Positions 1-64,000 of a DNA stretch of 64,000 nt are shown piece after piece. The position numbers were made by a program, and so were the translations under genes. The notes under the pieces were generated by a model, which was given only the letters and a program-made list of their open reading frames with translations, was not told where the DNA came from and did not search any database. This DNA comes from Pseudomonas sp. PDNC002 (GTDB lineage: Bacteria; Pseudomonadota; Gammaproteobacteria; Pseudomonadales; Pseudomonadaceae): the NCBI RefSeq assembly GCF_016919445.1, contig NZ_CP070356.1, positions 3,488,001 to 3,552,000 of the forward strand, given 5' to 3'. Numbering within the stretch: position 1 is the stretch's first letter; each line of letters opens with the position of its first letter.

Positions 1-1123
1 TGGTCGGGCTGTTGGCGACGTGGGCGCGGCCGGTGTGGATGTCGCGGAAGGCGCGGTTGATCGGGTGCTCGCGGAAGATGGTGGAGGCGCCGCTGTTGAA
101 CATCAGGGTGCCGGCCGCGCGGGCACACTTGTCCGCGACCAGGGCGGAGTCGTAACGCATCTTCACCCGCTCGGGCATGCTCAGCGGCTCGCCGTCGCGG
201 GCGCGCTGCATCATCACTTCGAAGTTGCGCAGCAGCACGGTGCGGCACTCGTCGGCGACCACCATGGCATCGGCCAGCGCCTGCTGGGCAGCCGGGTCCT
301 GGCCCATCTTGCGACCGTCGTTGACGCCCACGCGGGCGCGGTTGTGCTCGATGAACAGGTTCACCGCGCCCTGCAACGCGCCGATGGCCGCCGAGGACAC
401 CGCGCGGACGAAGATCTGCCCGAACGGCAGGCGGAACAGCGGTGCAGTGTTCACTGCGTTGCCCGGGCTGCTCTGCATGAAGCCGTCGAGGGCGCGGTGG
501 GTGCGGTACTCGGGGACGAGGGCGTCCTCCACCAGCACATCGTGGGAGCCGGTGGCTTCCAGGCCCATCACGTTCCAGTTGTCGAGCACCTGGTAGTCAC
601 TGCGCGGCACCAGGAAGGTGCGGTAGTCCGGTGCGCCACCCGGCTCGCTCGGCGGCACCAGCGCACCGAGGAAGGCCCACTCGCAATGCTTGCTGCCGCT
701 GGAGAATCCCCAGCGCCCGGAGAGGCGGAAGCCGCCTTCCACCGGCGTCACCTTGCCCACCGGCATGTAGGAAGAGGAGATCAGCACGCTGGAATCCGTG
801 CCCCACACATCCTGCGCGGCGCGGTCGTCGAACAGCGCCAGCTGCCAGTTGTGGATGGCCACCACACCGAGCACCCAGGCCGACGACATGCAGCCCTCGG
901 CAAGGGTCATCTGCACCTCGAAGAAGTCTTTCGGCTCCAGCTCGTAGCCTTCCCAGCGTGCCGGCTGGAGGATGCGGAAGAACCCGGCTTCGTGGAAGTC
1001 GCGAATGGTCTCCTCCGGCAGCCGGCCTTCGCGGGCGGCGTCGGCGGCGCGTTCGCGCAGCACCGGCACCAGCTCACGGGCGCGCTGGCGCAGGCGCTGA
1101 CGGATCAGGTCGTGGTCGAGCAT
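1..1123 (-). CDS. hsaA: 3-HSA monooxygenase, oxygenase component (HsaA), 3' end cut by window edge
   Basis: This is the flavin-dependent oxygenase that hydroxylates 3-HSA, the aromatised seco-steroid, to the catechol 3,4-DHSA using reduced flavin from HsaB. The reverse strand reads MLDHDLIRQRLRQRARELVP and stays open for 374 codons to base 1. It has the acyl-CoA-dehydrogenase-like fold of two-component monooxygenases. The final visible stretch, RDIHTGRAHVANSP, matches the conserved HsaA/TesA2 C-terminus, so only about 20 residues should be missing. The start at 1123 is backed by an AGGAG about 9 nt upstream. It is divergent from hsaB across a 242-bp region carrying the shared operator-like dyad. 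Family and context agree strongly. Confidence 0.9.
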   Translation of the reverse strand, partial: MLDHDLIRQRLRQRARELVPVLRERAADAAREGRLPEETIRDFHEAGFFRILQPARWEGYELEPKDFFEVQMTLAEGCMSSAWVLGVVAIHNWQLALFDDRAAQDVWGTDSSVLISSSYMPVGKVTPVEGGFRLSGRWGFSSGSKHCEWAFLGALVPPSEPGGAPDYRTFLVPRSDYQVLDNWNVMGLEATGSHDVLVEDALVPEYRTHRALDGFMQSSPGNAVNTAPLFRLPFGQIFVRAVSSAAIGALQGAVNLFIEHNRARVGVNDGRKMGQDPAAQQALADAMVVADECRTVLLRNFEVMMQRARDGEPLSMPERVKMRYDSALVADKCARAAGTLMFNSGASTIFREHPINRAFRDIHTGRAHVANSPT

Positions 1124-1272
1124 CTTGTTGTTCTCCTGTGGTCGCCCGGTGGGGCGGTGCTCGGTCTCCCGCGTCGGATCGCAGGGGCCTTCGCGGGCAT
1201 TTGAACAACGCAGGAAAACGCCCGCATCGCACAAACGGACCATATCGGCGCGCTGCTCGGGCGCGGCACCGA

Positions 1273-1290
1273 CTAGTCCCCTCGGACGAT
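1273..1290 (+). promoter_or_regulatory. Operator-like dyad, copy 1 (hsaA/hsaB intergenic region)
   Basis: The sequence is CTAGTCCCCTCGGACGAT, an inverted repeat GTCC-N4-GGAC with flanking T(A/C). It ends 75 bp before the hsaB start and lies about 150 bp upstream of the divergent hsaA start. Five further copies occur in this window, all before steroid genes. Confidence 0.7.
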
Positions 1291-1365
1291 GTTGCGCAGC
1301 GGGCACCACCACAGAATCCATCGCACTACACCTCAGTCCAACAAGAACCAGCGAGGCCCCGTGCG

Positions 1366-1884
1366 ATGAACCAGGACACTCTGAAAGCCGACATGCTCCA
1401 GGCCATGCGCCGGCTCGCCAAGTCGGTGACCATCATCACCACCAGCGATGGCCGCGAGCGCTACGCCATGTCGGCCACGGCGGTGGATTCTCTGTCCACC
1501 GAGCCGCCGTCGCTGCTGATCTGCGTGAACCAGACCGCCTCGCTGCACCGCGTGCTGGAGGCCGGCGCGGACTTCTGCGTGAACATCCTCGGCCAGGAGC
1601 AGGAACACCTGTCGCACCTGTGCAGTGGCCCGGTGAAAGGCGAGGGGCGCTTCGCCAGCGGCGACTGGCGCACCTCCGAGTGCGGCGTGCCGTACCTGGC
1701 GGACGCGCAGTCCAGCGTGGTCTGCGAGCAGGACGGGCGCTTCACCTACGGCACCCACACGGTGTTCATCGGACGCATCCGCGAGGTTCGCAATACCCCG
1801 CGCATCACCCCGCTGATCTACGTGAACGGCACCTACACCACCGCCGTCGCCGTGCAGGCGCCGAGCGTGGCGGCGGCGGGCTGA
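1366..1884 (+). CDS. hsaB: Flavin reductase component of the 3-HSA monooxygenase (HsaB)
   Basis: A 172-residue protein of the flavin reductase domain family (HpaC/HsaB type). It supplies reduced flavin to HsaA. Its N-terminus MNQDTLKADMLQAMRRLAKSV and the segments RYAMSATAVDSLSTEPPSLL and ADFCVNIL are the FMN-binding core of this family. Length fits (HsaB is about 170-190 aa). The frame is open upstream to 631, but ATG 1366 gives the family-length protein, so the extension was rejected. It is first in a + strand unit with the flavoprotein dehydrogenase 5 nt downstream, then a hydroxysteroid dehydrogenase and kshB. The upstream dyad at 1273 probably controls the unit. Confidence 0.9.
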   Translation: MNQDTLKADMLQAMRRLAKSVTIITTSDGRERYAMSATAVDSLSTEPPSLLICVNQTASLHRVLEAGADFCVNILGQEQEHLSHLCSGPVKGEGRFASGDWRTSECGVPYLADAQSSVVCEQDGRFTYGTHTVFIGRIREVRNTPRITPLIYVNGTYTTAVAVQAPSVAAAG

Positions 1885-1889
1885 TCGCC

Positions 1890-3551
1890 ATGGCCGGCAC
1901 ACTGCCGATCGCCCCGCTGCGCCTGGAAGCAGGCGAGCGCCTGGCCTGGCACGCCGAGACCGACCTGCTGGTGGTCGGCTTCGGCGGCGCCGGCGCCTGT
2001 GCAGCCCTGGAGGCGCGCGAACGCGGCCTTGAAGTGCTGGCCCTGGACCGCTTCGCCGGCGGCGGCGCCACCGCGCGCAGTGGCGGGGTGGTCTATGCCG
2101 GTGGCGGCACGCCGTACCAGCGCCAGGCCGGATACGCCGACGACGCCGACGCGATGTTCCGCTATCTGCAGGGCGAGGTGGCGGACGCCGTACAGAGTGC
2201 GACGCTGCGGGACTTCTGCGAGCGCAGTGTCGACCAGCTCGCCTGGCTGGAGCGCCAGGGCGCACGCTTCGAAGCCAGCGTGCCACCGCGGAAGACGTCC
2301 TATCCCAGCGACCGTTTCTACCTCTATTACTCGGGCAACGAAGCCGTGCCGGCCTACGCCAGCCTGGCGCAACCGGCGCCGCGCGGGCACCGCACCAAGG
2401 GGCGCGGCATGTCCGGCGCGGCCATGTTCGCGGCCTTGCGTGCTTCGGCACGGGAGAAAGGTGTGCAGCTTTACCGCCGGTGCGAAGTACGTCGGCTGGT
2501 GCAGGACGCCAGCGGTGCGGTGGTCGGCGTCGAGGCCTGGCGCCTGCCGCCGGGCAGCTTCGCCGCGCGCCGGCATGCCTGGCTGAGCCGGGCCGCCACC
2601 GCGTTGCATCCCTATGCGCCGCCACTGGCCGAGCGACTGATCGCGGCCCTGCGTCGCATCGAGGAACGGTACGCGCGGCCGCTGCTGATCCGTGCGCGCA
2701 AGGGCGTGCTGCTCAGTGCCGGCGGTTTCATCTTCAACCGCGAGATGCTCGCCGAGCATGCGCCGCAGTACCTGGCCGGTCTGCCGCTGGGTACGCCGGG
2801 CTGCGATGGCAGCGGCATCCGCCTGGGGCTCGGCGCCGGTGCTGCCGCGCAACGCCTGGACAAGGTCAGCGCCTGGCGCTTCATCAATCCGCCGCTGGCC
2901 TGGGCTCGCGGCGTGATCGTCAACTCGCGGGGCGAGCGCTACTGCAATGAGGAGGTCTACGGCGCGACTCTCGGCCACGCCATGGTGGAAGAGCAGGGCG
3001 GCCGCGCCATCCTGATCCTCGACCGTGCGCTGCTCAGGGAGTCGCTGCGCCAGGTCGGGCCGGGCAAGGTCTGGTCGTTCCAGCGCCTGCCGGTGCTGCT
3101 CAACCTGCTGTTCAACCGCCGTCGGGGCGATACGCCCGAAGCGCTGGCCCGCGCCATTGGCGTACCGGCGCAGAACCTGCAGCACACGCTGGAGGAGTAC
3201 AGCCGGGCCGCGCGGGGTGAGCACACCGACGCCTTCGGCAAGTCTTCGGCGATGCTCGCCGATCTGGACGACGGCCCCTGGTACGCCCTGGACCTGTCCT
3301 TCGACAGCAAGCTCTTCCCCTGTCCGGCCATCACCCTCGGCGGGCTGCGTGTCTGCGAGCGCAGCGGCCGCGTGCTGGACCACGCCGGCGCCGCGATTCC
3401 GGGGCTGTACAGCGCTGGTCGCAACGCGGTGGGTGTCGCTTCCAACCTCTACGTATCCGGCCTGTCCATCGCCGACTGCGTGTATTCCGGCCGCCGCGCC
3501 GCCGTCCACGCGGCGTCCCGCGCGGCAGCTGTCATCCCCGAAACCGCCTGA
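1890..3551 (+). CDS. FAD-dependent 3-ketosteroid dehydrogenase, Kst4D/TesI-like
   Basis: A 553-residue flavoprotein of the fumarate reductase/3-ketosteroid dehydrogenase superfamily. The Rossmann FAD motif VVGFGGAGACAALEARERG sits near residues 29-47, followed by GGATARSGGVVYAGGGTPYQ. The C-terminal flavin-binding segment is GLYSAGRNAVGVASNLYVSG. The LYVSGLSIADCV-type ending is, from memory, more like the delta4-(5alpha)-dehydrogenases (Kst4D/TesI) than delta1-dehydrogenases, which have a TYPGAG-type segment. The likely reaction is introduction of a ring A double bond into a 3-ketosteroid. No clear Shine-Dalgarno is visible, so translation is probably coupled to hsaB 5 nt upstream. KstD (delta1) is the alternative. 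Confidence 0.65.
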   Translation: MAGTLPIAPLRLEAGERLAWHAETDLLVVGFGGAGACAALEARERGLEVLALDRFAGGGATARSGGVVYAGGGTPYQRQAGYADDADAMFRYLQGEVADAVQSATLRDFCERSVDQLAWLERQGARFEASVPPRKTSYPSDRFYLYYSGNEAVPAYASLAQPAPRGHRTKGRGMSGAAMFAALRASAREKGVQLYRRCEVRRLVQDASGAVVGVEAWRLPPGSFAARRHAWLSRAATALHPYAPPLAERLIAALRRIEERYARPLLIRARKGVLLSAGGFIFNREMLAEHAPQYLAGLPLGTPGCDGSGIRLGLGAGAAAQRLDKVSAWRFINPPLAWARGVIVNSRGERYCNEEVYGATLGHAMVEEQGGRAILILDRALLRESLRQVGPGKVWSFQRLPVLLNLLFNRRRGDTPEALARAIGVPAQNLQHTLEEYSRAARGEHTDAFGKSSAMLADLDDGPWYALDLSFDSKLFPCPAITLGGLRVCERSGRVLDHAGAAIPGLYSAGRNAVGVASNLYVSGLSIADCVYSGRRAAVHAASRAAAVIPETA

Positions 3552-3563
3552 AGGAAAACAAGC

Positions 3564-4319
3564 ATGAATCGAGTACAAGGCAAGGTCTGCATCGTCACCG
3601 GCGCCGCCAGCGGCATCGGCCGCGAGGACGCGCTGCTGCTGGCCGGCGAGGGCGCCCGCGTGGTCCTCACCGACCTCAACGAGGAGGCCGGCCGCGCGCT
3701 GGCCGAGCAGATCGGCGGCGACGCGCTGTTCATCCGCCACGACATCGCCAGTGAAAGCGACTGGCAGCATGTGGTGAAGACCACCCTGGAGCGTTTCGGC
3801 CGCCTCGATGTGCTGGTCAACAACGCCGCCATCCTTGCCCTGGGCAGCATCGAGGACACCAGCCTGGAGCTGTGGCGCAAGGTGCAGACCATCAACGGCG
3901 AGGGCTATTTCCTCGGCTGCAAGTACGCCATCGCGGCCATGAAGGAGAGCGGCGGCGGCTCCATCGTCAACATGTCCTCGGTGGCCGCGCTGGGCGGCAT
4001 GCCGGCGTTCTGCGCCTACTCGGCGTCCAAGGGCGCGGTGGCGGCGATGACCCGCTCCATCGCCCTGCACTGCAAGCAGCAGGGCTACCGCATCCGCTGC
4101 AACAGCGTGCACCCGGACGGCGTCAACACGCCGATGACCCAGGCCCTGGCCGGCGGCCAGCCGATCCCCCAGGAGGCGCTGGATGCCGACCCGATGAACC
4201 GCATGTGCGCACCGCAGGACATCGCCAACGTGGTGCTGTTCCTCGCCTCGGACGAGTCGCGCTTCATCAACGGCGCCGAGATCCGCGTGGACAACGCCCA
4301 GCTGATCAGCGGTATCTGA
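3564..4319 (+). CDS. 3beta/17beta-hydroxysteroid dehydrogenase (SDR)
   Basis: A 251-residue classical short-chain dehydrogenase. It has the NAD-binding motif TGAASGIG (residues ~12-19), NNA near 87, and the YSASKGAV active site (Y-x3-K). Several segments closely follow the Comamonas testosteroni 3beta/17beta-HSD as I recall it: FIRHDIASESDW, NSVHPDGVNTPM and FLASDESRFINGAEIRVDN. It should oxidise the 3beta- or 17beta-hydroxyl of steroids to the ketone, feeding the dehydrogenase encoded just upstream. It lies between that gene (12-nt gap, with a GAAGGAAAA ribosome site) and kshB (1-nt gap). Confidence 0.75.
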   Translation: MNRVQGKVCIVTGAASGIGREDALLLAGEGARVVLTDLNEEAGRALAEQIGGDALFIRHDIASESDWQHVVKTTLERFGRLDVLVNNAAILALGSIEDTSLELWRKVQTINGEGYFLGCKYAIAAMKESGGGSIVNMSSVAALGGMPAFCAYSASKGAVAAMTRSIALHCKQQGYRIRCNSVHPDGVNTPMTQALAGGQPIPQEALDADPMNRMCAPQDIANVVLFLASDESRFINGAEIRVDNAQLISGI

Positions 4320-4320
4320 G

Positions 4321-5397
4321 ATGGGTAGCGCGCAGCCCCTGGCGCCCCAGGCATCGAGCGCCGCCGGCAGCTTCCAGTTGGAGGTGGCCGAGGTCATCGA
4401 GGAAACCGCCGATGCGCGCTCGCTGGTGCTGCGCGTACCGGCGCAACTGGCCGAGCGCTTCGCCTACCAGGCCGGACAGTTCCTCGGTTTCCGCGTCAGC
4501 GTGGCGGGCAAGCGCCTGCTGCGCTGCTACTCCATGTCCAGCGCGCCGGGGCTCGACTCGGCGCTGCGGGTCACGATCAAGCGCGTCGAAGGCGGGCGTG
4601 TATCGAACTGGATGAACGACAGCGTTCGCCCCGGAGATTGCCTGGAGGTGCTGCCGCCTGCGGGACACTTCCACCTGGGCGCGGAGCAGCGTGACCTGCT
4701 GCTGTTCGGTGGCGGCTCGGGCATCACGCCGGTGTTTTCCATCCTGCGCGAGGCACTGGCCAGCCGCGATTGCCGCATCCGCCTGGTGTACTCCAACCGT
4801 GATGCCGATTCGGTGATCTTCCGCGAGGCGTTGCGCAGCCTGCTGCGCGAGCATGGCGAGCGCCTGCAGGTGATCCATGTGCTGGACAGCGTGCAGGGCT
4901 TTCTCGCCGCCAGCGATGTGCGTCATCTGCTGCGTGGCTGGGAGGATGCGGAATGTTTCATCTGCGGCCCCGGCCCGTTCATGGATACCGTGGAGAACGG
5001 TCTGCTGGCGGCAGGTGTGTCGCCGGCGCGGGTGCATGTGGAACGCTTCGTCTCGCCGCCCGATCCGGACGAACTGGAAGCCGCCGACGAGCAGGCCCGG
5101 CGCGCCACCGAGGGCCTGGAGGTGGAGCGGCTGACCGTCAGCCTCGACGGCGCCGAGCATGAGATTGCCTGCGCAGCCGGCGAAACCCTGCTGGAAAGCT
5201 GCCGCCGCGCCGGCCTGGCGCCACCATCTTCCTGCGAGGAAGGCTTCTGCGGCGCCTGCATGTGCCGGGTGGAGCAGGGCGAAGTGCTGCTGCCGCGCAA
5301 CGATGTGCTCAGCGCCGCCGAGCTGGCCGAAGGCTGGACCCTGGCCTGCCAGGGGCGCGCCGGCACCCGTGAGGTGCGCGTGCGCTTCCCCGATTGA
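4321..5397 (+). CDS. kshB: 3-ketosteroid 9alpha-hydroxylase, reductase component (KshB)
   Basis: A 358-residue three-domain reductase passing electrons from NADH to the Rieske oxygenase KshA, which hydroxylates C9 and triggers ring B opening. In order: an FAD domain with RCYSMSSAPG (about residues 64-73), an NAD domain with LFGGGSGITPVFSIL (about 129-143) and CGPGPFMDTVENGL, and a C-terminal plant-type 2Fe-2S domain with the CEEGFCGACMC cluster and a distal Cys in TLACQG. Length and domain order match KshB. The start codon follows the preceding stop by 1 nt. No KshA gene is in the window, so its oxygenase partner must be encoded elsewhere. Other phenylacetyl-CoA-type reductases share this architecture, but the context decides. 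Confidence 0.85.
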   Translation: MGSAQPLAPQASSAAGSFQLEVAEVIEETADARSLVLRVPAQLAERFAYQAGQFLGFRVSVAGKRLLRCYSMSSAPGLDSALRVTIKRVEGGRVSNWMNDSVRPGDCLEVLPPAGHFHLGAEQRDLLLFGGGSGITPVFSILREALASRDCRIRLVYSNRDADSVIFREALRSLLREHGERLQVIHVLDSVQGFLAASDVRHLLRGWEDAECFICGPGPFMDTVENGLLAAGVSPARVHVERFVSPPDPDELEAADEQARRATEGLEVERLTVSLDGAEHEIACAAGETLLESCRRAGLAPPSSCEEGFCGACMCRVEQGEVLLPRNDVLSAAELAEGWTLACQGRAGTREVRVRFPD

Positions 5398-5452
5398 AAG
5401 CCTGACTGAACGAATTGCTCTCGAGTGCGGGGCGGCGCCTGCCCCCTTTTTC

Positions 5453-5476
5453 GCCCGGTTCTGCCGGGCTTTTTTT
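5453..5476 (+). terminator. Rho-independent terminator after kshB
   Basis: The stem GCCCGG/CCGGGC with loop ttctg is followed by a run of seven T. It lies 56 nt past the kshB stop and ends the hsaB-kshB unit. Confidence 0.85.
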
Positions 5477-5482
5477 CGTCCT

Positions 5483-5549
5483 GTAGGAGCGAACGCACTC
5501 TGCCGCCTGTCCCGGTGTGCGCGGGGTTCGCGAGCAAGCTCGCTCCTAC
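5483..5549. repeat. REP-type inverted repeat
   Basis: The outer arms GTAGGAGCG (5483-5491) and CGCTCCTAC (5541-5549) enclose the inner hairpin GCGAGC-aa-GCTCGC. This is the usual Pseudomonas REP layout, here sitting just after a terminator. Confidence 0.75.
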
Positions 5550-5572
5550 GAAAAGCTGGGCTTGCGCAGCGG

Positions 5573-5590
5573 CTAGTCCCAATGGACGAT
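5573..5590 (+). promoter_or_regulatory. Operator-like dyad, copy 2
   Basis: CTAGTCCCAATGGACGAT, ending 69 bp before the SDR start at 5660. A TAGTCT hexamer about 21 bp downstream could be a -10 element. Same dyad as at 1273. Confidence 0.7.
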
Positions 5591-5659
5591 TTGCCGCCGC
5601 CGCCGGCCCGCTAGTCTGCGGCGCAGAGCAAACCGACAACAACAAACAGAGGTGTGCGA

Positions 5660-6406
5660 ATGAATCGACTGCAAGGCAAGATCGCCGTGGTCACGGGTGC
5701 GGCATCGGGTATCGGGCTGGCCTGCGCCCGCTGTTTCGCCGAGGAGGGCGCCCAGGTCGTCGGCCTGGACGTGGGCCAGGCGCCAGCGGACTTCCCCGGC
5801 CTGTTCATGGGCCTGGACGTGCGCGACGAAAGCAACGTGCAGCAGGTGATGGGTGAAGTCGTCTCGCGCCATGGCCGTCTCGACGTGCTGGTCAACGCCG
5901 CGGGCGTCGCCAGCCAGGGCAGCGTCACCGCGTCGCCCACCAGCGAGTGGCAGCGCGTGCTGGACATCAACCTCACCGGCACCATGTACACCAGCAAGCA
6001 TGCGGTAGCGCAGATGGTCGAGCAGCGCGGCGGCTCGATCATCAACATCGGCTCGATCTTCGGCTTGCAGGGCTGCGACGGCAACACCGCCTACAACGTG
6101 GCCAAGGGCGGCATCAACCAGCTGACCCGCTCCATGGCCATCGACTACGGCCATGCCAACGTGCGGGTCAATGGCCTCTGCCCGGGGCTGATCGAAACCC
6201 CGATGACGCAAATGGTCCGCGAGCAGGAAGCTTTCCACGCCTTCTTCGCCTCGCAGCACATGCTGTGTCGCGCCGGGCAGCCGGAAGAGGTGGCCAAGGT
6301 GGCCCTGTTCCTGGCTTCCGACGACGCGTCCTTCGTCAGCGGCCAGATGATTGCCGTCGACGGCGGCTTCTCCGCGGGCCGCCGCTTCGCGCCGCCCCAG
6401 GCCTGA
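5660..6406 (+). CDS. Short-chain dehydrogenase of the steroid cluster
   Basis: A 248-residue classical SDR beginning MNRLQGKIAVVTGAASGIG, with NAA near residue 83 and the YNVAKGG active site, and ending FLASDDASFVSGQMIAVDGG. The frame could begin at GTG 5654, but ATG 5660 has an AGAGG 7 nt upstream and is preferred. It is first in a two-gene unit with fadD3, and the dyad lies upstream. It presumably oxidises a hydroxyl on a steroid or HIP-type intermediate, but the substrate cannot be read from the sequence. It shares its N-terminal wording with the SDR at 3564, so the two may be paralogues. Confidence 0.8.
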   Translation: MNRLQGKIAVVTGAASGIGLACARCFAEEGAQVVGLDVGQAPADFPGLFMGLDVRDESNVQQVMGEVVSRHGRLDVLVNAAGVASQGSVTASPTSEWQRVLDINLTGTMYTSKHAVAQMVEQRGGSIINIGSIFGLQGCDGNTAYNVAKGGINQLTRSMAIDYGHANVRVNGLCPGLIETPMTQMVREQEAFHAFFASQHMLCRAGQPEEVAKVALFLASDDASFVSGQMIAVDGGFSAGRRFAPPQA

Positions 6407-6477
6407 GCCCGGCCTTGCCAGCGGGCCGGCACGGTGCCGGCCCACTCTCGATTCCTGTTCGTCCTGAGCTGCCCGCC

Positions 6478-8052
6478 ATGAACTGCCCGTCGTCCGCCCT
6501 GACCATTCCCCAGCTGCTTGCCGCCACGGCGTCCACCTATGGTGACCTGCCGGCCATCGAGGATGGCGACGTCCGCCTGAGCTATCGCCAGCTCGATGAT
6601 GCACGCCGCCGCGCCGCGCGGGCGCTTCTGGCACTGGGTGTCGGCCATGGCGAACGGGTCGCGGTGTGGGCGCCGAATTTCTGGGAATGGATAGTCGCGG
6701 CGACGGCGCTGCAAAGCGTCGGCGCCGTGCTGGTGCCGCTCAATACCCGGATGAAGGGCGCCGAGGCGGCCCTGGTGCTGCGCGAAAGCGGCGCCAGCCT
6801 GTTGTTCGTGATGAGCGAGTTCCTCGGCATCGACTTCCCGGCGTTGCTGGACGACGAGGAGTTACCGGCGCTGCGCCAGCGCGTGATCCTGCGTGGTTCT
6901 CGGGAGCGCGCGCTGGATTGGCCGACCTTCCTGGCGCTGGCCAATAACGTCGACGACAGCGCCCTGGAACGGCGGCAGGCAGAGATTCACGCCGACGATC
7001 TGTGCGACCTGCTGTTCACCTCCGGCACCACCGGCAAGCCCAAGGGCGTGATGACCGCCCACGGGCAGAACCTGCAGCTGGTGCGCGACTGGAGCGAAAT
7101 GGTCGGCCTGCGTGAAGGCGACCGCTACCTGATCGTCAATCCGTTCTTCCACAGTTTCGGCTACAAGGCCGGCTGGCTGGCGGCGCTGATGCGCGGCTGC
7201 TGCATCCTGCCGCAAGCGGTGTTCGATGTTCCCCTGTTGCTGCAGCGCGTGGCCGCCGAACGGGTGACGGTGCTGCCCGGCCCGCCGACGCTGTACCAAT
7301 CGCTACTGGCCCATCCGCGTCGGGGCGAGTTCGACCTGTCCTCGCTGCGTGTGGCCGTTACCGGCGCCGCCTCGGTGCCGGTGGAGATGGTCCGGCGCAT
7401 GCGCGGCGAGCTGGGCTTCGAGACCATCGTCACGGCCTACGGCCTCACCGAAACCTGCGGCTTCGTCACCATCTGCCGCCCCGGCGACGATGCCGAGACC
7501 ATTGCCACCACCAGTGGCCGGGCCTTCCCCAATGTCGAGGTTCGCTGCGTGGATAGCCAGGGCCGCAGCGTGGCCAGCGGCGAGCCGGGCGAAGTGGTGG
7601 TGCGTGGCTACAACCTGATGCGCGGCTACTTCAACAATCCCGAAGCGACCGCCGAGGCCATCGACCGTGACGGCTGGCTGCATACCGGCGACGTCGGCGT
7701 GCTCGATGAGCGTGGCTACCTGCGCATCACCGACCGGCTCAAGGACATGTTCATCAACGGCGGCTTCAACGTGTACCCGGCGGAGGTCGAGCAGACCATC
7801 CTCGGCTACCCCGGCGTGGCCCAGGCCGCGGTGATCGGCATCCCCGACGAGCGCCTGGGGGAGGTGGCCATGGCGTTCCTGTTGCCGGCCTCCGGCCAGG
7901 CGATCGACCTGGACGCCTTCCTCGCCTGGTGCCGCGAGCGCATGGCCAACTACAAGGCGCCGCGCCGGGCCATGCTGCTCGATGCACTGCCGCTCAATGC
8001 CGCCGGCAAGGTGACCAAGGCAGCGTTGCGGGAGCTGGCTGCGAGCTCCTGA
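6478..8052 (+). CDS. fadD3: Acyl-CoA synthetase, FadD3-like (HIP-CoA ligase)
   Basis: A 524-residue ANL-superfamily ligase. The P-loop-like motif is LLFTSGTTGKPKG (~177-189), A5 is TAYGLTETCG, A7 is GWLHTGDVG, A8 is RLKDMFINGGFNVYP, and the late lysine is in NAAGKVTK. The segment FFHSFGYKAGW is typical of FadD3, which activates the propionate side chain of HIP, the C/D-ring remnant left after hsaC-hsaD cleavage. The frame stays open far upstream, but ATG 6478 begins right after the SDR and gives family length. It is followed by a strong terminator. Assignment as FadD3 rests on the motif plus the ipd genes nearby. Confidence 0.82.
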   Translation: MNCPSSALTIPQLLAATASTYGDLPAIEDGDVRLSYRQLDDARRRAARALLALGVGHGERVAVWAPNFWEWIVAATALQSVGAVLVPLNTRMKGAEAALVLRESGASLLFVMSEFLGIDFPALLDDEELPALRQRVILRGSRERALDWPTFLALANNVDDSALERRQAEIHADDLCDLLFTSGTTGKPKGVMTAHGQNLQLVRDWSEMVGLREGDRYLIVNPFFHSFGYKAGWLAALMRGCCILPQAVFDVPLLLQRVAAERVTVLPGPPTLYQSLLAHPRRGEFDLSSLRVAVTGAASVPVEMVRRMRGELGFETIVTAYGLTETCGFVTICRPGDDAETIATTSGRAFPNVEVRCVDSQGRSVASGEPGEVVVRGYNLMRGYFNNPEATAEAIDRDGWLHTGDVGVLDERGYLRITDRLKDMFINGGFNVYPAEVEQTILGYPGVAQAAVIGIPDERLGEVAMAFLLPASGQAIDLDAFLAWCRERMANYKAPRRAMLLDALPLNAAGKVTKAALRELAASS

Positions 8053-8060
8053 ATGCAAAA

Positions 8061-8081
8061 GCCCCGCTTGGGCGGGGCTTT
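8061..8081 (+). terminator. Rho-independent terminator after fadD3
   Basis: GCCCCGC/GCGGGGC stem with a 4-nt loop, preceded by aaaa and followed by ttt, 9 nt past the fadD3 stop. It may act in both directions, since the toxin gene ends at 8100 on the other strand. Confidence 0.8.
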
Positions 8082-8099
8082 CCTGGAATCAGACGGACG

Positions 8100-8465
8100 C
8101 TAGTTGTTCAGGAACGGATCGTGTGCGAGGTAGGTGCAGTAGTCGACCAGTACCTTGCGCGCGTCCTGCCGCTCATGGATCACCAGGTGGACCACCACGG
8201 CGTCGTTCAACACCTGGTAGAACACTCGATAGCCGTCCTGTGTAACGTACTCGCGGAATTCTGTCAGGCCGGTGTGCTCGGCTACTTCACGGGAGATCGG
8301 ATAGCCCAGCGGTGCGTTCGATAGCGCTTGCACCAACTCATCCAGGAGCGCATCGATGTGCTGCGCGGCCTTTTCTTTCCCAGCCCTCGCAGCCAGGAAA
8401 TCTTCCCGGTCCATGATCAGGCTGTCGGCGATCGGCGTGGTGAGGACAGGTCGGCGCTGACTCAT
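8100..8465 (-). CDS. RelE/ParE-superfamily toxin
   Basis: A 121-residue protein encoded 9 nt after an antitoxin-like gene. The C-terminal half, with FREYVTQDGYRVFYQVLNDAV followed by VVHLVIHERQDAR, has the beta-strand pattern of ParE/RelE toxins: a basic strand, then 'R-V-x-Y-x-v' and 'v-h-I-l-x-I-x-x-R'. The N-terminal ~45 residues form a longer helical extension than in standard ~95-residue ParE. Toxins of this fold either cleave mRNA on the ribosome or poison gyrase, and which applies here is not evident. It is read against the flanking steroid operons. Confidence 0.65.
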   Translation of the reverse strand: MSQRRPVLTTPIADSLIMDREDFLAARAGKEKAAQHIDALLDELVQALSNAPLGYPISREVAEHTGLTEFREYVTQDGYRVFYQVLNDAVVVHLVIHERQDARKVLVDYCTYLAHDPFLNN

Positions 8466-8474
8466 GGGATTCCC

Positions 8475-8726
8475 TTACTGCTCGCTGGAGCGCCTCTTGG
8501 CCAGCCGGCTGCGCAAGTCGTCTACGGTGTTGGATTTTCCCTCGGCGTGCTGCCGCGAACTGATGGCGAGCAGCTTGACCAGCGCGAGCGCCTTCTCCCG
8601 TCTGACGGACTCCTCGTAGGACTCCACCACCAGCTTGGGCAGGCCATTCTGGGTGACGACCATGGGCTCCGACAGGTCCAGATCCGCGGCGTGTTTCTTC
8701 AGGAAACTGATGGTCTCGATTCGCAT
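8475..8726 (-). CDS. Phd/YefM-family antitoxin
   Basis: An 83-residue protein, [20 protein letters not shown], with [18 protein letters not shown] after it. This is the Phd/YefM N-terminal fold (a short helix, 'p-v-x-i-t-x-n-G-x-p', then a strand). The charged C-terminal tail [20 protein letters not shown] would bind the toxin. It precedes the toxin gene on the same strand, as expected for an autoregulated type II pair. The AT-rich stretch around 8765-8800 is the likely promoter region, but no clear operator palindrome was identified. Confidence 0.75.
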
Positions 8727-8887
8727 GGGGTGTACCTCGATTGCGTGCGCATTCTGAAACGCAGTGGTCCAAATTTAGACTGTATATGGATTCATGGTCA
8801 ATTCCGGTCGACCATTGACCGCGTTCACCGGCAGGTGGCACAACTCGCCGACCTCCATTCAAACCTGCTTCCCGCGGCCCTTTTGCG

Positions 8888-8905
8888 CTAGTCCCATTGG
8901 ACGAT
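8888..8905 (+). promoter_or_regulatory. Operator-like dyad, copy 3 (before hsaC)
   Basis: CTAGTCCCATTGGACGAT, ending 82 bp before the hsaC start. It is the clearest GTCC-N4-GGAC copy and heads the largest steroid unit. Confidence 0.7.
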
Positions 8906-8987
8906 GTTGGCCACCGCCCGCGCTGTTTGAATCCTCATCACCAGCCGATCCGCACGACGCATCGGCGATGATGATGAGGAGAACACC

Positions 8988-9884
8988 ATGGATATCCGCG
9001 GACTGGGCTACGTGACCGTCCTGGCCAGCGACCTGGAGCGCTGGCGCAGCTATGCCAGCGACGTGCTGGGCATGATGGTGGACGCCGCCGCTCCCGAGGG
9101 CGCGCTGTACCTGAAGATGGACGAGCGCCACTACCGCCTGCTGGTGCTGCGTGACGAGCGCGACGGCTACGGCGCCAGCGGCTGGGAAGTGGCCGGCAAG
9201 GCCGCCTTCGAGCAGGCCATCGCCGAGCTGGCTCAGGCCGATGTCGAGGTAGCCCGTGGCAGCGCCGCCGACTGCGCGCTGCGCAAGGTTCAGGAACTGG
9301 CGCTGTTCCGCGATCCGGATGGCAATCGCCACGAACTCTTCTGGGGACCATGCCAGGACTTCCGCCCGTTCGTCTCGCCGGCGGGTGTCAGCGGCTTCGT
9401 CACCGGCGCCATGGGCATGGGCCACGTGGTGCTGCCGGCGCCGGCCTTCGAACGCTGCCGCGACTTCTACGAGCAGGTGATGGGCTTCGGCCTCTCCGAC
9501 CTGATGAAGGTGCGTTTCACCCCCGACCCGCAGGAGCCGGAGAAGCGTATCCACTTCCTCCACTGCAACAACGCCCGCCACCACTCCCTGGCGATCTTCG
9601 AGTGCCCGATCCCCAGCGGCTGCGTGCACCTGATGCTGGAAACCGCCGCCCTCGACGACGTCGGCCGCGCGCTGGATCGCATGCACGCCAGCGGCGTGAA
9701 GCTCTCGGCGACCCTGGGCAAGCACACCAACGACCAGATGGTGTCGTTCTACATGCAGAGCCCCGGCGGCTTCGACATCGAGTACGGCCATGGCGGGCTG
9801 GAAGTGGACTGGGCGGCGCACACGCCATTCGAAAGCACCGTGGTCAGCCATTGGGGCCACGACTTCAGCGTCGGCCGCCAGTAA
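8988..9884 (+). CDS. hsaC: 3,4-DHSA extradiol dioxygenase (HsaC/TesB)
   Basis: A 298-residue type I (VOC-fold) extradiol dioxygenase cleaving the steroid catechol 3,4-DHSA at the meta position. It has two tandem VOC domains. The Fe(II) ligands are visible in the C-terminal one: His146 in GMGHVV, the second His of RHHSL (~199) and Glu in FDIEYG (~265). These are arranged as in BphC, which has 146/210/260. It opens the long unit hsaC-ipdA-ipdB-ech-ipdC-echA20-ipdE1-ipdE2-fadA6, with 10 nt to ipdA. ATG 8988 is 82 bp past the dyad. BphC-type enzymes are the alternative, but the neighbours make HsaC the call. Confidence 0.92.
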   Translation: MDIRGLGYVTVLASDLERWRSYASDVLGMMVDAAAPEGALYLKMDERHYRLLVLRDERDGYGASGWEVAGKAAFEQAIAELAQADVEVARGSAADCALRKVQELALFRDPDGNRHELFWGPCQDFRPFVSPAGVSGFVTGAMGMGHVVLPAPAFERCRDFYEQVMGFGLSDLMKVRFTPDPQEPEKRIHFLHCNNARHHSLAIFECPIPSGCVHLMLETAALDDVGRALDRMHASGVKLSATLGKHTNDQMVSFYMQSPGGFDIEYGHGGLEVDWAAHTPFESTVVSHWGHDFSVGRQ

Positions 9885-9894
9885 GGAGCGCAAC

Positions 9895-10776
9895 ATGGAC
9901 AAATGCATGACGGCCACCGAGGCGGTCGCCCGGCTGCGCGACGGCATGACCATCGGCATCGGCGGCTGGGGCCCGCGCCGCAAGCCCATGGCGCTGGTTC
10001 GCGAAATCCTCCGTTCCGGGCTCAAGGACCTCACCGTCGTCGCCTATGGCGGCGCCGACGTCGGCATGCTCTGCGCCGCCGGCAAGGTCAGGAAGCTGGT
10101 ATTCGCCTTCGTCTCGCTGGATTTCATTCCGCTCGAACCCTACTTCCGCAAGGCCCGCCAGGCCGGCGAGCTGGAGGTGATGGAGATCGACGAAGGCATG
10201 CTGCTGCTGGGCCTGCGCGCAGCGGCGATGAACGTGCCGTTCCTGCCCACCGCCGTGGGCCTGGGCACCGATGTGCTCAGGCACAACCCGCAGATCAGGC
10301 TGGTTGCCTCGCCCTACGCCGACGGCCGCGACTGGGTCGCCATGCCGGCGCTGGAGCTGGACGCGGCGCTGGTCCATGTCGACCGCGCCGATGCCCGTGG
10401 CGTCTGCCAGATCGAAGGGCCGGACCACTACATGGACGACTTGTTCGTGCGTGCCGCGAAGCAGACCTTCGTCAGCTGCGACGAGCTGGTGGATTCCGCG
10501 CACTTCCACGCCAACCCGCAGGCGGCGCGCCAGGTGTTCTGGGAACGCAACCTCACCGATGGCGTGGTGCACATCCCCGGCGGCGCGCACCCCAGTTCCT
10601 GCGCACCGCGGTACGGCTTCGACGTGCCGCACTTCCAGCGCTACAACGCCTCGGCCCAGGAAGAGGGTGGCTGGCAGCGCTACTACGACGAATTCATCCG
10701 CGACGGCGAAGCCGCCTACCTGGACAAGGTTGGCGGGCTCGACGCACTCCGCAAGCTGCCCCTACCGGTGTTCTGA
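9895..10776 (+). CDS. ipdA: COCHEA-CoA hydrolase subunit A (IpdA), CoA-transferase family
   Basis: A 293-residue class I CoA-transferase alpha-type protein. With IpdB it hydrolytically opens the last ring (C) of COCHEA-CoA rather than moving CoA. MTIGIGGWGPRRKPMALVRE is the glycine-rich CoA-binding start. ATG 9895 has AAGGAG just upstream, so the longer open frame from 9790 was rejected. It sits 2 nt before ipdB, in the same gene order (ipdA-ipdB-ipdC with echA20) as in actinobacterial steroid clusters. Confidence 0.88.
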   Translation: MDKCMTATEAVARLRDGMTIGIGGWGPRRKPMALVREILRSGLKDLTVVAYGGADVGMLCAAGKVRKLVFAFVSLDFIPLEPYFRKARQAGELEVMEIDEGMLLLGLRAAAMNVPFLPTAVGLGTDVLRHNPQIRLVASPYADGRDWVAMPALELDAALVHVDRADARGVCQIEGPDHYMDDLFVRAAKQTFVSCDELVDSAHFHANPQAARQVFWERNLTDGVVHIPGGAHPSSCAPRYGFDVPHFQRYNASAQEEGGWQRYYDEFIRDGEAAYLDKVGGLDALRKLPLPVF

Positions 10777-10778
10777 CC

Positions 10779-11594
10779 ATGACTGACGCAACCGCTTCCT
10801 GCAGCCTCGCCGAGCTGCTGATCTGCGCCGCCAGCGAGTGCTGGCGCGACGACGGCGAAGTGCTCGCCACCGGCATCGGCGTGGTCCCGCGCCTGGCCGC
10901 TTCCCTGGCCATGCTGAGCAGCAACCCGGACCTGCTGATGACCGATTCCGAGGCCTTCATGGTCGCCGAACCGGTGCCGCTGGGCGCGCGCAACGGCTAC
11001 GCGCCGAAGTTCGACAGCTGGATGGGTTTCTCGCGCATCTTCGACAACGTCTGGGGCGGCCGCCGCCATGCGCTGGTCGGGCCGACCCAGATCGACCGCT
11101 TCGGCCAGGCGAACATCTCCTGCATCGGCGACTACGCCAGACCCAAGGCACAGATGCTCGGCGTGCGCGGCTTCCCCGGCAACTCCATCAGCCACGCCAA
11201 CTCCTTCTTCGTGCCGGCGCACAGTCGCCGGGTGTTCGTCGAAGGCGAGGTCGACATGGTTGCTTCGGTCGGCTACAACCCGGCGCGCCTGGCCCGTGGC
11301 TGGTCGCTGGACGACATCGACATCCGCCTGATCGTCACCGACCTCTGCGTGCTCGACTTCGGCGGCCCGCAGCGCCAGATGCGCGTGCGCTCGCTGCATC
11401 CGGGCGTGGAGCTGGCGCAGGTGCTGGACAACACCGGCTTCGACCTGGCGCTGCCTGCGCAGATCGCGACCACCTCGCTGCCCACGGCGGCGCAGCTGGA
11501 CATCCTCCAGCGCCTGGACCCGCACAATCTGCGCAGCCGCCAGCTCAAGGACAACCCGCCGGCCGTGCGCAGCGCCGAAGGAGTGCGGTCATGA
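10779..11594 (+). CDS. ipdB: COCHEA-CoA hydrolase subunit B (IpdB), CoA-transferase family
   Basis: A 271-residue beta-type partner of IpdA. The segments LLMTDSEAFMVAEPVPLGAR, FGQANISCIGDYARPK and FPGNSISHANSFFVPAH follow the CoA-transferase beta-subunit pattern. In classical transferases a catalytic Glu lies in an S-E-N-G motif. No such motif is visible here, in keeping with IpdB acting as part of a hydrolase. Start is 2 nt after the ipdA stop, and its stop overlaps the next ATG by 4 nt, so the pair is translationally coupled. Confidence 0.88.
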   Translation: MTDATASCSLAELLICAASECWRDDGEVLATGIGVVPRLAASLAMLSSNPDLLMTDSEAFMVAEPVPLGARNGYAPKFDSWMGFSRIFDNVWGGRRHALVGPTQIDRFGQANISCIGDYARPKAQMLGVRGFPGNSISHANSFFVPAHSRRVFVEGEVDMVASVGYNPARLARGWSLDDIDIRLIVTDLCVLDFGGPQRQMRVRSLHPGVELAQVLDNTGFDLALPAQIATTSLPTAAQLDILQRLDPHNLRSRQLKDNPPAVRSAEGVRS

Positions 11595-12448
11595 GCGAAG
11601 AGGTCGTCCTCTACGAAGTCCAGGGACCGGTGGCCCTGGTCAGCATGAACCGCCCCGAGTTCCACAACGCGCAGAACTCGAAGATGACCTACGCGCTGGA
11701 CGCGGCCTTTCGCCGGGCCTGCGACGACGATGCGGTCAAGGTCATCGTCCTGCGCGGCGAGGGCAAGCACTTCTCCGCCGGCCACGACATCGGCACGCCG
11801 GGGCGCGACGTCAACCAGAGCTTCGACCGCGCCAGCCTGTGGTACGACCACGTGAACAAGCCCGGCGGCGAGTTCCTCTATGCCCGCGAGCAGGAGGTCT
11901 ACCTGGGCATGTGCCGGCGCTGGCGCGAGATGCCCAAGCCGACCGTGGCCATGGTGCAGGGCGCCTGCATCGCCGGCGGGTTGATGCTGGCGTGGGTCTG
12001 CGACCTGATCGTCGCCAGCGACGATGCCTACTTCCGCGACCCGGTGGTGCGCATGGGCATCCCCGGCGTCGAGTACTTCGCCCACGTGCACGAGCTCAAT
12101 CCGCGCATCGCCAAGGAGTTCCTCTTCCTCGGCGAGCGCCTGGGCGCCGAGCGCGCCTGGCAATTGGGCATGGTCAACAAGGTGGTGCCGCGTGACGTGC
12201 TGCTGGATGTGACCCTGGACATGGCCCGGCGCGTCGCCGAGATGCCGCGCCTCGGGCTGCAGCTGGCCAAGCAGGCGGTGAACAACGCCGAGGACCTGAT
12301 GGGCAAGCGCGCGACCATGGACATGGTGTTCGGCCTGCACCACTTCGCCCACGCCCACAACGAGCTGGTCAGCGGCGACCGCCTGGGCGGCTACGACGCC
12401 CGCGCCATGGCCAGCTCGCAGCGCGAGCCGGTGGAGGGCGGCCGATGA
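11591..12448 (+). CDS. Enoyl-CoA hydratase family protein of the HIP pathway
   Basis: A 285-residue crotonase-fold protein. The oxyanion-hole segments are HFSAGHDIG (~58-66) and the ACIAGGLMLAWVCDL stretch (~122-136). It is longer than EchA20 and carries an insert after the first oxyanion segment (DVNQSFDRASLWYDHVNKPG). It overlaps ipdB and ipdC by 4 nt each. A hydration or isomerisation step in side-chain or C/D-ring degradation is likely, and a ScdY-like hydratase of Comamonas is a candidate. The precise substrate is not resolved. ATG 11591 is chosen over a much longer open frame because of the coupling overlap. Confidence 0.78.
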   Translation: MSEEVVLYEVQGPVALVSMNRPEFHNAQNSKMTYALDAAFRRACDDDAVKVIVLRGEGKHFSAGHDIGTPGRDVNQSFDRASLWYDHVNKPGGEFLYAREQEVYLGMCRRWREMPKPTVAMVQGACIAGGLMLAWVCDLIVASDDAYFRDPVVRMGIPGVEYFAHVHELNPRIAKEFLFLGERLGAERAWQLGMVNKVVPRDVLLDVTLDMARRVAEMPRLGLQLAKQAVNNAEDLMGKRATMDMVFGLHHFAHAHNELVSGDRLGGYDARAMASSQREPVEGGR

Positions 12449-13545
12449 GTGCGGACTTGAGCACCCGCGTCACCCAGCTGCTCGGTTGCCGCTACCCGAT
12501 CATCCAGACCGCCATGGGCTGGGTGGCCGATCCGCACCTGGTGGCGGCCACCGGCAATGCCGGCGGCTTCGGCTTCCTCGCTGGGGCGACCATCGAGCCG
12601 CAGCGGATGGAAGCGGCGATTCTGGAAACCCGCTCGCTGACGGCGGCGCCGTTCGGCGTGAACTTCCATATGTACCAGCCCAACGCCGGCGAGATCGTCG
12701 AACTGGTGCTGCGCCATGGGGTGAAAGCAGTGAGCTACAGCCGCTCGCCGGGCAAGCAGATGATCGCCCGGCTGAAGGACGCCGGGGTGATCTGCATGCC
12801 CACCGTCGGTGCGCTCAAGCACGCGCAGAAGGCCGTGGAGATGGGCGCCGACATCGTCACCGTGCAGGGCGGCGAGGGCGGCGGCCACACCGGCGCCGTG
12901 CCGACCTCGCTGCTGCTGGCGCAGGTGCGCGAAGCGGTGCAGGTGCCGGTCGTCGCGGCAGGCGGCTTCCATGACGGCGCCGGCCTGGTGGCTGCGCTGG
13001 CCCTGGGCGCCGAGGGCGTGGCCATGGGTACGCGCTTCCTGATGAGCCGCGAAAGCCCGGTGCCGGACGCCACCCTGGCGCGCTACCTGGGCGTGAAGGA
13101 CCCGGCGAAGGTGATCGTCAGCCGCGCGCTGGACGGCCTGCCGCAACGGATGATCCGCAACGAACTGCTCGACGCCCTGGAGGCTGCCGGCCCCTGGCGC
13201 CGCCTGGGCCTGGCCGTGCAGTGCGCGCTGGCCTACCGCCGCCACTCCGGCATCAGCCTGGCGCAGATGCTCCAGTCCCTGCGCCATCGCGGCGAGCTGA
13301 CGCTTTCCCAGGCGTTGCTGGCGGCCAACGCGCCCATGGTCATTCAGAAGGCCATGGTCGATGGCCAACCCGAAGATGGCGTGCTGCCGGCCGGGCAGGT
13401 CGCCGCGCTGCTCGGTTGCCGCCTGCCGTGCGCCGAGATCATCCAGAACATCGTCACCCAGGCCGAAGTCCGCCTCGCCGAGCTGGCCCGCCGGGTAGAA
13501 CCGCAGCCGTCACAGGAGAACCGCCATGCCGCCGTTTCGCGTTGA
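12445..13545 (+). CDS. ipdC: IpdC-like flavoprotein (nitronate monooxygenase family)
   Basis: A 366-residue TIM-barrel FMN protein of the 2-nitropropane dioxygenase family. Opening: RVTQLLGCRYPIIQTAMGWV. The phosphate-binding region is EGGGHTGAVPTSLLLAQV (~150-168) and AAGGFHDGAGLVAALALGAEGVAMGTRFL (~171-200). In steroid clusters this family member (IpdC) is a reductase/hydratase acting on 5-hydroxy-HIC-CoA intermediates rather than on nitroalkanes. It overlaps the preceding gene by 4 nt and the following echA20 start by 20 nt, placing it firmly in the unit. Confidence 0.83.
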   Translation: MSADLSTRVTQLLGCRYPIIQTAMGWVADPHLVAATGNAGGFGFLAGATIEPQRMEAAILETRSLTAAPFGVNFHMYQPNAGEIVELVLRHGVKAVSYSRSPGKQMIARLKDAGVICMPTVGALKHAQKAVEMGADIVTVQGGEGGGHTGAVPTSLLLAQVREAVQVPVVAAGGFHDGAGLVAALALGAEGVAMGTRFLMSRESPVPDATLARYLGVKDPAKVIVSRALDGLPQRMIRNELLDALEAAGPWRRLGLAVQCALAYRRHSGISLAQMLQSLRHRGELTLSQALLAANAPMVIQKAMVDGQPEDGVLPAGQVAALLGCRLPCAEIIQNIVTQAEVRLAELARRVEPQPSQENRHAAVSR

Positions 13546-14278
13546 GATCCACGAGCACATCGCCGAGCTGGTGTTCGACCGGCCGCCGGTGAACGCCTTC
13601 GACTGCGCCGGCTGGGCCGCCATCGCCGCCGAGCTGGAACGCCTGGGCCGCGAAGACGTGGTGCGAGTCATCGTCATCCGCGCCGAGGGCCGGGGCTTCT
13701 GCGCCGGCGTCGACATCAAGGAACTGGCCGCCGACGGCAACCTGATCGTCGCGGTGAACAAGGGCAACTACGACAGCTTCAAGGCCGTGCACCGCAATCC
13801 CAAGCCGGTGATCGCCGCCGTGCACGGCTTCGTCCTGGGCGGCGGCATCGGCCTGTGCGGCGCGGCGGACATCGTGGTCGCCAGCGAGTGCGCGACTTTC
13901 GGCGTGCCCGAGGTGGACCGCGGCGCCATGGGCGGCGGCGCGCACCTGCAGCGCCTGTTCCCGGTGCAGAAGGTGCGCCACATGTACTTCACCGGCGAGC
14001 CCATCGATGCCTTCGAGGCCTATCGCCTGGGCGCGGTGGAGCGCGTGGTGCCGCGCGAGCAGCTGCGCGACGCGGCGCTGGACGTGGCCCGCAGGATCGC
14101 CGCCAAGAGCCCGGCGATGATCGCCCTGGCCAAGGAGGCGCTGACCGGCATCGAGGACGGCAACCTCGAAGACAAGTACCGCTGGGAGCAGGGCTTCACC
14201 CTCGAGGCCTACCGCTCGCTGGACTCCCAGGAAGCGCGCGACTCCTTCGTCGAGAAGCGCGAAGCGCAATTCAACTGA
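13526..14278 (+). CDS. echA20: EchA20-like ring D hydrolase/enoyl-CoA hydratase
   Basis: A 250-residue crotonase-family protein. GRGFCAGVDIKEL (~51-63) and VLGGGIGLCGAADIVVASEC with FGVPEVDRGAMGG following are very close to the wording of mycobacterial EchA20. In that pathway EchA20 hydrolyses the D ring of the HIEC-CoA intermediate to give COCHEA-CoA, the substrate of IpdAB. It starts inside the last codons of ipdC (20-nt overlap) and is followed 16 nt later by an acyl-CoA dehydrogenase. Comparison is from memory of the family, not an alignment. Confidence 0.82.
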   Translation: MPPFRVEIHEHIAELVFDRPPVNAFDCAGWAAIAAELERLGREDVVRVIVIRAEGRGFCAGVDIKELAADGNLIVAVNKGNYDSFKAVHRNPKPVIAAVHGFVLGGGIGLCGAADIVVASECATFGVPEVDRGAMGGGAHLQRLFPVQKVRHMYFTGEPIDAFEAYRLGAVERVVPREQLRDAALDVARRIAAKSPAMIALAKEALTGIEDGNLEDKYRWEQGFTLEAYRSLDSQEARDSFVEKREAQFN

Positions 14279-14294
14279 TCACAGGCAGCAGCCC

Positions 14295-15461
14295 ATGGAC
14301 CTGAACTACAACAACGAACAACAGGCCTTCCGCGAGGAAGCGCGCGCCTGGCTGGCGGCCAACGTGCCGAAGAACCCCTTGCCCTCGTACGACACCGAGG
14401 AAGGCTTCCGCCTGCACCGCGAGTGGGAAGCGCGCCTGCACGACGGCCACTGGGGCATGGTGACCTGGCCGCAGGAGTACGGCGGCCGCGGTTGCGACCT
14501 GATCCAGTGGCTGATTTTCGAGGAAGAGTATTACCGCGCCGGCGCTCCCGGCCGGGTCAACCAGAACGGCATCTTCCTGCTCGGCCCGACGCTGATGGAA
14601 TTCGGCACCGACGAGCAGAAGGCCCGCTTCCTGCCGCGCATGGCGCGCGGGCAGGACGTCTGGGCCCAGGGCTGGTCCGAGCCGGGCGCGGGCTCCGACA
14701 TGGCGGCGATCCGTTCGCGGGCCGAGCGCGTGGGCGACCACTACGTGATCAACGGCCAGAAGACCTGGTCGACCCGCGCGGTGTGGGCCGACTGGCTGTT
14801 CGGCATGTTCCGCACCGACCCGGCCTCCAGCCGCCACCACGGGCTGACCTTCATCCTGGTACCGCTGGATTCGCCCGGCATCACCGTGCGCCCGATCGCC
14901 CAGCTCGATGGCCTGCCGGGCTTCGCGGAAATCTTCTTCGATGACGTCAAGGTGCCGGTGGAGAACGTACTCGGCGGCGAAGGGCAGGGCTGGCACGTGG
15001 CGATGTCCACCGCCGGCTTCGAGCGCGGGCTGATGCTGCGCTCCCCGGCGCGCTTCCAGGAAACCGCGCGGCGCCTGCTGCAGCTGTACCTGGACAACCG
15101 TGAGGCGGCCGACCGCGACCCGGCCATCGGCGAGGCGGTGATGCGTGCCTGGCTCGACGCCGAGGCCTACACCCTGAGTACCTACATGACCGCCTCGCGC
15201 CTGCAGCAGGGCGGCCGCATCGGCCCGGAATCCTCGACCAACAAGATCTTCTGGTCGGAGCTGGACCAGCGCATGCACGACACCGCGCTGAGCATCCTCG
15301 GCGCCCGCGCCGAACTGCTGCCCGGCGAGCCGCTGGCCGGTGAGGTCGGGCGCTGGCTGGACGGTTTCCTGTTCTCCCTGGCCGGCCCGATCTACGCCGG
15401 CACCAACGAAATCCAGCGCAACATCATCGCCGAACGCATGCTCGGCATGCCGCGCGCCTGA
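14295..15461 (+). CDS. Acyl-CoA dehydrogenase, IpdE1-like subunit
   Basis: A 388-residue acyl-CoA dehydrogenase. Visible are QGWSEPGAGSDMAAI (FAD/substrate contact, ~127-141), a W-x-I/V-N-G-x-K segment (YVINGQKTW), and the C-terminal PIYAGTNEIQRNIIAERML stretch. It is followed 11 nt later by a second, shorter dehydrogenase. Such adjacent pairs in steroid clusters encode heterotetrameric alpha2beta2 enzymes (IpdE1-IpdE2 type). Here the pair would dehydrogenate a C/D-ring CoA thioester. Which paralogue pair in this window is the true IpdE1/E2 is not certain, because a second pair lies at 19681. Confidence 0.78.
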   Translation: MDLNYNNEQQAFREEARAWLAANVPKNPLPSYDTEEGFRLHREWEARLHDGHWGMVTWPQEYGGRGCDLIQWLIFEEEYYRAGAPGRVNQNGIFLLGPTLMEFGTDEQKARFLPRMARGQDVWAQGWSEPGAGSDMAAIRSRAERVGDHYVINGQKTWSTRAVWADWLFGMFRTDPASSRHHGLTFILVPLDSPGITVRPIAQLDGLPGFAEIFFDDVKVPVENVLGGEGQGWHVAMSTAGFERGLMLRSPARFQETARRLLQLYLDNREAADRDPAIGEAVMRAWLDAEAYTLSTYMTASRLQQGGRIGPESSTNKIFWSELDQRMHDTALSILGARAELLPGEPLAGEVGRWLDGFLFSLAGPIYAGTNEIQRNIIAERMLGMPRA

Positions 15462-15472
15462 GGAGCCGGGAC

Positions 15473-16534
15473 ATGGACTTCACTTTCAACGACGACCAGC
15501 TGAGCTTCCACGACAGCGTGCGCGCCTTCCTCACCAACCAGGTGACCCCGGAGCGCCAGCGCGAACTCTGGGGCAGCGAGACCGGGCGCAGCGACGAACT
15601 CTGGGCGCAACTCGCCGAACTCGGCCTGACCGCCCTGAACCTGCCCGAAGCCTATGGTGGCCTGGGCCTGGACGAGACCGACTGGGTGCTGCCGGCGCAG
15701 GAATGCGGCTATGCCGCGCTGGCCGAACCACTGCTCGACAGCGTGCTGGTGGGCGCGCCGTTGCTGGCCGCGCTCGGTGACGAGCACGAGGCGCTGAAGG
15801 CCGATTGGCTAGGGCGTGTCGCCGCCGGCCAGGCGCGGCTTGCGGTCGGCCATCCGGACAACTTGCTGGTAGCCGACGCCCACGTCGCCGATCTGTTGTT
15901 GCTCGGTCACCACGACGAAATCCACGCCGTCCCACGCGAGGCCGTGCAGCTGACCCGCAGTCTGGCGCTCGACCCGGCACGCCGCCTGTTCAGCGTCGCC
16001 TGGACGCCCAGCGCCGAGACTCGCGTGGCCACTGGCGAACAGGCCCGCAGCTTGTGGGCGGCGGCCTTCGAGCGCGGGGCGTTGGCGTGTGCCGCGCAGC
16101 AGCTGGGTCTGGCCCGGCGCATGGTCGACCTGGCGGTGGACTACAGCTTCGAGCGCAAGCAGTTCGGCAAACCCATCGGCAGCTTCCAGGCGGTCAAGCA
16201 CCTGATGGCCGATGTGGCGGTGCTCATCGAGTTCGCCAAGGCGCCGCTGTACCGCGCTGCGCAGTCCCTCGCCGAGAGTCACCCGCAGGCCGCACTGCAC
16301 GTTTCCCAGGCACGCCTGGCGTGCTCGGAAGCCGCGCAGTTGGCGGCGAAGAATGCCATCCAGGTGCACGGCGCCATGGGCTACACCTGGGAAGTCGACC
16401 TGCAGCTCTACATGAAGCGCGCCTGGGCCCTGGACAAGGTCTGGGGCGACCGCAGCCTGCACAAGGCGCGGTTGTGCCAGGCACTGTTCGGCGGGGCGAT
16501 CAGCGCCGGCGCCGGTCATACCTTCGCGGTCTGA
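15473..16534 (+). CDS. Acyl-CoA dehydrogenase, IpdE2-like subunit
   Basis: A 353-residue acyl-CoA dehydrogenase family protein with the FERKQFGKPIGSFQAVKHLMAD signature (~224-245) and the C-terminal IQVHGAMGYTWEVDLQLYMKRAW stretch, which carries the usual catalytic-side Glu. The central beta domain is short and lacks the SEPGAGSD segment seen in its neighbour. This fits the complementary subunit of an alpha2beta2 enzyme. AGGAG precedes the ATG, 11 nt after the upstream dehydrogenase stop. Confidence 0.78.
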   Translation: MDFTFNDDQLSFHDSVRAFLTNQVTPERQRELWGSETGRSDELWAQLAELGLTALNLPEAYGGLGLDETDWVLPAQECGYAALAEPLLDSVLVGAPLLAALGDEHEALKADWLGRVAAGQARLAVGHPDNLLVADAHVADLLLLGHHDEIHAVPREAVQLTRSLALDPARRLFSVAWTPSAETRVATGEQARSLWAAAFERGALACAAQQLGLARRMVDLAVDYSFERKQFGKPIGSFQAVKHLMADVAVLIEFAKAPLYRAAQSLAESHPQAALHVSQARLACSEAAQLAAKNAIQVHGAMGYTWEVDLQLYMKRAWALDKVWGDRSLHKARLCQALFGGAISAGAGHTFAV

Positions 16535-16544
16535 GGAGATCGAA

Positions 16545-17693
16545 ATGGCAGAAGCCTACATAGTCGACGCCCTGCGCACGCCCACCGGCAAGCGCAAGGG
16601 CGGCCTGGCGCAGATCCATGCCGCCGACCTGGGCGCCCACGTGCTGCGCGAGCTGGTGCAGCGCAACGGCATCCCCGACGCGGACTACGACGACGTCATC
16701 TTCGGCTGCGTCGATACCATCGGCCCACTGGCCGGCGACATCGCCCGCACCTGCTGGCTGGCCGCCGGCCTGGACCAGGGCGTGCCCGGCACCACGGTGG
16801 ACCGCCAGTGCGGCTCCTCGCAGCAGGCCGTGCACTTCGCCGCGCAGGCGGTGATGAGCGGCACCCAGGACGTGGTGATCGCCGGCGGCGTGCAGACCAT
16901 GACGCAGATTCCGATTTCTTCGGCCATGACCGCCGCCGAGCCGCTGGGCTTCAGCGATCCCTTCAGCGGCTCGGAAGGCTGGGTCAGGCGCTATGGCGCC
17001 ACGCCGCCGAGCCAGTTCCTTTCGGCTCAGATGATTGCGGAGAAGTGGCATATCAGCCGGGAGGCGCTGGAAGCCTATTCGCTGGAGTCCCATCGCCGCG
17101 CCTTGCGCGCCATCGAGGCGGGGCGCTTCGCCCGCGAGATCGTCCCGCTGGCCGGTGTTCAACATGACGAGACGCCGAGGCAGACCAGTTTGGCGAAGAT
17201 GGCCGAACTGGAAATCCTGTTCGGTTGCGACCGCGTCACGGCAGGTGTTTCCAGCCAGACCTGCGACGCCGCCAGCGCGCTGCTGATCGTCTCGGAGCGT
17301 GCGCTCAAACGCTACAACCTGACGCCGCGTGCGCGCATCCACCACCTCAGCGTGCGCGCGGACAACCCGGTGTGGATGCTCACCGCGCCCATCCCGGCCA
17401 CTGAATACGCCCTGAAGAAGGCCGGCATGCGCCTGGACGATATCGACCGGGTGGAGATCAACGAAGCCTTCGCCTCGGTGGTCATGGCCTGGCTGCAGGA
17501 AACCGGCTACCCCCACGAGCGCACCAACGTCAATGGCGGCGCCATCGCCCTCGGCCACCCGCTGGGCGCCACCGGCGCGCGGCTGATGACCACGCTGCTG
17601 CATGAGCTGGAGCGCACTGGCGGCCGCTACGGCCTGCAGACCATGTGTGAAGGCGGCGGGCAGGCCAACGTGACCATCATCGAGAGACTGTGA
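16545..17693 (+). CDS. fadA6: Steroid-ring thiolase FadA6
   Basis: A 382-residue thiolase. The nucleophile is Cys89 in [10 protein letters not shown], the His is in [15 protein letters not shown] and the second Cys in [11 protein letters not shown]. It performs the thiolytic release of acetyl-CoA from the opened C-ring chain. It is last in the hsaC unit, 10 nt after the dehydrogenase, with AGGAG before the ATG. FadA6 rather than FadA5 is inferred from its linkage to ipdAB/ipdC/echA20. The second thiolase at 23438 is the better FadA5-like candidate. Confidence 0.85.
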
Positions 17694-17700
17694 TGGGGCT

Positions 17701-17810
17701 GCTGCGCTAGGCCATGCGGCGTTGGAATGCGGGTCGTGAATGCTCATTGGCTGCAGCCAACTCCGCTTCCCGCCCCGCATTCCGCCTTGCCTGGCCGTCG
17801 CTCGCTACGC
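17701..17810. repeat. Structured interspersed repeat, copy A
   Basis: The element begins around GCTGCGCTAGGCC. Its stem arms are GGAATGCGGG (17724-17733) and CCCGCATTCC (17774-17783). Between them lie ATGCTCATT, the palindrome TTGGCTGCAGCCAA (17747-17760) and ACTCCGCT. The same landmarks recur at 61571-61670 with different but still complementary arms, so the two are one family. It fills most of the 165-bp gap between fadA6 and the next SDR. Confidence 0.65.
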
Positions 17811-17858
17811 CCCGAAGATTTGCTCTGCGCGTACTAGCGCAACCCCTTGGAGATCCCC

Positions 17859-18734
17859 ATGTCCATCTGCAAAGACCGCGTCGTCATCATCACCGGCGCA
17901 GGCGGTGGCCTTGGCCGCGCCTACGCCCTGGCCCTGGCGGCCGAGGGCGCGAAAGTGGTGGTCAACGACATCAACCGCGAAGCCGTGACCGGCGTTGTCG
18001 CGCTGATCCGTGACCAGGGCGGCCAGGCCATCGGCGACTGCCACGACATCACCGACTACCACGAGGCCGGCGAGATCGTCCGCGCCGCCATCGCCGCCTT
18101 CGGTGACCTGCATGCGGTGGTCAACAATGCCGGCATCTGCCGCGACCGCATGTTCGCCAGCCTCACCGAGGCCGACTGGGACGCGGTGATGAACGTGCAC
18201 CTCAAGGGTCACTTCTGCATCGCCAGCCACGCCGTGCAGCACTGGCGCGACCAGGCCAAGGCCGGCGCGACGGTGCGCGCGCGGATCATCAATACCAGCT
18301 CCGGTGCCGGGTTGCAGGGTTCCATCGGCCAGTCCAACTACTCGGCGGCCAAGGGCGGCATTGCTTCCCTTACGCTGGTGCAGGCCGCCGAACTGACGCG
18401 CTACGGCATCACCGCCAACGCCCTGGCTCCGGCCGCACGAACAGGCATGACCGAGCAGGTGTTCGCTAGCGTGATGAAGAAGCCGGAAGAGGGCTTCGAC
18501 CACTTCGCACCGGAGAACGTCGCGCCGCTGGTGGCCTGGCTGGTCAGCGAGGAGTCACAGCACGTTACTGGTCGCCTGTTCGAAGTGGAGGGCGGCAAGC
18601 TGTCCCTCGGCGATGGCTGGCGCCGGGGGCCGGAACGCGACAAGGGCGAGCGCTGGTTACCGCGGGAAATCGGCGGGGTGGTCAGCGAACTGATCGAGCG
18701 CGCCGTGCCCGCCCAGAAGGTGTATGGCACCTGA
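17859..18734 (+). CDS. SDR, hydroxyacyl-CoA dehydrogenase-like (MFE-2 type)
   Basis: A 291-residue SDR longer than the classical 250. TGAGGGLGRAYALALA is the cofactor motif, NNAG is near residue 90, and SSGAGLQGSIGQSNYSAAKGG contains Ser and the Y-x3-K site. The GLGRAYA wording and the long C-terminal tail resemble the dehydrogenase domain of peroxisomal multifunctional enzyme 2 and the steroid-cluster SDR Rv3548c/ScdE. It probably oxidises a 3-hydroxyacyl-CoA of the side chain or C/D ring. The frame can begin at TTG 17847, but ATG 17859 has GGAG 7 nt upstream. It may be read from the hsaC unit or from its own promoter. Confidence 0.75.
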   Translation: MSICKDRVVIITGAGGGLGRAYALALAAEGAKVVVNDINREAVTGVVALIRDQGGQAIGDCHDITDYHEAGEIVRAAIAAFGDLHAVVNNAGICRDRMFASLTEADWDAVMNVHLKGHFCIASHAVQHWRDQAKAGATVRARIINTSSGAGLQGSIGQSNYSAAKGGIASLTLVQAAELTRYGITANALAPAARTGMTEQVFASVMKKPEEGFDHFAPENVAPLVAWLVSEESQHVTGRLFEVEGGKLSLGDGWRRGPERDKGERWLPREIGGVVSELIERAVPAQKVYGT

Positions 18735-18794
18735 TGATCCGCCACGCTCTGAGGGCGCAACTGTCTTCTTCCAGGTAAATCCGTGTGTGTACTT

Positions 18795-19509
18795 CCCCCT
18801 CACCCCAACCCTGGCTGCGCGCCCCGCTCCTGAGGGAGAGGGGGCAGATCGTGCCGGCTGACGCCATGAATTCTTCCTGCACCGAACGGCCCCTCTCCCG
18901 CTTGCGGGAGAGGGGGAAGATCGTGCCGGCTGACGCCATGAATTCTTCCTGCACCGAACGGCTCCTCTCCCGTTTGCGGGAGAGGAGGCAGATCGTGCCG
19001 GCTGACGCCATGAATTCTTCCTGCACCGAACGGCCCCTCTCCCGCTTGCGGGAGAGGGGGCAGATCGTGCCGGCTAACGCCATGAATTCTTCCTGCACCG
19101 AACGGTCTTCTCTCCGGCTTGCGGGAGAGGGGGAAGATCGTGTCGGCTGACGCCATGAATTCTTCCCGCACCGAACGGCCCCCTCTCCCGCTTGCGGGAG
19201 AGGGGGAAGATCGTGCCGGCTGACGCCATGAATTCTTCCTGCACCGAACGGTCCTCTCTCCGGCTTGCGGGAGAGGGGGAGGATCGTGTCGGCTGACGCC
19301 ATGAATTCTTCCCGCACCGAACGGTCCCCTCTCCCGCTTGCGGGAGAGGGGGAGGATCGTGTCGGCTGACGCCATGAATTCTTCCTGCACCGAACGGTCC
19401 TCTCTCCGGCTTGCGGGAGAGGGGGAGGATCGTGTCGGCTGACGCCATGAATTCTTCCTGCACCGAACGGTCCCCTCTCCCGCTTGCGGGAGAGGGCTAG
19501 GGTGAGGGG
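18795..19509. repeat. Tandem array of nine 72-73-bp units with hairpin borders
   Basis: The 946-bp gap between 18735 and 19680 is mostly this array. It starts with CCCCCTCACCCCAACCCTGG and ends with GGGCTAGGGTGAGGGG, which are inverted copies of each other. Nine units follow, marked by ATGAATTCTT at 18866, 18938, 19010, 19082, 19155, 19228, 19301, 19374 and 19447. The spacing is 72, 72, 72, then 73 five times. Each junction is the hairpin CTCTCCCGCTTGCGGGAGAG or a near variant. The two sequence versions CCCTCTCCCGC and CTCTCTCCGGC partly alternate in the later units. No coding function is supported. Confidence 0.9.
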
Positions 19510-19604
19510 CTCTTGAGTTTCCAGGCAAGGCGGGGCTCCCTAGCCCATGCCTGCGATTCACGCACATGGTGCGAATCGCGAGCAGTCTTCCTCTCGTCTT
19601 CCCC

Positions 19605-19622
19605 CACGTCCATTCGGACGAT
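19605..19622 (+). promoter_or_regulatory. Operator-like dyad, copy 4 (before the second dehydrogenase pair)
   Basis: CACGTCCATTCGGACGAT, ending 58 bp before the start at 19681. The left half-site deviates (ACGTCC), but the GTCC-N4-GGAC core and the right half GGACGAT are intact. Confidence 0.6.
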
Positions 19623-19680
19623 TCCCGCCCGAGCATCTCCCGCCAGACTGCGCCCATCCGACACCACAGGGCCGCTTTCC

Positions 19681-20847
19681 ATGGAATTCGCCTTCACCGA
19701 CGAGCAGCTGATGATCCGCGACAGCGCGGAGAGCTTTCTCGCCGATGCTTCACCTACCAGCGCCGTGCGCGTGGCCATGGCCGCGGGCGGGCACGACGCC
19801 ATGCTCTGGCAGCGGATTCGCGATGAACTCGGCTGGCAGGCGTTGCTGGTGCCCGAGGCCCACGGCGGCCTGGGGCTGGGCTTCGTCGAGCTGGCGATCG
19901 TCCAGGAGCAGTTGGGCCGTCGCCTGGCGTCGCTGCCGTTCCTCGCCAGTGCCATCGCCATCTGCGCCCTGCGCCTGCTGGGTGACGAGGCGCAACAGGC
20001 GCGATGGTTGCCGGCATTGGCCGAGGGCAGCCTGAGCGCAACCCTGACGCTGGGCGCCGAAGGTGCGCCGGACGTCGGCGCGGTTCAGATCCAGGCGCGC
20101 AAGGAGGGCGAGGGTTTCGTGCTGGATGGCCGCCTGCGCCCGGTGCTAGATGGCCACAGTGCCGACCTGCTGCTGATCCCCGCGCGGCTGGCCGGCAGCC
20201 GGGGTGAAGAGGGCATCTGCCTGTTCGCCGTTCCTGCGATCAGCACCGGCTTGCAGCGTCGTGCCTTGCCAACGCTGGACCAGACCCGCCCGCTCGCCGA
20301 AATCGAATTGGACAATCTCTATCTCCCCGCCGACGCATTGCTCGGCGTAGCCGGCAGCGCCTGGCCGAAACTGCAAACCGTCCTGCAACTGGCCGCTATC
20401 GCCCTGGCCGCCGAGCAGGTCGGCGGCGCCCAGCAGGCGCTCGACCTCACCGTCGCCTACACCCGTGAACGCCAGCAGTTCGGCCGCCCGGTGGGCAGTT
20501 TCCAGGCGCTCAAGCACCGCATGGCGGACATGATGGTGAAGGTCGAATGCGCACGCTCTGCGCTCTACTACGCCGCGTGCGTGGCCCAGGACACGCTGGA
20601 CGCTGAGGGCGATTCGGCCCTCGCCGCCGAGCTGCCGCTGGCCGCTGCCGTGGCCAAGTCCCAAGCTTCGGAAGCCTTCTTCCACTGCGCCGCCGAGTCG
20701 ATCCAGCTGCATGGCGGGGTCGGCTTCACCTGGGAGTACGACCCGCACCTGTACTTCAAGCGCGCCCGCGCCGGCGAGAGCCTGTTTGGCAAACCCGCCT
20801 GGCACCGCGAGCGCATCGCTGCAGCGATCCTGGAGGAACGCCCATGA
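19681..20847 (+). CDS. Acyl-CoA dehydrogenase, second pair, short-beta-domain type
   Basis: A 388-residue acyl-CoA dehydrogenase starting MEFAFTDEQLMIRDSAESFL. It has YTRERQQFGRPVGSFQALKH (~260-279) and IQLHGGVGFTWEYDPHLYFK near the C-terminus. The middle domain lacks the SEPGAGSD motif that its partner has, so this is one half of an alpha2beta2 pair. The frame is open to 19513, but the upstream part crosses the repeat and dyad, so ATG 19681 is used. Its stop overlaps the next ATG by 4 nt. The pair heads a unit with ipdF and a MaoC gene, suggesting a C/D-ring or side-chain CoA ester as substrate. Confidence 0.78.
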   Translation: MEFAFTDEQLMIRDSAESFLADASPTSAVRVAMAAGGHDAMLWQRIRDELGWQALLVPEAHGGLGLGFVELAIVQEQLGRRLASLPFLASAIAICALRLLGDEAQQARWLPALAEGSLSATLTLGAEGAPDVGAVQIQARKEGEGFVLDGRLRPVLDGHSADLLLIPARLAGSRGEEGICLFAVPAISTGLQRRALPTLDQTRPLAEIELDNLYLPADALLGVAGSAWPKLQTVLQLAAIALAAEQVGGAQQALDLTVAYTRERQQFGRPVGSFQALKHRMADMMVKVECARSALYYAACVAQDTLDAEGDSALAAELPLAAAVAKSQASEAFFHCAAESIQLHGGVGFTWEYDPHLYFKRARAGESLFGKPAWHRERIAAAILEERP

Positions 20848-22037
20848 AGATCGGATTCGACGCCGCCGACGAAGCCTTTCGCGGCGAATTCGCCCAGTGG
20901 CTGGCGGACAACCTGCGCGGCGAGTTCGAGCCGCTGCGCTTCCGCGGTGGCCCCGGTGACGAGCACAGCTTCCCGGTGGAACGCAAGGCCTGGGAGCGCA
21001 AGCTCGCCGAGGGTGGCTGGACCTGCGTGGGCTGGGCCAGGGAGCACGGCGGGCGCGGCCTGTCGATCAACCAGCAGGTGATCTTCCACGAGGAATACGC
21101 CCGCGCCGGCGGCCCCGGTCGCATGGGCCACATCGGCGAAGGGCTGGCCGGGCCGACCATCGCCGCCTTCGGCAATGACGAGCAGAAACGCCGGCTGCTG
21201 CCGGGCATCGTCAGCGGCCGGGAGTTCTGGTGCCAGGGCTATTCCGAGCCGGGCGCCGGCTCCGACCTTGCGGCGGTCAAGACTCGCGCCACTTTCGACG
21301 CCGAGCGTGGCGTGTGGCGGATCAACGGGCAGAAGGTCTGGACCTCGCTGGCCCACGAATCCGACTGGTGCTTCGTCATCGCCCGCAGCGAGGCGGGTAG
21401 CGTCGGCCATCACGGCCTTTGCTTCCTGTTGGTGCCGATGAATCAGCCGGGCATCAGCGTGCGGCCGATCGAGCAGCTCACCGGCACGTCGGAATTCAAC
21501 GAGGTGTTCTTCGATGACGCCGAGACCGCCGCCGAGAACCTGCTGGGCGCGCCGGGGGATGGCTGGAAGATCGCCATGGCATTGCTGGGCTTCGAGCGTG
21601 GTGTCTCCACCCTCGGCCAGCAGATGCAGTTCCACAACGAGCTGGACGAGATCATCCGTATTGCCCGCGCCAATGGCGCCGCCCGCGACCCGCTGCTGCG
21701 TCAGCGCCTGGCCGAGGCTTGGGGCGGGCTCAAGGTGCTGCGCTACAACTCGCTACGCATGCTCTCCGGCACACAGGACGGCGGCCTGCGGCCCGAGGCG
21801 CTGATCTACAAGCTGTGCTGGTCCGAGTGGCACGCGCGGTTGGGCAAGCTGGCCATGGACGTGCTCGGCGCCGAGGCGGAAATCCTCGACGGCTCGCCGT
21901 ACCAGCTCAGCCGTTTGCAGGGCCTGTCCCTGTTCAGCCGCTCCGACACCATCTACGGCGGCAGCAACGAGATCCAGCGCAACCTCATCGCCGAGCGTGC
22001 GCTCGGCCTGCCCAGAGAACCCAAGGTGCCTCGCTAG
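20844..22037 (+). CDS. Acyl-CoA dehydrogenase, second pair, SEPGAGSD-type subunit
   Basis: A 397-residue acyl-CoA dehydrogenase with QGYSEPGAGSDLAAVKTRA (~133-151), WRINGQKVWTSLA, and the C-terminal DTIYGGSNEIQRNLIAERAL. It begins inside the stop of its partner (4-nt overlap), so the two are translated together. The layout mirrors the ipdE1/ipdE2 pair at 14295-16534, except that the order of the two types is reversed. Both pairs probably act on different desaturation steps. ipdF follows 12 nt later. Confidence 0.78.
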   Translation: MKIGFDAADEAFRGEFAQWLADNLRGEFEPLRFRGGPGDEHSFPVERKAWERKLAEGGWTCVGWAREHGGRGLSINQQVIFHEEYARAGGPGRMGHIGEGLAGPTIAAFGNDEQKRRLLPGIVSGREFWCQGYSEPGAGSDLAAVKTRATFDAERGVWRINGQKVWTSLAHESDWCFVIARSEAGSVGHHGLCFLLVPMNQPGISVRPIEQLTGTSEFNEVFFDDAETAAENLLGAPGDGWKIAMALLGFERGVSTLGQQMQFHNELDEIIRIARANGAARDPLLRQRLAEAWGGLKVLRYNSLRMLSGTQDGGLRPEALIYKLCWSEWHARLGKLAMDVLGAEAEILDGSPYQLSRLQGLSLFSRSDTIYGGSNEIQRNLIAERALGLPREPKVPR

Positions 22038-22049
22038 GAGATCGCACTC

Positions 22050-22832
22050 ATGCTCAAACCCGAATACGTATCCGGCCGCGGCCTGCTGCGCGGCAAGTCG
22101 GTGCTGATCACCGCGGCCGCCGGCGCCGGCATCGGCTTTTCCGCCGCCCTGCGCGCCGCCGAGGAAGGCTGCCGCGCGCTGATGATCAGCGACATCCATG
22201 AAGGCCGGCTGAACGAGGCGGTGGAGCGCATCCGCCAGGCCTGCGGGCTGCAGGCGGTGTACGGGCAGGTCTGCAATGTCACCAGCGAGGAGCAGGTGCG
22301 CGCCCTGGTGGCGGCCGCCGAGGAACGCCTGGGCGGTGTCGACGTGCTGATCAACAACGCAGGACTGGGCGGCTCGCGCACGCTGGTGGAAATGACCGAC
22401 GAGGAGTGGCACCGCGTCCTCGACGTCACCCTCACCGGCACCATGCGCATGACCCGCGCCATGCTGCCGTACATGATGGAGCGCCGCGCCGGCGCCATCG
22501 TCAACAACGCCTCGGTGCTCGGCTGGCGCGCGCAGAAAGAGCAGAGTCACTACGCCGCGGCCAAGGCCGGGGTGATGGCGCTGACCCGTTGTGCCGCGCT
22601 GGAGGCGGCGGAGCACGGCGTGCGCATCAACGCCGTGAGCCCGAGCATCGCCCTGCACGATTTCCTGCGCAAATCCGCCCCCCAGGAACTGCTGGAGAAA
22701 CTGGCTTCCACCGAGGCGTTCGGCCGCGCCGCCGAGGTCTGGGAAATCGCCAACGTGATGATGTTCCTGGCCAGCGACTACAGCTCCTACATGACCGGCG
22801 AAGTGCTGTCGGTCTCCAGCCAGAGGGCCTGA
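22050..22832 (+). CDS. ipdF: IpdF-like SDR (5-hydroxy-HIC-CoA dehydrogenase)
   Basis: A 260-residue SDR. The segments RGLLRGKSVLITAAAGAGIG, INNAGLGGSRTLVEMTDEEW, VNNASVLGWRAQKEQSHYAA and ASDYSSYMTGEVLSVSSQ are, from memory, highly characteristic of the Rv3559c/IpdF group. Tyr and Lys of the active site are in HYAAAKAG. It would oxidise the 5-hydroxyl of the HIC-CoA intermediate before ring D opening. It sits between a dehydrogenase pair and a MaoC hydratase (1-nt gap). Confidence 0.8.
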   Translation: MLKPEYVSGRGLLRGKSVLITAAAGAGIGFSAALRAAEEGCRALMISDIHEGRLNEAVERIRQACGLQAVYGQVCNVTSEEQVRALVAAAEERLGGVDVLINNAGLGGSRTLVEMTDEEWHRVLDVTLTGTMRMTRAMLPYMMERRAGAIVNNASVLGWRAQKEQSHYAAAKAGVMALTRCAALEAAEHGVRINAVSPSIALHDFLRKSAPQELLEKLASTEAFGRAAEVWEIANVMMFLASDYSSYMTGEVLSVSSQRA

Positions 22833-22833
22833 C

Positions 22834-23292
22834 ATGGCGCGTGTCTTCGAGCATCCGGAAGAGCTCCTGGCCTGTATCGGCGAAGTGCTTGGCGAGAGTG
22901 ACTGGCTCACCGTCGACCAGTCGCGCATCGACCAGTTCGCGCAGGCCACCGGCGACCACCAGTGGATCCATGTCGACCCCGTGCGCGCGGCCAGCGGTCC
23001 CTATGGCACCTGCATCGCCCACGGCTACCTGACGCTGTCGCTGGTCAACCTGTTCCTGCCGCAGATCGTCGAGGTGCGCGGTATCGCCATGGGAGTCAAC
23101 TACGGCTGCGACCGCGTGCGCTTCCCCAGCGTGGTCAAGGCCGGCGCCCGCGTGCGTGGCCGCGCCGAGCTGGTTGCCGCCGAGGCGCTGAAGGGCGCGG
23201 TACAGGCCACGGTGCGCGTCAGCGTCGAGATCGAGGGCGAACAGCGCCCCGGCTGCGTGGTGGACACCATCAGCCGTTACTGCCCCGCTTAA
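22834..23292 (+). CDS. MaoC-like (R)-hydratase
   Basis: A 152-residue single hot-dog domain of the MaoC dehydratase family. The hydratase motif is intact: FAQATGDHQWIHVDP (Asp and His catalytic, ~37-51), then PYGTCIAHGYLTLSL. Such proteins add water to an enoyl-CoA. It starts 1 nt after the ipdF stop. Within this unit it would hydrate a product of the adjacent acyl-CoA dehydrogenases. Which intermediate is unknown. Confidence 0.8.
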   Translation: MARVFEHPEELLACIGEVLGESDWLTVDQSRIDQFAQATGDHQWIHVDPVRAASGPYGTCIAHGYLTLSLVNLFLPQIVEVRGIAMGVNYGCDRVRFPSVVKAGARVRGRAELVAAEALKGAVQATVRVSVEIEGEQRPGCVVDTISRYCPA

Positions 23293-23309
23293 CGAGCTCT
23301 TCGTCGTGC

Positions 23310-23385
23310 GTAGGGCGAATAACCTGGAACAGGTTATCCGCCGGCTGCGGTGTGGCGGATAACGCTGGCGCGTTATTCGCCCTAC
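23310..23385. repeat. Nested inverted repeat between the maoC-like gene and the thiolase
   Basis: The outer 14-bp arms GTAGGGCGAATAAC (23310-23323) and GTTATTCGCCCTAC (23372-23385) are perfect. An inner 10-bp pair GTTATCCGCC (23333-23342) and GGCGGATAAC (23354-23363) is also perfect. A third small hairpin, AACCTG-gaa-CAGGTT, overlaps the left arms and would compete with them. It is REP/MITE-like. Confidence 0.75.
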
Positions 23386-23437
23386 GAAAGCCGCCGCCCG
23401 CGCCCAGGGTTCCCTTACAAAAACCTGAGGATTCGCA

Positions 23438-24640
23438 ATGAGAGAAGCCGTCATCGTCTCCACCGCCCGCACCGCCATCGGGAAGGCCTTCCGTGGCGTC
23501 TTCAACGACACCGAGGCGCCTGCCATGGGTGGCGCAGTGGTGGCCGAAGTGGTGCGCCGCGCCGGTGCCGAGCCGGGCGAGGTGGAGGACGTCATCATCG
23601 GCGCCGCCGCGCAGCAGGGCACCCAGGCCTACAACCTCGGCCGCCTCTGCGCCATCGCCGGCGGCTTGCCGTCGAGCGTGGCCGGCATGGCCGTGGAGCG
23701 CCAGTGCGCATCGGGCCTGATGAGCATCGCCATCGCCGCCAAGTCCATCGTCTGCAACGAGCTGGACATCGCCGTGGCCGGCGGCCTGGAGTCCATTTCC
23801 CTGGTGCAGAACAAGCACAAGAACGCCTACCGCAACCAGTCGCAGGCCGTGCTTGCCCACGACCCGGCGGCCTACATCCCGATGATCGAGACCGCCGAGA
23901 TCGTCGCCGCACGCTACGGCATCAGCCGCGAAGCCCAGGATGCGTATTCACTGCGCAGCCAGCAGCGCACGGCGGCAGCGCAGCGCGATGGCCTGTTCGC
24001 CGACGAAATCCTGCCCCTGAACGCGCAGCGCCTGGTGGTGGACAAGGCCAGTGGCGAAAGCCGTCACGAAACCGTGCTGATCGACCGTGACGAATGCAAC
24101 CGTGTCGACACCACGCTTGCCAGCCTCGCCGCCCTGGAACCGGTGTGGCAGGGCGGCCAGTGGAGCGAAGCGGGGCGGTTCATCACCGCCGGCAACGCAT
24201 CCCAACTCTCCGACGGCGCCTCGGCATCGCTGCTGATGGAAGCGCGCGAGGCAGAGCGCCGCGGGCTGCAACCGCTGGGCATCTACCGGGGCCTGGCGGT
24301 GGCCGGCTGCAATGCCGACGAGATGGGTATCGGGCCGGTCTTCGCGATCCCGAAACTGCTCCAGCGCCACGGCCTGAAGATGGACGACATCGGCCTGTGG
24401 GAGCTCAACGAAGCCTTCGCCTGCCAGGTGCTGTTCTGCCAGGACAAGCTGGGCATTCCCGATGAGCGCCTGAACGTCAACGGTGGCGCCATTGCCATCG
24501 GCCATCCGTTTGGCATGTCCGGCGCGCGCATGGCTGGCCACGCGCTGCTGGAAGGGCGTCGTCGCGGGGTGCGTTATGTGGTGGTGAGCATGTGCATCGG
24601 CGGCGGCATGGGCGCGGCCGCGCTGTTCGAGGTGGCCTGA
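23438..24640 (+). CDS. Thiolase (acetyl-CoA acetyltransferase family), FadA5-like
   Basis: A 400-residue thiolase. The nucleophilic Cys is in [11 protein letters not shown] (~90), the His in [15 protein letters not shown] and the second Cys in [10 protein letters not shown]. Start codon follows a GAGG-type site. Its stop overlaps the next ATG (tgATGg), coupling it to the isomerase gene. It is a second thiolase in the cluster and might act on the C17 side chain (FadA5 role) or on another keto-CoA intermediate. The sequence alone does not separate these. Confidence 0.82.
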
Positions 24641-25023
24641 TGGACGCCCAGCTGATCCGCCGGCGCATGGCGCGTTACGTGGAACTGGTGGATGCCGGCG
24701 ATATCGACGGCATCCTTGCGCTCTATGCCGACGACGCGGTGGTCGAGGACCCGGTGGGCGCCGAGCCTCAGGTGGGGATCGAGGCCATCGCTCGCTTCTA
24801 CCGCGACGGTCTCGGCCGCGCCGAAGCCAGCGCCCAGCTCACCGGGCCGGTGCGGGTCACCGGCAACGGTTGCGGCGCCATGCCTTTCCGCGTCGACCTG
24901 AACTGGAACGGCGCGCCGTGCAGCCTGCATGTGATCGACGTGATGGAGTTCGACGAGCACGGCCTTATTCGCAGCATGAAAGCGTATTGGGGGGATCTCA
25001 ACCTGGAGCAGCGGCCGGAGTAG
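24640..25023 (+). CDS. ksi: Delta5-3-ketosteroid isomerase (KSI)
   Basis: A 127-residue NTF2-fold protein. It moves the delta5 double bond to delta4 in 3-ketosteroids after 3beta-hydroxyl oxidation. The Comamonas KSI triad is preserved: Tyr13 (Y14), Asp37 in VEDPVG (D38) and Asp100 in VIDVMEF (D99). The stretch YVELVDAGDIDGILALYADD matches KSI closely. ATG 24640 overlaps the thiolase stop. It is the last gene of its unit and is followed by REP and repeat elements. It complements the hydroxysteroid dehydrogenase at 3564. Confidence 0.88.
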   Translation: MDAQLIRRRMARYVELVDAGDIDGILALYADDAVVEDPVGAEPQVGIEAIARFYRDGLGRAEASAQLTGPVRVTGNGCGAMPFRVDLNWNGAPCSLHVIDVMEFDEHGLIRSMKAYWGDLNLEQRPE

Positions 25024-25051
25024 GGGCAGCGTCTGGGCTGGGCTGTAACCC

Positions 25052-25122
25052 GTAGGAGCGGACTCTGTCCGCGATGGCATCCGGCGCGATGGGAGTCGAT
25101 CGCGGACGGCGTCCGCTCCTGC
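25052..25122. repeat. REP-type inverted repeat
   Basis: GTAGGAGCGGAC (25052-25063) pairs with GTCCGCTCCTGC (25111-25122) with one mismatch. It lies in the 304-bp gap after the isomerase gene, which otherwise holds only the repeat at 25147. Confidence 0.7.
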
Positions 25123-25146
25123 CTGATCGGTCCATGCTACGGTCAG

Positions 25147-25272
25147 CCCTCACCCTAACCCTGGCTGCGCGCCCCGCTCAGAGGGAGAGGGGCCGTACGG
25201 TGCAGGATGACACTCCAGCGTCAACCGGCACGATCAGCTCCCTCTCCCTGGGGAGAGGGCTGGGGTGAGGGG
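25147..25272. repeat. Single copy of the CCCTCACCC-bordered element
   Basis: It begins CCCTCACCCTAACCCTGGC and ends GGGCTGGGGTGAGGGG, the same borders as the array at 18795. The interior contains GCGTCAACCGGCACGATC, which is the reverse complement of the array unit's GATCGTGCCGGCTGACGC with one difference. The core is therefore inverted relative to the array. Only one unit is present. Confidence 0.8.
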
Positions 25273-25327
25273 AAAGCATCGGCACGGGCTTCCCGGGAAA
25301 GGCTGTTGCTCCTACGCACAGCTCATC

Positions 25328-25804
25328 TCACGGAGCAGACGCGTAATCCGCGTTCTGGGTCTTGCCGGTTTCGTAGAAGGCTTTCAGGTTCAGCGCGATC
25401 TTCGCCACGGTCCGCCGCAGTGCGCCGGCCAGCAGCCATTCACCCAGACGCCCGCCGCTCAGGTCGCCGTCCAGGCTCAGGACCAGTCGGGTGCGCGCGT
25501 CTCCCTCGGGGAGCAGCGCGTAGCGGAAGCTGGCCTCGCGGAACGGGAAGGGCGGTCCCAGCTCGGCGCGGTGCAGGCGCAGCACCAGGCCCCGGCCTTC
25601 GTTCCATTCGACCACGCTTTCATCGAGGAAGCCGCGCTTCATATGCACCCGCCGGCTGGCGCCGAGGCCTTCGCGCGGGCCGGGGTGGAAGTCGCAGCCG
25701 GTCAGGCCGGGCACATAGTGCGGCGCCAGGCTCAGGTCGCGCAGGCGCGTCCAGGCGGCGTCGTGGGGCAGGTCGAGAATCAGTTCGTGTCGGGCACTGA
25801 GCAT
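25328..25804 (-). CDS. SRPBCC-family protein
   Basis: A 158-residue START/SRPBCC-like protein (polyketide cyclase/dehydrase type), beginning MLSARHELILDLPHDAAWTR. The pattern of an early 'lp-hdaaW-x-l-r-D-l' helix, a long mid-chain beta sheet and a C-terminal helix (LAGALRRTVAKIALNLKAFYE) fits this fold, which forms a large hydrophobic ligand pocket. ATG at 25804 lies 4 nt after the SDR stop, so the longer open frame was not used. A steroid-binding or non-catalytic role is plausible from context only. Confidence 0.65.
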   Translation of the reverse strand: MLSARHELILDLPHDAAWTRLRDLSLAPHYVPGLTGCDFHPGPREGLGASRRVHMKRGFLDESVVEWNEGRGLVLRLHRAELGPPFPFREASFRYALLPEGDARTRLVLSLDGDLSGGRLGEWLLAGALRRTVAKIALNLKAFYETGKTQNADYASAP

Positions 25805-25808
25805 GGCG

Positions 25809-26579
25809 TCATCCCTGGGCCGCTTCGAGGAAGGCGGGGCGCTCGCCGCCGCCGTGCAGGGCAATCTCGGCGCCGCTGACATAGGCCGCCAGCGGTGAAG
25901 CAAGATACAGGCAGGCATCGCCGATATCCCCCGGCTCGGCCAGGCGTCCCAGCGGTACGGTGCTGGCCACGCGTTGCAGGCCGGCTTCGTCACCGTAATG
26001 CAGGTGGCTCTGCTCGGTGCGGATCAACCCGCCGATCACCGCATTGACCCGCACCTTCGGCGCCCATTCCACCGCCAGCGAGCGGCCCAGGTTGAGCAGC
26101 CCGGCCTTGGCCGCGCCATAGGCGGCGGTGCCGGGAGAAGGGCGGGTGGCGCTGACGCTGCAGATGTTGATGATGCTGCCGCCGCTGGCTTGCTGCTGCA
26201 TGCGCTGGTTGGCCAGTTGGCAGAGGTTCAGCGGCGCCAGCAGGTTGAGCCGGACGATGGCCTCGGAGAAGCGGGGCGAAGCGTCGGCGGCATCGGCGTA
26301 AGGTGCGCCGCCGGCATTGTTGACCAGCACATCCAGGCGGCCATGGCGTTCATCGATGGCCGCCATCAGGGCCTGCAACTGATCGAAGTCGCGCACATCG
26401 CAGGGGATGAACCAGGCTTCGCGTCCGTCGTGATTCGGTAGCTGTTCGGGGGCCTCGCGACCGCAGATCACCACCTCGGCGCCCTGTTCCAGGAAGCATT
26501 GGCTGATGCCCCGGCCCGCACCCTTGCCGCCGCCGGTGACCAGCACCACCTGGCCGCTGAAATCCAAAGCTCTCGTCAT
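25809..26579 (-). CDS. SDR of the steroid cluster, reverse-strand unit
   Basis: A 256-residue classical SDR: VLVTGGGKGAGRGISQCFLE is the cofactor site, LVNNAGGAPY is near residue 86, and SVSATRPSPGTAAYGAAKAG carries Ser, Tyr and Lys. It ends in a beta-strand with HGGGERPAFL. It runs opposite to hsaD and is followed 4 nt later by an SRPBCC gene. A reverse-strand copy of the operator-like dyad lies 54 bp before its start. Substrate unknown; a hydroxysteroid or hydroxyacyl-CoA is likely by location. Confidence 0.78.
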   Translation of the reverse strand: MTRALDFSGQVVLVTGGGKGAGRGISQCFLEQGAEVVICGREAPEQLPNHDGREAWFIPCDVRDFDQLQALMAAIDERHGRLDVLVNNAGGAPYADAADASPRFSEAIVRLNLLAPLNLCQLANQRMQQQASGGSIINICSVSATRPSPGTAAYGAAKAGLLNLGRSLAVEWAPKVRVNAVIGGLIRTEQSHLHYGDEAGLQRVASTVPLGRLAEPGDIGDACLYLASPLAAYVSGAEIALHGGGERPAFLEAAQG

Positions 26580-26633
26580 GTCCGTTCCTCTGTGGGGAAG
26601 GCTTGCAGCCTAGGCGCGGCGGCCTCGCGCGCC

Positions 26634-26651
26634 CACGTCCGAAGGGACTAG
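26634..26651 (-). promoter_or_regulatory. Operator-like dyad, copy 5 (reverse strand)
   Basis: Read on the - strand it is CTAGTCCCTTCGGACGTG. It lies 54 bp before the SDR start at 26579. A TAGGCT hexamer about 21 bp on (toward the gene) could be a -10. Note the last two bases differ from the GAT consensus. Confidence 0.65.
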
Positions 26652-26767
26652 GGCGGCGCCTGCGTTCGAGCATGGTGTTGGCGGTAGGCGAGGTGTATCG
26701 GCGTGCAACCGCGAACGGTTGTACGCCCTACGCCAGGGTCGAGCGCTGGCGCGTGGCTGGCCTTCGG

Positions 26768-26868
26768 CCCCTCACCCCAGCCCTCTCCCGGAGGGAGAGG
26801 GGACTGACATGGCATCAGGCGGAACACCGAACCTCCCGGCAACATCGTACGGCCCTGGGGTGAGGGGG
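26768..26868. repeat. Diverged copy of the CCCTCACCC-bordered element
   Basis: It begins CCCCTCACCCCAGCCC with an adjacent CTCTCCCGGAGGGAGAG hairpin and ends CTGGGGTGAGGGGG. The interior is not clearly alignable with the array units. It lies in the 429-bp divergent region between the SDR and hsaD, between the two dyads. Confidence 0.7.
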
Positions 26869-26934
26869 AATCGCACGCACGGGCTTCCCGGCAGGCATCA
26901 GAGCGCAGAGTGGTTCTTGCCCACGAGATCCCCC

Positions 26935-26952
26935 GTAGTCCTCTCGGACGAT
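26935..26952 (+). promoter_or_regulatory. Operator-like dyad, copy 6 (before hsaD)
   Basis: GTAGTCCTCTCGGACGAT, ending 56 bp before the hsaD start. A TAATCC stretch about 24 bp downstream is a possible -10. Confidence 0.7.
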
Positions 26953-27008
26953 GTGGCCCAGGCCGAGGCGCCGAAATAATCCCGGCACATTCCCCCTGGA
27001 GCGACGCC

Positions 27009-27836
27009 ATGGCTGCCTTGCCGCAAGGACACTTCGTCACCCTCAACGACGGACTCCGACTGCATTACCTGGACAGCGGCAACGGCGACGCCGTGCTGTT
27101 CATCCACGGCAGCGGGCCCGGCGCCAGCGGCCACAGCAACTTCAAGCAGAACTACCCGGAATTCGTCGTGGCCGGCCATCGCGTGCTGGTGCCGGACCTG
27201 CCGGGCTACGGCGCCAGCGACAAGCCGGAAACCGACTACACCCTGGATTTCTTCGTCGATGCCCTGTTCGGCCTGCTCGACGCGCTGGACATCCCGCGCT
27301 GCACCCTGGTGGGCAACTCCCTGGGCGGTGCCATCGCCATCCGCATGGCCTTGCTGCAGCCGCAGCGCATCGCCCGCTTGGTGCTGATGGCGCCCGGCGG
27401 CCTGATGGAGAAGGAGCAGTACTACCTGCAGATGGAAGGCATCCAGAAGATGGGTGCGGCCTTTGCCAATGGCGAACTGAACGATGCCGCCGGCATGCGT
27501 CGCCTGCTCTCGCTGCAGCTCTTCGATGCCGCGCAGATCAGCGATGAAACGGTGAACGAGCGCGTTGCCGTGGTGAAGCAGCAGCCGCGCTGCGTGCTGA
27601 CCCGCATGCAGGTGCCGAACCTGTCGGCGCAATTGGCCGAGCTGAGCTGCCCGATCCTCGGTTTCTGGGGCATGAACGACAAGTTCTGCCCGGCCAGCGG
27701 CGCGCAGACGCTGATGGAGGCCTGCCGCAATATCCGCTTCGTGCTGCTCAGCGAGTGCGGGCACTGGGTGATGGTCGAGCACCGCGCGCTGTTCAACCGC
27801 GAAGTGCTGGACTTCCTCCAGGAGGACGCGGCATGA
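27009..27836 (+). CDS. hsaD: 4,9-DSHA hydrolase (HsaD/TesD), meta-cleavage product hydrolase
   Basis: A 275-residue alpha/beta hydrolase that cuts the C-C bond of the hsaC ring-cleavage product to give HIP and a 2-hydroxydienoate. Catalytic residues are visible: Ser104 in GNSLGG, Asp224 in GMNDKF and His252 in SECGHW. The oxyanion-side motif HGSGPGASG near residue 36 is typical of meta-cleavage-product hydrolases. The frame is open upstream to 26910, but ATG 27009 gives family length. It heads the unit hsaD-hsaE-hsaG-hsaF and overlaps hsaE by 4 nt. Confidence 0.92.
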   Translation: MAALPQGHFVTLNDGLRLHYLDSGNGDAVLFIHGSGPGASGHSNFKQNYPEFVVAGHRVLVPDLPGYGASDKPETDYTLDFFVDALFGLLDALDIPRCTLVGNSLGGAIAIRMALLQPQRIARLVLMAPGGLMEKEQYYLQMEGIQKMGAAFANGELNDAAGMRRLLSLQLFDAAQISDETVNERVAVVKQQPRCVLTRMQVPNLSAQLAELSCPILGFWGMNDKFCPASGAQTLMEACRNIRFVLLSECGHWVMVEHRALFNREVLDFLQEDAA

Positions 27837-28624
27837 GCGAGGTTCTCCAGCGGCAGCACGCCGACGAGCTCTATGCCGCCCTGGTCGAGGGACGCACCCT
27901 GGCGCCACTGACCGAGCGCTGGGCCGACATCGGCATCGAGGACGCCTACCGCATCTCCCAGCACATGCTGCAACGGCGACTGGCCGACGGCGACGAACTG
28001 GTGGGCAAGAAGATCGGCGTCACCTCCGAGGCCGTGCAGCGCATGCTCGACGTGCACCAGCCGGACTTCGGATTCATCACCCGCAAGATGTGGTTCGCCA
28101 ATGGCGCCGACATCTCGCTGTCCGAAAACCGCCTGATCCAGCCGCGCGCCGAGGGCGAGATCGCCTTCCGTCTCAAGCGCGACCTCAAGGGCCCAGGCGT
28201 CACCGAGGCCGATGTGCTGGCAGCCACCGAATGCGTGATGGCCTGCTTCGAGATCGTCGATTCGCGCATCCACGACTGGAAGATCCGCATCCAGGACACC
28301 GTGGCCGACAACGCCTCCTGCGGCGTGTTCGTCCTCGGTGAGGTGGAGCGCGACCCGCGCGAGCTCGACTTGCCCAACCTGCGCATGCGTGTGCGCAAGA
28401 ACGGCATGCAGATCAGCGAGGGCCTGGGCTCGGCGGTGCAGGGCAACCCGCTCACCGCCGTCGCCTGGCTGGCCAACACCCTGGGCGCCTTCGGCATCCC
28501 CTTCAAGGCCGGGGAAATCATCCTCTCCGGCTCGCTGGTGCCGCTGGAACCGGCGCGCGCCGGTGACCGCTTCGAACTGGACATCGACGGCCTGGGCGGC
28601 GCCCAGGTGTCCTTCCGTGCATAG
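27833..28624 (+). CDS. hsaE: 2-hydroxyhexa-2,4-dienoate hydratase (HsaE/TesE)
   Basis: A 263-residue fumarylacetoacetase-fold hydratase of the 2-keto-4-pentenoate hydratase family. It adds water to the dienoate released by HsaD. Key segments are [24 protein letters not shown], and the metal site around [11 protein letters not shown] with the later [22 protein letters not shown]. It starts within the hsaD stop (ATGA overlap) and ends 9 nt before hsaG. Order D-E-G-F matches other steroid clusters. Confidence 0.92.
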
Positions 28625-28633
28625 GAGTCATCC

Positions 28634-29542
28634 ATGAGCAAGAAACTACGGGCCGCGATCATCGGCCCCGGCAACATCGGCACCGACCTGCTGATGAAGA
28701 TGCGCCGATCCGAGTGGATCGAACCGGTGTGGATGGTCGGCGTCGACCCGTCTTCGGATGGCCTGGCGCGTGCCCGCGAGTTCGGCCTGAAGACCACCTC
28801 CGAGGGCGTCGACGGCCTGCTGCCGCACGTGCTGGACGACGACATCCGCATCGCCTTCGATGCCACCTCCGCCTACGTGCATGCCGAGAACAGCCGCAAG
28901 CTCAATGCGCTGGGCGTGATCATGGTCGACCTGACCCCGGCCGCCATCGGCCCGTTCTGCGTGCCGCCGGTGAACCTCGCCGAGCACGCCGGCAACCTGG
29001 CGATGAACGTCAATATGGTCACCTGCGGCGGCCAGGCCACGATTCCCATGGTGGCGGCGGTATCGCGGGTGCAGCCGGTGGACTATGCCGAGATCGTCGC
29101 CACCGTTTCGTCCCGTTCAGTGGGGCCGGGCACGCGCAAGAACATCGACGAATTCACCCGCACCACCTCCGGCGCGATCGAACAGGTCGGCGGGGCGAAA
29201 CAGGGCAAGGCGATCATCGTCATCAACCCCGCCGAGCCGCCGCTGATGATGCGCGACACCATCCATTGCCTGACCGCCGGCACGCCGGACCAGGCGGCAA
29301 TCCGCAGCTCGGTACACGAGATGATCCGCGAGGTGCAGCGCTACGTGCCGGGCTACAAGCTGATCAACGGCCCGGTGTTCGAGGGCAACCGCGTCTCGGT
29401 GTACCTGGAGGTGGAAGGCCTGGGCGACTACCTGCCCAAGTCCGCCGGCAACCTCGACATCATGACCGCCGCCGGCCTGCGCACCGCCGAGATGTTCGCC
29501 GAACAAGCCCACCAGGGCGCCCTGCAACTGCCGGCCCGCTGA
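28634..29542 (+). CDS. hsaG: Acylating acetaldehyde/propionaldehyde dehydrogenase (HsaG/TesF)
   Basis: A 302-residue NAD-dependent CoA-acylating aldehyde dehydrogenase. It has [14 protein letters not shown] as the Rossmann site and the catalytic Cys131 in [10 protein letters not shown]. It works as a complex with the aldolase HsaF, the aldehyde being channelled between them. In this pathway the aldehyde is propanal, giving propionyl-CoA, as HsaE/HsaF process a six-carbon chain. AGGAG precedes the ATG. HsaF follows 11 nt later. Confidence 0.93.
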
Positions 29543-29553
29543 GGAGAATCACC

Positions 29554-30588
29554 ATGAACCTGCAAGGTAAGAAGGTCCGCCTGCACGACATGAGCCTGCG
29601 TGATGGCATGCACGCCAAGCGCCACCAGATCAGCCTGGAGCAGATGGTTTCCGTAGCCACGGGCCTGGACGAAGCCGGCGTGCCGCTGATCGAGATCACC
29701 CATGGCGATGGCCTGGGCGGCGCCTCGGTGAACTACGGCTTCCCGGCCCACACCGACCGCGAATACTTCGAGGCGGTGATTCCCAAGCTCAAGCAGGCCA
29801 AGGTCTCGGCGCTGCTGCTGCCGGGCATCGGCACCGTCGAGCACCTGAAGATGGCCCACGGCTGCGGCGTGTCCACCATCCGCGTGGCGACCCATTGCAC
29901 CGAGGCGGACGTCTCCGAGCAGCACATCGGCATGTCCCGCGAGATGGGGCTGGATACCGTGGGCTTCCTGATGATGGCCCACATGGTCAATGCCGAGCAG
30001 CTGCTGGAACAGGCGCGGCTGATGGAGAGCTTCGGCGCCAACTGCATCTACTGCACCGATTCGGCCGGCTACATGCTGCCCGCCGAGGTCAGCGAGAAGA
30101 TCGGCCTGCTGCGCGCCGAGCTGAAGCCGCAGACCGAGGTCGGCTTCCATGGTCACCACAACCTGGGCATGGCCATCGCCAACTCCCTGGCCGCCATCGA
30201 GGCGGGCGCTGCGCGTATCGACGGCTCGGTCGCAGGCCTGGGCGCGGGTGCCGGCAACACGCCGCTGGAAGTCTTCGTCGCGGTGCTCAAGCGCATGGGC
30301 GTGGATTGTGGCGTGGACCTGTACGGCATCATGGATGTCGCCGAGGACCGCGTGGTGCCGATGATGGACCAGCCGATCCGCCTCGACCGCGACGCGCTGA
30401 CCCTGGGTTACGCCGGCGTATACAGCTCTTTCCTGCTGTTCGCCAAGCGTGCCGAGGCGCGTTACGCGATCTCCGCCCGTGACCTGTTGGTGGAGCTGGG
30501 ACGGCGTGGCACCGTGGGAGGCCAGGAGGACATGATCGAGGACCTCGCGCTGACCATGGCGGCCAAGGCCGGGCTACTGCCGACCTGA
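29554..30588 (+). CDS. hsaF: 4-hydroxy-2-oxohexanoate aldolase (HsaF/TesG)
   Basis: A 344-residue DmpG-family pyruvate aldolase. The metal site and substrate residues are in [15 protein letters not shown] and [15 protein letters not shown]; the C-terminal segment is [20 protein letters not shown]. It cleaves 4-hydroxy-2-oxohexanoate to pyruvate and propanal, passing the latter to HsaG. ATG at 29554 has GAGGAG upstream. Longer frames (open from 28714) cover the whole hsaG gene in another frame and were not used. It is last in its unit, with no gene on the + strand for 1.6 kb. Confidence 0.93.
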
Positions 30589-30630
30589 GTCGAGTCGCGC
30601 CGGCTGCCTTGCGGGCAGTCGGCGCAGTGC

Positions 30631-32139
30631 TCAGTCGGGTAGGCCCGCCTTGCGGAAGCCTTCGACGAAGTGCTTGCGCACTGCCGCGTCACGCAAGGGT
30701 TCAGTCTCCACCCAATGGCGGATGGTGAAGTTCGGATTGCCCACCAGGAAGAGTTCGGTTTCCGCGCGGGCCTCGTCCAGCCGGCCGAGTTGCGCGAGGC
30801 TGGCGGCGAGGAAGCGCCGCGAGCTGCTGCGGTAGGTTTCGTCGCGGCGCAGGGTCTGGATGGCGCCCTGGTAATCGCACGCGGCGTACTGCGCCTGGCC
30901 GAGGGTCAGGTAGTACCAGCCGGCGGGGAAGGGGTTGAGGCGAAAGGCCCGGCGGATGTGCTCCAGGCCTTCGTCGACACGCCCGGCCAGCACCGTGACG
31001 TCGGACAGCGCGGTCCAGGCGTCGGCATCGTTCGGGTCCAGCCTGATTGCGTGCTGGAACTGCGCGTCGGCTTCCGCGTACTGGCGCTCGTAGGTCAGCA
31101 GGTAGGCCAGGCTCCAGCGGCAGCCGGCATCGTTGGGGTCGATGGCCACCGCCTCGCGCGCCTGTGCCAGGGCGGTTTCGCGTTCGAGCGGGGTCGGGCC
31201 GCCGCTGTGTATCCAGCCCATCCAGTGGTTCATCGCCAGCCAGCGCCGCGCCTCGACGTACTGCGGATCGAGGGCTATGGCGCGGCTCAGCATCAGGTGC
31301 GCTTCCTGCGCGGCCAGTGGCGAATCGTCCATCAATTGACGGGCGCGCACGCACAGCTCATAGGCTTCCAGGTTTCTCGGCCGGTTGCGCGGCAGCGGTG
31401 TGCGCAGGTGGCCGAGCAGCGCCTGGACGATCTGCCCGGTGACCTGGTCCTGCAGGTCGAAGAGGTCTTCCACGCGGCCCTCGAAGCGCTCGGCCCAGAC
31501 ATGCTCGCCGGTGCTGGCGTCCACCAGCTGGGCGTTGATGCGCACCCGCGCGTCGGCTCGTCGCGCGCTGCCTTCGAGCAGGTAGCGCACGCCCAGCTCG
31601 CGGGCGATCTCGCGCACGTCCATGGCCTTGCCCTTGTAGGCGAAGGCTGAGGTGCGGGCGATGACGAACAGCCCGCCGACGCGGGACAGCTCGGTGGTGA
31701 GGTCTTCGCTCAGGCCGTCGGCGAAGATGGCCTGCTGCGGGTCGTCGCTGAGGTTGACGAAGGGCAGCACGGCTATCGAGGGTTCTTCGGGCAGGGCTGG
31801 GGGCGTGCGCGGAGCATCGGCCAGGTGCTGCACGGCGCCGCTGAAACGGTAGCCGACACGGGGCACGGTGGTGATCCATGGGCTGCCATCCGGCGCCTCG
31901 CCGAGCACCTTGCGCAGTTGGGCGATCTGCACCGTGAGGTTGCCTTCCTCGACCACCAGGCCGGGCCAGGTAGCGTCCATCAGCTCGGCCTTGCTGCGAA
32001 TCTCGCCCGGCCGCTCCAGCAATGTCTGCAGCAGGTTCAATGCGCGAAAACCGATGGCGACGGGCCGATCGTCACGCTTCAGAAGGCCGGCGGGGCCATC
32101 GAGCACGAAGGGGCCGAAAGCCAGACGCGATTGCTGCAT
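30631..32139 (-). CDS. CadC-type winged-helix regulator with TPR repeats
   Basis: A 502-residue protein. Residues ~1-105 form an OmpR/CadC-type DNA-binding winged helix (LRKVLGEAPDGSPWITTVPRVGYRF). The middle has the TolB-like segment PSIAVLPFVNLSDDPQQAIFADGLSEDLT and ARRADARVRINAQLVDASTGEHVWAE. The C-terminal half carries tetratricopeptide repeats (ALDPQYVEARRWLAMNHWMG and later). There is no phosphoacceptor domain and no obvious transmembrane helix. ATG 32139 follows AAGGGGG. It lies next to the hsaDEGF unit on the opposite strand, so it might sense a steroid or be unrelated. Confidence 0.82.
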   Translation of the reverse strand: MQQSRLAFGPFVLDGPAGLLKRDDRPVAIGFRALNLLQTLLERPGEIRSKAELMDATWPGLVVEEGNLTVQIAQLRKVLGEAPDGSPWITTVPRVGYRFSGAVQHLADAPRTPPALPEEPSIAVLPFVNLSDDPQQAIFADGLSEDLTTELSRVGGLFVIARTSAFAYKGKAMDVREIARELGVRYLLEGSARRADARVRINAQLVDASTGEHVWAERFEGRVEDLFDLQDQVTGQIVQALLGHLRTPLPRNRPRNLEAYELCVRARQLMDDSPLAAQEAHLMLSRAIALDPQYVEARRWLAMNHWMGWIHSGGPTPLERETALAQAREAVAIDPNDAGCRWSLAYLLTYERQYAEADAQFQHAIRLDPNDADAWTALSDVTVLAGRVDEGLEHIRRAFRLNPFPAGWYYLTLGQAQYAACDYQGAIQTLRRDETYRSSSRRFLAASLAQLGRLDEARAETELFLVGNPNFTIRHWVETEPLRDAAVRKHFVEGFRKAGLPD

Positions 32140-32246
32140 GACACCCCCTTTGCAAGTTTTTGGAAGTGTTTGGCGCCGCTTGAGGACGGCACAGCGGGCG
32201 ACCGCCATGCTCGGCCCCATGGGGTACGAGTCGAACGGAGGTTGCC

Positions 32247-32462
32247 ATGAACGATACTCCCCGCGTGCTGCTGTCGGAAGCTTCGCCCTGGCCGGTCAGC
32301 CTGCGCGCCTTGTTGGAGCTGCCTGCCCTCTGGCAAGCGCGAGCCCGGGTGCGTCGCCAGCTCGCCGTCATGGCCAGGGCCAATCCGCACCTGATCGCGG
32401 ACATCGGCCTGACGCGGCGCCAGGTGGCACTGGAGATCGCCAAACCGTTCTGGCGGGCGTGA
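32247..32462 (+). CDS. DUF1127 small protein
   Basis: A 71-residue basic protein. The second half, ARVRRQLAVMARANPHLIADIGLTRRQVALE, ends in KPFWRA. This is the DUF1127 pattern 'R-x-x-L-a-x-m-x-x-x-l-i-x-D-I-G-l-t-R-x-x-x-x-x-E'. Such small proteins have regulatory roles in alpha-proteobacteria (RNA turnover, phosphate), with no role known here. AACGGAGG precedes the ATG. It is divergent from the winged-helix regulator. Confidence 0.75.
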   Translation: MNDTPRVLLSEASPWPVSLRALLELPALWQARARVRRQLAVMARANPHLIADIGLTRRQVALEIAKPFWRA

Positions 32463-32824
32463 GGGCTGAAGCAGTTTTCCTGAACGATGGTGCAAGTTTT
32501 TTCCTACAAGTTAGTGGCAGTCTGCTACCCTCGCGGCCAAACGATCACCACTGCGCCAGGTTGTCGCACGCGCGGCGGGGCCAAGCCTTGCCGTTCGAGC
32601 ACCGGTTCCGGGCCGCGTGGTGCATCGGCCATCACCCATAACAAGGACGACAAGCGTGATCCTGCGATGCGCCACACCAGGGAGGGTGCGATGCGTTCTC
32701 CTGTGTGCTTTTCCGCATCTCGACTCCTACGCCGCCATCGCGGCGGTGAAGGTCACGGCTGTCCGTTCCGTGTTGGCCACCGGGTCACAGAACCCGGAGC
32801 GCCGTTTACCTTGAGGAGCAGGTC
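32463..32824 (+). other. Leader region before the autotransporter (no gene seen)
   Basis: No convincing gene occurs in this 362-bp stretch. It is somewhat AT-richer at 32485-32530 (TTTTTTCCTACAAGTTAG), where a promoter is possible, leaving a 5' leader near 300 nt. The ribosome site TTGAGGAGCAGGTC lies directly before the TTG start. Confidence 0.4.
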
Positions 32825-35800
32825 TTGAATCACATCTATCGGCTGGTATGGAACCGTCGGCTGGGCGCCTGGCAGGCGGCGTCGGAGCTGGCAACGCAAT
32901 CGCGCGGTGGGCGTTCGTCAGTGGGCGGGGTGGCGAGCCGTATTGCCGCCTGTGGGGCGGCGCTCTTCGCGCTTTCCGGGTTGAGCACGGCGGTGCAGGC
33001 AGGTTGCACGCAGAGCTCCCCGATCATGGTCAGCTGTAGTGGCGCGGCCAATCCGCTGTTGCCCCATTACGGCAACGCTGCGGACAACCTTGATGTCACC
33101 GTGGCGGCGGGAGGCTCGCTGGGCGTCCTGTTAGGCAGCGGCGGCACCGCGCTGCAGTTGACGGGCAATAATGTGACGTTGAGGAACTACGGCATTATCG
33201 ATCCGAGCGCGCTGGGGCCCATCGCCATCCAGTCGACGGGAGTGGTCGTGGGTAACGCCAACGGAAGTATTGTCACCATCAGCAACTCTGGAGTCATTGC
33301 TGGAGCACGGGGCCAGGAGAGCGCCTCGACGAACACCCTGAGCGGCCTGGCAATGCTCGTGCAGAATGGCAGCGGTGGTACTACCCAGGTGATCAATACG
33401 GGAATGATCATGGCCCGTTCGATTGATGGCGTGGCGCAGGCGGACGGGGATATGGCGGCTATTGCCATCGTCGGCGGTAGCGCAGTGGATTTCGTCAACG
33501 ACCAGGGTGCGACCATCTCCGGCCGCGTCGCACTGCAGTCCCCCGGGATACTTGGCGTCGGTAACCGCTTCGCCAACGCCGGAGAAATCCGCGGCAGCGT
33601 TTACCTGGGCGCCGACGGCCGCAATACCTTCACCGCCGTGACAGGCTCGTCTATCACTGCCGGAGGCAGCACGACGGATACCATCCCCGTCGATGGCATG
33701 AACGGCTTGAGCTTCGCCAAGGCCGGCACGGTCGAGGCGGGTGGCTACAACAATACCCTGGTGCTGCAGAACGTCCTGCCTTCGGCCGGGACCGGGTCCG
33801 GAACAGCGGGTTCGGGTTCGGCTTCGGGCGACACCTATCTGAATTTCCAGGATCTGCAGGTCAACAGCGGCACCTGGACCCTGACCGGCCGCGCGCTGGT
33901 GCCAGGGGCGTCGGTGGAGCTCAACGGCGGCGCAGTGATCCTGGCGACCGGCACCGAGTTGGGTCAGGGTGACATCCAGGCCAAGGGCGGCACGCTGATC
34001 AGTTCTCTGGGCGACGTGACGATGAGCAACCCGTTCATTCTGGGCCTGGGCGGGCTGACGCTGGCGGGGACCAACAACTACACCCTCAGCGGCAGTATCG
34101 GCGGTACGGGTGGCCTGAATATCACGGCTCCGGTGGTCTCCCTGAGTGGGGTGAACGCCGGCCTTTCCGGCAATATCCAGGTCGGCGCCAGCTCGACCCT
34201 GGTCGGCAACACGGACAGCATCAGAGGCAACCTCGTCAACAGCGGCACCGTGACCTTCAACCAGTCTTCCAATGGCACCTATTCCGGCGCAATGTCCGGC
34301 ACGGGAGCGTTGGTCAAGTCCGGCACCGGCACCTTGACACTCAGTGGCAACAATACCAGCAGCGGTGCCACCAGAGTTGCCGCCGGTACATTGGTAGTGC
34401 GCCCTGGCGGACTGTCGAGTGGGGCCCTTAGCCTGAGCAGCGGCACCGTACTGGACCTGGGCCAGGCCGGCCCTCAGACGGTGGCAGCGCTGAGTGGTGT
34501 TGGCGGCTCTATCTTGCTGGGCGCGAACGTACTGACCGTCGATAGCAACCTTTCCACGACTTATCTGGGTGATATCTCCGGGTCGGGGCAGTTGGTGAAG
34601 CAGGGTGCGGGCGACCTGACGCTCTACGGCAACTACCTGGCCGGCGGTGTCACCGTCAATGGCGGGACGCTGGCTCTCAATACGATCAGCAACCCGAACC
34701 TGATGGCCACAGTGAATACCAGCGCCACGCTGAACCTGTCGTCGCAGCCTGGCCAATCCCTGGGGTCGTTGGTTGGCGGCACTGGCAGCGAGGTGGCACT
34801 GGGGGCCAGTACCCTGTCCCTGGCATCAGGCAATTACGCGGGTGTCATCAGCGGTGCGGGCGGGCAGTTGAACAAGGTGGGCAGCGGCACCCTGACCCTC
34901 AATGGCATCAACACCTACACCGGCGACACCCAGGTTACGGGCGGCAGCTTGCTGGTCGGTGACAGCAGTCATGCATCGGCGCGCGTCGAAGGTCCGATCT
35001 CCGTTTCCAGCGGCGCTTCGCTGGGTGGCTTCGGCACCGTGGCTGGCAACGTCGATGTGGCCTCGGGCGGTCATCTTGCTTCGGGTGCCCCAGTCGGGGT
35101 GTTCACCATCGACGGCGACCTGACCATGCGCCAGGGCAGCCAGGCGGACTTCAGCCTGGGTGCCTCGGGTGGAACCTCCACGCCGGGGGCCAGCCACAGC
35201 GTCTCGGTGACCGGTGACCTGAATCTGCAGGGTGCCCAGTTGAACCTGACCAATGCGGGCGGCTATGGCCCGGGCATCTACCGGCTGTTCGACTGGGGCG
35301 GCACACTGACCATGAGTAACGGCGGCGGTCTCCTTCCACCGCCGGGGCCGACCCTGCAGATCCTGACTGGCGCCAGGCAGATCAACCTGATCAATCCGGC
35401 CAGCCTCTCGCTCAACTTCTGGAACGCCGATGGCCTTGCCAGCGCATCGCAGATGGGCGGCGGCACCGGCGTCTGGTCGCAGGCCGGTGCGAACTGGACC
35501 GACGCCACGGGCAGCACCACCGCGTGGCGCAATCCCAACGACGCGTTTTCCATCTTCGGCGGTGCGGCCGGTACGGTGACCGTCGATAACAGCAGTGGCG
35601 CCATCGCGGCGCAGGGCATTCAGTTCGCCAGCGACGGCTATCACCTGGTCGGCGATAACCTGGCGCTGACCGGCGCCACTCCGGGCGCCCTGGGCGAAGT
35701 GCGGGTCGGCGACGGCAGCCAGGTGTCGAGCGCCTGGACAGCTTCTGTCGACAATTCGCTGACCGGCGCCGGTATCGACAAGACCGGGCTGGGCACCCTG

Positions 35801-38038
35801 GTGCTCAGCGGCGTTAACGCTTACACGCAGAGCACGCGCCTGAGCCTGGGTACATTGTCGGTTTCCAGCGACGCCAACCTCGGCGCATCCTCCGCCAATC
35901 TCGACTTCGAGGGTGGCACCCTGCGCGTCACCGGCAACGGTTTCCAGAGCACGGCGCGCAACGTCGTGTTTGGGGGCGCCGGTGGTGGCCTGGACATCGC
36001 TGATGCCAGCAATACCTTCACCCTCGGCCAGGTGCTTGCCGGCGGCGGCGCACTGACCAAGCTCGGCGACGGCACCCTGGTGCTGGGCGGCAACAACAGC
36101 TACACCGGTGGCACGCTGATCAGCGCAGGGACGCTCAGTGGTTCGGCCGGCAGCTTCGGCAGCGGAGCGATCGTCGACAACGCGACGCTGGTAGTCGATG
36201 AGGCCAGCGATGCCACGCTCGCCAACGCGATATCCGGCAGCGGCTCGTTGACCAAGACCGGTGCCGGCAACCTGACCCTGGGCAGCAACAGCTACAGCGG
36301 CGGCACACTGATCAGCGCGGGGACGCTCAGCGGCACGGCGGAGAGCTTCGGCAGCGGCGCCATCACCAACAATGCACGGCTGATCCTGGACCAGGCCAGC
36401 AACGCCAGCTTCGCCAACGCCATGTCCGGCAGCGGCAGCCTGGTCAAGCGCGGAGCCGGTGCCCTGGTGCTGGAGAGCGACTCCAGCGTCGCTGGCGGCA
36501 CCCAGGTGGAGGATGGGCGTCTGGTCGTCGGCGGTAGCGCGGGCTCCACTGCGCGCTTGACCAGCAATGTGGACGTCGCCGGTAACGCTACCCTTGGTGG
36601 CCATGGCGTCATCGACGGCAACGTCACCCTCGCCAATGGTGCGAAATTGGCGCCGGGCAACTCCATCGGCACGCTGACCGTGGATGGCGACGTAACCTTG
36701 GGCGCCGGCTCGACCCTGGAGATCGAGAACGCTCCGGACGGCAGCGCCGACCGCCTGGTTTCCACCGGCACAGTCACTCTGAACGGTGCGAACCTCAGCG
36801 TCCTGGCCGAGTCCGGTACCTGGAAGCCCAGCTCCAGCTACGCCATCATCCAGGCTGCCGCGTTGCAGGGCACTTTCGCCAACCTCACCAGCAACCTGCC
36901 ATTCCTCGATGCATCGCTGCAGTACTCGGCCACTGGCGTCACCCTGGTGATGGAGCGCAACGACACCACCTTCGTTTCCGTGGCTCAGACGGGCAACCAG
37001 CGGGCGGTCGCCGGGGTCATCGACCCCGCTGTTGGCAAGGCGCTCTGGAGCGAGATGTCCGGGCTCAGTGCCGAGCAGGCGCGGCGTGCCTATGACAGCC
37101 TGTCCGGCGAGATGCATGCCAGCGCGCGGACGGCGCTGTTCGACGACAGTCGTCAGGTGCGCGAGGCGCTCACCGACCGCCTGTATGAGGCGCGCCAGGA
37201 CGGCGCCGGCAACGCTCTGGAGGTCTGGATCAAGGGCTACGGCGGGGCCAGCGACAGCGACGGCACCCAGGGTGCCGCCAGCCTGGACCGCAACAGCCAG
37301 GGCATGCTGGTTGGCGCGGACCTGGCGCTGAACGACACCTGGCGCCTGGGCCTGGCCACAGGCTACGGCACGGCTGACCTGGACGTCGATGCGCGGAATT
37401 CCTCGGCCGACGTCTCCAGCACCACCCTTGCGGCCTACCTGGGCGGCCAGTGGGATGCCCTTGGCCTGCGCCTGGGCGTGGCCCGCACCTGGAACGATCT
37501 GGACACTCGTCGCGATGTGACGGTGGGCAGCCAGCAGCAGAAGCTCAAGGCCAGCTACGACGCCGATACCACGCAGGTGTTTGGTGAGCTGGGCTACCGC
37601 CTGCGGCTCGCCGAGCTGGAGCTGGAACCTTTCGCGGGCATCGCCCATGTCGAGGTACACAGCGACAGCTTCAACGAGCATGGTGGCGAAGCCGCGCTGC
37701 ACGGTGGCAGCGAAACCGATCGGGTCGACTACACCAGCCTGGGCCTGCGTGCCAAGGCACCGCTCGGCACGTTGTTCGATCGCCCGCTGGCGCTGTCCAC
37801 CAGCCTGGCCTGGCAGCACGCGCTGGATGTGCCGGAGGACGAGAGCCGGATGACCCTCGGCGACTACGGCAGCTTCAGTGTCACGGGTGTTCCGCTGGCA
37901 CGCGACACTGCGGTGGGGCGTGTCGGCGTCAGCCTGCAACTGGCGCCGCAGGCCAGCGTCGAGCTGGGCTATTCCGGCCAGACCGGCGACGGTAGCCGCG
38001 ACAATGCGGCGCGACTGGGGCTGAACATCGCCTTCTGA
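32825..38038 (+). CDS. Type Va autotransporter with ESPR and PATR repeats
   Basis: A 1737-residue outer membrane autotransporter. The TTG start gives MNHIYRLVWNRRLGAWQ, an ESPR signal extension that fixes this start; GAGGAG is 6-11 nt before it. The signal peptide runs to about residue 59 (AVQA|GC). The passenger carries autotransporter-associated beta-strand (PATR) repeats, e.g. GSGTLTLNGINTYTGDTQV and GDGTLVLGGNNSYTGGT. Three tandem 64-65-residue repeats begin near residues 1077, 1142 and 1206. The last ~275 residues (from about 1463, VWIKGYGG) are the beta-barrel, ending in the terminal Phe (LGLNIAF). No catalytic domain is visible, so adhesion or surface display is likely. No cleavage motif was identified. 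Confidence 0.9.
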   Translation: MNHIYRLVWNRRLGAWQAASELATQSRGGRSSVGGVASRIAACGAALFALSGLSTAVQAGCTQSSPIMVSCSGAANPLLPHYGNAADNLDVTVAAGGSLGVLLGSGGTALQLTGNNVTLRNYGIIDPSALGPIAIQSTGVVVGNANGSIVTISNSGVIAGARGQESASTNTLSGLAMLVQNGSGGTTQVINTGMIMARSIDGVAQADGDMAAIAIVGGSAVDFVNDQGATISGRVALQSPGILGVGNRFANAGEIRGSVYLGADGRNTFTAVTGSSITAGGSTTDTIPVDGMNGLSFAKAGTVEAGGYNNTLVLQNVLPSAGTGSGTAGSGSASGDTYLNFQDLQVNSGTWTLTGRALVPGASVELNGGAVILATGTELGQGDIQAKGGTLISSLGDVTMSNPFILGLGGLTLAGTNNYTLSGSIGGTGGLNITAPVVSLSGVNAGLSGNIQVGASSTLVGNTDSIRGNLVNSGTVTFNQSSNGTYSGAMSGTGALVKSGTGTLTLSGNNTSSGATRVAAGTLVVRPGGLSSGALSLSSGTVLDLGQAGPQTVAALSGVGGSILLGANVLTVDSNLSTTYLGDISGSGQLVKQGAGDLTLYGNYLAGGVTVNGGTLALNTISNPNLMATVNTSATLNLSSQPGQSLGSLVGGTGSEVALGASTLSLASGNYAGVISGAGGQLNKVGSGTLTLNGINTYTGDTQVTGGSLLVGDSSHASARVEGPISVSSGASLGGFGTVAGNVDVASGGHLASGAPVGVFTIDGDLTMRQGSQADFSLGASGGTSTPGASHSVSVTGDLNLQGAQLNLTNAGGYGPGIYRLFDWGGTLTMSNGGGLLPPPGPTLQILTGARQINLINPASLSLNFWNADGLASASQMGGGTGVWSQAGANWTDATGSTTAWRNPNDAFSIFGGAAGTVTVDNSSGAIAAQGIQFASDGYHLVGDNLALTGATPGALGEVRVGDGSQVSSAWTASVDNSLTGAGIDKTGLGTLVLSGVNAYTQSTRLSLGTLSVSSDANLGASSANLDFEGGTLRVTGNGFQSTARNVVFGGAGGGLDIADASNTFTLGQVLAGGGALTKLGDGTLVLGGNNSYTGGTLISAGTLSGSAGSFGSGAIVDNATLVVDEASDATLANAISGSGSLTKTGAGNLTLGSNSYSGGTLISAGTLSGTAESFGSGAITNNARLILDQASNASFANAMSGSGSLVKRGAGALVLESDSSVAGGTQVEDGRLVVGGSAGSTARLTSNVDVAGNATLGGHGVIDGNVTLANGAKLAPGNSIGTLTVDGDVTLGAGSTLEIENAPDGSADRLVSTGTVTLNGANLSVLAESGTWKPSSSYAIIQAAALQGTFANLTSNLPFLDASLQYSATGVTLVMERNDTTFVSVAQTGNQRAVAGVIDPAVGKALWSEMSGLSAEQARRAYDSLSGEMHASARTALFDDSRQVREALTDRLYEARQDGAGNALEVWIKGYGGASDSDGTQGAASLDRNSQGMLVGADLALNDTWRLGLATGYGTADLDVDARNSSADVSSTTLAAYLGGQWDALGLRLGVARTWNDLDTRRDVTVGSQQQKLKASYDADTTQVFGELGYRLRLAELELEPFAGIAHVEVHSDSFNEHGGEAALHGGSETDRVDYTSLGLRAKAPLGTLFDRPLALSTSLAWQHALDVPEDESRMTLGDYGSFSVTGVPLARDTAVGRVGVSLQLAPQASVELGYSGQTGDGSRDNAARLGLNIAF

Positions 38039-38039
38039 G

Positions 38040-38183
38040 TCATGCCGGGGCGCGGCAGCGCGCCCCGGTTACCGCTCCAGGCCAAGGCGCTGATGCCACT
38101 GTGCGCTGGCCTTCCTCGCGGATCTTCGCGTGGTAGATGCTGAGGTGCACGGCGCCGCAGTGGCAGGAACCTTCGAGCAGCAT
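38040..38183 (-). pseudogene. N-terminal remnant of a GFA-family protein
   Basis: The reverse strand reads MLLEGSCHCGAVHLSIYHAK and continues to a stop after 47 codons. The first 16 residues match the start of the zinc-binding GFA (glutathione-dependent formaldehyde-activating) family, GSCHCGAV-x-L, with its first two cysteines. The rest (REEGQRTVASAPWPGAVTGAR) has no family character, and the remaining cysteines are absent. A decayed gene is the simplest reading. The segment is short, so chance resemblance cannot be excluded. Confidence 0.45.
38045..38068 (+). terminator. GC-rich hairpin after the autotransporter
   Basis: CCGGGGCGCG (38045-38054) and CGCGCCCCGG (38059-38068), a perfect 10-bp stem with a 4-nt loop, 7 nt past the autotransporter stop. 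There is no T-run, so termination efficiency is uncertain. Confidence 0.55.
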
Positions 38184-38326
38184 GGCTTCCCTGCTGATCC
38201 GGTTGGCAGTGGGATTGTCTGACGAAGGACACTGCAGCGTATGGGGGATCCCATCGAAGTGCCCCGGCGGGACTGCCTTCGCCCCGTGCAGTAGACTAGC
38301 CGCCCGCCCAGCGACGGACTCTGCCC

Positions 38327-39229
38327 ATGCTCCGGAATTTCACCGACCTCGACCTGCGCCTGCTGCGTATCTTCGCCTCCGTGGTGAAGTGTGGCGGCTT
38401 CACGGCCGCGCAGGCCGAGCTGAACATGAGCCAGTCGAACATCAGCATGCACATCGGCAGCCTGGAGAAGCGCCTGGGCTATCGGTTGTGCGAGCGCGGC
38501 AAGGGTGGGTTCCGCCTGACGGCGAAGGGCCAACGGATTCTCGAGGCGTCGGAGGCGATGTTCGATGCCATCGGGCTGTTCCGCGACCAGGCACAGGCGC
38601 TGTCGGGCAAGCTGGTGGGCGAGCTCTACCTGGGCCTGGCGGACAACGTGACGACACTGCCGCAGGCGCGTTTCGACGAGACCCTGGCAGCGTTCCATGG
38701 CCGCGAGCAGGACGTGCAACTGAATCTCTTCGTCAATTCCCCCACCGAGCTGGAACTGGCGGTGATCGACGGTCAGCTCGATCTGGCGGTGTCCTATTTC
38801 AGTCGCTCGCGCCCGACATTGGATTACCTGCCGCTCTACGCCGAAGAGATCGGCGTGTTCTGCGGCGCGCGCCATCCACTGTTCGCCACCTGCGAGCCGA
38901 GTGCGGCGCAGATCGCCGAGTGCAATTGGGTGATGCACGGCTTCCTGCCGCAGGACCAGGCGCTGCCGTTCCGCCCCGAGCGCAGCAGCGCCACCGCGCA
39001 TCACATGGAGGCGGTGGCGCATGCCGTGCTGGCCGGCACGCACTTGGGCTACCTGCCGACCCACTACGCGAACATCTGGGTCGAGCGCGGCAAGATGAAA
39101 CCGCTGCTACCGCAGACGCTGTGCTACGAGGTGACGCACAGCATGATCACCCATGCCGGACGGCCCCGTAGCGAGGCCGCCCGCGCATTCATCGAAGACC
39201 TGCTGAGCGTGCACGGACTGTCGGTCTAG
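38327..39229 (+). CDS. LysR-family regulator
   Basis: A 300-residue LysR-type regulator. The winged helix-turn-helix is at residues ~10-60 (FASVVKCGGFTAAQAELNMS, QSNISMHIGSLEKRLGYRLC), followed by an effector-binding domain with the usual two lobes. Its stop codon overlaps that of the convergent alcohol dehydrogenase gene by 3 nt in a shared CTAG. The neighbouring dehydrogenase and permease may be its targets, but they are transcribed toward it, not divergently, so this is uncertain. Confidence 0.85.
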   Translation: MLRNFTDLDLRLLRIFASVVKCGGFTAAQAELNMSQSNISMHIGSLEKRLGYRLCERGKGGFRLTAKGQRILEASEAMFDAIGLFRDQAQALSGKLVGELYLGLADNVTTLPQARFDETLAAFHGREQDVQLNLFVNSPTELELAVIDGQLDLAVSYFSRSRPTLDYLPLYAEEIGVFCGARHPLFATCEPSAAQIAECNWVMHGFLPQDQALPFRPERSSATAHHMEAVAHAVLAGTHLGYLPTHYANIWVERGKMKPLLPQTLCYEVTHSMITHAGRPRSEAARAFIEDLLSVHGLSV

Positions 39230-40407
39230 CCGAGCCGTCCGCCCAGCGCATCGAGGTAAATGCGCGAATAGTCATCCGCCTGCAGGGGCAGGGCGTTGGT
39301 TTCGGAGGAGGAGATGTCCGCCACCGCCTGTTCGCCTACCCACTGGGCGTCCTCGCCGGTCAGGCCGAGTTCCTTCAGCGTGTGGGGGATGCCGACTGCT
39401 GCGCGCAGCTCGAGCACCCAGGCGAGCAGTCCGTCGAAGCTCGCCTCCGGCAATTCCAGGTAGCGTGCCAGGCGCGTCGCGTCGGCTTCGATGGCCGTGC
39501 GGTTGGCGACCAGCACGTACGGCAGCAGCACCGCGTTCAGCAGGCCGTGGTGCTTGTGGTGCTTGGCGCCCAGTGGATGCGCCAGCGCATGCACGCCGCC
39601 GAGGCCCTTCTGGAACGCCACCGCCGCGCTGGCCGAGGCGACCAGCATGCCCTCGCGCGCCGCGAGGTCGGTACCGTTGTGCACGGCGCGCTGCAGGTGC
39701 TCCTTCACCAGGCGCACGCCTTCGATGGCCACACCGGCCGACATTGGGTGATAGAGCGGCGAGAACAGCGACTCCAGGTGATGAGTCAGCGCGTCCATGC
39801 CGGTGGCGGCGGTGAGGGACTTCGGCAGGCCGACGGTCAGTGCCGGGTCGAGGATCACCGAGCGGGCGAGCAGTTCGCGATGACCGACGACGATCTTGAT
39901 GCCGCGCGCGGTATCGGTCAGCACCGCTTCGCGGCCCAGCTCGGAGCCGGTGCCGGCGGTGGTGGGAATGGCGATCAACGCGGGCAGGCCGAGGGCAGGG
40001 TGGTCACCGAGGGTCGGGTAGCGCTCGATCAGTTGCGACCATTCGAAATTGTGCAGGCCGTTCGCGTCGCGGCTGAGCAGGGCGATGCCCTTGGCGGCGT
40101 CGAGGGCGCTGCCGCCACCCAGGGCGATCAGCGAATCGTGGCCGCCTTCGGCCAGCACCTGGGCGCCGGCGGTGACTTCCTCCAGCGCGGGATTGCTGGA
40201 GATGCCGTGGAACAGCGCATGGTCGATGCCGGCCGCTTCCAGGCGACGGCGCACTTCGTGCAGCGGTGGCAGTTCGAGCATGCCGGGATCGGTGACCAGC
40301 AGCGGCTTGCGCATCCCGGCGAGGCGGCAGCGTTCGGCCAACTGGTCGAGGGCGCCGACGCCGCAGAGGATGTCGGTGGGGTAGTTCCAGTAGTTCAGGG
40401 TGGACAT
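39226..40407 (-). CDS. Iron-containing alcohol dehydrogenase
   Basis: A 393-residue group III alcohol dehydrogenase. The NAD-binding segment is LIALGGGSALDAAKGIALL (~94-112), with TTAGTGSE near 150 and the metal ligands in the GMDALTHHLES and GGVHALAHPLGAKHHKHHG regions. It oxidises an alcohol or amino alcohol, or reduces the aldehyde. GGAG lies before the ATG at 40407. An APC permease is encoded 117 nt upstream on the same strand, suggesting uptake and oxidation of the same amine or amino-alcohol substrate. Confidence 0.87.
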   Translation of the reverse strand: MSTLNYWNYPTDILCGVGALDQLAERCRLAGMRKPLLVTDPGMLELPPLHEVRRRLEAAGIDHALFHGISSNPALEEVTAGAQVLAEGGHDSLIALGGGSALDAAKGIALLSRDANGLHNFEWSQLIERYPTLGDHPALGLPALIAIPTTAGTGSELGREAVLTDTARGIKIVVGHRELLARSVILDPALTVGLPKSLTAATGMDALTHHLESLFSPLYHPMSAGVAIEGVRLVKEHLQRAVHNGTDLAAREGMLVASASAAVAFQKGLGGVHALAHPLGAKHHKHHGLLNAVLLPYVLVANRTAIEADATRLARYLELPEASFDGLLAWVLELRAAVGIPHTLKELGLTGEDAQWVGEQAVADISSSETNALPLQADDYSRIYLDALGGRLG

Positions 40408-40524
40408 GACAAGCTCCGGATTTCAGGCATGGCCTGCCCGTGCCGGCTCGTGCAAAGCCAGCGGCGGGAGGATGTGGGAAACAGGGCGCCGGACAGGCCC
40501 GGCGCCAGGCGTTCAGGTGAGCGC

Positions 40525-42018
40525 TCAGCCGACGGCGCGGCCGGCGAAACTGAGGCTGGTGGCGATGCGGCGGTGCGGCTTGGCGATGAACAGGTAGGCC
40601 AGGCCGAACAGGGCGAGGGCGGAGAACACCACCACCACGGCCCAGACCTGGAACCAGGGCGCGCCGGGCGGGGCGAGCATTTCCCGCGGCCAGGCCACGT
40701 TGATTGCTTCGAATACCAGCCAGACCACGGCGATGACGTTCACCAGCAGGCCCTTGCGGCCCAGCTTCAGCGCGCCCTTGTCCGGGTCCCAGCGGCCGGT
40801 CAGGCGGGCATAGAGCGCGCTGGCGGCGACGATCAGGAAGACGAAGAAGAAGCCGCCGCTGCCGAAGGCGATCAGCGTGCCGACCGCCGTGGCGTTCAGC
40901 CCGAGGGCCAGGCCGAGGCTTGCCAGCAGGGTGCTGCAGACCATCGCGGCCATCGGCACCTTGCGCTTGTCCACCCGGCGCAGCAGGGCCGAGCCCGGCA
41001 GGATGGCGTCGCGGGCCATGCCGAAGATGGCGCGGCCGATGTAGGTCTGCACCGACACTACGCAGGCGATGAAGGCGACCAGCACGATGGCCACGAAGGG
41101 ACGTTCCGCCCAGGCACCGAAGGCGTCCACGACGGCCGGGGTCACCGGGTCGATGATCTGCCCGCTGACCACCGCCGCCGGGTCCTTGAAGGACAGGGTC
41201 ACGGCGAAGGCGGTGAGCATCACCGTCAGGCCCACCACCAGCATCGAACGCAGGATCGCGCGGGGCGTGGAGACTCGGGCGTCGGTGGTTTCCTCGGAAA
41301 TCTGCGAGCAGGCGTCGAAGCCGAGGAAGGCCCAGCCGCCAACGGCCATGGCGGTGAGGAAGCCGGTCCAGTACGAACCGCCGGATGCTTCCAGCGCGCC
41401 GAGGCTGCTGAACAGCATCTCGAAGGAATGGTTGCGGAAGAACAGCAGCAACAGCACGCCGATACCGATGGACGCGATGGCCTCGGCGAAAATCCCGGCG
41501 TTGACGAAATACTTCAGCGGGTTGATGCCCAGCAGGTTGACCGCCAGGCCCAGCGCCAGCAGCGCGCCGCCGCAGAGCACCTGGGCGTTGGCCGATGGCG
41601 GCTGGCCGGTCACCAGCAGGCCGAGCCAGAAGCCGCCCAGGTAGGCCACTGTCGTCAGCGAGGCGAGGGCGGAGGCGAGGTAGAGGAAGCCGGTGAACCA
41701 GGCGGAGCGATCGCCGATCAGCCGGCGCACCCACTGGTAGCAGCCGCCGGCCAGCGGGAACTGCGAGGACAGCTCGGCGTACACCAGGGCCACCGTCAGC
41801 TGCAGCAGCAGGCACAGCGGCACGACCCACACCCAGGAAGGGCCGACGCTCATGGCGCCCAGGGACATCACCGAGTAGATACCGACGACCGGGGAAATGG
41901 TGGCGAAGCCGACGGAGAACGACGACCACAGGTTCAGGCCGCGGTCGAGCTCCTGGCGGTAGCCGTGGCTGGCCAGCAGGCCTTCGTCGCCTTCGGCGGT
42001 GTGGCGAAGGTCAGTCAT
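40525..42018 (-). CDS. APC-superfamily amino acid/amine permease
   Basis: A 497-residue integral membrane protein with about 12 hydrophobic helices. The first is LNLWSSFSVGFATISPVVGI, an APC-type helix with the conserved S-F-s-x-x-S-p pattern of the ACT/GABA-permease subfamily. Mid-chain EETTDARVSTPRAILRSM follows the family's 'E-E-t-x-d-x-x-x-x-p-r-a' loop. The ATG is preceded by GGAGG. It is followed by an alcohol dehydrogenase. The upstream 357-bp region contains the inverted repeat at 42223. Substrate cannot be decided. Confidence 0.83.
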   Translation of the reverse strand: MTDLRHTAEGDEGLLASHGYRQELDRGLNLWSSFSVGFATISPVVGIYSVMSLGAMSVGPSWVWVVPLCLLLQLTVALVYAELSSQFPLAGGCYQWVRRLIGDRSAWFTGFLYLASALASLTTVAYLGGFWLGLLVTGQPPSANAQVLCGGALLALGLAVNLLGINPLKYFVNAGIFAEAIASIGIGVLLLLFFRNHSFEMLFSSLGALEASGGSYWTGFLTAMAVGGWAFLGFDACSQISEETTDARVSTPRAILRSMLVVGLTVMLTAFAVTLSFKDPAAVVSGQIIDPVTPAVVDAFGAWAERPFVAIVLVAFIACVVSVQTYIGRAIFGMARDAILPGSALLRRVDKRKVPMAAMVCSTLLASLGLALGLNATAVGTLIAFGSGGFFFVFLIVAASALYARLTGRWDPDKGALKLGRKGLLVNVIAVVWLVFEAINVAWPREMLAPPGAPWFQVWAVVVVFSALALFGLAYLFIAKPHRRIATSLSFAGRAVG

Positions 42019-42222
42019 GCCGACCTCCGGAAAATGCAGGTAACAGGGGATTCACGGCCAGGCAAAACGGGGCGAAGGCACATGGGAGATCCTCGGGGCA
42101 GTTGGAGTTGTTATCGAGAACCCGCGTCTCTGGGGACGACTGAGTGGCTGGCGCTATCGGTGCAGCGCGAGCCCAGAGTAGGGGCTGGCATCATCAGGAA
42201 AAATTCATATTTGATTGAACTG

Positions 42223-42242
42223 ACATCAGTCAGGGCTGATGT
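42223..42242. promoter_or_regulatory. Inverted repeat upstream of the permease gene
   Basis: ACATCAG-tcaggg-CTGATGT, a perfect 7-bp dyad, about 200 bp before the permease start and next to an AT-rich run (42199-42218). It is a candidate operator for the permease/dehydrogenase unit. The rest of 42019-42375 has no gene, only a GC-rich hairpin around 42302-42328. Confidence 0.45.
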
Positions 42243-42375
42243 ATGGTTCGTTCGATGCCCGCTGCCGGTGTTGTGTGGCGTCTGTGCCGGGGATGCCATT
42301 GGGCCGCCGCCGCGCGGGGCGGCGGCGGATGGATACGAAGTAAACGAATGAGTACGCCGCTTGCCGGGCGAGCAT

Positions 42376-43554
42376 TCAGCGGGAAAGCGCTTGCTCGCCA
42401 ACGGATTGGGTGCGGTCTACCAGGCGAATGCTGTCGCGGCCGCCACGCTTGGAGTCATAGAGCGCCGCGTCGCCCTGTTCGATCAGCGCGGCCAGGCTGG
42501 CGGGCGGCTGGTCGAACAGATTGGCGCCGATGCTCAGGGTCACCGGAGCGGGGGTGTTGAACGTCTGCGAAGTGCTCTGGTGGAACTGGTCGCGCAAGGT
42601 CGCCCCCAGCGCTTCGACCCGCTCCTGGCGCACGTCGCTGAGCAGGATGACGAACTCGTCGCCGCCCAGCCGCGCCGCCAGCGCACCCTCGGGGAGCGCC
42701 GAGCGGATCATTTCGCTCAGTGTCACCAGCAGGCGATCCCCGGCAACGTGGCCGAAGAGGTCGTTGATCAGCTTGAAGTTGTCGATGTCGATCAGCAGCA
42801 GCGCGCCCGGTCGAGTAAGCGATACGTCTTCCAGCAGGCGTGGCGCACGCACTTCCAGTGCGCGGCGGTTGTACAGGGCGGTCAGCGGATCCCGCGCGGC
42901 GAGCCGGGCGATGCGCTTCTCGCGGCGGTAGCGTTCGCTGCCGGTCATCGACAGGGCGATCAGCATGACTGCCATCGCACCCTCTACCAGCGAAATCTGG
43001 ATGATCTCGCCGCGGAAGGCCGCCAGGTCGATCAGCGCGCCGGGCGCCACGGCTGTCATCGCCTTGGCCAGATAGAAGGCGCCATGCACCAGCAGGACGT
43101 AGCGCAACTGCACGGCGCCCACGCTCAGTGACTTGCCGTGCGGGCGCAGCAGGTAGCTGGCGCGCAGCGAGAGCAGGGCGACCAGCAGCGAGTTGGCCAT
43201 CAGCATGAGCTTCGACCATTGCGGCCCGTCCGGTAGCAGCAGGAGCGCGCTCCAGACGACCGCGATCAGCCACCAGCGCCGTGACAGGCGGGCCTCGGTG
43301 AAGCGCGCGACGCCCAGCAGGAAAAAGGTGTGGGCCAGCACCAGCAGGCCATTGGCGAACCAGATGCCGACCAGCAGGTGGCCGCTCATGCGCAACAGGG
43401 CGAGGGTCGAACCCACGGTGATGGTGGCGAAACCCGCGCTCCAGTAGAGCAGCGAGCGTTCGCGGACGCTGCGCCATTCGACCGCCAGGTACAGCGCGGC
43501 AGCCGCGGCGAGGGCGACCGTGATGGTCAGCATGGTGGGTGGATCGAGCGCCAT
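42376..43554 (-). CDS. Membrane-anchored diguanylate cyclase (GGDEF)
   Basis: A 392-residue protein. The N-terminal ~200 residues are a seven-helix membrane sensor region (LTITVALAAAAALYLAVEW, then several hydrophobic segments). The GGDEF domain follows (ARDPLTALYNRRALE, LLLIDIDNFKLINDLFGHVA, ARLGGDEFVILLS). The active-site GGDEF is intact. The RxxD inhibitory site expected five residues before GGDEF is not present (sequence ALPEGALAARL), so product inhibition at that site is unlikely. It makes cyclic-di-GMP. The start at 43554 lacks a clear ribosome site; the frame remains open to 43686. It is not obviously part of an operon. Confidence 0.87.
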   Translation of the reverse strand: MALDPPTMLTITVALAAAAALYLAVEWRSVRERSLLYWSAGFATITVGSTLALLRMSGHLLVGIWFANGLLVLAHTFFLLGVARFTEARLSRRWWLIAVVWSALLLLPDGPQWSKLMLMANSLLVALLSLRASYLLRPHGKSLSVGAVQLRYVLLVHGAFYLAKAMTAVAPGALIDLAAFRGEIIQISLVEGAMAVMLIALSMTGSERYRREKRIARLAARDPLTALYNRRALEVRAPRLLEDVSLTRPGALLLIDIDNFKLINDLFGHVAGDRLLVTLSEMIRSALPEGALAARLGGDEFVILLSDVRQERVEALGATLRDQFHQSTSQTFNTPAPVTLSIGANLFDQPPASLAALIEQGDAALYDSKRGGRDSIRLVDRTQSVGEQALSR

Positions 43555-43854
43555 AGAGGAACCGTACTGCAATTTCGGTGGGAAGCGATGATTGTAAGCG
43601 CCCGCGTGCTCGTTTCGCAGAGCCGGCGAGGCGGTCGGAATCAATCTTCTCGGCAGCGTCGCAGGAAACTTTGACGTTTTCTGCACGAGCGGTTGTACCG
43701 CTCGCCACCTCGTCGGGCCGTTGCCCGGCCATGCCGTCGAGTGAGCTCGCCCCGCTGATCGGTGGGTTCCTCGCGCGGGCTTTCAGGAGCGCCGATGGCG
43801 GTGTGCGCGACCGGCGCCCATGAGCTCCTCGTGGCGACCCGGGGCAGTCATGAG

Positions 43855-43877
43855 AAGGGCCGCGCAATGCGGCCCTT
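43855..43877. terminator. Hairpin terminator downstream of the sulfatase gene
   Basis: AAGGGCCGC (43855-43863), loop gcaat, GCGGCCCTT (43869-43877), followed by TTC on the + strand. It lies 28 nt beyond the sulfatase stop. The 350-bp gap 43555-43904 shows nothing else. Confidence 0.65.
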
Positions 43878-43904
43878 TTCATTTCTCACTCGAGGGCTCA
43901 TCCC

Positions 43905-45941
43905 TCATTCCCGCACGTTGCGGTACAGCATCGCCCGCGAGGTCTCGTGCATGGCGCGGGTCAGCGTGGCAAGGCGTTCGAACTCTTCCGGGTGCTGCGC
44001 CGCGACGTTCTCCTTCGGCGTCGGCGAATAGATGTCGTGCAGCGTCGGCGAACTGCCGTCGTGCTGCATCTGCAGCAGAAAGCGCCGGGTAACGCCGCCG
44101 ATGACCGGGAAGGTGCCCTCGCGCAAGACCAGCGGCACCACGCGCTCGCCTTCGGGAGCCGGCTGCAGCAGGTCGCGGCCCATGCCGCCGTTGTCGTAGG
44201 GCTTGCCGAGCAGGCCGAGCACGGTGGGCAGCAGATCCGCCAGGCCCACGGCTTCGTCGAATACGCGCGGCTGCAGGAAACCGGGCGCGTAGATCATCAG
44301 CGGCACGTTGTTGCTTTCCAGTCCGAGCTGCTCGAAGCCGGGCGCCATGTGCGGAATCTGGCTGATACGGGTGTTGTGGTCGCCAAAGAACACGAAGATG
44401 GTGTTGTCCAGGTAGCCATCGCGTTCGGCCATTTCCAGCAGCTTGCCGATGTTGAAGTCCAGCAGGCGTACCGCGTTGAACTGCGCCAGGCTGCGCGAGC
44501 CGGCGCGCTGTACCTCTTCCAGCGGCAGGTCGAGGGGCTGGAAGCCGTCGTTGTCCGCCGGAATGGTGAAGGGCCGGTGGTTGCCGGAAGTCTGCAGGTA
44601 GGCGAAGAACGGCTGGGCTTTGGGCACGGCGCCGAGGATGCCGGAGCTTTCCTTGAAGAAGTTCAGGTCGGAGATGCCCCAGACATCCACCAGCGGCGAT
44701 TTCCAGTGGCGCTCCTCGAAGAGTTGTACGTCATCGATGCTGCGCTGGATCAGCGCGTTGATGTTCGCCCAACCGGCGTTGCCGCCGATCATGTAGAACT
44801 TCTCGTAGCCGTCCAGGGCATTGATCAGGCTGTGCTGCCGGGAGATCAGCGGGTTGCGCGTGGCGGTCTGCTCGCGGGTGACGTCGGGCACGCCGGTGAC
44901 GCTCGCCCAGACGGTTTTCGCGGTGCCGGTCACCGGCACGTAGAAATGCCTGAAGAACCAGCCTTCGCGGGCGATACGGTCGAGGTTGGGCGTCGGGCCG
45001 AGCGGATTGCCGTAGGCGCCGACGGCGCTGGTGCCCAGCGATTCGAGCATGACGAAGACCACGTTCGGCCGCTTCCCCGCCGCCACCGCCGAAGGCTGCG
45101 CGGCCTGCTGGCGGCGGTAGTCGAGCGCCTGGCCATCGCCGTCGCGGATGCCGAGGTAGTTCGCCATCAGTGGATAGTGCCGGCGCGCCTGGTCCTCGTC
45201 GTACGCCACCGGGTCGATGCGCAAGGTGTCGTAGAGGAATACCACCGGGTTGAGCCCCAGTGCCGCGACCTGCGCGTCGCCGCTGTAGAAGGCGTCGCTC
45301 CAGCGCAGTGGCACCGGGTTCTCCAGGTTGAGGTTGTCGACGCGGCCGAGCAGGCCGAGGAATACCAGCACGGTGACGAACGCGGAGCCGGTGGCGACGG
45401 ACCAGCGCGGGATTGCAGCGGCCGGGCGCTTCAGGGTGACGCGCTCCAGCCAGCGGAAACAGGCGACGGCCAGCGCGAGCGTGGCCAGCCAGCCGAGGGC
45501 GATCCACGCCACCGGGTAGGTCTGCCAGACCATTGCAGTGGAAATCTGCGCGTCCTCGACGAAGCGCAACACGGTCGCGTTGAGGCGTACGCCCAGGTAC
45601 GCGTAGTGGCCGAAATCGACGATGTAGATCAGCAGCAACAGGCCCACGGCGAGCGCCAGGTAGGTGCGCGCGAGCCACAGCACGACACGACTGCGCAGCA
45701 GGTTCAGCCGCGGTAGCCACGCCACCAGTGCCAGTGGCAGGGCAACCAGCAGCGCCAGGCGCAGATCGAAGCGCAGGCCGATGCCCAGTGTGCGGACGAC
45801 GTCGTCGTGGTCGCCGATGGCTGACCACGGCAGGCCGGAATAGCCCAGCAGGAACACACCGCGCAGCAGTGCGAAGAGGGTGAAGAGCATGGCGACGACC
45901 CCTGCGAGGTAGCGCAGGCGGCGGGAGCGAATCCAACTCAT
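43905..45941 (-). CDS. LTA-synthase-type membrane sulfatase/phosphoglycerol transferase
   Basis: A 678-residue protein. Five N-terminal membrane helices (to ~residue 190) precede a sulfatase-fold alkaline-phosphatase-like domain. Metal and nucleophile sites are VVFVMLESLGTSAVGAYGNP and VTGTAKTVWASVTGVPD, with FVFFGDHNTRISQIP near 520. It ends in the region EEFERLATLTRAMHETSRAML. The family includes LtaS, OpgB and related transferases that move phosphoglycerol or phosphoethanolamine onto surface glycans or lipids. The start overlaps the preceding small membrane protein gene by 4 nt, so it is in an operon with it and the sialidase-like gene. Confidence 0.82.
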   Translation of the reverse strand: MSWIRSRRLRYLAGVVAMLFTLFALLRGVFLLGYSGLPWSAIGDHDDVVRTLGIGLRFDLRLALLVALPLALVAWLPRLNLLRSRVVLWLARTYLALAVGLLLLIYIVDFGHYAYLGVRLNATVLRFVEDAQISTAMVWQTYPVAWIALGWLATLALAVACFRWLERVTLKRPAAAIPRWSVATGSAFVTVLVFLGLLGRVDNLNLENPVPLRWSDAFYSGDAQVAALGLNPVVFLYDTLRIDPVAYDEDQARRHYPLMANYLGIRDGDGQALDYRRQQAAQPSAVAAGKRPNVVFVMLESLGTSAVGAYGNPLGPTPNLDRIAREGWFFRHFYVPVTGTAKTVWASVTGVPDVTREQTATRNPLISRQHSLINALDGYEKFYMIGGNAGWANINALIQRSIDDVQLFEERHWKSPLVDVWGISDLNFFKESSGILGAVPKAQPFFAYLQTSGNHRPFTIPADNDGFQPLDLPLEEVQRAGSRSLAQFNAVRLLDFNIGKLLEMAERDGYLDNTIFVFFGDHNTRISQIPHMAPGFEQLGLESNNVPLMIYAPGFLQPRVFDEAVGLADLLPTVLGLLGKPYDNGGMGRDLLQPAPEGERVVPLVLREGTFPVIGGVTRRFLLQMQHDGSSPTLHDIYSPTPKENVAAQHPEEFERLATLTRAMHETSRAMLYRNVRE

Positions 45942-46585
45942 CGATCGGTCTCGGCGAAGTCCGCGGGGTGCGGGCGGCGCGCATGGCGCCGCTGTTGAAG
46001 AGCGGTCCGGGCTCGGCGGAAGGCGGCCAGGCCGGCCCATTTCAGGCACCAGGCCCAGGCGTAGAGCGACAGCAGCGGATCGATCAGGTAGTTCCAGTAG
46101 TTGCCGATTCCGTCGCCGCGCAGCGCGTAGGCCAGGGTGGCGAGCAGCAGCATCGCCGCGCCAGGACCGTTGCCGGTCAGCAGGAAGCCGAACGTCAGGA
46201 CGGCCATGGCCAGCAGCAGCCAACCAGGCTCGTAGCCCCAGCGATACGGATCCAGGTAGCTCAGCCCCAGCGAGGCCGGGTAAAGCACCAGGGCCATCAG
46301 CGCGAGGACCAGCAACACGTCGCGTTGCTGCGCAGGGCGAATCCGCAGGACGCCGAAGCGCGCCAGGGTAAAACATGCCAAAAGGACCAGCAGGCTGATG
46401 GACACTTCATGGGTGAAGCTGCGTACCGCAACGGCCAGGGGCATGCCATCCACCGGCAGGAACGTCAGGCCGGTCGCCACGGCGAGTTTCAGCGCCTGCC
46501 AGCGGCGCGTCGTGCCGAAGGGCGCGGCCATCAGGAAGAGGAACAGGGCGAGCCCGAGGTGCGCTTGCCAGAGTGCGAGCATCAT
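45938..46585 (-). CDS. Small polytopic membrane protein (unknown function)
   Basis: A 215-residue protein of about seven hydrophobic helices (AHLGLALFLFLMAAPFGTT, ISLLVLLACFTLARFGVL, DVLLVLALMALVLYP, WLLLAMAVLTFGFLLTG) with a basic C-terminal tail. The frame is longer upstream, but ATG 46585 has GGAGG 7 nt ahead and overlaps the sialidase stop by 4 nt. It overlaps the sulfatase start by 4 nt. I do not recognise the family. Genes of this kind next to LtaS-like sulfatases could help deliver the substrate. Confidence 0.65.
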   Translation of the reverse strand: MMLALWQAHLGLALFLFLMAAPFGTTRRWQALKLAVATGLTFLPVDGMPLAVAVRSFTHEVSISLLVLLACFTLARFGVLRIRPAQQRDVLLVLALMALVLYPASLGLSYLDPYRWGYEPGWLLLAMAVLTFGFLLTGNGPGAAMLLLATLAYALRGDGIGNYWNYLIDPLLSLYAWAWCLKWAGLAAFRRARTALQQRRHARRPHPADFAETDR

Positions 46586-47859
46586 CGTTTTTCCTCCACC
46601 CAGGCATCGCTGAAGCTGACGTGCTTGATGAACGTGTCGTTCCACGAATAGACGAGGTGATATGCGCCAGCGGCGTCGCGGGCGAAGTAGGGATACTCGT
46701 ACTCGAAGCGGCATTGGCCGGATTCGCACATGCGTTGGCTGACGCTGGCCAGGAAGGTCTGCTCGAGGCTGCCCGGCTGTTGCGCGTCGACGTTTTGCCA
46801 GGCCTTGCCGATCAGCGCGCGGAACACCTCCGGCGCCACCGGATCGCCCCAGGGGTCGGGGGATTCGTCGAGCTGCTCGATCAGCCGCCAGTCGCGTAGC
46901 TGGGCGTCGGTCTCGTAGAGCGTCAGGCGGAAACGGCCGTCTTCCAGGTCGTTCATCGCCACCAGCAGGTTGCCGTTGGCACGGCCCACGGCGGCGAGGG
47001 AAGAGTTGGGATTGCTGGGTTCCACCGGCACCGGTGCGCTCCAGCTCTGCCCGGCATCCAGGGTGTGGCTGGCCAGTACGCGGTGGTGTCGCTCACCGGC
47101 GTAGCGGAGGAGGGCGACGGCCCGCCGGCCATCCTGCGCGACCACGGTGGGTTGCAGTGAGTGTTTGCCCTTGCTGATGCGGAATTTGTCGCGCACGTCG
47201 CCCTCCGGGCCCAGGTAGAGGTACTCGGCGAACTTGCCCATGAACTCGTGGTAGACCGGCAGGCCGATGGAGCCGTCGCGATGGAATACCGGTGCGCCGC
47301 GCACCAGCGTGCTGAGGTTGAGGAAGGGCGTGGTCACCAACTGGCGCGGGGTGCTCCAGTGCTTGCCCAGGTCATCGGAGTACATCGCATTGATCGCGCT
47401 GCCGGCCCAGCCGCCTACCGAGACGGAGACGTAGAACAGCCACAGGCGGTTGTCCGGCGACAGCGCGACGACCGGATTGCCGAGCTTGCGGATGTTCTTG
47501 CGTACGGCCTGTTCGGTGCCCAGGCGGGTAGCCAGGACGCGCTCATCGGACCACTGCCGACTGATCGGATCGAACGTGGCCGCGCGAATCTGCACGTCGG
47601 CGGCGCCCTCGCGGCTGCCAGCGAACCAGGTGGCCATCAGCGCGCCGTTGGGCAATGTGGCGAGTGATGCGGAATGTACGAAGTCGCGCATGTCGGAGGA
47701 CGCGAAACGCCGCGTCAGGCTGGCGGGTGCCGCGCCTGGCGCAGGCGACACCGCGCCCGGCGCGAAGTCGCTGACTTCGAAGGATGGCGACTGGTACCAG
47801 GCGAAGCCGAAGATGGCGACGACAAGCAGGGCAACGACGGATCGGATGGGCGAGATCAT
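46582..47859 (-). CDS. Sialidase-like (BNR/Asp-box) membrane-anchored protein
   Basis: A 425-residue protein: an N-terminal hydrophobic anchor (residues ~7-23, SVVALLVVAIFGFAWYQ) and then a six-bladed sialidase-like propeller. Asp-boxes are visible as SDDLGKHWS and LDAGQSWS, with DMRDFVHSASLATLPNGALM near the start. This is the exo-sialidase/BNR fold and could be a glycan hydrolase or a sugar-binding protein. The start at ATG 47859 has GAGG about 8 nt ahead; GTG 47868 is the alternative. It precedes the membrane protein and sulfatase genes, with 4-nt overlaps. Confidence 0.75.
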   Translation of the reverse strand: MISPIRSVVALLVVAIFGFAWYQSPSFEVSDFAPGAVSPAPGAAPASLTRRFASSDMRDFVHSASLATLPNGALMATWFAGSREGAADVQIRAATFDPISRQWSDERVLATRLGTEQAVRKNIRKLGNPVVALSPDNRLWLFYVSVSVGGWAGSAINAMYSDDLGKHWSTPRQLVTTPFLNLSTLVRGAPVFHRDGSIGLPVYHEFMGKFAEYLYLGPEGDVRDKFRISKGKHSLQPTVVAQDGRRAVALLRYAGERHHRVLASHTLDAGQSWSAPVPVEPSNPNSSLAAVGRANGNLLVAMNDLEDGRFRLTLYETDAQLRDWRLIEQLDESPDPWGDPVAPEVFRALIGKAWQNVDAQQPGSLEQTFLASVSQRMCESGQCRFEYEYPYFARDAAGAYHLVYSWNDTFIKHVSFSDAWVEEKR

Positions 47860-47869
47860 GGAACGCACC

Positions 47870-48145
47870 TCACCGCCGAACGACCGGCTCGGCCTTCACC
47901 AGGGCGAAGGTGACGGGGTGGAAATACAGCTCGACGCGGTGGCTCAGTGGATTGAAGCCGTAGATCTCATAGCAATTGCCGGGCGTGACGCGGAACTTGG
48001 TGATGCGATAGCCCTGCTGCTTCATTGCCGAGCGGAACGCGGATTCCTGCTTCCAGGTGGATTTGTCGGCGCGGGTACATTGTGTGTCCGCGTGGACGAG
48101 AGGGGCGCTGCCTAGCGCAATGAGGGACAACCAGAGCTTCCACAT
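47870..48145 (-). CDS. Periplasmic PepSY-domain protein
   Basis: A 91-residue protein with a signal peptide (MWKLWLSLIALGSAPLVHA|DT). The rest, KQESAFRSAMKQQGYRITKF, then VTPGNCYEIYGFNPLSHRVE and LYFHPVTFALVK, is one PepSY-like domain. These small exported domains often inhibit or sense proteases. It ends 10 nt before the sialidase-like gene and may be the operon's first gene. The AT-rich segment 48184-48235 upstream is the likely promoter region. Confidence 0.75.
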   Translation of the reverse strand: MWKLWLSLIALGSAPLVHADTQCTRADKSTWKQESAFRSAMKQQGYRITKFRVTPGNCYEIYGFNPLSHRVELYFHPVTFALVKAEPVVRR

Positions 48146-48423
48146 GAGGCTTACCCGGACCGATCGAGGGCGCCAAGTTAGGAAGCCAAATGTGAATAAA
48201 ATGTTAAATATAACAAGCAGTTACACTGATTTCACGCTGGCTTCCGGCAGCCTTTCCGGCTGCATTCCGGTCAGCGTAACGGTTGATTGAAAGCCACGCC
48301 AAATCGCTTTTGATGACTTTCTGTTTCGTCGCTGCGGTACAGCGCGGGCAGGTGTCGCGCCCTGGCATGTCGAGGGGGAACGGCCAGGGCGATGGAGCAT
48401 CAGACGATGCCCCGGAAGGCAGT

Positions 48424-48852
48424 TCAGGCCGGGACGCCGAGGATGACGTGGGATGCCTTGATCACGGCGGTGGCTTGCGCACCGGGTACCAGGCCCAGCT
48501 CGTGGACGGCGTCGCGGGTCACGATCGAGTAGACCTTGGTGCCACCGGCCAACTCGATCACCACTTCCGCGTTGACCGCGCCGTCCGCCACACTGACGAC
48601 CTTGCCGGTCAGGCAGTTGCGCGCGGACAGGCGAATGCCGCCGGCATCGGTCATCAGCATCACCCAGGGCGCCTTGACCAGCGCGACGGCCTCGACACCG
48701 ACCGCCAGCTTCAAGCTGTCGACGCTTTCCATGGTGACGACCGCGACCAGGGTTTCACCGCCGGCGAGTTCCAGCACGACCTCGCTGTTCACCGCGCCGG
48801 GGCGCAACTCGCGGACTTTCCCGTTGAAGACGTTACGTGCACTGACTTTCAT
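48424..48852 (-). CDS. Molybdate-binding di-Mop protein
   Basis: A 142-residue protein made of two tandem Mop/TOBE domains of about 70 residues. Each begins with ISARN/LSARN-type wording (MKVSARNVFNGKVRELRPGA and RLSARNCLTGKVVSVADGAV) and contains the 'G-a-v-n-x-E-V-v-x-x-l-a-g-g' core. Such proteins bind and store molybdate or tungstate. The start at 48852 has GAGG 7 nt ahead. No molybdate transporter or molybdoenzyme gene is in the window. Confidence 0.85.
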   Translation of the reverse strand: MKVSARNVFNGKVRELRPGAVNSEVVLELAGGETLVAVVTMESVDSLKLAVGVEAVALVKAPWVMLMTDAGGIRLSARNCLTGKVVSVADGAVNAEVVIELAGGTKVYSIVTRDAVHELGLVPGAQATAVIKASHVILGVPA

Positions 48853-48927
48853 TCCTGTACCTCGGTTAGGTGGAAAACCTGACCAGAGCATCAAGAAACG
48901 CTATGTAATTGCTACTACGACGATTGG

Positions 48928-49269
48928 TCAGGCCTTGATGTAGACCCACGCCTGCAATCCGGATTGCAGGCGCACGCTGACACGGTGGTAATCGGCGACT
49001 TCATAGGCGTCCGCTGCCAGCAGTTCGTCCGCGGTGATCTGGAAGACGGTGCCGGCAACCCGATCGCTATCCACCCCGCTGGGTTGAACGATGGGATGGT
49101 GGGTCTTGCCGCTGGTGGCCAGTACGGCGGGATCGGTGATTTCCACCCAGTCCTCTCGAAAGCCCACCAGGGCATCGGCATGACCCTGCAACTCGCGGCC
49201 GAAGCTGGCCAGCTGCACGGCCTTGTCCTGCAGGGTGCCGTAGGAGAACAGCAGTACGGTGTCGCTCAT
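48928..49269 (-). CDS. Gamma-glutamylcyclotransferase-like (AIG2-type) protein
   Basis: A 113-residue protein with the glycine-tyrosine loop FSYGTLQDKAVQLASFG near the start and VAGTVFQITADELLAADAYE in the middle. These are features of the GGCT/AIG2 fold. The family opens gamma-glutamyl compounds to 5-oxoproline, but many small bacterial members have unknown substrates. It lies 17 nt after an M24 peptidase gene, so a peptide-processing link is possible. Confidence 0.72.
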   Translation of the reverse strand: MSDTVLLFSYGTLQDKAVQLASFGRELQGHADALVGFREDWVEITDPAVLATSGKTHHPIVQPSGVDSDRVAGTVFQITADELLAADAYEVADYHRVSVRLQSGLQAWVYIKA

Positions 49270-49286
49270 CGTGGCTTGGCTCCCGG

Positions 49287-49952
49287 TCAGGCCAGCAGGT
49301 CTTCATAGAAGGCGCCGTAGGCTTTGCTCGGGTGGGCGATCTGGATCTCCAGGATCCACAGCCCACCATTGGGGTGTTCGGCGTAGTCGCCCAGATCGCC
49401 CGCGCGGTAGATGGCGTGGGGGAAGTCGCTGACCCGGTGGCCCTTGATGTCGAGATTGAGTACCCAGCCCATCGCTTCGGCTTCCGCCCGGGCGAAATCG
49501 TACAGCTCGACGCCGCTGCAGCCGGTGCTGCGCCAGCGGGCTTCGACACGCTCGAACAGGGACTTCGCCGCCGCCGCGCAGGCCGTCATTTCAGGGTCGT
49601 CACCCATCACGAAGGTGGCGCCGGCGTCGCCTTCATGACCGCGCCAGACTACGCCCATGTCGATGAAGAAGATGTCGTGCTCGCCCAGCAGCGGATTGCC
49701 GTCCGAGCGTTGCTTGAAAGTCTTCAGGGTATTGGCGCCGAAGCGGATCAGCAACGGGTGCCAGATACGTTCCATCCCCAGGTCGGTCAGTACCTGCTTG
49801 CCAATGGCGACGGCTTCCAGCTCGCTCATTCCAGGGCGGATCGCGGCGGCGATCGCGTCCACGGCTTCCCAGGTTCGGGCCTGGGCGTACTGCATCGATT
49901 CCAGCGCGTAACTCGCGCCGACGGCTTCCTTGGCGTACACGGCAGTATTCAT
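49287..49952 (-). CDS. M24-family metallopeptidase-like protein
   Basis: A 221-residue protein with the pita-bread fold of methionine aminopeptidase/proline dipeptidase. Metal-ligand candidates are visible: IFFIDMGVVW and EGDAGATF (Asp, Asp), GHRVSDFPHAIY (His), LEIQIAHPS (Glu) and FYEDLLA (Glu) at the C-terminus. It is shorter than typical members (about 250-400). The ATG at 49952 was chosen over 50063 because the upstream part has no family character. It is followed by the GGCT-like gene at 17 nt. Confidence 0.7.
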   Translation of the reverse strand: MNTAVYAKEAVGASYALESMQYAQARTWEAVDAIAAAIRPGMSELEAVAIGKQVLTDLGMERIWHPLLIRFGANTLKTFKQRSDGNPLLGEHDIFFIDMGVVWRGHEGDAGATFVMGDDPEMTACAAAAKSLFERVEARWRSTGCSGVELYDFARAEAEAMGWVLNLDIKGHRVSDFPHAIYRAGDLGDYAEHPNGGLWILEIQIAHPSKAYGAFYEDLLA

Positions 49953-50105
49953 TGGGCACTCTCTGCGAAGTGGCTCATCGGGTCGAACTTTCGGCATATA
50001 GAGTTCTACATAGCGATGGGCGAACGCAACCCGTATCGCAGCGGCGTCGCCGGCATATGGCATCGCAGGGGAAGCCCCGCCGGTGCGCGGCGGGGCGGAT
50101 ACGCC

Positions 50106-51242
50106 TCAGGCAGCGTGTTCCTTCTCGCGCCCGGCGCGAACGTCGAAGGCGCCACCGGTGAGCACGCCGTCCACGGTCACGCGGCCCTTGCCGGGCAGCA
50201 GCGGAAACACCAGTTCGGCGAAGCGATAGGCCTCTTCCAGGTGCGGATAGCCGGAGAGCACGAAGCTGTCCACGCCCAACGCGGCGTATTCCAGCAGGCG
50301 GGCGGCGACGGTTTCCGCATCGCCCACCAGCGCGGTACCGGCGCCGCCGCGCACCAGGCCGACCCCGGCCCAGAGGTTAGGCGCGACTTCCAGTTTGTTG
50401 CGGTCACCGCCATGCAGCGCGGCCATGCGTTGCTGGCCGACGGAATCCATCTTCGCGTAGTTGGTCTGCGCGGCGGCGATGGTGGCGTCGTCGAGGTGGC
50501 TGATGAGTTCGTCCGCGGCGGCCCAGGCCTTTTCATTCGTCTCGCGGACGATCACATGCAGGCGCACACCGAAGCGCACGGTGCGGCCCTGGCGGGCGGC
50601 GCGTTCGCGCACGTCGGCGATCTTCTCGGCGACCGCCGCCGGTGGCTCGCCCCAGGTCAGGTAGGCGTCGACGTGCTTGGCCGCCAGCTCGTGGGCGGCC
50701 GGCGAGGAACCGCCGAAGTACAGCGGCGGATAGGGCTTCTGGACGGGCGGGAAGAAATTCTGTGCGCCGTTCACCTTCAGGTGTTCGCCGTCGAAGTCCA
50801 CCGTTTCGCCGGACAGCAGGCGGCGCCAGATGCTGAGGAATTCATCGGATGCCGCGTAGCGCTGGTCGTGGCTGAGGAATACGCCATCGGCTTCCAGTTC
50901 GGTGCTGTCGCCGCCGGGAACGACGTTGAGCAGCAGGCGGCCGCCGCTGGCCTGGTCCAGGGACGCGGCCTGGCGCGCCGAGGCGGTGGGGTTGCCCAGT
51001 GACGTACGCAGCGCCACCAGCAGCTTGATGCGCTGGGTCACCGGCACCAGGCTGGCGGCGGTGACCCACGGATCGAGGCAACTGCTGCCAGTGGGAATCA
51101 GCAGGCCGTCGTAGCCGAGCTGGTCGGCGGCCACGGCGATCTGCCGCATGTACTCGTTGGTCGCCGGGCGGCCGCTGCTGGAGTGGCCCAGGTAGCGGGT
51201 GTCGCCGGAAGTCGGCAGGAACCAGAAAATATCCAGACTCAT
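50106..51242 (-). CDS. FMNH2-dependent monooxygenase, SsuD-like
   Basis: A 378-residue bacterial-luciferase-family protein. The start [19 protein letters not shown] and the segments [54 protein letters not shown] and YLTWGEPP match the alkanesulfonate monooxygenase SsuD pattern. It would split C-S bonds of sulfonates using reduced flavin from a reductase not seen here. GAGG precedes the ATG. The upstream gap (51243-51613) contains short palindromes. Close relatives act on other sulfonates, so substrate specificity is open. Confidence 0.83.
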
Positions 51243-51476
51243 GGGGTGTCCTCATTGCCATCGTCGAAATTGGGGCGGTGCCCCGTCGGTGCACGCGTGG
51301 CAAGTTCTCATTGGAATTCGGGCCCGGCGGCCGGCGTCGTTTCCGCAAGGGAGGGAGGAGGGCGGCTGCGCGGCGGGTCCTGGCGGTCAGCAATCGCTGT
51401 GCCAGCGATGCACGCCGCGTGCGCCTGCAGGGAAAGGCGAGGAAGTGTTGCTGGTCCAGCAGTGCTGTTGATTCGA

Positions 51477-51492
51477 TGTTGCTGCAGCAACA
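51477..51492. promoter_or_regulatory. Perfect 16-bp palindrome TGTTGCTGCAGCAACA
   Basis: It lies in the 371-bp divergent region between the SsuD-like gene and the serine acetyltransferase gene. A second, imperfect TGCTGG-t-CCAGCA palindrome is about 30 bp away (around 51448). These may be operator sites, but no other copies were found in the window. The rest of the gap shows no gene. Confidence 0.4.
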
Positions 51493-51613
51493 GTGCGCTA
51501 CATGCGAAAAAGGCATTAGGTTATGCCTTCCGGCGATTTGTCCTGTGCTGTGCGACCGATCAGGATAGGCAACCGTGATTGTTTTTCCCGAATTCAAAGG
51601 AACACAGCAAGCC

Positions 51614-52567
51614 ATGAACGACGCCAACCGACTGAACGAAAATGTCCCGGTGAACTGGCAACTGGCGCAGATCGTCGAGGACCTGCGCGGTGCCCGCAAC
51701 GAGTGGCGTAGCCGCACCGGCCGTCATCCGGAACAGGGTGGCCGCGAGCTGCCGTCGCGTCAGTCCATCGAGGAAGTGGTGGAGCGACTGGCCAGCGCGC
51801 TGTTCCCCATGCGCCTGGGTCCCAACGACCTGCGCGAAGAGAGCGAGGACTTCTTCGTCGGCCACACCCTGGACGCCGCCCTGAATGCGCTGCTGGTGCA
51901 GGCGCGTCTGGAGCTGCGCTACAGCGCTCGGCAACGCGGCGATGTGGTGGACGGGCGGATCGATGAGCACGCCGTGGTGCTGATTCGCGACTTCGCCCGC
52001 GCGCTTCCGCAAATGCGCAAGTTGCTCGATGCCGACGTACTCGCGGCCTTCCAGGGCGACCCCGCGGCACGCAGCGTCGACGAAGTGCTGCTGTGCTATC
52101 CGGGCGTCGTGGCGATCATTCACCACCGCCTCGCGCACCATCTCTACAACGCCGGCCTCCCACTGTTGGCGCGGATGATTTCGGAGCTGGCGCATTCCGC
52201 CACCGGCATCGACATTCACCCCGGCGCACAGATCGGCAGCAGCTTCTTCATCGACCACGGCACCGGCGTGGTCATCGGCGAAACCGCGATCATCGGCAAG
52301 CAGGTGCGCATCTACCAGGCGGTGACCCTGGGTGCCAAGCGCTTCACCGCCGACGAGACCGGCCAACTGCACAAGGGCGAACCGCGCCACCCGATCGTCG
52401 AGGACGAAGTGGTGATCTATGCCGGCGCCACCATTCTCGGTCGCGTGACCATCGGCAAGGGCTCGACCATTGGCGGCAACGTCTGGCTGACCCGCAGCGT
52501 GCCGCCGGGCAGCCAGGTAAGCCAGGCCAGCCTGCAGCACGACGAAAGCCGCTGCGGCAAGGACTGA
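51614..52567 (+). CDS. epsC: Serine O-acetyltransferase, EpsC type
   Basis: A 317-residue serine acetyltransferase. The C-terminal left-handed beta-helix contains HSATGIDIHPGAQIGSSFFI, DHGTGVVIGETAIIGKQVRI and the final hexapeptide repeats (GKGSTIGGNVWLTRSVPPGS). The N-terminal ~150 residues are helical, as in the EpsC branch. It makes O-acetylserine for cysteine synthesis. GTG 51575 would add 13 residues; ATG 51614 follows an AAAGGAA and is preferred. It is divergent from the SsuD-like gene, which fits a sulfur-acquisition theme. Confidence 0.87.
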   Translation: MNDANRLNENVPVNWQLAQIVEDLRGARNEWRSRTGRHPEQGGRELPSRQSIEEVVERLASALFPMRLGPNDLREESEDFFVGHTLDAALNALLVQARLELRYSARQRGDVVDGRIDEHAVVLIRDFARALPQMRKLLDADVLAAFQGDPAARSVDEVLLCYPGVVAIIHHRLAHHLYNAGLPLLARMISELAHSATGIDIHPGAQIGSSFFIDHGTGVVIGETAIIGKQVRIYQAVTLGAKRFTADETGQLHKGEPRHPIVEDEVVIYAGATILGRVTIGKGSTIGGNVWLTRSVPPGSQVSQASLQHDESRCGKD

Positions 52568-52880
52568 CCGACAGGCTGAGCGGAGCGGGGAGTTGACAGC
52601 TCCCACGCTCCTTCAGCAGTATCTGTCGGACTTTTCCTGCATCGGAACTTCCATGTTCTCCATCCACGACCACGCGCTTTCCGCTTCGGGCCTTCTTGCC
52701 CGGGCTTGCGTGTGCGTGGCCGTTGCCAAGAAATCCAAGAAACAGTCGCTCATTTGACCGGGGCGCTGTCCCGTCAGATGGGCTGACAGGACACAAGGCG
52801 CAAGGTCGAAACCTCCCCCCGCTTGAATCCCGCACCCTCCCTGACGGCGACCCGACGGTCAGCCACAAGGAGTTTTTTGC
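52568..52880. other. Intergenic stretch, no gene seen
   Basis: The 313 bp between the serine acetyltransferase and dapA-like genes hold no supported coding region. A small inverted pair around CTGAC...GTCAG (52843-52863) and the AAGGAG of the next gene are the only marks I can point to. Confidence 0.35.
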
Positions 52881-53753
52881 ATGTCCAGTTTTCGCGGTAT
52901 CTGGGTGGCGCTGGCCACTCCCTTCCGTTCCGGGGAAATCGATTTCGCCGCGCTGCAAGGCCTGGTGAGCAAGCTGCTGGAAGATGGCGTCGCCGGATTC
53001 GTGGTCTGCGGCACCACCGGCGAGGCGGCTGCATTGAGCCATGACGAGCAGCTCGCGGTGCTCGACGCCGTGCTCCAATGGGTGCCGCCACGGCAGGTGA
53101 TCATGGGCCTGGCCGGCAACAACCTGCGCGAGCTGCTGGCCTTCCAGCAGGATGTCCAGCGTCGCCCGCTGGCCGGTGTGCTGGTGCCCGCGCCGTACTA
53201 CATCCGTCCTTCGCAGCAAGGCCTGGAAGCGTTCTTCCAGACGGTGGCGGATGCGTCCAGCGTGCCGCTGGTGCTCTACGACATTCCCTACCGCACCGGC
53301 GTGCGCATCGAGCGCGAGACCCTGCGGCGCATCGTCCGTCACCCGAACATCGCGGCGATCAAGGATTGCGGCGGCGATGTGGAAACCACCCTGGCGCTGA
53401 TCGCCGATGGCACCGTCGAAGTGCTCACCGGCGAGGACCTGCAGATTTTCGCCAACCTCTGCCTGGGCGGCGCCGGGGCGATCTCCGCCTCGGCCCATGT
53501 GCGCGCCGATCTCTACGTGCGGATGCAGCGGGAAATGGAGGCCAATGACGTCAACGCGGCGCGACGTACCTTCCAGCGTCTGCTGCCGTGGATGCAGGCG
53601 GCCTTCGCCGAACCGAATCCGGCGGCGGTGAAAGGCGCGCTGGCAGTGCAGGGATTGATCGCCAACGAGCTGCGCGAGCCGATGCAGGCGTGTTCGGCGG
53701 CTACCCTGGAGCGCCTGCACAAGGTGCTTGCCGACCTGGAGGCGTGCGACTAG
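52881..53753 (+). CDS. dapA: 4-hydroxy-tetrahydrodipicolinate synthase (DapA)
   Basis: A 290-residue member of the DHDPS/NAL TIM-barrel family. The residues of true DapA are present at the Escherichia coli numbering: Tyr133 (LYDIPYRTG), Arg138, Lys161 (IAAIKDCGG, the Schiff-base lysine), and the CGTTGEA Thr pair at 45-46. It condenses pyruvate with aspartate semialdehyde for lysine and diaminopimelate. AAGGAG is 7-12 nt before the ATG. Pseudomonas often carries several dapA paralogues, and this one stands alone, so a paralogue with another aldehyde cannot be ruled out. Confidence 0.83.
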   Translation: MSSFRGIWVALATPFRSGEIDFAALQGLVSKLLEDGVAGFVVCGTTGEAAALSHDEQLAVLDAVLQWVPPRQVIMGLAGNNLRELLAFQQDVQRRPLAGVLVPAPYYIRPSQQGLEAFFQTVADASSVPLVLYDIPYRTGVRIERETLRRIVRHPNIAAIKDCGGDVETTLALIADGTVEVLTGEDLQIFANLCLGGAGAISASAHVRADLYVRMQREMEANDVNAARRTFQRLLPWMQAAFAEPNPAAVKGALAVQGLIANELREPMQACSAATLERLHKVLADLEACD

Positions 53754-53824
53754 GCGTCGCCTCGGGTCGTGGATGGCGCAGGATGGTTTAGGATCACGCC
53801 GACACGACCCGCCAGGAGGCAACC

Positions 53825-54178
53825 ATGGGTATTCGCGGAAACGATCGGCAGATCGACAACATCGAGTTCAACGTCGGCGATATCGAACGCAGCAAGGCCT
53901 TTTATGGCAGCGCCTTCGGCTGGACCTTCACCGACTACGGCCCGACCTACACGGAGTTCAGCGATGGCCGCCTCAGCGGCGGCTTCACCACCGGTGAGCC
54001 GGTCCGCCCCGGCGGCCCGCTGGTGATCCTCTATGCCGAGAACCTGGAGCAGGTCCAGGCCCGGCTGGCAGCGCTTGGCGCCACGATCAGCCGCGCCACC
54101 TTCGCGTTCCCCGGCGGCCGGCGCTTCCATTTCATCGATCCGGATGGCTACGAGCTGGCGGTGTGGTCGGCGGATTGA
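53825..54178 (+). CDS. VOC-superfamily (glyoxalase/bleomycin-resistance) protein
   Basis: A 117-residue single VOC domain: IDNIEFNVGDIERSKAFYGS, GWTFTDYGPTY, and the final RRFHFIDPDGYELAVWSA. The 'N-I-x-F-x-V-x-D-i-x-r-s-k-a-F-Y' start is the family hallmark. Metal ligands of glyoxalase I are not all evident, so no activity is assigned. AGGAGG precedes the ATG. Its 3' end overlaps the convergent LysR gene by 31 bp. Confidence 0.78.
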   Translation: MGIRGNDRQIDNIEFNVGDIERSKAFYGSAFGWTFTDYGPTYTEFSDGRLSGGFTTGEPVRPGGPLVILYAENLEQVQARLAALGATISRATFAFPGGRRFHFIDPDGYELAVWSAD

Positions 54179-55050
54179 TCCCGATGCTGGGCGCGCACCT
54201 GTTCGAGGTAGCGCCGCACCACCGGTGATTTCTCGAAGCGCCGGTGCAGCAGCGACAACCAGGAGCGCGGCGCGCAGTCGGCGATAGGGCGATAGTTCAC
54301 CTGCGGCAGTTGTACCCGGCGCACCACCGACGCTGGGACGATGGCGATGCCGCGGCCGAGCGAGACCAGCGCGATCACCGCTACCAGGCTGCCCGGTTGC
54401 TGGCCGAGGCGGGGGGAGAAGCCGCCGGCGCTGGCGACCTCCAGCGTGCCGGATATCTGCTCCGGGAGAATGAAGGTTTCATCGGCCAGGCGTACCGCGC
54501 GAATCTCCGCCAGTTCGTTGAGGCGCGAGGCGGCGGGCAGGGCGAGGACGAAGCCTTCTTCCTGCAGCGCAATGGCGTCCAGCTCCTCCGGCAGGTTCAT
54601 GGGCGAGCGCACATAAGCGAGGTCGAGTACGCCGTCGCGGACTTGAGCCGGCAACTGCGCCATGGGGACTTCGCGGGCGTCCAGCTCCACCACCGGCAAG
54701 GCCTGGGTGAAATTGGCGACGTGCTGCTGCAGCACGCCGGAATAGGCGGCCGAAGCGACGTAACCCAGGCGCAGGCGCCCGGTCTCGCCGCGCCCGGCAC
54801 GCTGGGCGCCGAGTTGTGCGGCATCGAACTGGCGCACGGCGAGCTCGGCTTCGGCGAGCAGGGCCTCGCCTGCCGCGGTCAGACGCACCTCGCGCTGGCT
54901 GCGCTGGAACAGCAGCACGCCCAGCTCCTTCTCCATGTCCTGGATCTGCCGGCTGAGCGTTGGCGGGGCGATGCCCAGCTGCTCCGCCGCGCGGGTGAAA
55001 TGGCCGTGGCGGGCGACGCTGAGGAAGTAGCGGAAATGACGGATTTCCAT
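54148..55050 (-). CDS. LysR-family regulator beside an MFS exporter
   Basis: A 300-residue LysR-type regulator. It begins MEIRHFRYFLSVARHGHFTR and AAEQLGIAPPTLSRQIQDME, the DNA-binding helix-turn-helix. The effector domain follows. The start at 55050 was taken instead of the upstream ATG at 55095, since MEIRHFRYF is the family opening. It is divergent from the MFS exporter (142 bp apart), the usual arrangement for a regulator and its transport target. Confidence 0.88.
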   Translation of the reverse strand: MEIRHFRYFLSVARHGHFTRAAEQLGIAPPTLSRQIQDMEKELGVLLFQRSQREVRLTAAGEALLAEAELAVRQFDAAQLGAQRAGRGETGRLRLGYVASAAYSGVLQQHVANFTQALPVVELDAREVPMAQLPAQVRDGVLDLAYVRSPMNLPEELDAIALQEEGFVLALPAASRLNELAEIRAVRLADETFILPEQISGTLEVASAGGFSPRLGQQPGSLVAVIALVSLGRGIAIVPASVVRRVQLPQVNYRPIADCAPRSWLSLLHRRFEKSPVVRRYLEQVRAQHRDQSADHTASS

Positions 55051-55191
55051 GTTCGTTAGTCGCAGGCTAATGACGGAGGTCGCCGTGGCTAACAAGCCCG
55101 GCGCGCGTGGGCGTTACCGTGGAGGCAACACTACAAGGCCGGCGCGGCCAGGGCAAAACCTGGTGCGTGGGTCACTGCTGGAAGCCTTGCC

Positions 55192-56748
55192 ATGTCCGAC
55201 CGAGCCATGCCCGACCGTCCCTCCGCACGCTTCACCCTGCTGACCGCCTCGGCGGTGTGCGCGCTGATCATCCTCGACACCAATATCGTCGCCGTCTCGC
55301 TGCCGAGCATCGCCCGCGACCTGTCCGGCTCCTTCGCCGACATCGAGTGGGTGGTCAGCGCCTACCTGCTGGCCTTCGCCGCCTGCCTGCTACCCGCTGG
55401 CAGCCTGGCCGATCGCTTCGGCCGGCGGCGCATGCTGCTGCTCGGGCTGGTGCTGTTCGGCGCGGCCTCGCTGGCCTGCGGGGCGGCGCCGAGTCTGTTG
55501 TTCCTCGATATCGCCCGCGCCGCCAAGGGCGTCGGCGCGGCCCTGCTGCTGACGTCGGCGCTGGCCGCCATCGGCCACCGTTTCCACGAGCCCGAAGAGC
55601 GCCTGCGCGCCTGGGCCTTCTGGGGCGCGTGCATGGGCGCCACCATCACCTTCGCGCCGCTGCTGGGCGGGGTGATCTCCGCCACGCTCGGCTGGCGCTG
55701 GATCTTCTACCTGAACCTGCCGCTGGTGGCGCTGCTCGGGAGCATGGCGCTGCGCAGCATCGAGGAGTCCCGCGACAGCGCCGCCGCGCGCCTCGACCCG
55801 CTGGGTAGCCTTACCTTCGCCGGTGGCCTGGGTTACCTGATCTGGGCGTTGATCGACGCCAATCGCGTCGGTTGGGACAGCCCACCGACCCTGGCGCGCC
55901 TGCTGCTCAGCGCTCTGTTGCTGGGACTGTTCGTGCTGGTGGAACGCAGCCAGACGCGGCCGATGATCGATCTGCGGCTGATGCGCAGCGGTCGCTTCAT
56001 CGGCGCCTTGCTCGGCATGTTCGCCTACGCCGCCTGCGCCCAGGTGATGATGACGCTGCTGCCGCTGTACCTGCAGAACGGCCTGCAACTCTCGGCCGTC
56101 GCGGCCGGTGCTGGGATGCTGCCTTTCGCCGTGGCCATGTTGCTGACCCCGCGCCTGGGTATGCGTCTGAGCGGCCGTTTCAGTTCGGCGCAGGTATTCG
56201 CTCTCGGGCTGGTGCTGGTCGGCGCGGGCAACCTGCTCTGTGCGCTGGCGGCCGGGCAGGGCGGCTACCCGGCCTTCGCCCTGGCCAGCCTGGTGCTGGG
56301 CGCCGGGGCGGGGCTGCTCAACGGCGATACGCAGAAGAACATCATGGCCTGCGTCCCCCGCGACCGCACCGGCATGGCCTCGGGCCTGAGCACCACCACG
56401 CGCTTCGCCGCCATCGTGCTGGCCATCGGCATTCTCGGTGGCGTGCTGTCCGCCCGTAGCAGCCAGTTGCTGCGCGATAGCCTCGCGACCCTGGCGCCCG
56501 CGCAACTGGACAAGGCGTCGGAGATGGCCACCCGTGCCGCCGCTGGCGATATCGCCGCGGCCCTGTCGGTGCTCGATCCGGGGCTGCGCGATGCCCTGGC
56601 GCCGGTGCTGCGTCAGGCCTTCATCGGCGGCTTCGAAGCCGTGTTGTTGGCAGCCGGGATCGCGGCCCTGCTGTTTGCCATGCTGGTCGGCGCCCTGCTG
56701 GGTAGGCCTTTGCCCGAGCATGCTCCCGCGCCAACGGCGGCGTCTTGA
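55192..56748 (+). CDS. MFS drug exporter, DHA2 (14-helix) type
   Basis: A 518-residue multidrug transporter of the EmrB/QacA group. It has 14 predicted membrane segments. The motif-A loop is AGSLADRFGRRRMLLLG (~69-85), motif C is GATITFAPLLGGVIS, and the N-terminal SAVCALIILDTNIVAVSLPSI carries the membrane-embedded Asp. A long periplasmic loop lies before the last helix. It is divergent from a LysR regulator that probably controls it. No membrane-fusion partner is nearby, so it probably acts alone. Confidence 0.87.
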   Translation: MSDRAMPDRPSARFTLLTASAVCALIILDTNIVAVSLPSIARDLSGSFADIEWVVSAYLLAFAACLLPAGSLADRFGRRRMLLLGLVLFGAASLACGAAPSLLFLDIARAAKGVGAALLLTSALAAIGHRFHEPEERLRAWAFWGACMGATITFAPLLGGVISATLGWRWIFYLNLPLVALLGSMALRSIEESRDSAAARLDPLGSLTFAGGLGYLIWALIDANRVGWDSPPTLARLLLSALLLGLFVLVERSQTRPMIDLRLMRSGRFIGALLGMFAYAACAQVMMTLLPLYLQNGLQLSAVAAGAGMLPFAVAMLLTPRLGMRLSGRFSSAQVFALGLVLVGAGNLLCALAAGQGGYPAFALASLVLGAGAGLLNGDTQKNIMACVPRDRTGMASGLSTTTRFAAIVLAIGILGGVLSARSSQLLRDSLATLAPAQLDKASEMATRAAAGDIAAALSVLDPGLRDALAPVLRQAFIGGFEAVLLAAGIAALLFAMLVGALLGRPLPEHAPAPTAAS

Positions 56749-56902
56749 AACGGCCGTTTGTCCGTTGCCCGCCTCCGGGGCAGTGGTAGTCGGAACCCAC
56801 GCTCGCCGCGCCAGGTCAGCAATCAGGGGAGTGCGCATTCCGCGCCAGCCCGGAGCCGTTCAGAGACGATCAGGCCAGGCACTGGCCGAGGGGATTTCCG
56901 CA

Positions 56903-57157
56903 ATGCAGCAGACAGCCGCGCCGGCGTTCATGGCGCCCAGTGAATACAAAACTTCCGCAGGGATTTCCGTGCTGATGTCGCCGCGTTACATCTGTCCCGG
57001 CAAAGTGGCCGAGGTGGTACTTTCCCTCGCCGGAGTACCGGCCAGTGTGTCGCCGCTGGACGTCGTGATCGGCCCCTGGGACTCCGACGAGGCCGCGGTC
57101 GAAGCGTCCCACGATGCGGCGGAACGCTGGGTCGAGCGGCTCGACAGCGGCGCCTGA
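56903..57157 (+). CDS. Small hypothetical protein
   Basis: An 84-residue protein, MQQTAAPAFMAPSEYKTSAG, with a following PGKVAEVVLSLAGVPASVSP and an acidic C-terminal helix (SDEAAVEASHDAAERWVERL). A GAGGGG lies about 9 nt before the ATG. No signal peptide or membrane helix. I do not recognise a family. Its closeness to the end of the MFS gene (about 155 nt) could mean readthrough. Confidence 0.5.
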   Translation: MQQTAAPAFMAPSEYKTSAGISVLMSPRYICPGKVAEVVLSLAGVPASVSPLDVVIGPWDSDEAAVEASHDAAERWVERLDSGA

Positions 57158-57186
57158 GGCAGCGCCTTCGGCACCCGGCGTGATAC

Positions 57187-57768
57187 TCAGCGGTAACGCT
57201 GGCGGTCGGCCTCGCTGATCGGCCGGATGACCCGCGCCGGGTTGCCGGCCGCCAGCACGCCTGCGGGGATGTCGCGCACTACCACGGCACCGGCGCCGAT
57301 CACACTGTTCGCGCCGATGCTCACACCCGGAAGGATATTCACCCCCGCACCGATCCAGACGTTGTCGCCGATGCTGACCGGGTGGGCGTACTCCAGCCCC
57401 TGGTTGCGTCGCTCGGCGTCCAGCGGATGGCCGGCGGTGTAGATGCCGACGTTGGGGGCGATGAACACGTCGTTACCGATGCGTACCTTCGCGCCATCGA
57501 GGATCACCAGGTTGACGTTGGCGTAGAAACGTTCGCCGATTTCGATGTTGAAGCCATAGTCGCAATGCAGCGGACCTTCGATCACGAAACCGTCGCCAAG
57601 CCGCGCGAACAGTCCCCTGAGGATCGCTTCGCGTCGTTCCCGGTCGTCCGGATGGCTGTGGTTGAACTCGAAGAGTTTCGCCTTGGCCTCGGCGCGTTGG
57701 CGCAGCACCTGCGGGTCGTGGTTGGCGTCGTAGAGCAGGCCGGCGGCGGCCTTTTCCAGCTCGTTCAT
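57187..57768 (-). CDS. maa: Sugar O-acetyltransferase (Maa/LacA type)
   Basis: A 193-residue left-handed beta-helix acetyltransferase. It begins with a Maa-type helical cap (YDANHDPQVLRQRAEAKAKLFEFNHSHP) and has GHPLDAERRNQGLEYAHPV (active-site His in the GHPL turn), then hexapeptide repeats DNVWIGAGVNILPGVSIGAN. It transfers acetyl from acetyl-CoA to sugars such as maltose or galactosides. Start at 57768. It is divergent from the RpiR cluster and shares that intergenic region. Confidence 0.83.
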   Translation of the reverse strand: MNELEKAAAGLLYDANHDPQVLRQRAEAKAKLFEFNHSHPDDRERREAILRGLFARLGDGFVIEGPLHCDYGFNIEIGERFYANVNLVILDGAKVRIGNDVFIAPNVGIYTAGHPLDAERRNQGLEYAHPVSIGDNVWIGAGVNILPGVSIGANSVIGAGAVVVRDIPAGVLAAGNPARVIRPISEADRQRYR

Positions 57769-57886
57769 CAAGGTTGATTCCTGGCGGCGTTGAAGGCGTT
57801 CGACGCGCTCGCGAACGCCCCGGTTCCCTTTGCGAAAAATGCCATGCGGGGCTCTGCATCGGGAGGTCGATGCGGGGTGCTTGAGG

Positions 57887-57906
57887 TTTGTAGTGAATGC
57901 TACAAA
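57887..57906. promoter_or_regulatory. Inverted repeats before the RpiR gene
   Basis: TTTGTAG-tgaatg-CTACAAA (57887-57906) is a perfect 7-bp dyad. A second dyad, TGTTGT-c-ACAACA, is at 57945-57957, just before the RpiR ribosome site AAGAGG. Both sit in an AT-rich run (57900-57945). They could be RpiR operators for the cluster. Confidence 0.55.
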
Positions 57907-57969
57907 AAATACGTATTGAAAGTTTCTGAAGCACATTATACAAATGTTGTCACAACAAGAGGCGCACGC

Positions 57970-58827
57970 ATGCTCACACTCAAAGATCGCCTGAACACCC
58001 CTGAAGTCGAGCTCACCAAGGCCGAGCGCAAAGTCCTGCGCGCCTTGCTCGACGACTACCCGCGCAGCGGCCTCGGGCCGATGTCGCGCCTCGCGCGCCA
58101 GGCCGGCGTCAGCGATCCGAGCATCCTGCGGCTGGTGAAGAAGCTCGGCTTCAGCGGCTACAGCGACTTCCAGAACGCGCTGATGGCCGAGGTGGATGAC
58201 CGCCTGCGTTCGCCGCGCACCCTGCTCGCCGGGCGCCGCGAAGGCATGAGCCGCGACGACGTCTGGTCCAATTATCTGAGTGACGCCAGCGAAGGCATCC
58301 AGCGCACCCTGGCCCTCACCCAGGCCGACGACGTGCGCCTGCTCGGTGACTGGCTGCTCGATCCCAAGCTGCGCGTCCTCTGCCACGGCGGGCGCTTCAG
58401 CCGCTTCGTCGCCGGCTACCTGGTGGCGCACCTGCGCATGCTGCGCAGCGGCTGCCTGCTGCTGGACGATGGCGCCGCGCTGCCCGACCAGTTGGGCGAC
58501 ATCGACCGCCAGACGCTGGTGGTGGTGTTCGACTACCGCCGCTACCAGGCCCAGGCGCTGGGCGTGACCCGCGCGGCCAAGGCCCGTGGCGCACGCGTGG
58601 TGCTGTTCACCGATATCTACGACTCGCCGCTGCGCGAGTTCGCCGACCTGATCATCAGCGCCCCGGTGGAATCCCCGTCGCCCTTCGACACCCTGGTGCC
58701 GACCATGGCCCAGGTCGAAGCGCTGATCGCCAGCCTGGTAGCGCGCATGGACGGCCAGCTCGACGAACGCCTGGAAGGCATCGACCACCTGAGAGCTGCC
58801 TTCGGCAGCCACATCCTTGAGGAATGA
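57970..58827 (+). CDS. RpiR/MurR-family regulator
   Basis: A 285-residue regulator: an N-terminal helix-turn-helix (ARQAGVSDPSILRLVKKLGF, ~45-64) and a C-terminal SIS domain of the sugar-phosphate isomerase fold (LRVLCHGGRFSRFVAGYLVA, LVVVFDYRRYQAQALGVTRA). ATG 57970 has AAGAGG 9 nt ahead; the frame is open to 57790 without family features. It overlaps the following hydrolase by 4 nt, so it is the first gene of the cluster and probably controls it through the dyads upstream. Confidence 0.85.
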   Translation: MLTLKDRLNTPEVELTKAERKVLRALLDDYPRSGLGPMSRLARQAGVSDPSILRLVKKLGFSGYSDFQNALMAEVDDRLRSPRTLLAGRREGMSRDDVWSNYLSDASEGIQRTLALTQADDVRLLGDWLLDPKLRVLCHGGRFSRFVAGYLVAHLRMLRSGCLLLDDGAALPDQLGDIDRQTLVVVFDYRRYQAQALGVTRAAKARGARVVLFTDIYDSPLREFADLIISAPVESPSPFDTLVPTMAQVEALIASLVARMDGQLDERLEGIDHLRAAFGSHILEE

Positions 58828-59471
58828 CCGTGTTCAGCTTGCCCCACCACTCGCCCCGTGACCTGCCGTTCACCCCCGGCCAGACCGCCATCCTGTTCGT
58901 CGACATGCAGAACGCCTGGGTCATTCCCGGCCGCGATGCCCATGTCGACCCGCAGACGCACCGCTACTTCTACGAGCGCGTCGAGGCGAGCGTGATACCC
59001 AACCAGCAGCGCCTGCTGGCGGCCATGCGCGAGGTGGGCGGGGAAGTGCTGCACACTATTATCGAAAGCCTCACCGCCGATGGCCGTGATCGTTCGCTGG
59101 ACCACAAGCTCTCCGACATGCACCTGCCCAAGGGTAGCCCGGACGCCCAGGTCATCGATGCCCTGGCGCCGCGGGAAAACGAGATCGTCCTGCCTAAAAC
59201 GTCCTCGGGCGTCTTCAACTCCACCGCCATCGACTACGTGCTGCGCAACCTCAACACCCGCCACCTGATCATCTGCGGCGTGGTCACCGACCAGTGCGTG
59301 GACATGGCCGTGCGCGACGCCGCCGACCGTGGCTACCTCGTCACCCTGGTGGAAGACGCCTGCGCCACCCACACCGCCGAACGCCACCAGGCCTGCCTGG
59401 AAGCGATCAAGGGTTACTGCTGGATCGCCGACATCGACAGCGTGCTGGCCCGCATCGCCGCGCTGGCCTGA
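58824..59471 (+). CDS. Isochorismatase-like cysteine hydrolase
   Basis: A 215-residue alpha/beta hydrolase with the cysteine-hydrolase triad: Asp27 (AILFVDMQNAW), Lys125 (IVLPKTSSGVF) and Cys158 (VVTDQCVDMAVRDA). Members include nicotinamidase, biuret hydrolase, ureidoacrylate and N-carbamoylsarcosine amidohydrolases, so it most likely splits an amide, ureide or carbamoyl group. It overlaps the RpiR stop by 4 nt and precedes the glutamine-synthetase-like gene by 15 nt. Confidence 0.82.
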   Translation: MTVFSLPHHSPRDLPFTPGQTAILFVDMQNAWVIPGRDAHVDPQTHRYFYERVEASVIPNQQRLLAAMREVGGEVLHTIIESLTADGRDRSLDHKLSDMHLPKGSPDAQVIDALAPRENEIVLPKTSSGVFNSTAIDYVLRNLNTRHLIICGVVTDQCVDMAVRDAADRGYLVTLVEDACATHTAERHQACLEAIKGYCWIADIDSVLARIAALA

Positions 59472-59486
59472 GGCCGGGAGAACGCC

Positions 59487-60827
59487 ATGAGTCAGAACAA
59501 TAACAATCCCGCTCCGATGCGCCTGACCAGCTTCGTCACCACCGACCTCTGCGGCATCACCCGCGGCCGCTCGCTTCCCGAGTCGGAAGTCGCCGAGCAA
59601 CTGGCCACCGGCTGCGGCTGGGTGCCCGCCAACAGCGCGCTGACGCCGCAGGACATCATTGCCGACGACAACCCCTGGGGCAGCCATGGCGACCTGCGCC
59701 TGCTGCCCGACCCGAGCAGCCGGGTGCGCCTGGAAAACGGCCCCGATTCCCAGGCCGCGCCGCTGGATTACCTGCACGGCGACCTGGTGACCACCACCGG
59801 CGCGCCCTGGCCGGTCTGCCCTCGCACCCTGTTGCGCGAAGAAATCGCCCGTTACCGCGAGCTGGACCTGCAGGTCACCGCCGCCTTCGAACACGAATTC
59901 AACCTGCTCGGCCTGCCCGATGAGCATGCTGCCGCCTTCTCCCTGCAGGCGCAGCGGCAGACCGGAAACTTCGGCGGTTGGCTGATGAGCGCGCTGGAGC
60001 AGATCGGCGCCGAGCCGGAAATGTTCCTGCCCGAGTACGGCCGCAACCAGTACGAAGTCACCTGCCGGCCGACCCAGGGCGTTGCTGCTGCGGACCGCGC
60101 GGTGAACGTCCGCGAAGTCACCCGTGAGATCGCCCGCCAGTTCGGCTGGCGCAGCAGCTTCACGCCGCTGCTGGCGCCCGGCGCCGTGACCAACGGCGTA
60201 CACCTGCACCTGAGCCTGCAACGCCTGGATGGCACTCCGGTGTTCTACGACGAGGCCGCGCCGACCAACCTGTCCAAGCTCGCCGAGCACTGGGCCGCCG
60301 GCGTATTGCGCCACCTGCCGGCACTGTGCGCGTTGACCGCGCCGACGGCGGTGTCCTACCTGCGGCTGAAACCGCACCACTGGAGTGCCGCCTACGCCTG
60401 CCTCGGCCTGCGCAACCGCGAAGCGGCGCTGCGCATCTGCCCGGTGGTGGAGATCGGCGGCAAGCCCAAGGCCCGCCAGTTCAACCTGGAATTCCGCCCC
60501 ATGGACGCCACCGCCAGCCCGCACCTGGCCATGGCCGCGGTGCTGATCGCCGGGCGACTGGGCATGCAGCAGGAGCTGCCGCTGTCGGCGGTCACCGATG
60601 TCGACCCGCATAGCCTCAGCGATGCCCAGCGCGAGGAACTGGGCATCAAGTCCCTGCCCGGTTCGCTGGAGGAGGCCCAGCGCCTGCTGCTGGCCGATAG
60701 CGAACTGTGCGCCCAGCTGCCGCCGGCCCTGCTGCAGACCTACGTCGCCATGAAGCGCCAGGAACTGGCCCTGACCCGCGAACTCAGCGAAGAACAACTC
60801 TGTGAATCCTATGCAAAGTTCTACTGA
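59487..60827 (+). CDS. Glutamine-synthetase-family gamma-glutamyl ligase
   Basis: A 446-residue glutamine-synthetase-fold ligase. Metal/ATP-site segments are TAAFEHEFNLLG, QYEVTCRPTQGV, GVHLHLSLQ and RQFNLEFRPMDATASPHLAM. The wording (no GAGCHTN segment with the adenylylation Tyr of GlnA-I; NGVHLHLSL instead) fits the PuuA/GlnA-like group, which glutamylates amines. ATP-dependent gamma-glutamylation of an amine or amide is therefore likely. It overlaps the following amidohydrolase gene by 17-26 nt depending on that start. Confidence 0.8.
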   Translation: MSQNNNNPAPMRLTSFVTTDLCGITRGRSLPESEVAEQLATGCGWVPANSALTPQDIIADDNPWGSHGDLRLLPDPSSRVRLENGPDSQAAPLDYLHGDLVTTTGAPWPVCPRTLLREEIARYRELDLQVTAAFEHEFNLLGLPDEHAAAFSLQAQRQTGNFGGWLMSALEQIGAEPEMFLPEYGRNQYEVTCRPTQGVAAADRAVNVREVTREIARQFGWRSSFTPLLAPGAVTNGVHLHLSLQRLDGTPVFYDEAAPTNLSKLAEHWAAGVLRHLPALCALTAPTAVSYLRLKPHHWSAAYACLGLRNREAALRICPVVEIGGKPKARQFNLEFRPMDATASPHLAMAAVLIAGRLGMQQELPLSAVTDVDPHSLSDAQREELGIKSLPGSLEEAQRLLLADSELCAQLPPALLQTYVAMKRQELALTRELSEEQLCESYAKFY

Positions 60828-61554
60828 ATCCGGCCTCTACCGGCGCCCGCCGTTCGAGATCGTCAACCCGCAGGGCAAGAGCCCGGTGCTGCTGGTCTGC
60901 GAACACGCCAGCCGCTACATCCCCGAGGAGCTGGCGCAACTGGGCCTGGACGACGCGGCGGCCGCCGAGCACATCGCCTGGGACATCGGCGCGCTGGAGC
61001 TGGCCCGCGAGCTGTCGGCGCGCCTGGACGCCACGCTGCTGGTGGCCAACTACTCGCGCCTGTTGATCGACCTCAACCGGCCGCTGTCCGCTCCGGATGC
61101 GATTCCCGAGCACAGCGAGATCTACCCGATTCCCGGCAACTGCAACCTGAGCGCAGCGGCCCGGCAGGAGAGGGTGGCGCGCCTGTTCGAGCCGTTCCAC
61201 CAACAACTGACCGCGCTGCTCGACGAGCGCCTGGTCGCTGGCCGGCCGACTCGTCTGGTGGGCGTGCACAGCTTCACCCCGAGCTATCGCGGCGAGCCTC
61301 GCCCGTGGGTCGCCGGGGTGCTCTACGCCAAGGCCGAAGCCTATGCCCAGCGCATGGTGGCGGGGCTGCGGGAGAGCGGCGAAGAGATCGGCGCCAACCA
61401 GCCCTATGTGATCGATCCGTTGGAGGACATGACCGTCCCGGTACATGGCGACGAACGCGGCGTGGACGCCGTGCTGATCGAAATCCGCAATGACGGACTG
61501 CGGACCCCGCAAGGGGTGGAAGCCTGGGCTGTACGCCTGGCTCCCTGGCTCTGA
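60811..61554 (+). CDS. N-formylglutamate amidohydrolase-family protein
   Basis: A 247-residue zinc-amidohydrolase-like protein of the N-formylglutamate amidohydrolase family. The motif VLLVCEHASRYIPEEL (~31-46, with Glu/His metal contacts), NRPLSAPDAIPEHSEIY and VGVHSFTPSYRG (His contact) are visible. In histidine degradation this family (HutG) deformylates N-formylglutamate, but no other hut gene is near, so it may act on another N-acyl amino acid made in this cluster. GTG 60802 is an alternative start; ATG 60811 is used. Confidence 0.75.
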   Translation: MQSSTESGLYRRPPFEIVNPQGKSPVLLVCEHASRYIPEELAQLGLDDAAAAEHIAWDIGALELARELSARLDATLLVANYSRLLIDLNRPLSAPDAIPEHSEIYPIPGNCNLSAAARQERVARLFEPFHQQLTALLDERLVAGRPTRLVGVHSFTPSYRGEPRPWVAGVLYAKAEAYAQRMVAGLRESGEEIGANQPYVIDPLEDMTVPVHGDERGVDAVLIEIRNDGLRTPQGVEAWAVRLAPWL

Positions 61555-61694
61555 GAGCCTGTTTACGACCTGCTGCGCGTCGGCCGTAGGGCGTTGAAAA
61601 GCGCCCTCAGATGCTCATTTACGGCTCGTGAACTCCGCTCTTCGGGCGCTTTTCGCCTACTACGGCTCTAGCTCGCGAGGTCGTAAGCAGGCTC
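61555..61694. repeat. Structured interspersed repeat, copy B, with terminal inverted repeats
   Basis: The terminal arms GAGCCTGTTTACGACCT (61555-61571) and AGGTCGTAAGCAGGCTC (61678-61694) have one mismatch in 17. Inside are GAAAAGCGCCC (61596-61606) and GGGCGCTTTTC (61644-61654), and a small hairpin TTTACG-gct-CGTGAA (61618-61632). ATGCTCATT and ACTCCGCT landmarks match the copy at 17701. It begins immediately after the amidohydrolase stop and is the size of a MITE. The remaining 130 bp to the permease gene show no gene. Confidence 0.75.
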
Positions 61695-61824
61695 TGAGGA
61701 CCCAAGCCCGACCGGCCATTTGATGGTGAGCGTGCTGCAGCGGCCGGGCAGGTTCTGAAAACAACAACAATTCAGCGCATGAGCGCCGAACCCTTACAGC
61801 TGCCGTTCCCAGAGGAAGTGCCCC

Positions 61825-63168
61825 GTGGCTATCGAACAGTTCGGATACAAGCAACAACTCCGCCGCAGCCTGACGCTCGGCGACCTGGTGATCTACGGGA
61901 TGATCTTCATGATCCCGATCGCGCCCTTCGGCGTGTACGGCTGGGTCCACGCGGACGCCCACGGCATGGTGCCGATGGCCTACCTGGTGGGCATGGTGGC
62001 GATGCTCTTCACCGCGCTGAGCTATGGCGCGATGTCCCGCGCGTTTCCCATCGCCGGCTCCGTGTACTCCTACGCCCAGCGCGGCATCCACCCCAACGTC
62101 GGCTTCATCGCCGGCTGGGTCCTGCTGCTGGACTACCTGCTGATCCCGCCGCTGCTCTACGTGTTCAGCGCGCTGGCGCTGAACCACCTGTTCCCGGCGA
62201 TTCCCAAGCTTGCGTTCATGCTGATCTTCCTGGTGTCCGCCACGCTCATCAACCTGCGCGGCATCACCCTGGCGGCGCGCTTCAACCTGCTGTTCCTGAT
62301 CGCCGAACTGGTGGTCCTGGCGATCTTCCTGGTCGTTGGCTACCAGGCGCTGCAGGGTGGCATGGGCAATGGCCGGCTGACCCTGGAGCCGCTGCTGCAA
62401 CCGGAGCATTTCAACCTCGGCCTGGTGATGAAGGCGGTATCCATCGCGGTACTGTCGTTCCTCGGTTTCGACGCGATTTCCACCCTCGCCGAAGAGGTCA
62501 AGGGCGACCCGGCCAAGCAGATCGGCCGCGCCTCGCTGATCGCGCTGTTCGTCATGGGCGCCATCTTCATCGTGCAGACCTGGCTGGCCACCGACCTCGC
62601 TGCCGGCATGACCTTCAAGTCGGCGGACACCGCCTTCTACGAGATCGCCGAAGCAGCTGGCGGCAGCTGGCTGTCCACGCTGACCGCAGTGGCCACTGCG
62701 CTGGCCTGGGGCGTGACGGTGTCGATCACCTCTCAGGCCGCCGTCTCGCGCCTGCTGTACTCCATGGCCCGCGACGGCAAGCTGCCGCGCGTGCTGGCCA
62801 AGGTGCATCCGAAGTACCAGACCCCGCACATCAGCCTGTACCTGGTGGGCGTGCTATCGCTGGGCATCGGCATCTACTTCCTCGACTCGCCGGACGTGCT
62901 CACCTCGCTGGTCAACTTCGGCGCGCTGACCGGTTTCTGCCTGCTGCACATCGCGGTGATCAACCACTACTTCATCCGACAGAAGAGCGGCCGGGTGCTG
63001 CGCCACCTGGTGTTCCCGCTGGTGGGCCTGGTGATCATCGCCTACGTGCTGTTCAGCATGAGCCGCGAGGCGCAGGAACTGGGCGCGGGCTGGATCGCCA
63101 TCGGCCTGGTGTACCTCGCGGTGCTCAGCCGGCGCGGCAACGGCAGCGAGCTGGCGCGGGAAATCTGA
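61825..63168 (+). CDS. APC-family permease of the ligase cluster
   Basis: A 447-residue membrane protein with about 12 helices. It starts LTLGDLVIYGMIFMIPIAPF, the APC first-helix pattern also seen in PuuP-type amine importers, and contains SFLGFDAISTLAEEVKGDPA, the family's helix-6 region. The start is GTG 61825, with AGAGGAA 7 nt ahead. It sits on the same strand as the RpiR cluster and probably imports its substrate, but the repeat at 61555 separates it from the rest. Confidence 0.82.
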   Translation: MAIEQFGYKQQLRRSLTLGDLVIYGMIFMIPIAPFGVYGWVHADAHGMVPMAYLVGMVAMLFTALSYGAMSRAFPIAGSVYSYAQRGIHPNVGFIAGWVLLLDYLLIPPLLYVFSALALNHLFPAIPKLAFMLIFLVSATLINLRGITLAARFNLLFLIAELVVLAIFLVVGYQALQGGMGNGRLTLEPLLQPEHFNLGLVMKAVSIAVLSFLGFDAISTLAEEVKGDPAKQIGRASLIALFVMGAIFIVQTWLATDLAAGMTFKSADTAFYEIAEAAGGSWLSTLTAVATALAWGVTVSITSQAAVSRLLYSMARDGKLPRVLAKVHPKYQTPHISLYLVGVLSLGIGIYFLDSPDVLTSLVNFGALTGFCLLHIAVINHYFIRQKSGRVLRHLVFPLVGLVIIAYVLFSMSREAQELGAGWIAIGLVYLAVLSRRGNGSELAREI

Positions 63169-63324
63169 CCGGGTGCGCCGTGCTGTCGCAGACGGTACGG
63201 CGCGCTTTGACAGAAGGCGGGGCGTGCCCCATAAAGATCCGGGTCGGTGGCGGGCAGTGTCCCCGCCGACTGCTTTCGCCGGGGCAGGGAAGCCGGCACG
63301 ACTGACGAATCATTGCGAAGCATC

Positions 63325-63807
63325 ATGAGCAGGAAAGATCAGGACAGCCCCTTCACCCTGGACCGCATCGACGAGGAGATCATCCGCATCCTCCGTCACC
63401 AGGGTCGCATCACCTACGGCAAACTGTCCGCCCTCGTGCACCTCACCCCGCGCCCCTGCCAGGAGCGCGTCCGCAAGCTGGAGCGACACGGCATCATCCG
63501 TGGCTACGGCGCCGTCATCGACGAGCAGAAGATTTCCGCCGGGCTCTCGCTGCTGGTACTGGTCGCACTGTCGAACCAGAGCGGCCGCAGCGCGCAGAAG
63601 GCCTTCGAGGCCCGCGTCATCGCTTGCCCGGAAGTGCTGCACTGCCAGCTGATCAGCGGGACCTTCGACTACAGCGTGCGCATGCGCTGCCGGGACATGG
63701 AGCACTACCGCGCGCTGACCGAAACCTGGCTGAACGACGAGAGCCTGCATATCGACAAGCTTGTCGCCCATCCCGAGCTGACGACCATCAAGGAATCCGC
63801 CAGCTAG
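63325..63807 (+). CDS. Lrp/AsnC-family regulator
   Basis: A 160-residue Lrp-type regulator: helix-turn-helix at ~30-60 (GKLSALVHLTPRPCQERVRK) and a C-terminal RAM/effector domain (LLVLVALSNQSGR, VLHCQLISGTFDYSVRMRC). The usual Lrp G-x-x-D segment appears as SGTFDY. ATG 63325 is used; the frame is open to 63247. It lies 156 nt after the permease and may sense the amino acid produced by this cluster. Confidence 0.85.
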   Translation: MSRKDQDSPFTLDRIDEEIIRILRHQGRITYGKLSALVHLTPRPCQERVRKLERHGIIRGYGAVIDEQKISAGLSLLVLVALSNQSGRSAQKAFEARVIACPEVLHCQLISGTFDYSVRMRCRDMEHYRALTETWLNDESLHIDKLVAHPELTTIKESAS

Positions 63808-64000
63808 CCCTCCGGCGCCCCCTCCGGCGGCGCCAGTTCCTTAGGTTTCCCGCCTGCAATATCGGCCTGTCGAAGGCTGCTAAACGCACAGCCGAATCGG
63901 CTGTCGCCGCTCGCCAATACAGCCGGATCGGCCGGCGCAGGCCCGTATAACAGCCGGGTTTTCCCCTCGGCGAGTGGGAAAATCGTCTTGCCCCTCTCTG
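63808..64000. other. Right-edge intergenic stretch
   Basis: No gene, hairpin or known repeat was identified in the 193 bp to the window edge. The last bases (CCCCTCTCTG) resemble the border of the repeat family at 18795 but are cut off. Confidence 0.3.

Follow-up and report, generated by a model that had tools for sequence, protein, structure and literature searches.

According to a review (PMC8399759), little is known of how Proteobacteria regulate the degradation of bile acids; it also states that homologues of KstR and KstR2 are absent from bile-acid-degrading Proteobacteria. In Comamonas, the LuxR-type protein TeiR/TesR, whose gene is linked to steroid genes, is needed for induction (PMC6678751, PMC6895838). 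According to a report repeated in PMC6895838, tesR-like genes are confined to strains of C. testosteroni. Pseudomonas stutzeri Chol1 has two TeiR-like genes in its steroid cluster, and deletion of one of them delays growth, an unpublished result given in the review (PMC8399759). The section of this review on Chol1 gives neither a motif nor a regulon, and no published TeiR/TesR operator was found in the open-access literature searched (preprints apart). For CrbR/ErdR, the ACTU motif, an inverted repeat with imperfect symmetry, occupies -52 to -36, directly before the promoter (PMC5715377).

Six copies of a dyad resembling CTAGTCC-N4-GGACGAT lie in the window, i. e. the whole stretch of 64,000 nucleotides analysed, all at the coordinates and on the strands given by the first-pass annotation. 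That annotation had seen none outside the steroid region of the window, and a matrix built from twelve genome sites, the six window sites among them, likewise returned the same six at a score of at least 14 and nothing else. The core GTCC-N4-GGAC occurs eight times in the window versus 1.5 times expected, and eight was reached in none of 100 shuffles; neither of the two extra cores, at 48086 and at 61945, conforms to the longer motif.

The first dyad, an exact match (CTAGTCC-CCTC-GGACGAT, 1273..1290, + strand), is a predicted activator site 75 bp before the ATG at 1366, and a predicted -10 hexamer, CAGAAT (1312..1317, +), starts 22 bp after it. It precedes the unit 1366..5397 on the + strand, which consists of a flavin reductase (1366-1884; HsaB by context, with the HsaB model scoring under its curated cut-off), an FAD dehydrogenase (1890-3551) related to the ketosteroid dehydrogenases, an SDR (3564-4319) and, as the last gene, a ferredoxin reductase (4321-5397). 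The second predicted activator site (CTAGTCC-CAAT-GGACGAT, 5573..5590, +), also a full match, lies 69 bp before the ATG at 5660 and has the predicted -10 TAGTCT (5612..5617, +) at offset 22; the unit behind it (5660..8052, +) starts with an SDR (5660-6406) and contains an AMP-binding ligase (6478-8052). The third full match (CTAGTCC-CATT-GGACGAT, 8888..8905, +), again a predicted activator site, is found 82 bp before the ATG at 8988, with the predicted -10 TTGAAT (8927..8932, +) at offset 22. It is followed by an extradiol dioxygenase and its downstream genes (8988..17693, +), namely a CoA transferase, a member of the nitronate-monooxygenase family, enoyl-CoA hydratases, acyl-CoA dehydrogenases and a thiolase. 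The best NCBIfam model for the dioxygenase is HsaC, yet the score is under the cut-off (308 of 450 bits), and we call it HsaC-like.

The other three dyads are less perfect. The one at 19605..19622 (CACGTCC-ATTC-GGACGAT, +) has two mismatches and lies 58 bp before the ATG at 19681; its predicted -10, CAGACT (19644..19649, +, offset 22), scores weakly. The unit 19681..24640 (+) holds acyl-CoA dehydrogenases, an SDR and a thiolase, its first gene being related to the models of pimeloyl-CoA dehydrogenase and of IpdE2; the scan covered the ORFs up to 22832 and from 23438 onwards. The only dyad on the - strand (CTAGTCC-CTTC-GGACGTG, 26634..26651), also with two mismatches, is located 54 bp before the ATG at 26579 and, together with the predicted -10 TAGGCT (26607..26612, -, offset 22), would drive an SDR dehydrogenase leftwards (25809..26579, -). 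The last dyad (GTAGTCC-TCTC-GGACGAT, 26935..26952, +) has one mismatch, lies 56 bp before the ATG at 27009 and is followed by the predicted -10 AATAAT (26975..26980, +) at offset 23. Its unit (27009..29542, +) begins with an alpha/beta hydrolase, HsaD by context (27009-27836), and ends with an acetaldehyde dehydrogenase (28634-29542), the scan covering these two genes. For the HsaA-like gene at the start of the window, no dyad of its own was recognised. The measured distances reproduce the 54-82 bp to the start codon claimed before, and the possible -10 placed 21-24 bp past several dyads now stands at 22 bp for five of the six and at 23 bp for the sixth.

In the whole genome, twelve dyad copies are convincing. 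Besides the six in the window, three lie just upstream of it (genome positions 3483642, -; 3483691, +; 3487901, -); a second locus has the other three (4989538, -; 4989565, +; 4991944, +). All twelve lie in stretches of negative codon score and precede steroid genes or genes tied to steroid genes by place: kstD, a DUF1302 gene, an LLM oxidoreductase, the HsaB-like gene, the SDR with the ligase, the HsaC-like gene, an acyl-CoA dehydrogenase, an SDR, the HsaD-like gene, another SDR, kshA and, next to the regulator described below, a 55-aa ORF. The first-pass annotation had proposed that the dyad defines a whole steroid regulon, and twelve sites at steroid-linked units agree with this; the matches expected before kshA and kstD are both present. 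Its expectation of few matches elsewhere held at up to one mismatch, where seven of eight matches are at steroid loci and the eighth lies in an apparent coding stretch without a -10. With two mismatches the pattern alone is unspecific (50 matches, five of them among the twelve; the reversed control pattern gave 154 at up to two mismatches). Leave-one-out scores of the weak true sites start from 17.7 and other genome matches reach 19.9. Thus the dyad alone is insufficient to define the regulon.

We also considered whether the motif is a general Pseudomonas element and rejected this. Outside the two steroid regions, all 25 matches in the loci scanned (score at least 12) have a positive codon score, although in four of them it is only 0.09-0.18, and 23 lack a properly spaced -10. 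The two with a -10, at 1171915 and 3461145, fall on stretches whose codon scores are 0.32 and 0.40, and the latter also overlaps the start of a small ORF. A variant pattern hit 21 places, 10 of them already known or tested; for 10 of the 11 others the codon score is positive, and the last one, at 3224078, has a matrix score of 7.3 and a weak -10.

All twelve sites have their best -10-like hexamer at an offset of 21-23 bp from the dyad, and the mean -10 score is 1.87 at offset 22 versus -7.74 (sd 2.15) over all offsets. Some hexamers are weak (GATAAC 1.0, CAGACT 1.8 and GAACAT 2.0, best of offsets 21-28). This spacing places the dyad near -42.5, in line with the activator site near -40 suggested by the first-pass annotation. 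LuxR-type proteins typically show this geometry, an 18-bp dyad with its centre at -42.5; in class II activation the activator site substitutes for a good -35 element, polymerase being recruited to the -10. The position of the dyads, with start points taken from the predicted -10 hexamers, thus supports a class II arrangement as for LuxR-type activators. As a separate observation, raw counts show a Crc-like AANAANAA motif in three of the twelve regulon leaders and, for 19 of 22 loci from relatives, close to the start of the regulator.

No LuxR-type regulator is encoded in the window, as stated before; a candidate is encoded 1.5 million bases away, beside kshA. This protein, P0001 (380 aa, genome 4990805-4991947), is encoded directly downstream of a gene matching KshA_C with 261.7 bits (cut-off 23.3), and a dyad overlaps its stop codon. 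It consists of a LasR/GAF-like domain, a PAS-like domain and a GerE helix-turn-helix (PF00196 at residues 318-371, 27.5 bits versus a cut-off of 23.5). In Pfam, it matched only HTH families at E<=0.001 and no receiver, TetR or autoinducer-binding family; in NCBIfam, one histidine-kinase model reached 18.5 bits (cut-off 400). Its predicted fold resembles LasR/VqsR domains, with GAF domains tying, in a comparison of mainly residues 4-178 at a modest pLDDT of 71.7. The genome has 29 GerE matches including P0001, which was its own sole match at E<=1e-30. Since kshA and P0001 are close (gap 89-101 bp) and codirectional, positive feedback could arise by read-through from the promoter of kshA. Autoregulation via a dyad of its own was rejected, as the 140 bp before the gene contain none in this genome; in one relative (L119), a match of 13.2 is found in that stretch.

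Very probably, the dyad is the operator of P0001, which would act as a LuxR-family activator switching on the steroid-degradation regulon. In the sampled Pseudomonadaceae, 38 genomes have a close orthologue of P0001, and 326 have no match to it at 1e-30. The type strain of P. resinovorans is among the carriers of an orthologue. All 38 contain motif copies (6-14, median 10), versus a median of one copy in the 326; only five of these have at least five, all scattered one-mismatch matches. Among genomes with weaker homologues only, 22 of 34 have fewer than five copies. Of 55 KshA_C genomes in a 238-genome sample, 53 are among the 72 genomes with a P0001 match. An order-wide search found a homologue in three of 250 genomes. 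No Comamonas locus is among the 19 loci of one search or the 30 matches listed from another.

Such co-occurrence would fit any steroid-linked factor equally. The dyad could belong to another protein, AraC-type or an unlinked LuxR-type one, with the kshA-linked gene merely travelling along; an AraC-type gene lies near the locus (L051, 12408-13397), and there are 28 further GerE proteins in the genome. We nevertheless regard this as unlikely. The geometry is that of LuxR-type proteins, and dyads and LuxR-type homologues share the same loci in Vibrio, Caballeronia, Sphingobium and Endozoicomonas. The two KshA_C genomes without a match at 1e-30 (G183 and G197), a very small sample, have two and zero motif copies. 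Moreover, dyad presence follows the letters of the recognition helix, with exceptions. The helix is NTARAHLR in 14 of 15 aligned homologues and NTARSHLR in one, and within 10 kb of four remote homologues, whose recognition helices differ, no dyad is accompanied by a -10. Cupriavidus N-1 (42.9% identity) retains NTARAHLR and has only weak dyads (13.8 and 16.6), and seven of 50 loci with homologues lack a dyad of score 17 with a -10 (L129, L176, L178, L179, L180, L182 and L220, the last from G168). A different operator in genomes with homologues of about 40% and few or no copies (G004, G144, G119) was rejected, since variant dyads with the right -10 occur in L218, L219 and L223. Some Pseudomonadaceae loci have tandem homologues, with dyads nearby in L218, L219, L222 and L223.

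The arrangement of dyad (score at least 17) and -10 around homologues exceeds shuffles in every set: 51 versus 0.05 in 14 Pseudomonas loci, 7 versus 0.2 in four Endozoicomonas loci, 10 versus 0 in five plasmid loci and 5 versus 0 in eight loci of a phylum sample. Steroid-type genes near homologues likewise have the dyad with this spacing in Endozoicomonas, Caballeronia, Cupriavidus, Vibrio and Sphingobium. Among 124 instances in the 50 loci, 87 precede a homologue of one of the 33 steroid-locus genes of our genome (kshA 22 times; the 55-aa ORF or the regulator itself in eight), several SDR and hydratase matches being weak (27-40% identity); downstream of the other 37, no homologue was recognised. 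Some relatives have the full palindrome ATCGTCC-N4-GGACGAT.

The dyad might also be the operator of a repressor released by a steroid ligand, similar to actinobacterial KstR. It overlaps the -35 region, where a repressor could act as well, and in Comamonas a repressor of one steroid gene has been named LuxR (PMC6678751). However, positive regulation is what has been reported for TeiR/TesR (PMC6678751, PMC8399759). In our genome the -35 hexamer is not conserved, TTG being found in the first four bases after the dyad at five of the twelve sites, and the promoters thus look activator-dependent; we consider repression highly improbable. That the dyad works in RNA or is chance or repeat-borne sequence is hardly conceivable: GTCC-N4-GGAC could form a stem and two-mismatch matches are common in this G+C-rich genome, but, with the predicted -10 downstream of it, the dyad would not be transcribed from that promoter, the half-sites and spacing are constant across genera while the spacer and the four bases in the centre differ, and dyad numbers are far above shuffles.

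Activation by P0001 could proceed as follows. A dimer would bind the inverted half-sites (roughly TAGTCC-N4-GGACGAT) centred near -42.5, stand in for a good -35 element and bring RNA polymerase to the -10 that begins 21-23 bp past the dyad. The LasR/GAF-like or the PAS-like domain may sense a steroid or steroid-CoA intermediate, and twelve promoters of the genome would be under this control. With backing from several genera, the sequence data define a putative operator, its promoter geometry, a candidate activator and a regulon of twelve promoters. This offers a route to steroid biosensors and allows unknown steroid genes to be looked for by promoter. The odds seem about even that one activator-operator pair governs aerobic steroid and bile-acid degradation in alpha-, beta- and gammaproteobacteria, has travelled with the pathway and represents direct LuxR-type sensing of eukaryote-made steroids or their CoA intermediates. 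If so, whole steroid regulons, unannotated transport and side-chain genes included, could be read from sequence by the box.

Among the known systems, P0001 resembles TeiR/TesR in that its gene adjoins a steroid gene, kshA. TeiR/TesR is described as a membrane protein, polar in location, acting via kinase activity; for P0001, HTH families were the only Pfam matches. P0001 may be called TeiR-like by type and gene linkage, a likeness drawn from descriptions rather than sequences. The tandem homologues in Pseudomonadaceae loci recall the two TeiR-like genes of Chol1. With CrbR/ErdR (PMC5715377), P0001 shares a LuxR-family HTH; the ACTU half-sites, however, differ from those of our dyad (for example TACTACCATCGTCGAAT), and CrbR is part of a two-component system for acetate use, whereas P0001 has no receiver-domain match. 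The quorum-sensing LuxR proteins (LasR, VqsR, CviR, RhlR) may be close as well, although the fold match to LasR/VqsR domains is tied with GAF domains. Finally, KstR and KstR2 of actinobacteria are TetR-type repressors, unlike P0001 with its C-terminal GerE HTH, and yet P0001 would be like them in exerting pathway-wide control of steroid genes (PMC8399759).

Both the observation and the interpretation of the first-pass annotation hold, and a candidate regulator, a predicted promoter geometry and a wide distribution have been gained. All six dyads of the approximate form TAGTCC-N4-GGACGAT were found where they had been placed, at 1273, 5573, 8888, 19605, 26634 (reverse) and 26935. The core GTCC-N4-GGAC occurs 8 times in these 64 kb versus 1.5 expected. 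At a score of at least 14, a matrix built from twelve sites of the genome, the window's six among them, returned these six and no other in the window.

The window (3488001-3552000) belongs to a single 6.39-Mb contig. Allowing up to one mismatch, the genome has 8 matches, 7 of them at steroid loci; the eighth (1806827) lies in an apparent coding stretch and is without a -10. The expectation of matches at kshA and kstD and few elsewhere was thus borne out, since both genes have a dyad. Five more sites, with two mismatches each, lie at the same steroid loci. The genome has 50 matches at two mismatches, a level which by itself proves nothing because a reversed control pattern gave 154 at up to two mismatches. 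The motif match was the sole criterion for seven of the twelve sites, whereas the other five were picked for a weaker match together with their location; the -10 played no part. Codon scores at all twelve are negative (even the best frame gives no more than -0.17), compared with 0.44-0.83 for mid-gene stretches of eight training genes as controls and 0.09-0.86 for the 25 other genome matches of matrix score at least 12.

Outside the window, dyads precede kstD (genome 3483787, plus strand) and the DUF1302 gene diverging from it (3483543, minus), an LLM oxidoreductase gene (3487822, minus), kshA (4989666, plus) and the SDR gene diverging from it (4989472, minus), and a 55-aa ORF (4992023, plus; 12023-12190 in L051, the kshA locus). 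In the window, they precede an HsaB-like operon (1273), an SDR gene plus ligase gene (5573), an HsaC-like operon (8888), an acyl-CoA dehydrogenase operon (19605), an SDR gene (26579, minus; dyad 26634) and the gene of an HsaD-like hydrolase (26935). The KshA_C match is well above its Pfam cut-off. The names KstD, HsaC and HsaB stand for best match plus context, because their NCBIfam scores are below cut-off (617 of 789, 308 of 450 and 81 of 230 bits, respectively). Two other features lie near dyads. A 73-bp tandem repeat (18834-19496; 9.1 copies, 93% matches) is flanked by two steroid-linked genes and lies shortly before the 19605 dyad. Downstream of the ligase gene and ahead of the hsaC dyad (8100-8726) come a ParE-like toxin gene and a Phd/YefM-like antitoxin gene, the latter below cut-off. 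The Vibrio locus L136, which has a regulator homologue, also has an annotated Txe/YoeB toxin-antitoxin pair.

Scored with one fixed matrix, the -10 averaged 1.87 over the twelve sites at 22 bp past the dyad versus -7.74 (sd 2.15) over all offsets. Within offsets 21-28 the best hexamer started at 22 in 9 sites, at 23 in 2 and at 21 in 1, so the possible -10 noticed 21-24 bp past several dyads extends, as a predicted hexamer at 21-23 bp, to 12/12 genome sites. If this hexamer is taken as -12 to -7, the dyad would span -51 to -34 with its centre at -42.5, which agrees with the activator site near -40 predicted earlier from sequence. No conserved -35 hexamer was found across the twelve sites. That the dyad should instead be the operator of a repressor is very improbable. 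At three loci (L120, 8726; L124, 8720; L128, 6494) a palindromic dyad lies upstream of kshA with a rightly spaced -10 on both strands, and for this reason two promoters that point away from each other may share a single site.

The candidate regulator P0001 is a LuxR-type protein encoded directly downstream of kshA (genome 4990805-4991947). Among 398 Pseudomonadaceae genomes, with the motif counted at up to one mismatch, all 38 with a P0001 match at E<=1e-160 (68-100% identity) have 6-14 copies (median 10). The 34 with weaker matches only (1e-30 or better) have a median of 2, with at least five copies in 12, and the remaining 326 a median of 1, with five or more copies in 5. These 5 have scattered one-mismatch matches, with no exact motif match and no full-length P0001 homologue; one has two partial matches. 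A Mann-Whitney comparison of the 38 with the 326 genomes gives p = 1.5e-26, shared ancestry ignored. KshA_C is present in 55/238 genomes; of these, 53 are also among the 72 genomes matched by P0001, and the remaining two have 2 and 0 motif copies. In G236, a genome without a regulator match, the same 18-mer, which differs from the motif at a single position, occurs four times (C1:176284, C3:463, C3:73016, C11:561271) and is perhaps repeat-borne.

Conserved instances around regulator homologues were defined by a dyad score of at least 17 plus a -10 score of at least 0, and compared with 20 shuffle sets. Such instances numbered 51 in 14 named Pseudomonas loci (284 kb; 0.05 per shuffle set), 7 in four Endozoicomonas loci (0.2 in shuffles), 10 in five plasmid loci of Cupriavidus, Caballeronia, Burkholderia, Vibrio and Sphingobium (0 shuffled) and 5 in eight loci of a phylum sample (0 shuffled), counts that are not independent because palindromic copies score on both strands and the Pseudomonas loci are related. 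Across 50 loci, the gene that follows was compared with 33 steroid-locus genes of this genome, and in 87/124 instances it is a homologue of one of them, some SDR and hydratase matches being weak: kshA 22, the SDR beside kshA 12, HsaA-like 7, the 55-aa ORF 6, kstD, hsaD and DUF1302 4 each, hsaC and the regulator itself 2 each, plus others. No recognised homologue follows the other 37. Dyads precede an annotated 3-ketosteroid-9-alpha-monooxygenase oxygenase gene in the alphaproteobacterium Sphingobium (-10 TAAAGT), HsaA- and HsaC-like genes in Caballeronia, a KstD-like gene in Cupriavidus C39 and a KshA-like gene in Endozoicomonas elysicola. Seven loci (L129, L176, L178, L179, L180, L182, L220) have a regulator homologue and no dyad of at least 17 with a -10, which counts against this reading. 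The window's HsaA-like gene (1-1123, minus) diverges from the 1273 dyad, some 150 bp away, and lacks a recognised site for itself; elsewhere such genes do follow a dyad (7/124). The 55-aa ORF, which has its own dyad and -10 and no Pfam match, has homologues of 45-95% identity in its 6/124 instances and may encode a small regulon protein that is secreted or sits in the membrane.

The recognition helix is NTARAHLR in 14/15 aligned homologues and NTARSHLR in the other. Full-length homologues at sixteen further Pseudomonadaceae loci have NTARAHLR, except at L229 and L230, where the helix reads NTSRAHLR and dyads are likewise present. The closest named relative of the regulator, from Pseudomonas pseudonitroreducens, is 98% identical (records nearest this genome were possibly excluded). 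Remote homologues with other helices (27-31% identity) occur on N. aromaticivorans pNL2 and in Mesorhizobium, M. intracellulare and Neorhizobium; within 10 kb of these four, a small sample, no dyad with a -10 was found. M. intracellulare has one dyad-like match (15.2) without a -10, and the pNL2 regulator, which adjoins an LLM gene (L232), has no dyad nearby. Cupriavidus N-1 keeps NTARAHLR, yet its dyads are weak (13.8 and 16.6).

Just before the regulator start, AACAACAA (L051, 10792-10799) is a Crc/Hfq-like motif, and AANAANAA lies near the start in 19/22 relatives' loci. This motif may point to catabolite repression of the activator.

In the open-access literature searched we found no published account of the dyad as a steroid operator; the value of the present result is that an open regulatory question becomes testable. 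According to the respective papers, C. testosteroni has a positive regulator of the LuxR type, TeiR/TesR (PMC6678751, PMC6895838), P. stutzeri Chol1 has two TeiR-like genes (PMC8399759), an alphaproteobacterial cluster contains a LuxR-type gene up-regulated by progesterone, with Saro_3594 of N. aromaticivorans named (PMC12239570), and the CrbR motif lies at -52 to -36 (PMC5715377). In kind, P0001 would be a pathway-specific activator of the LuxR type, and the dyad its predicted, lux-box-like operator.
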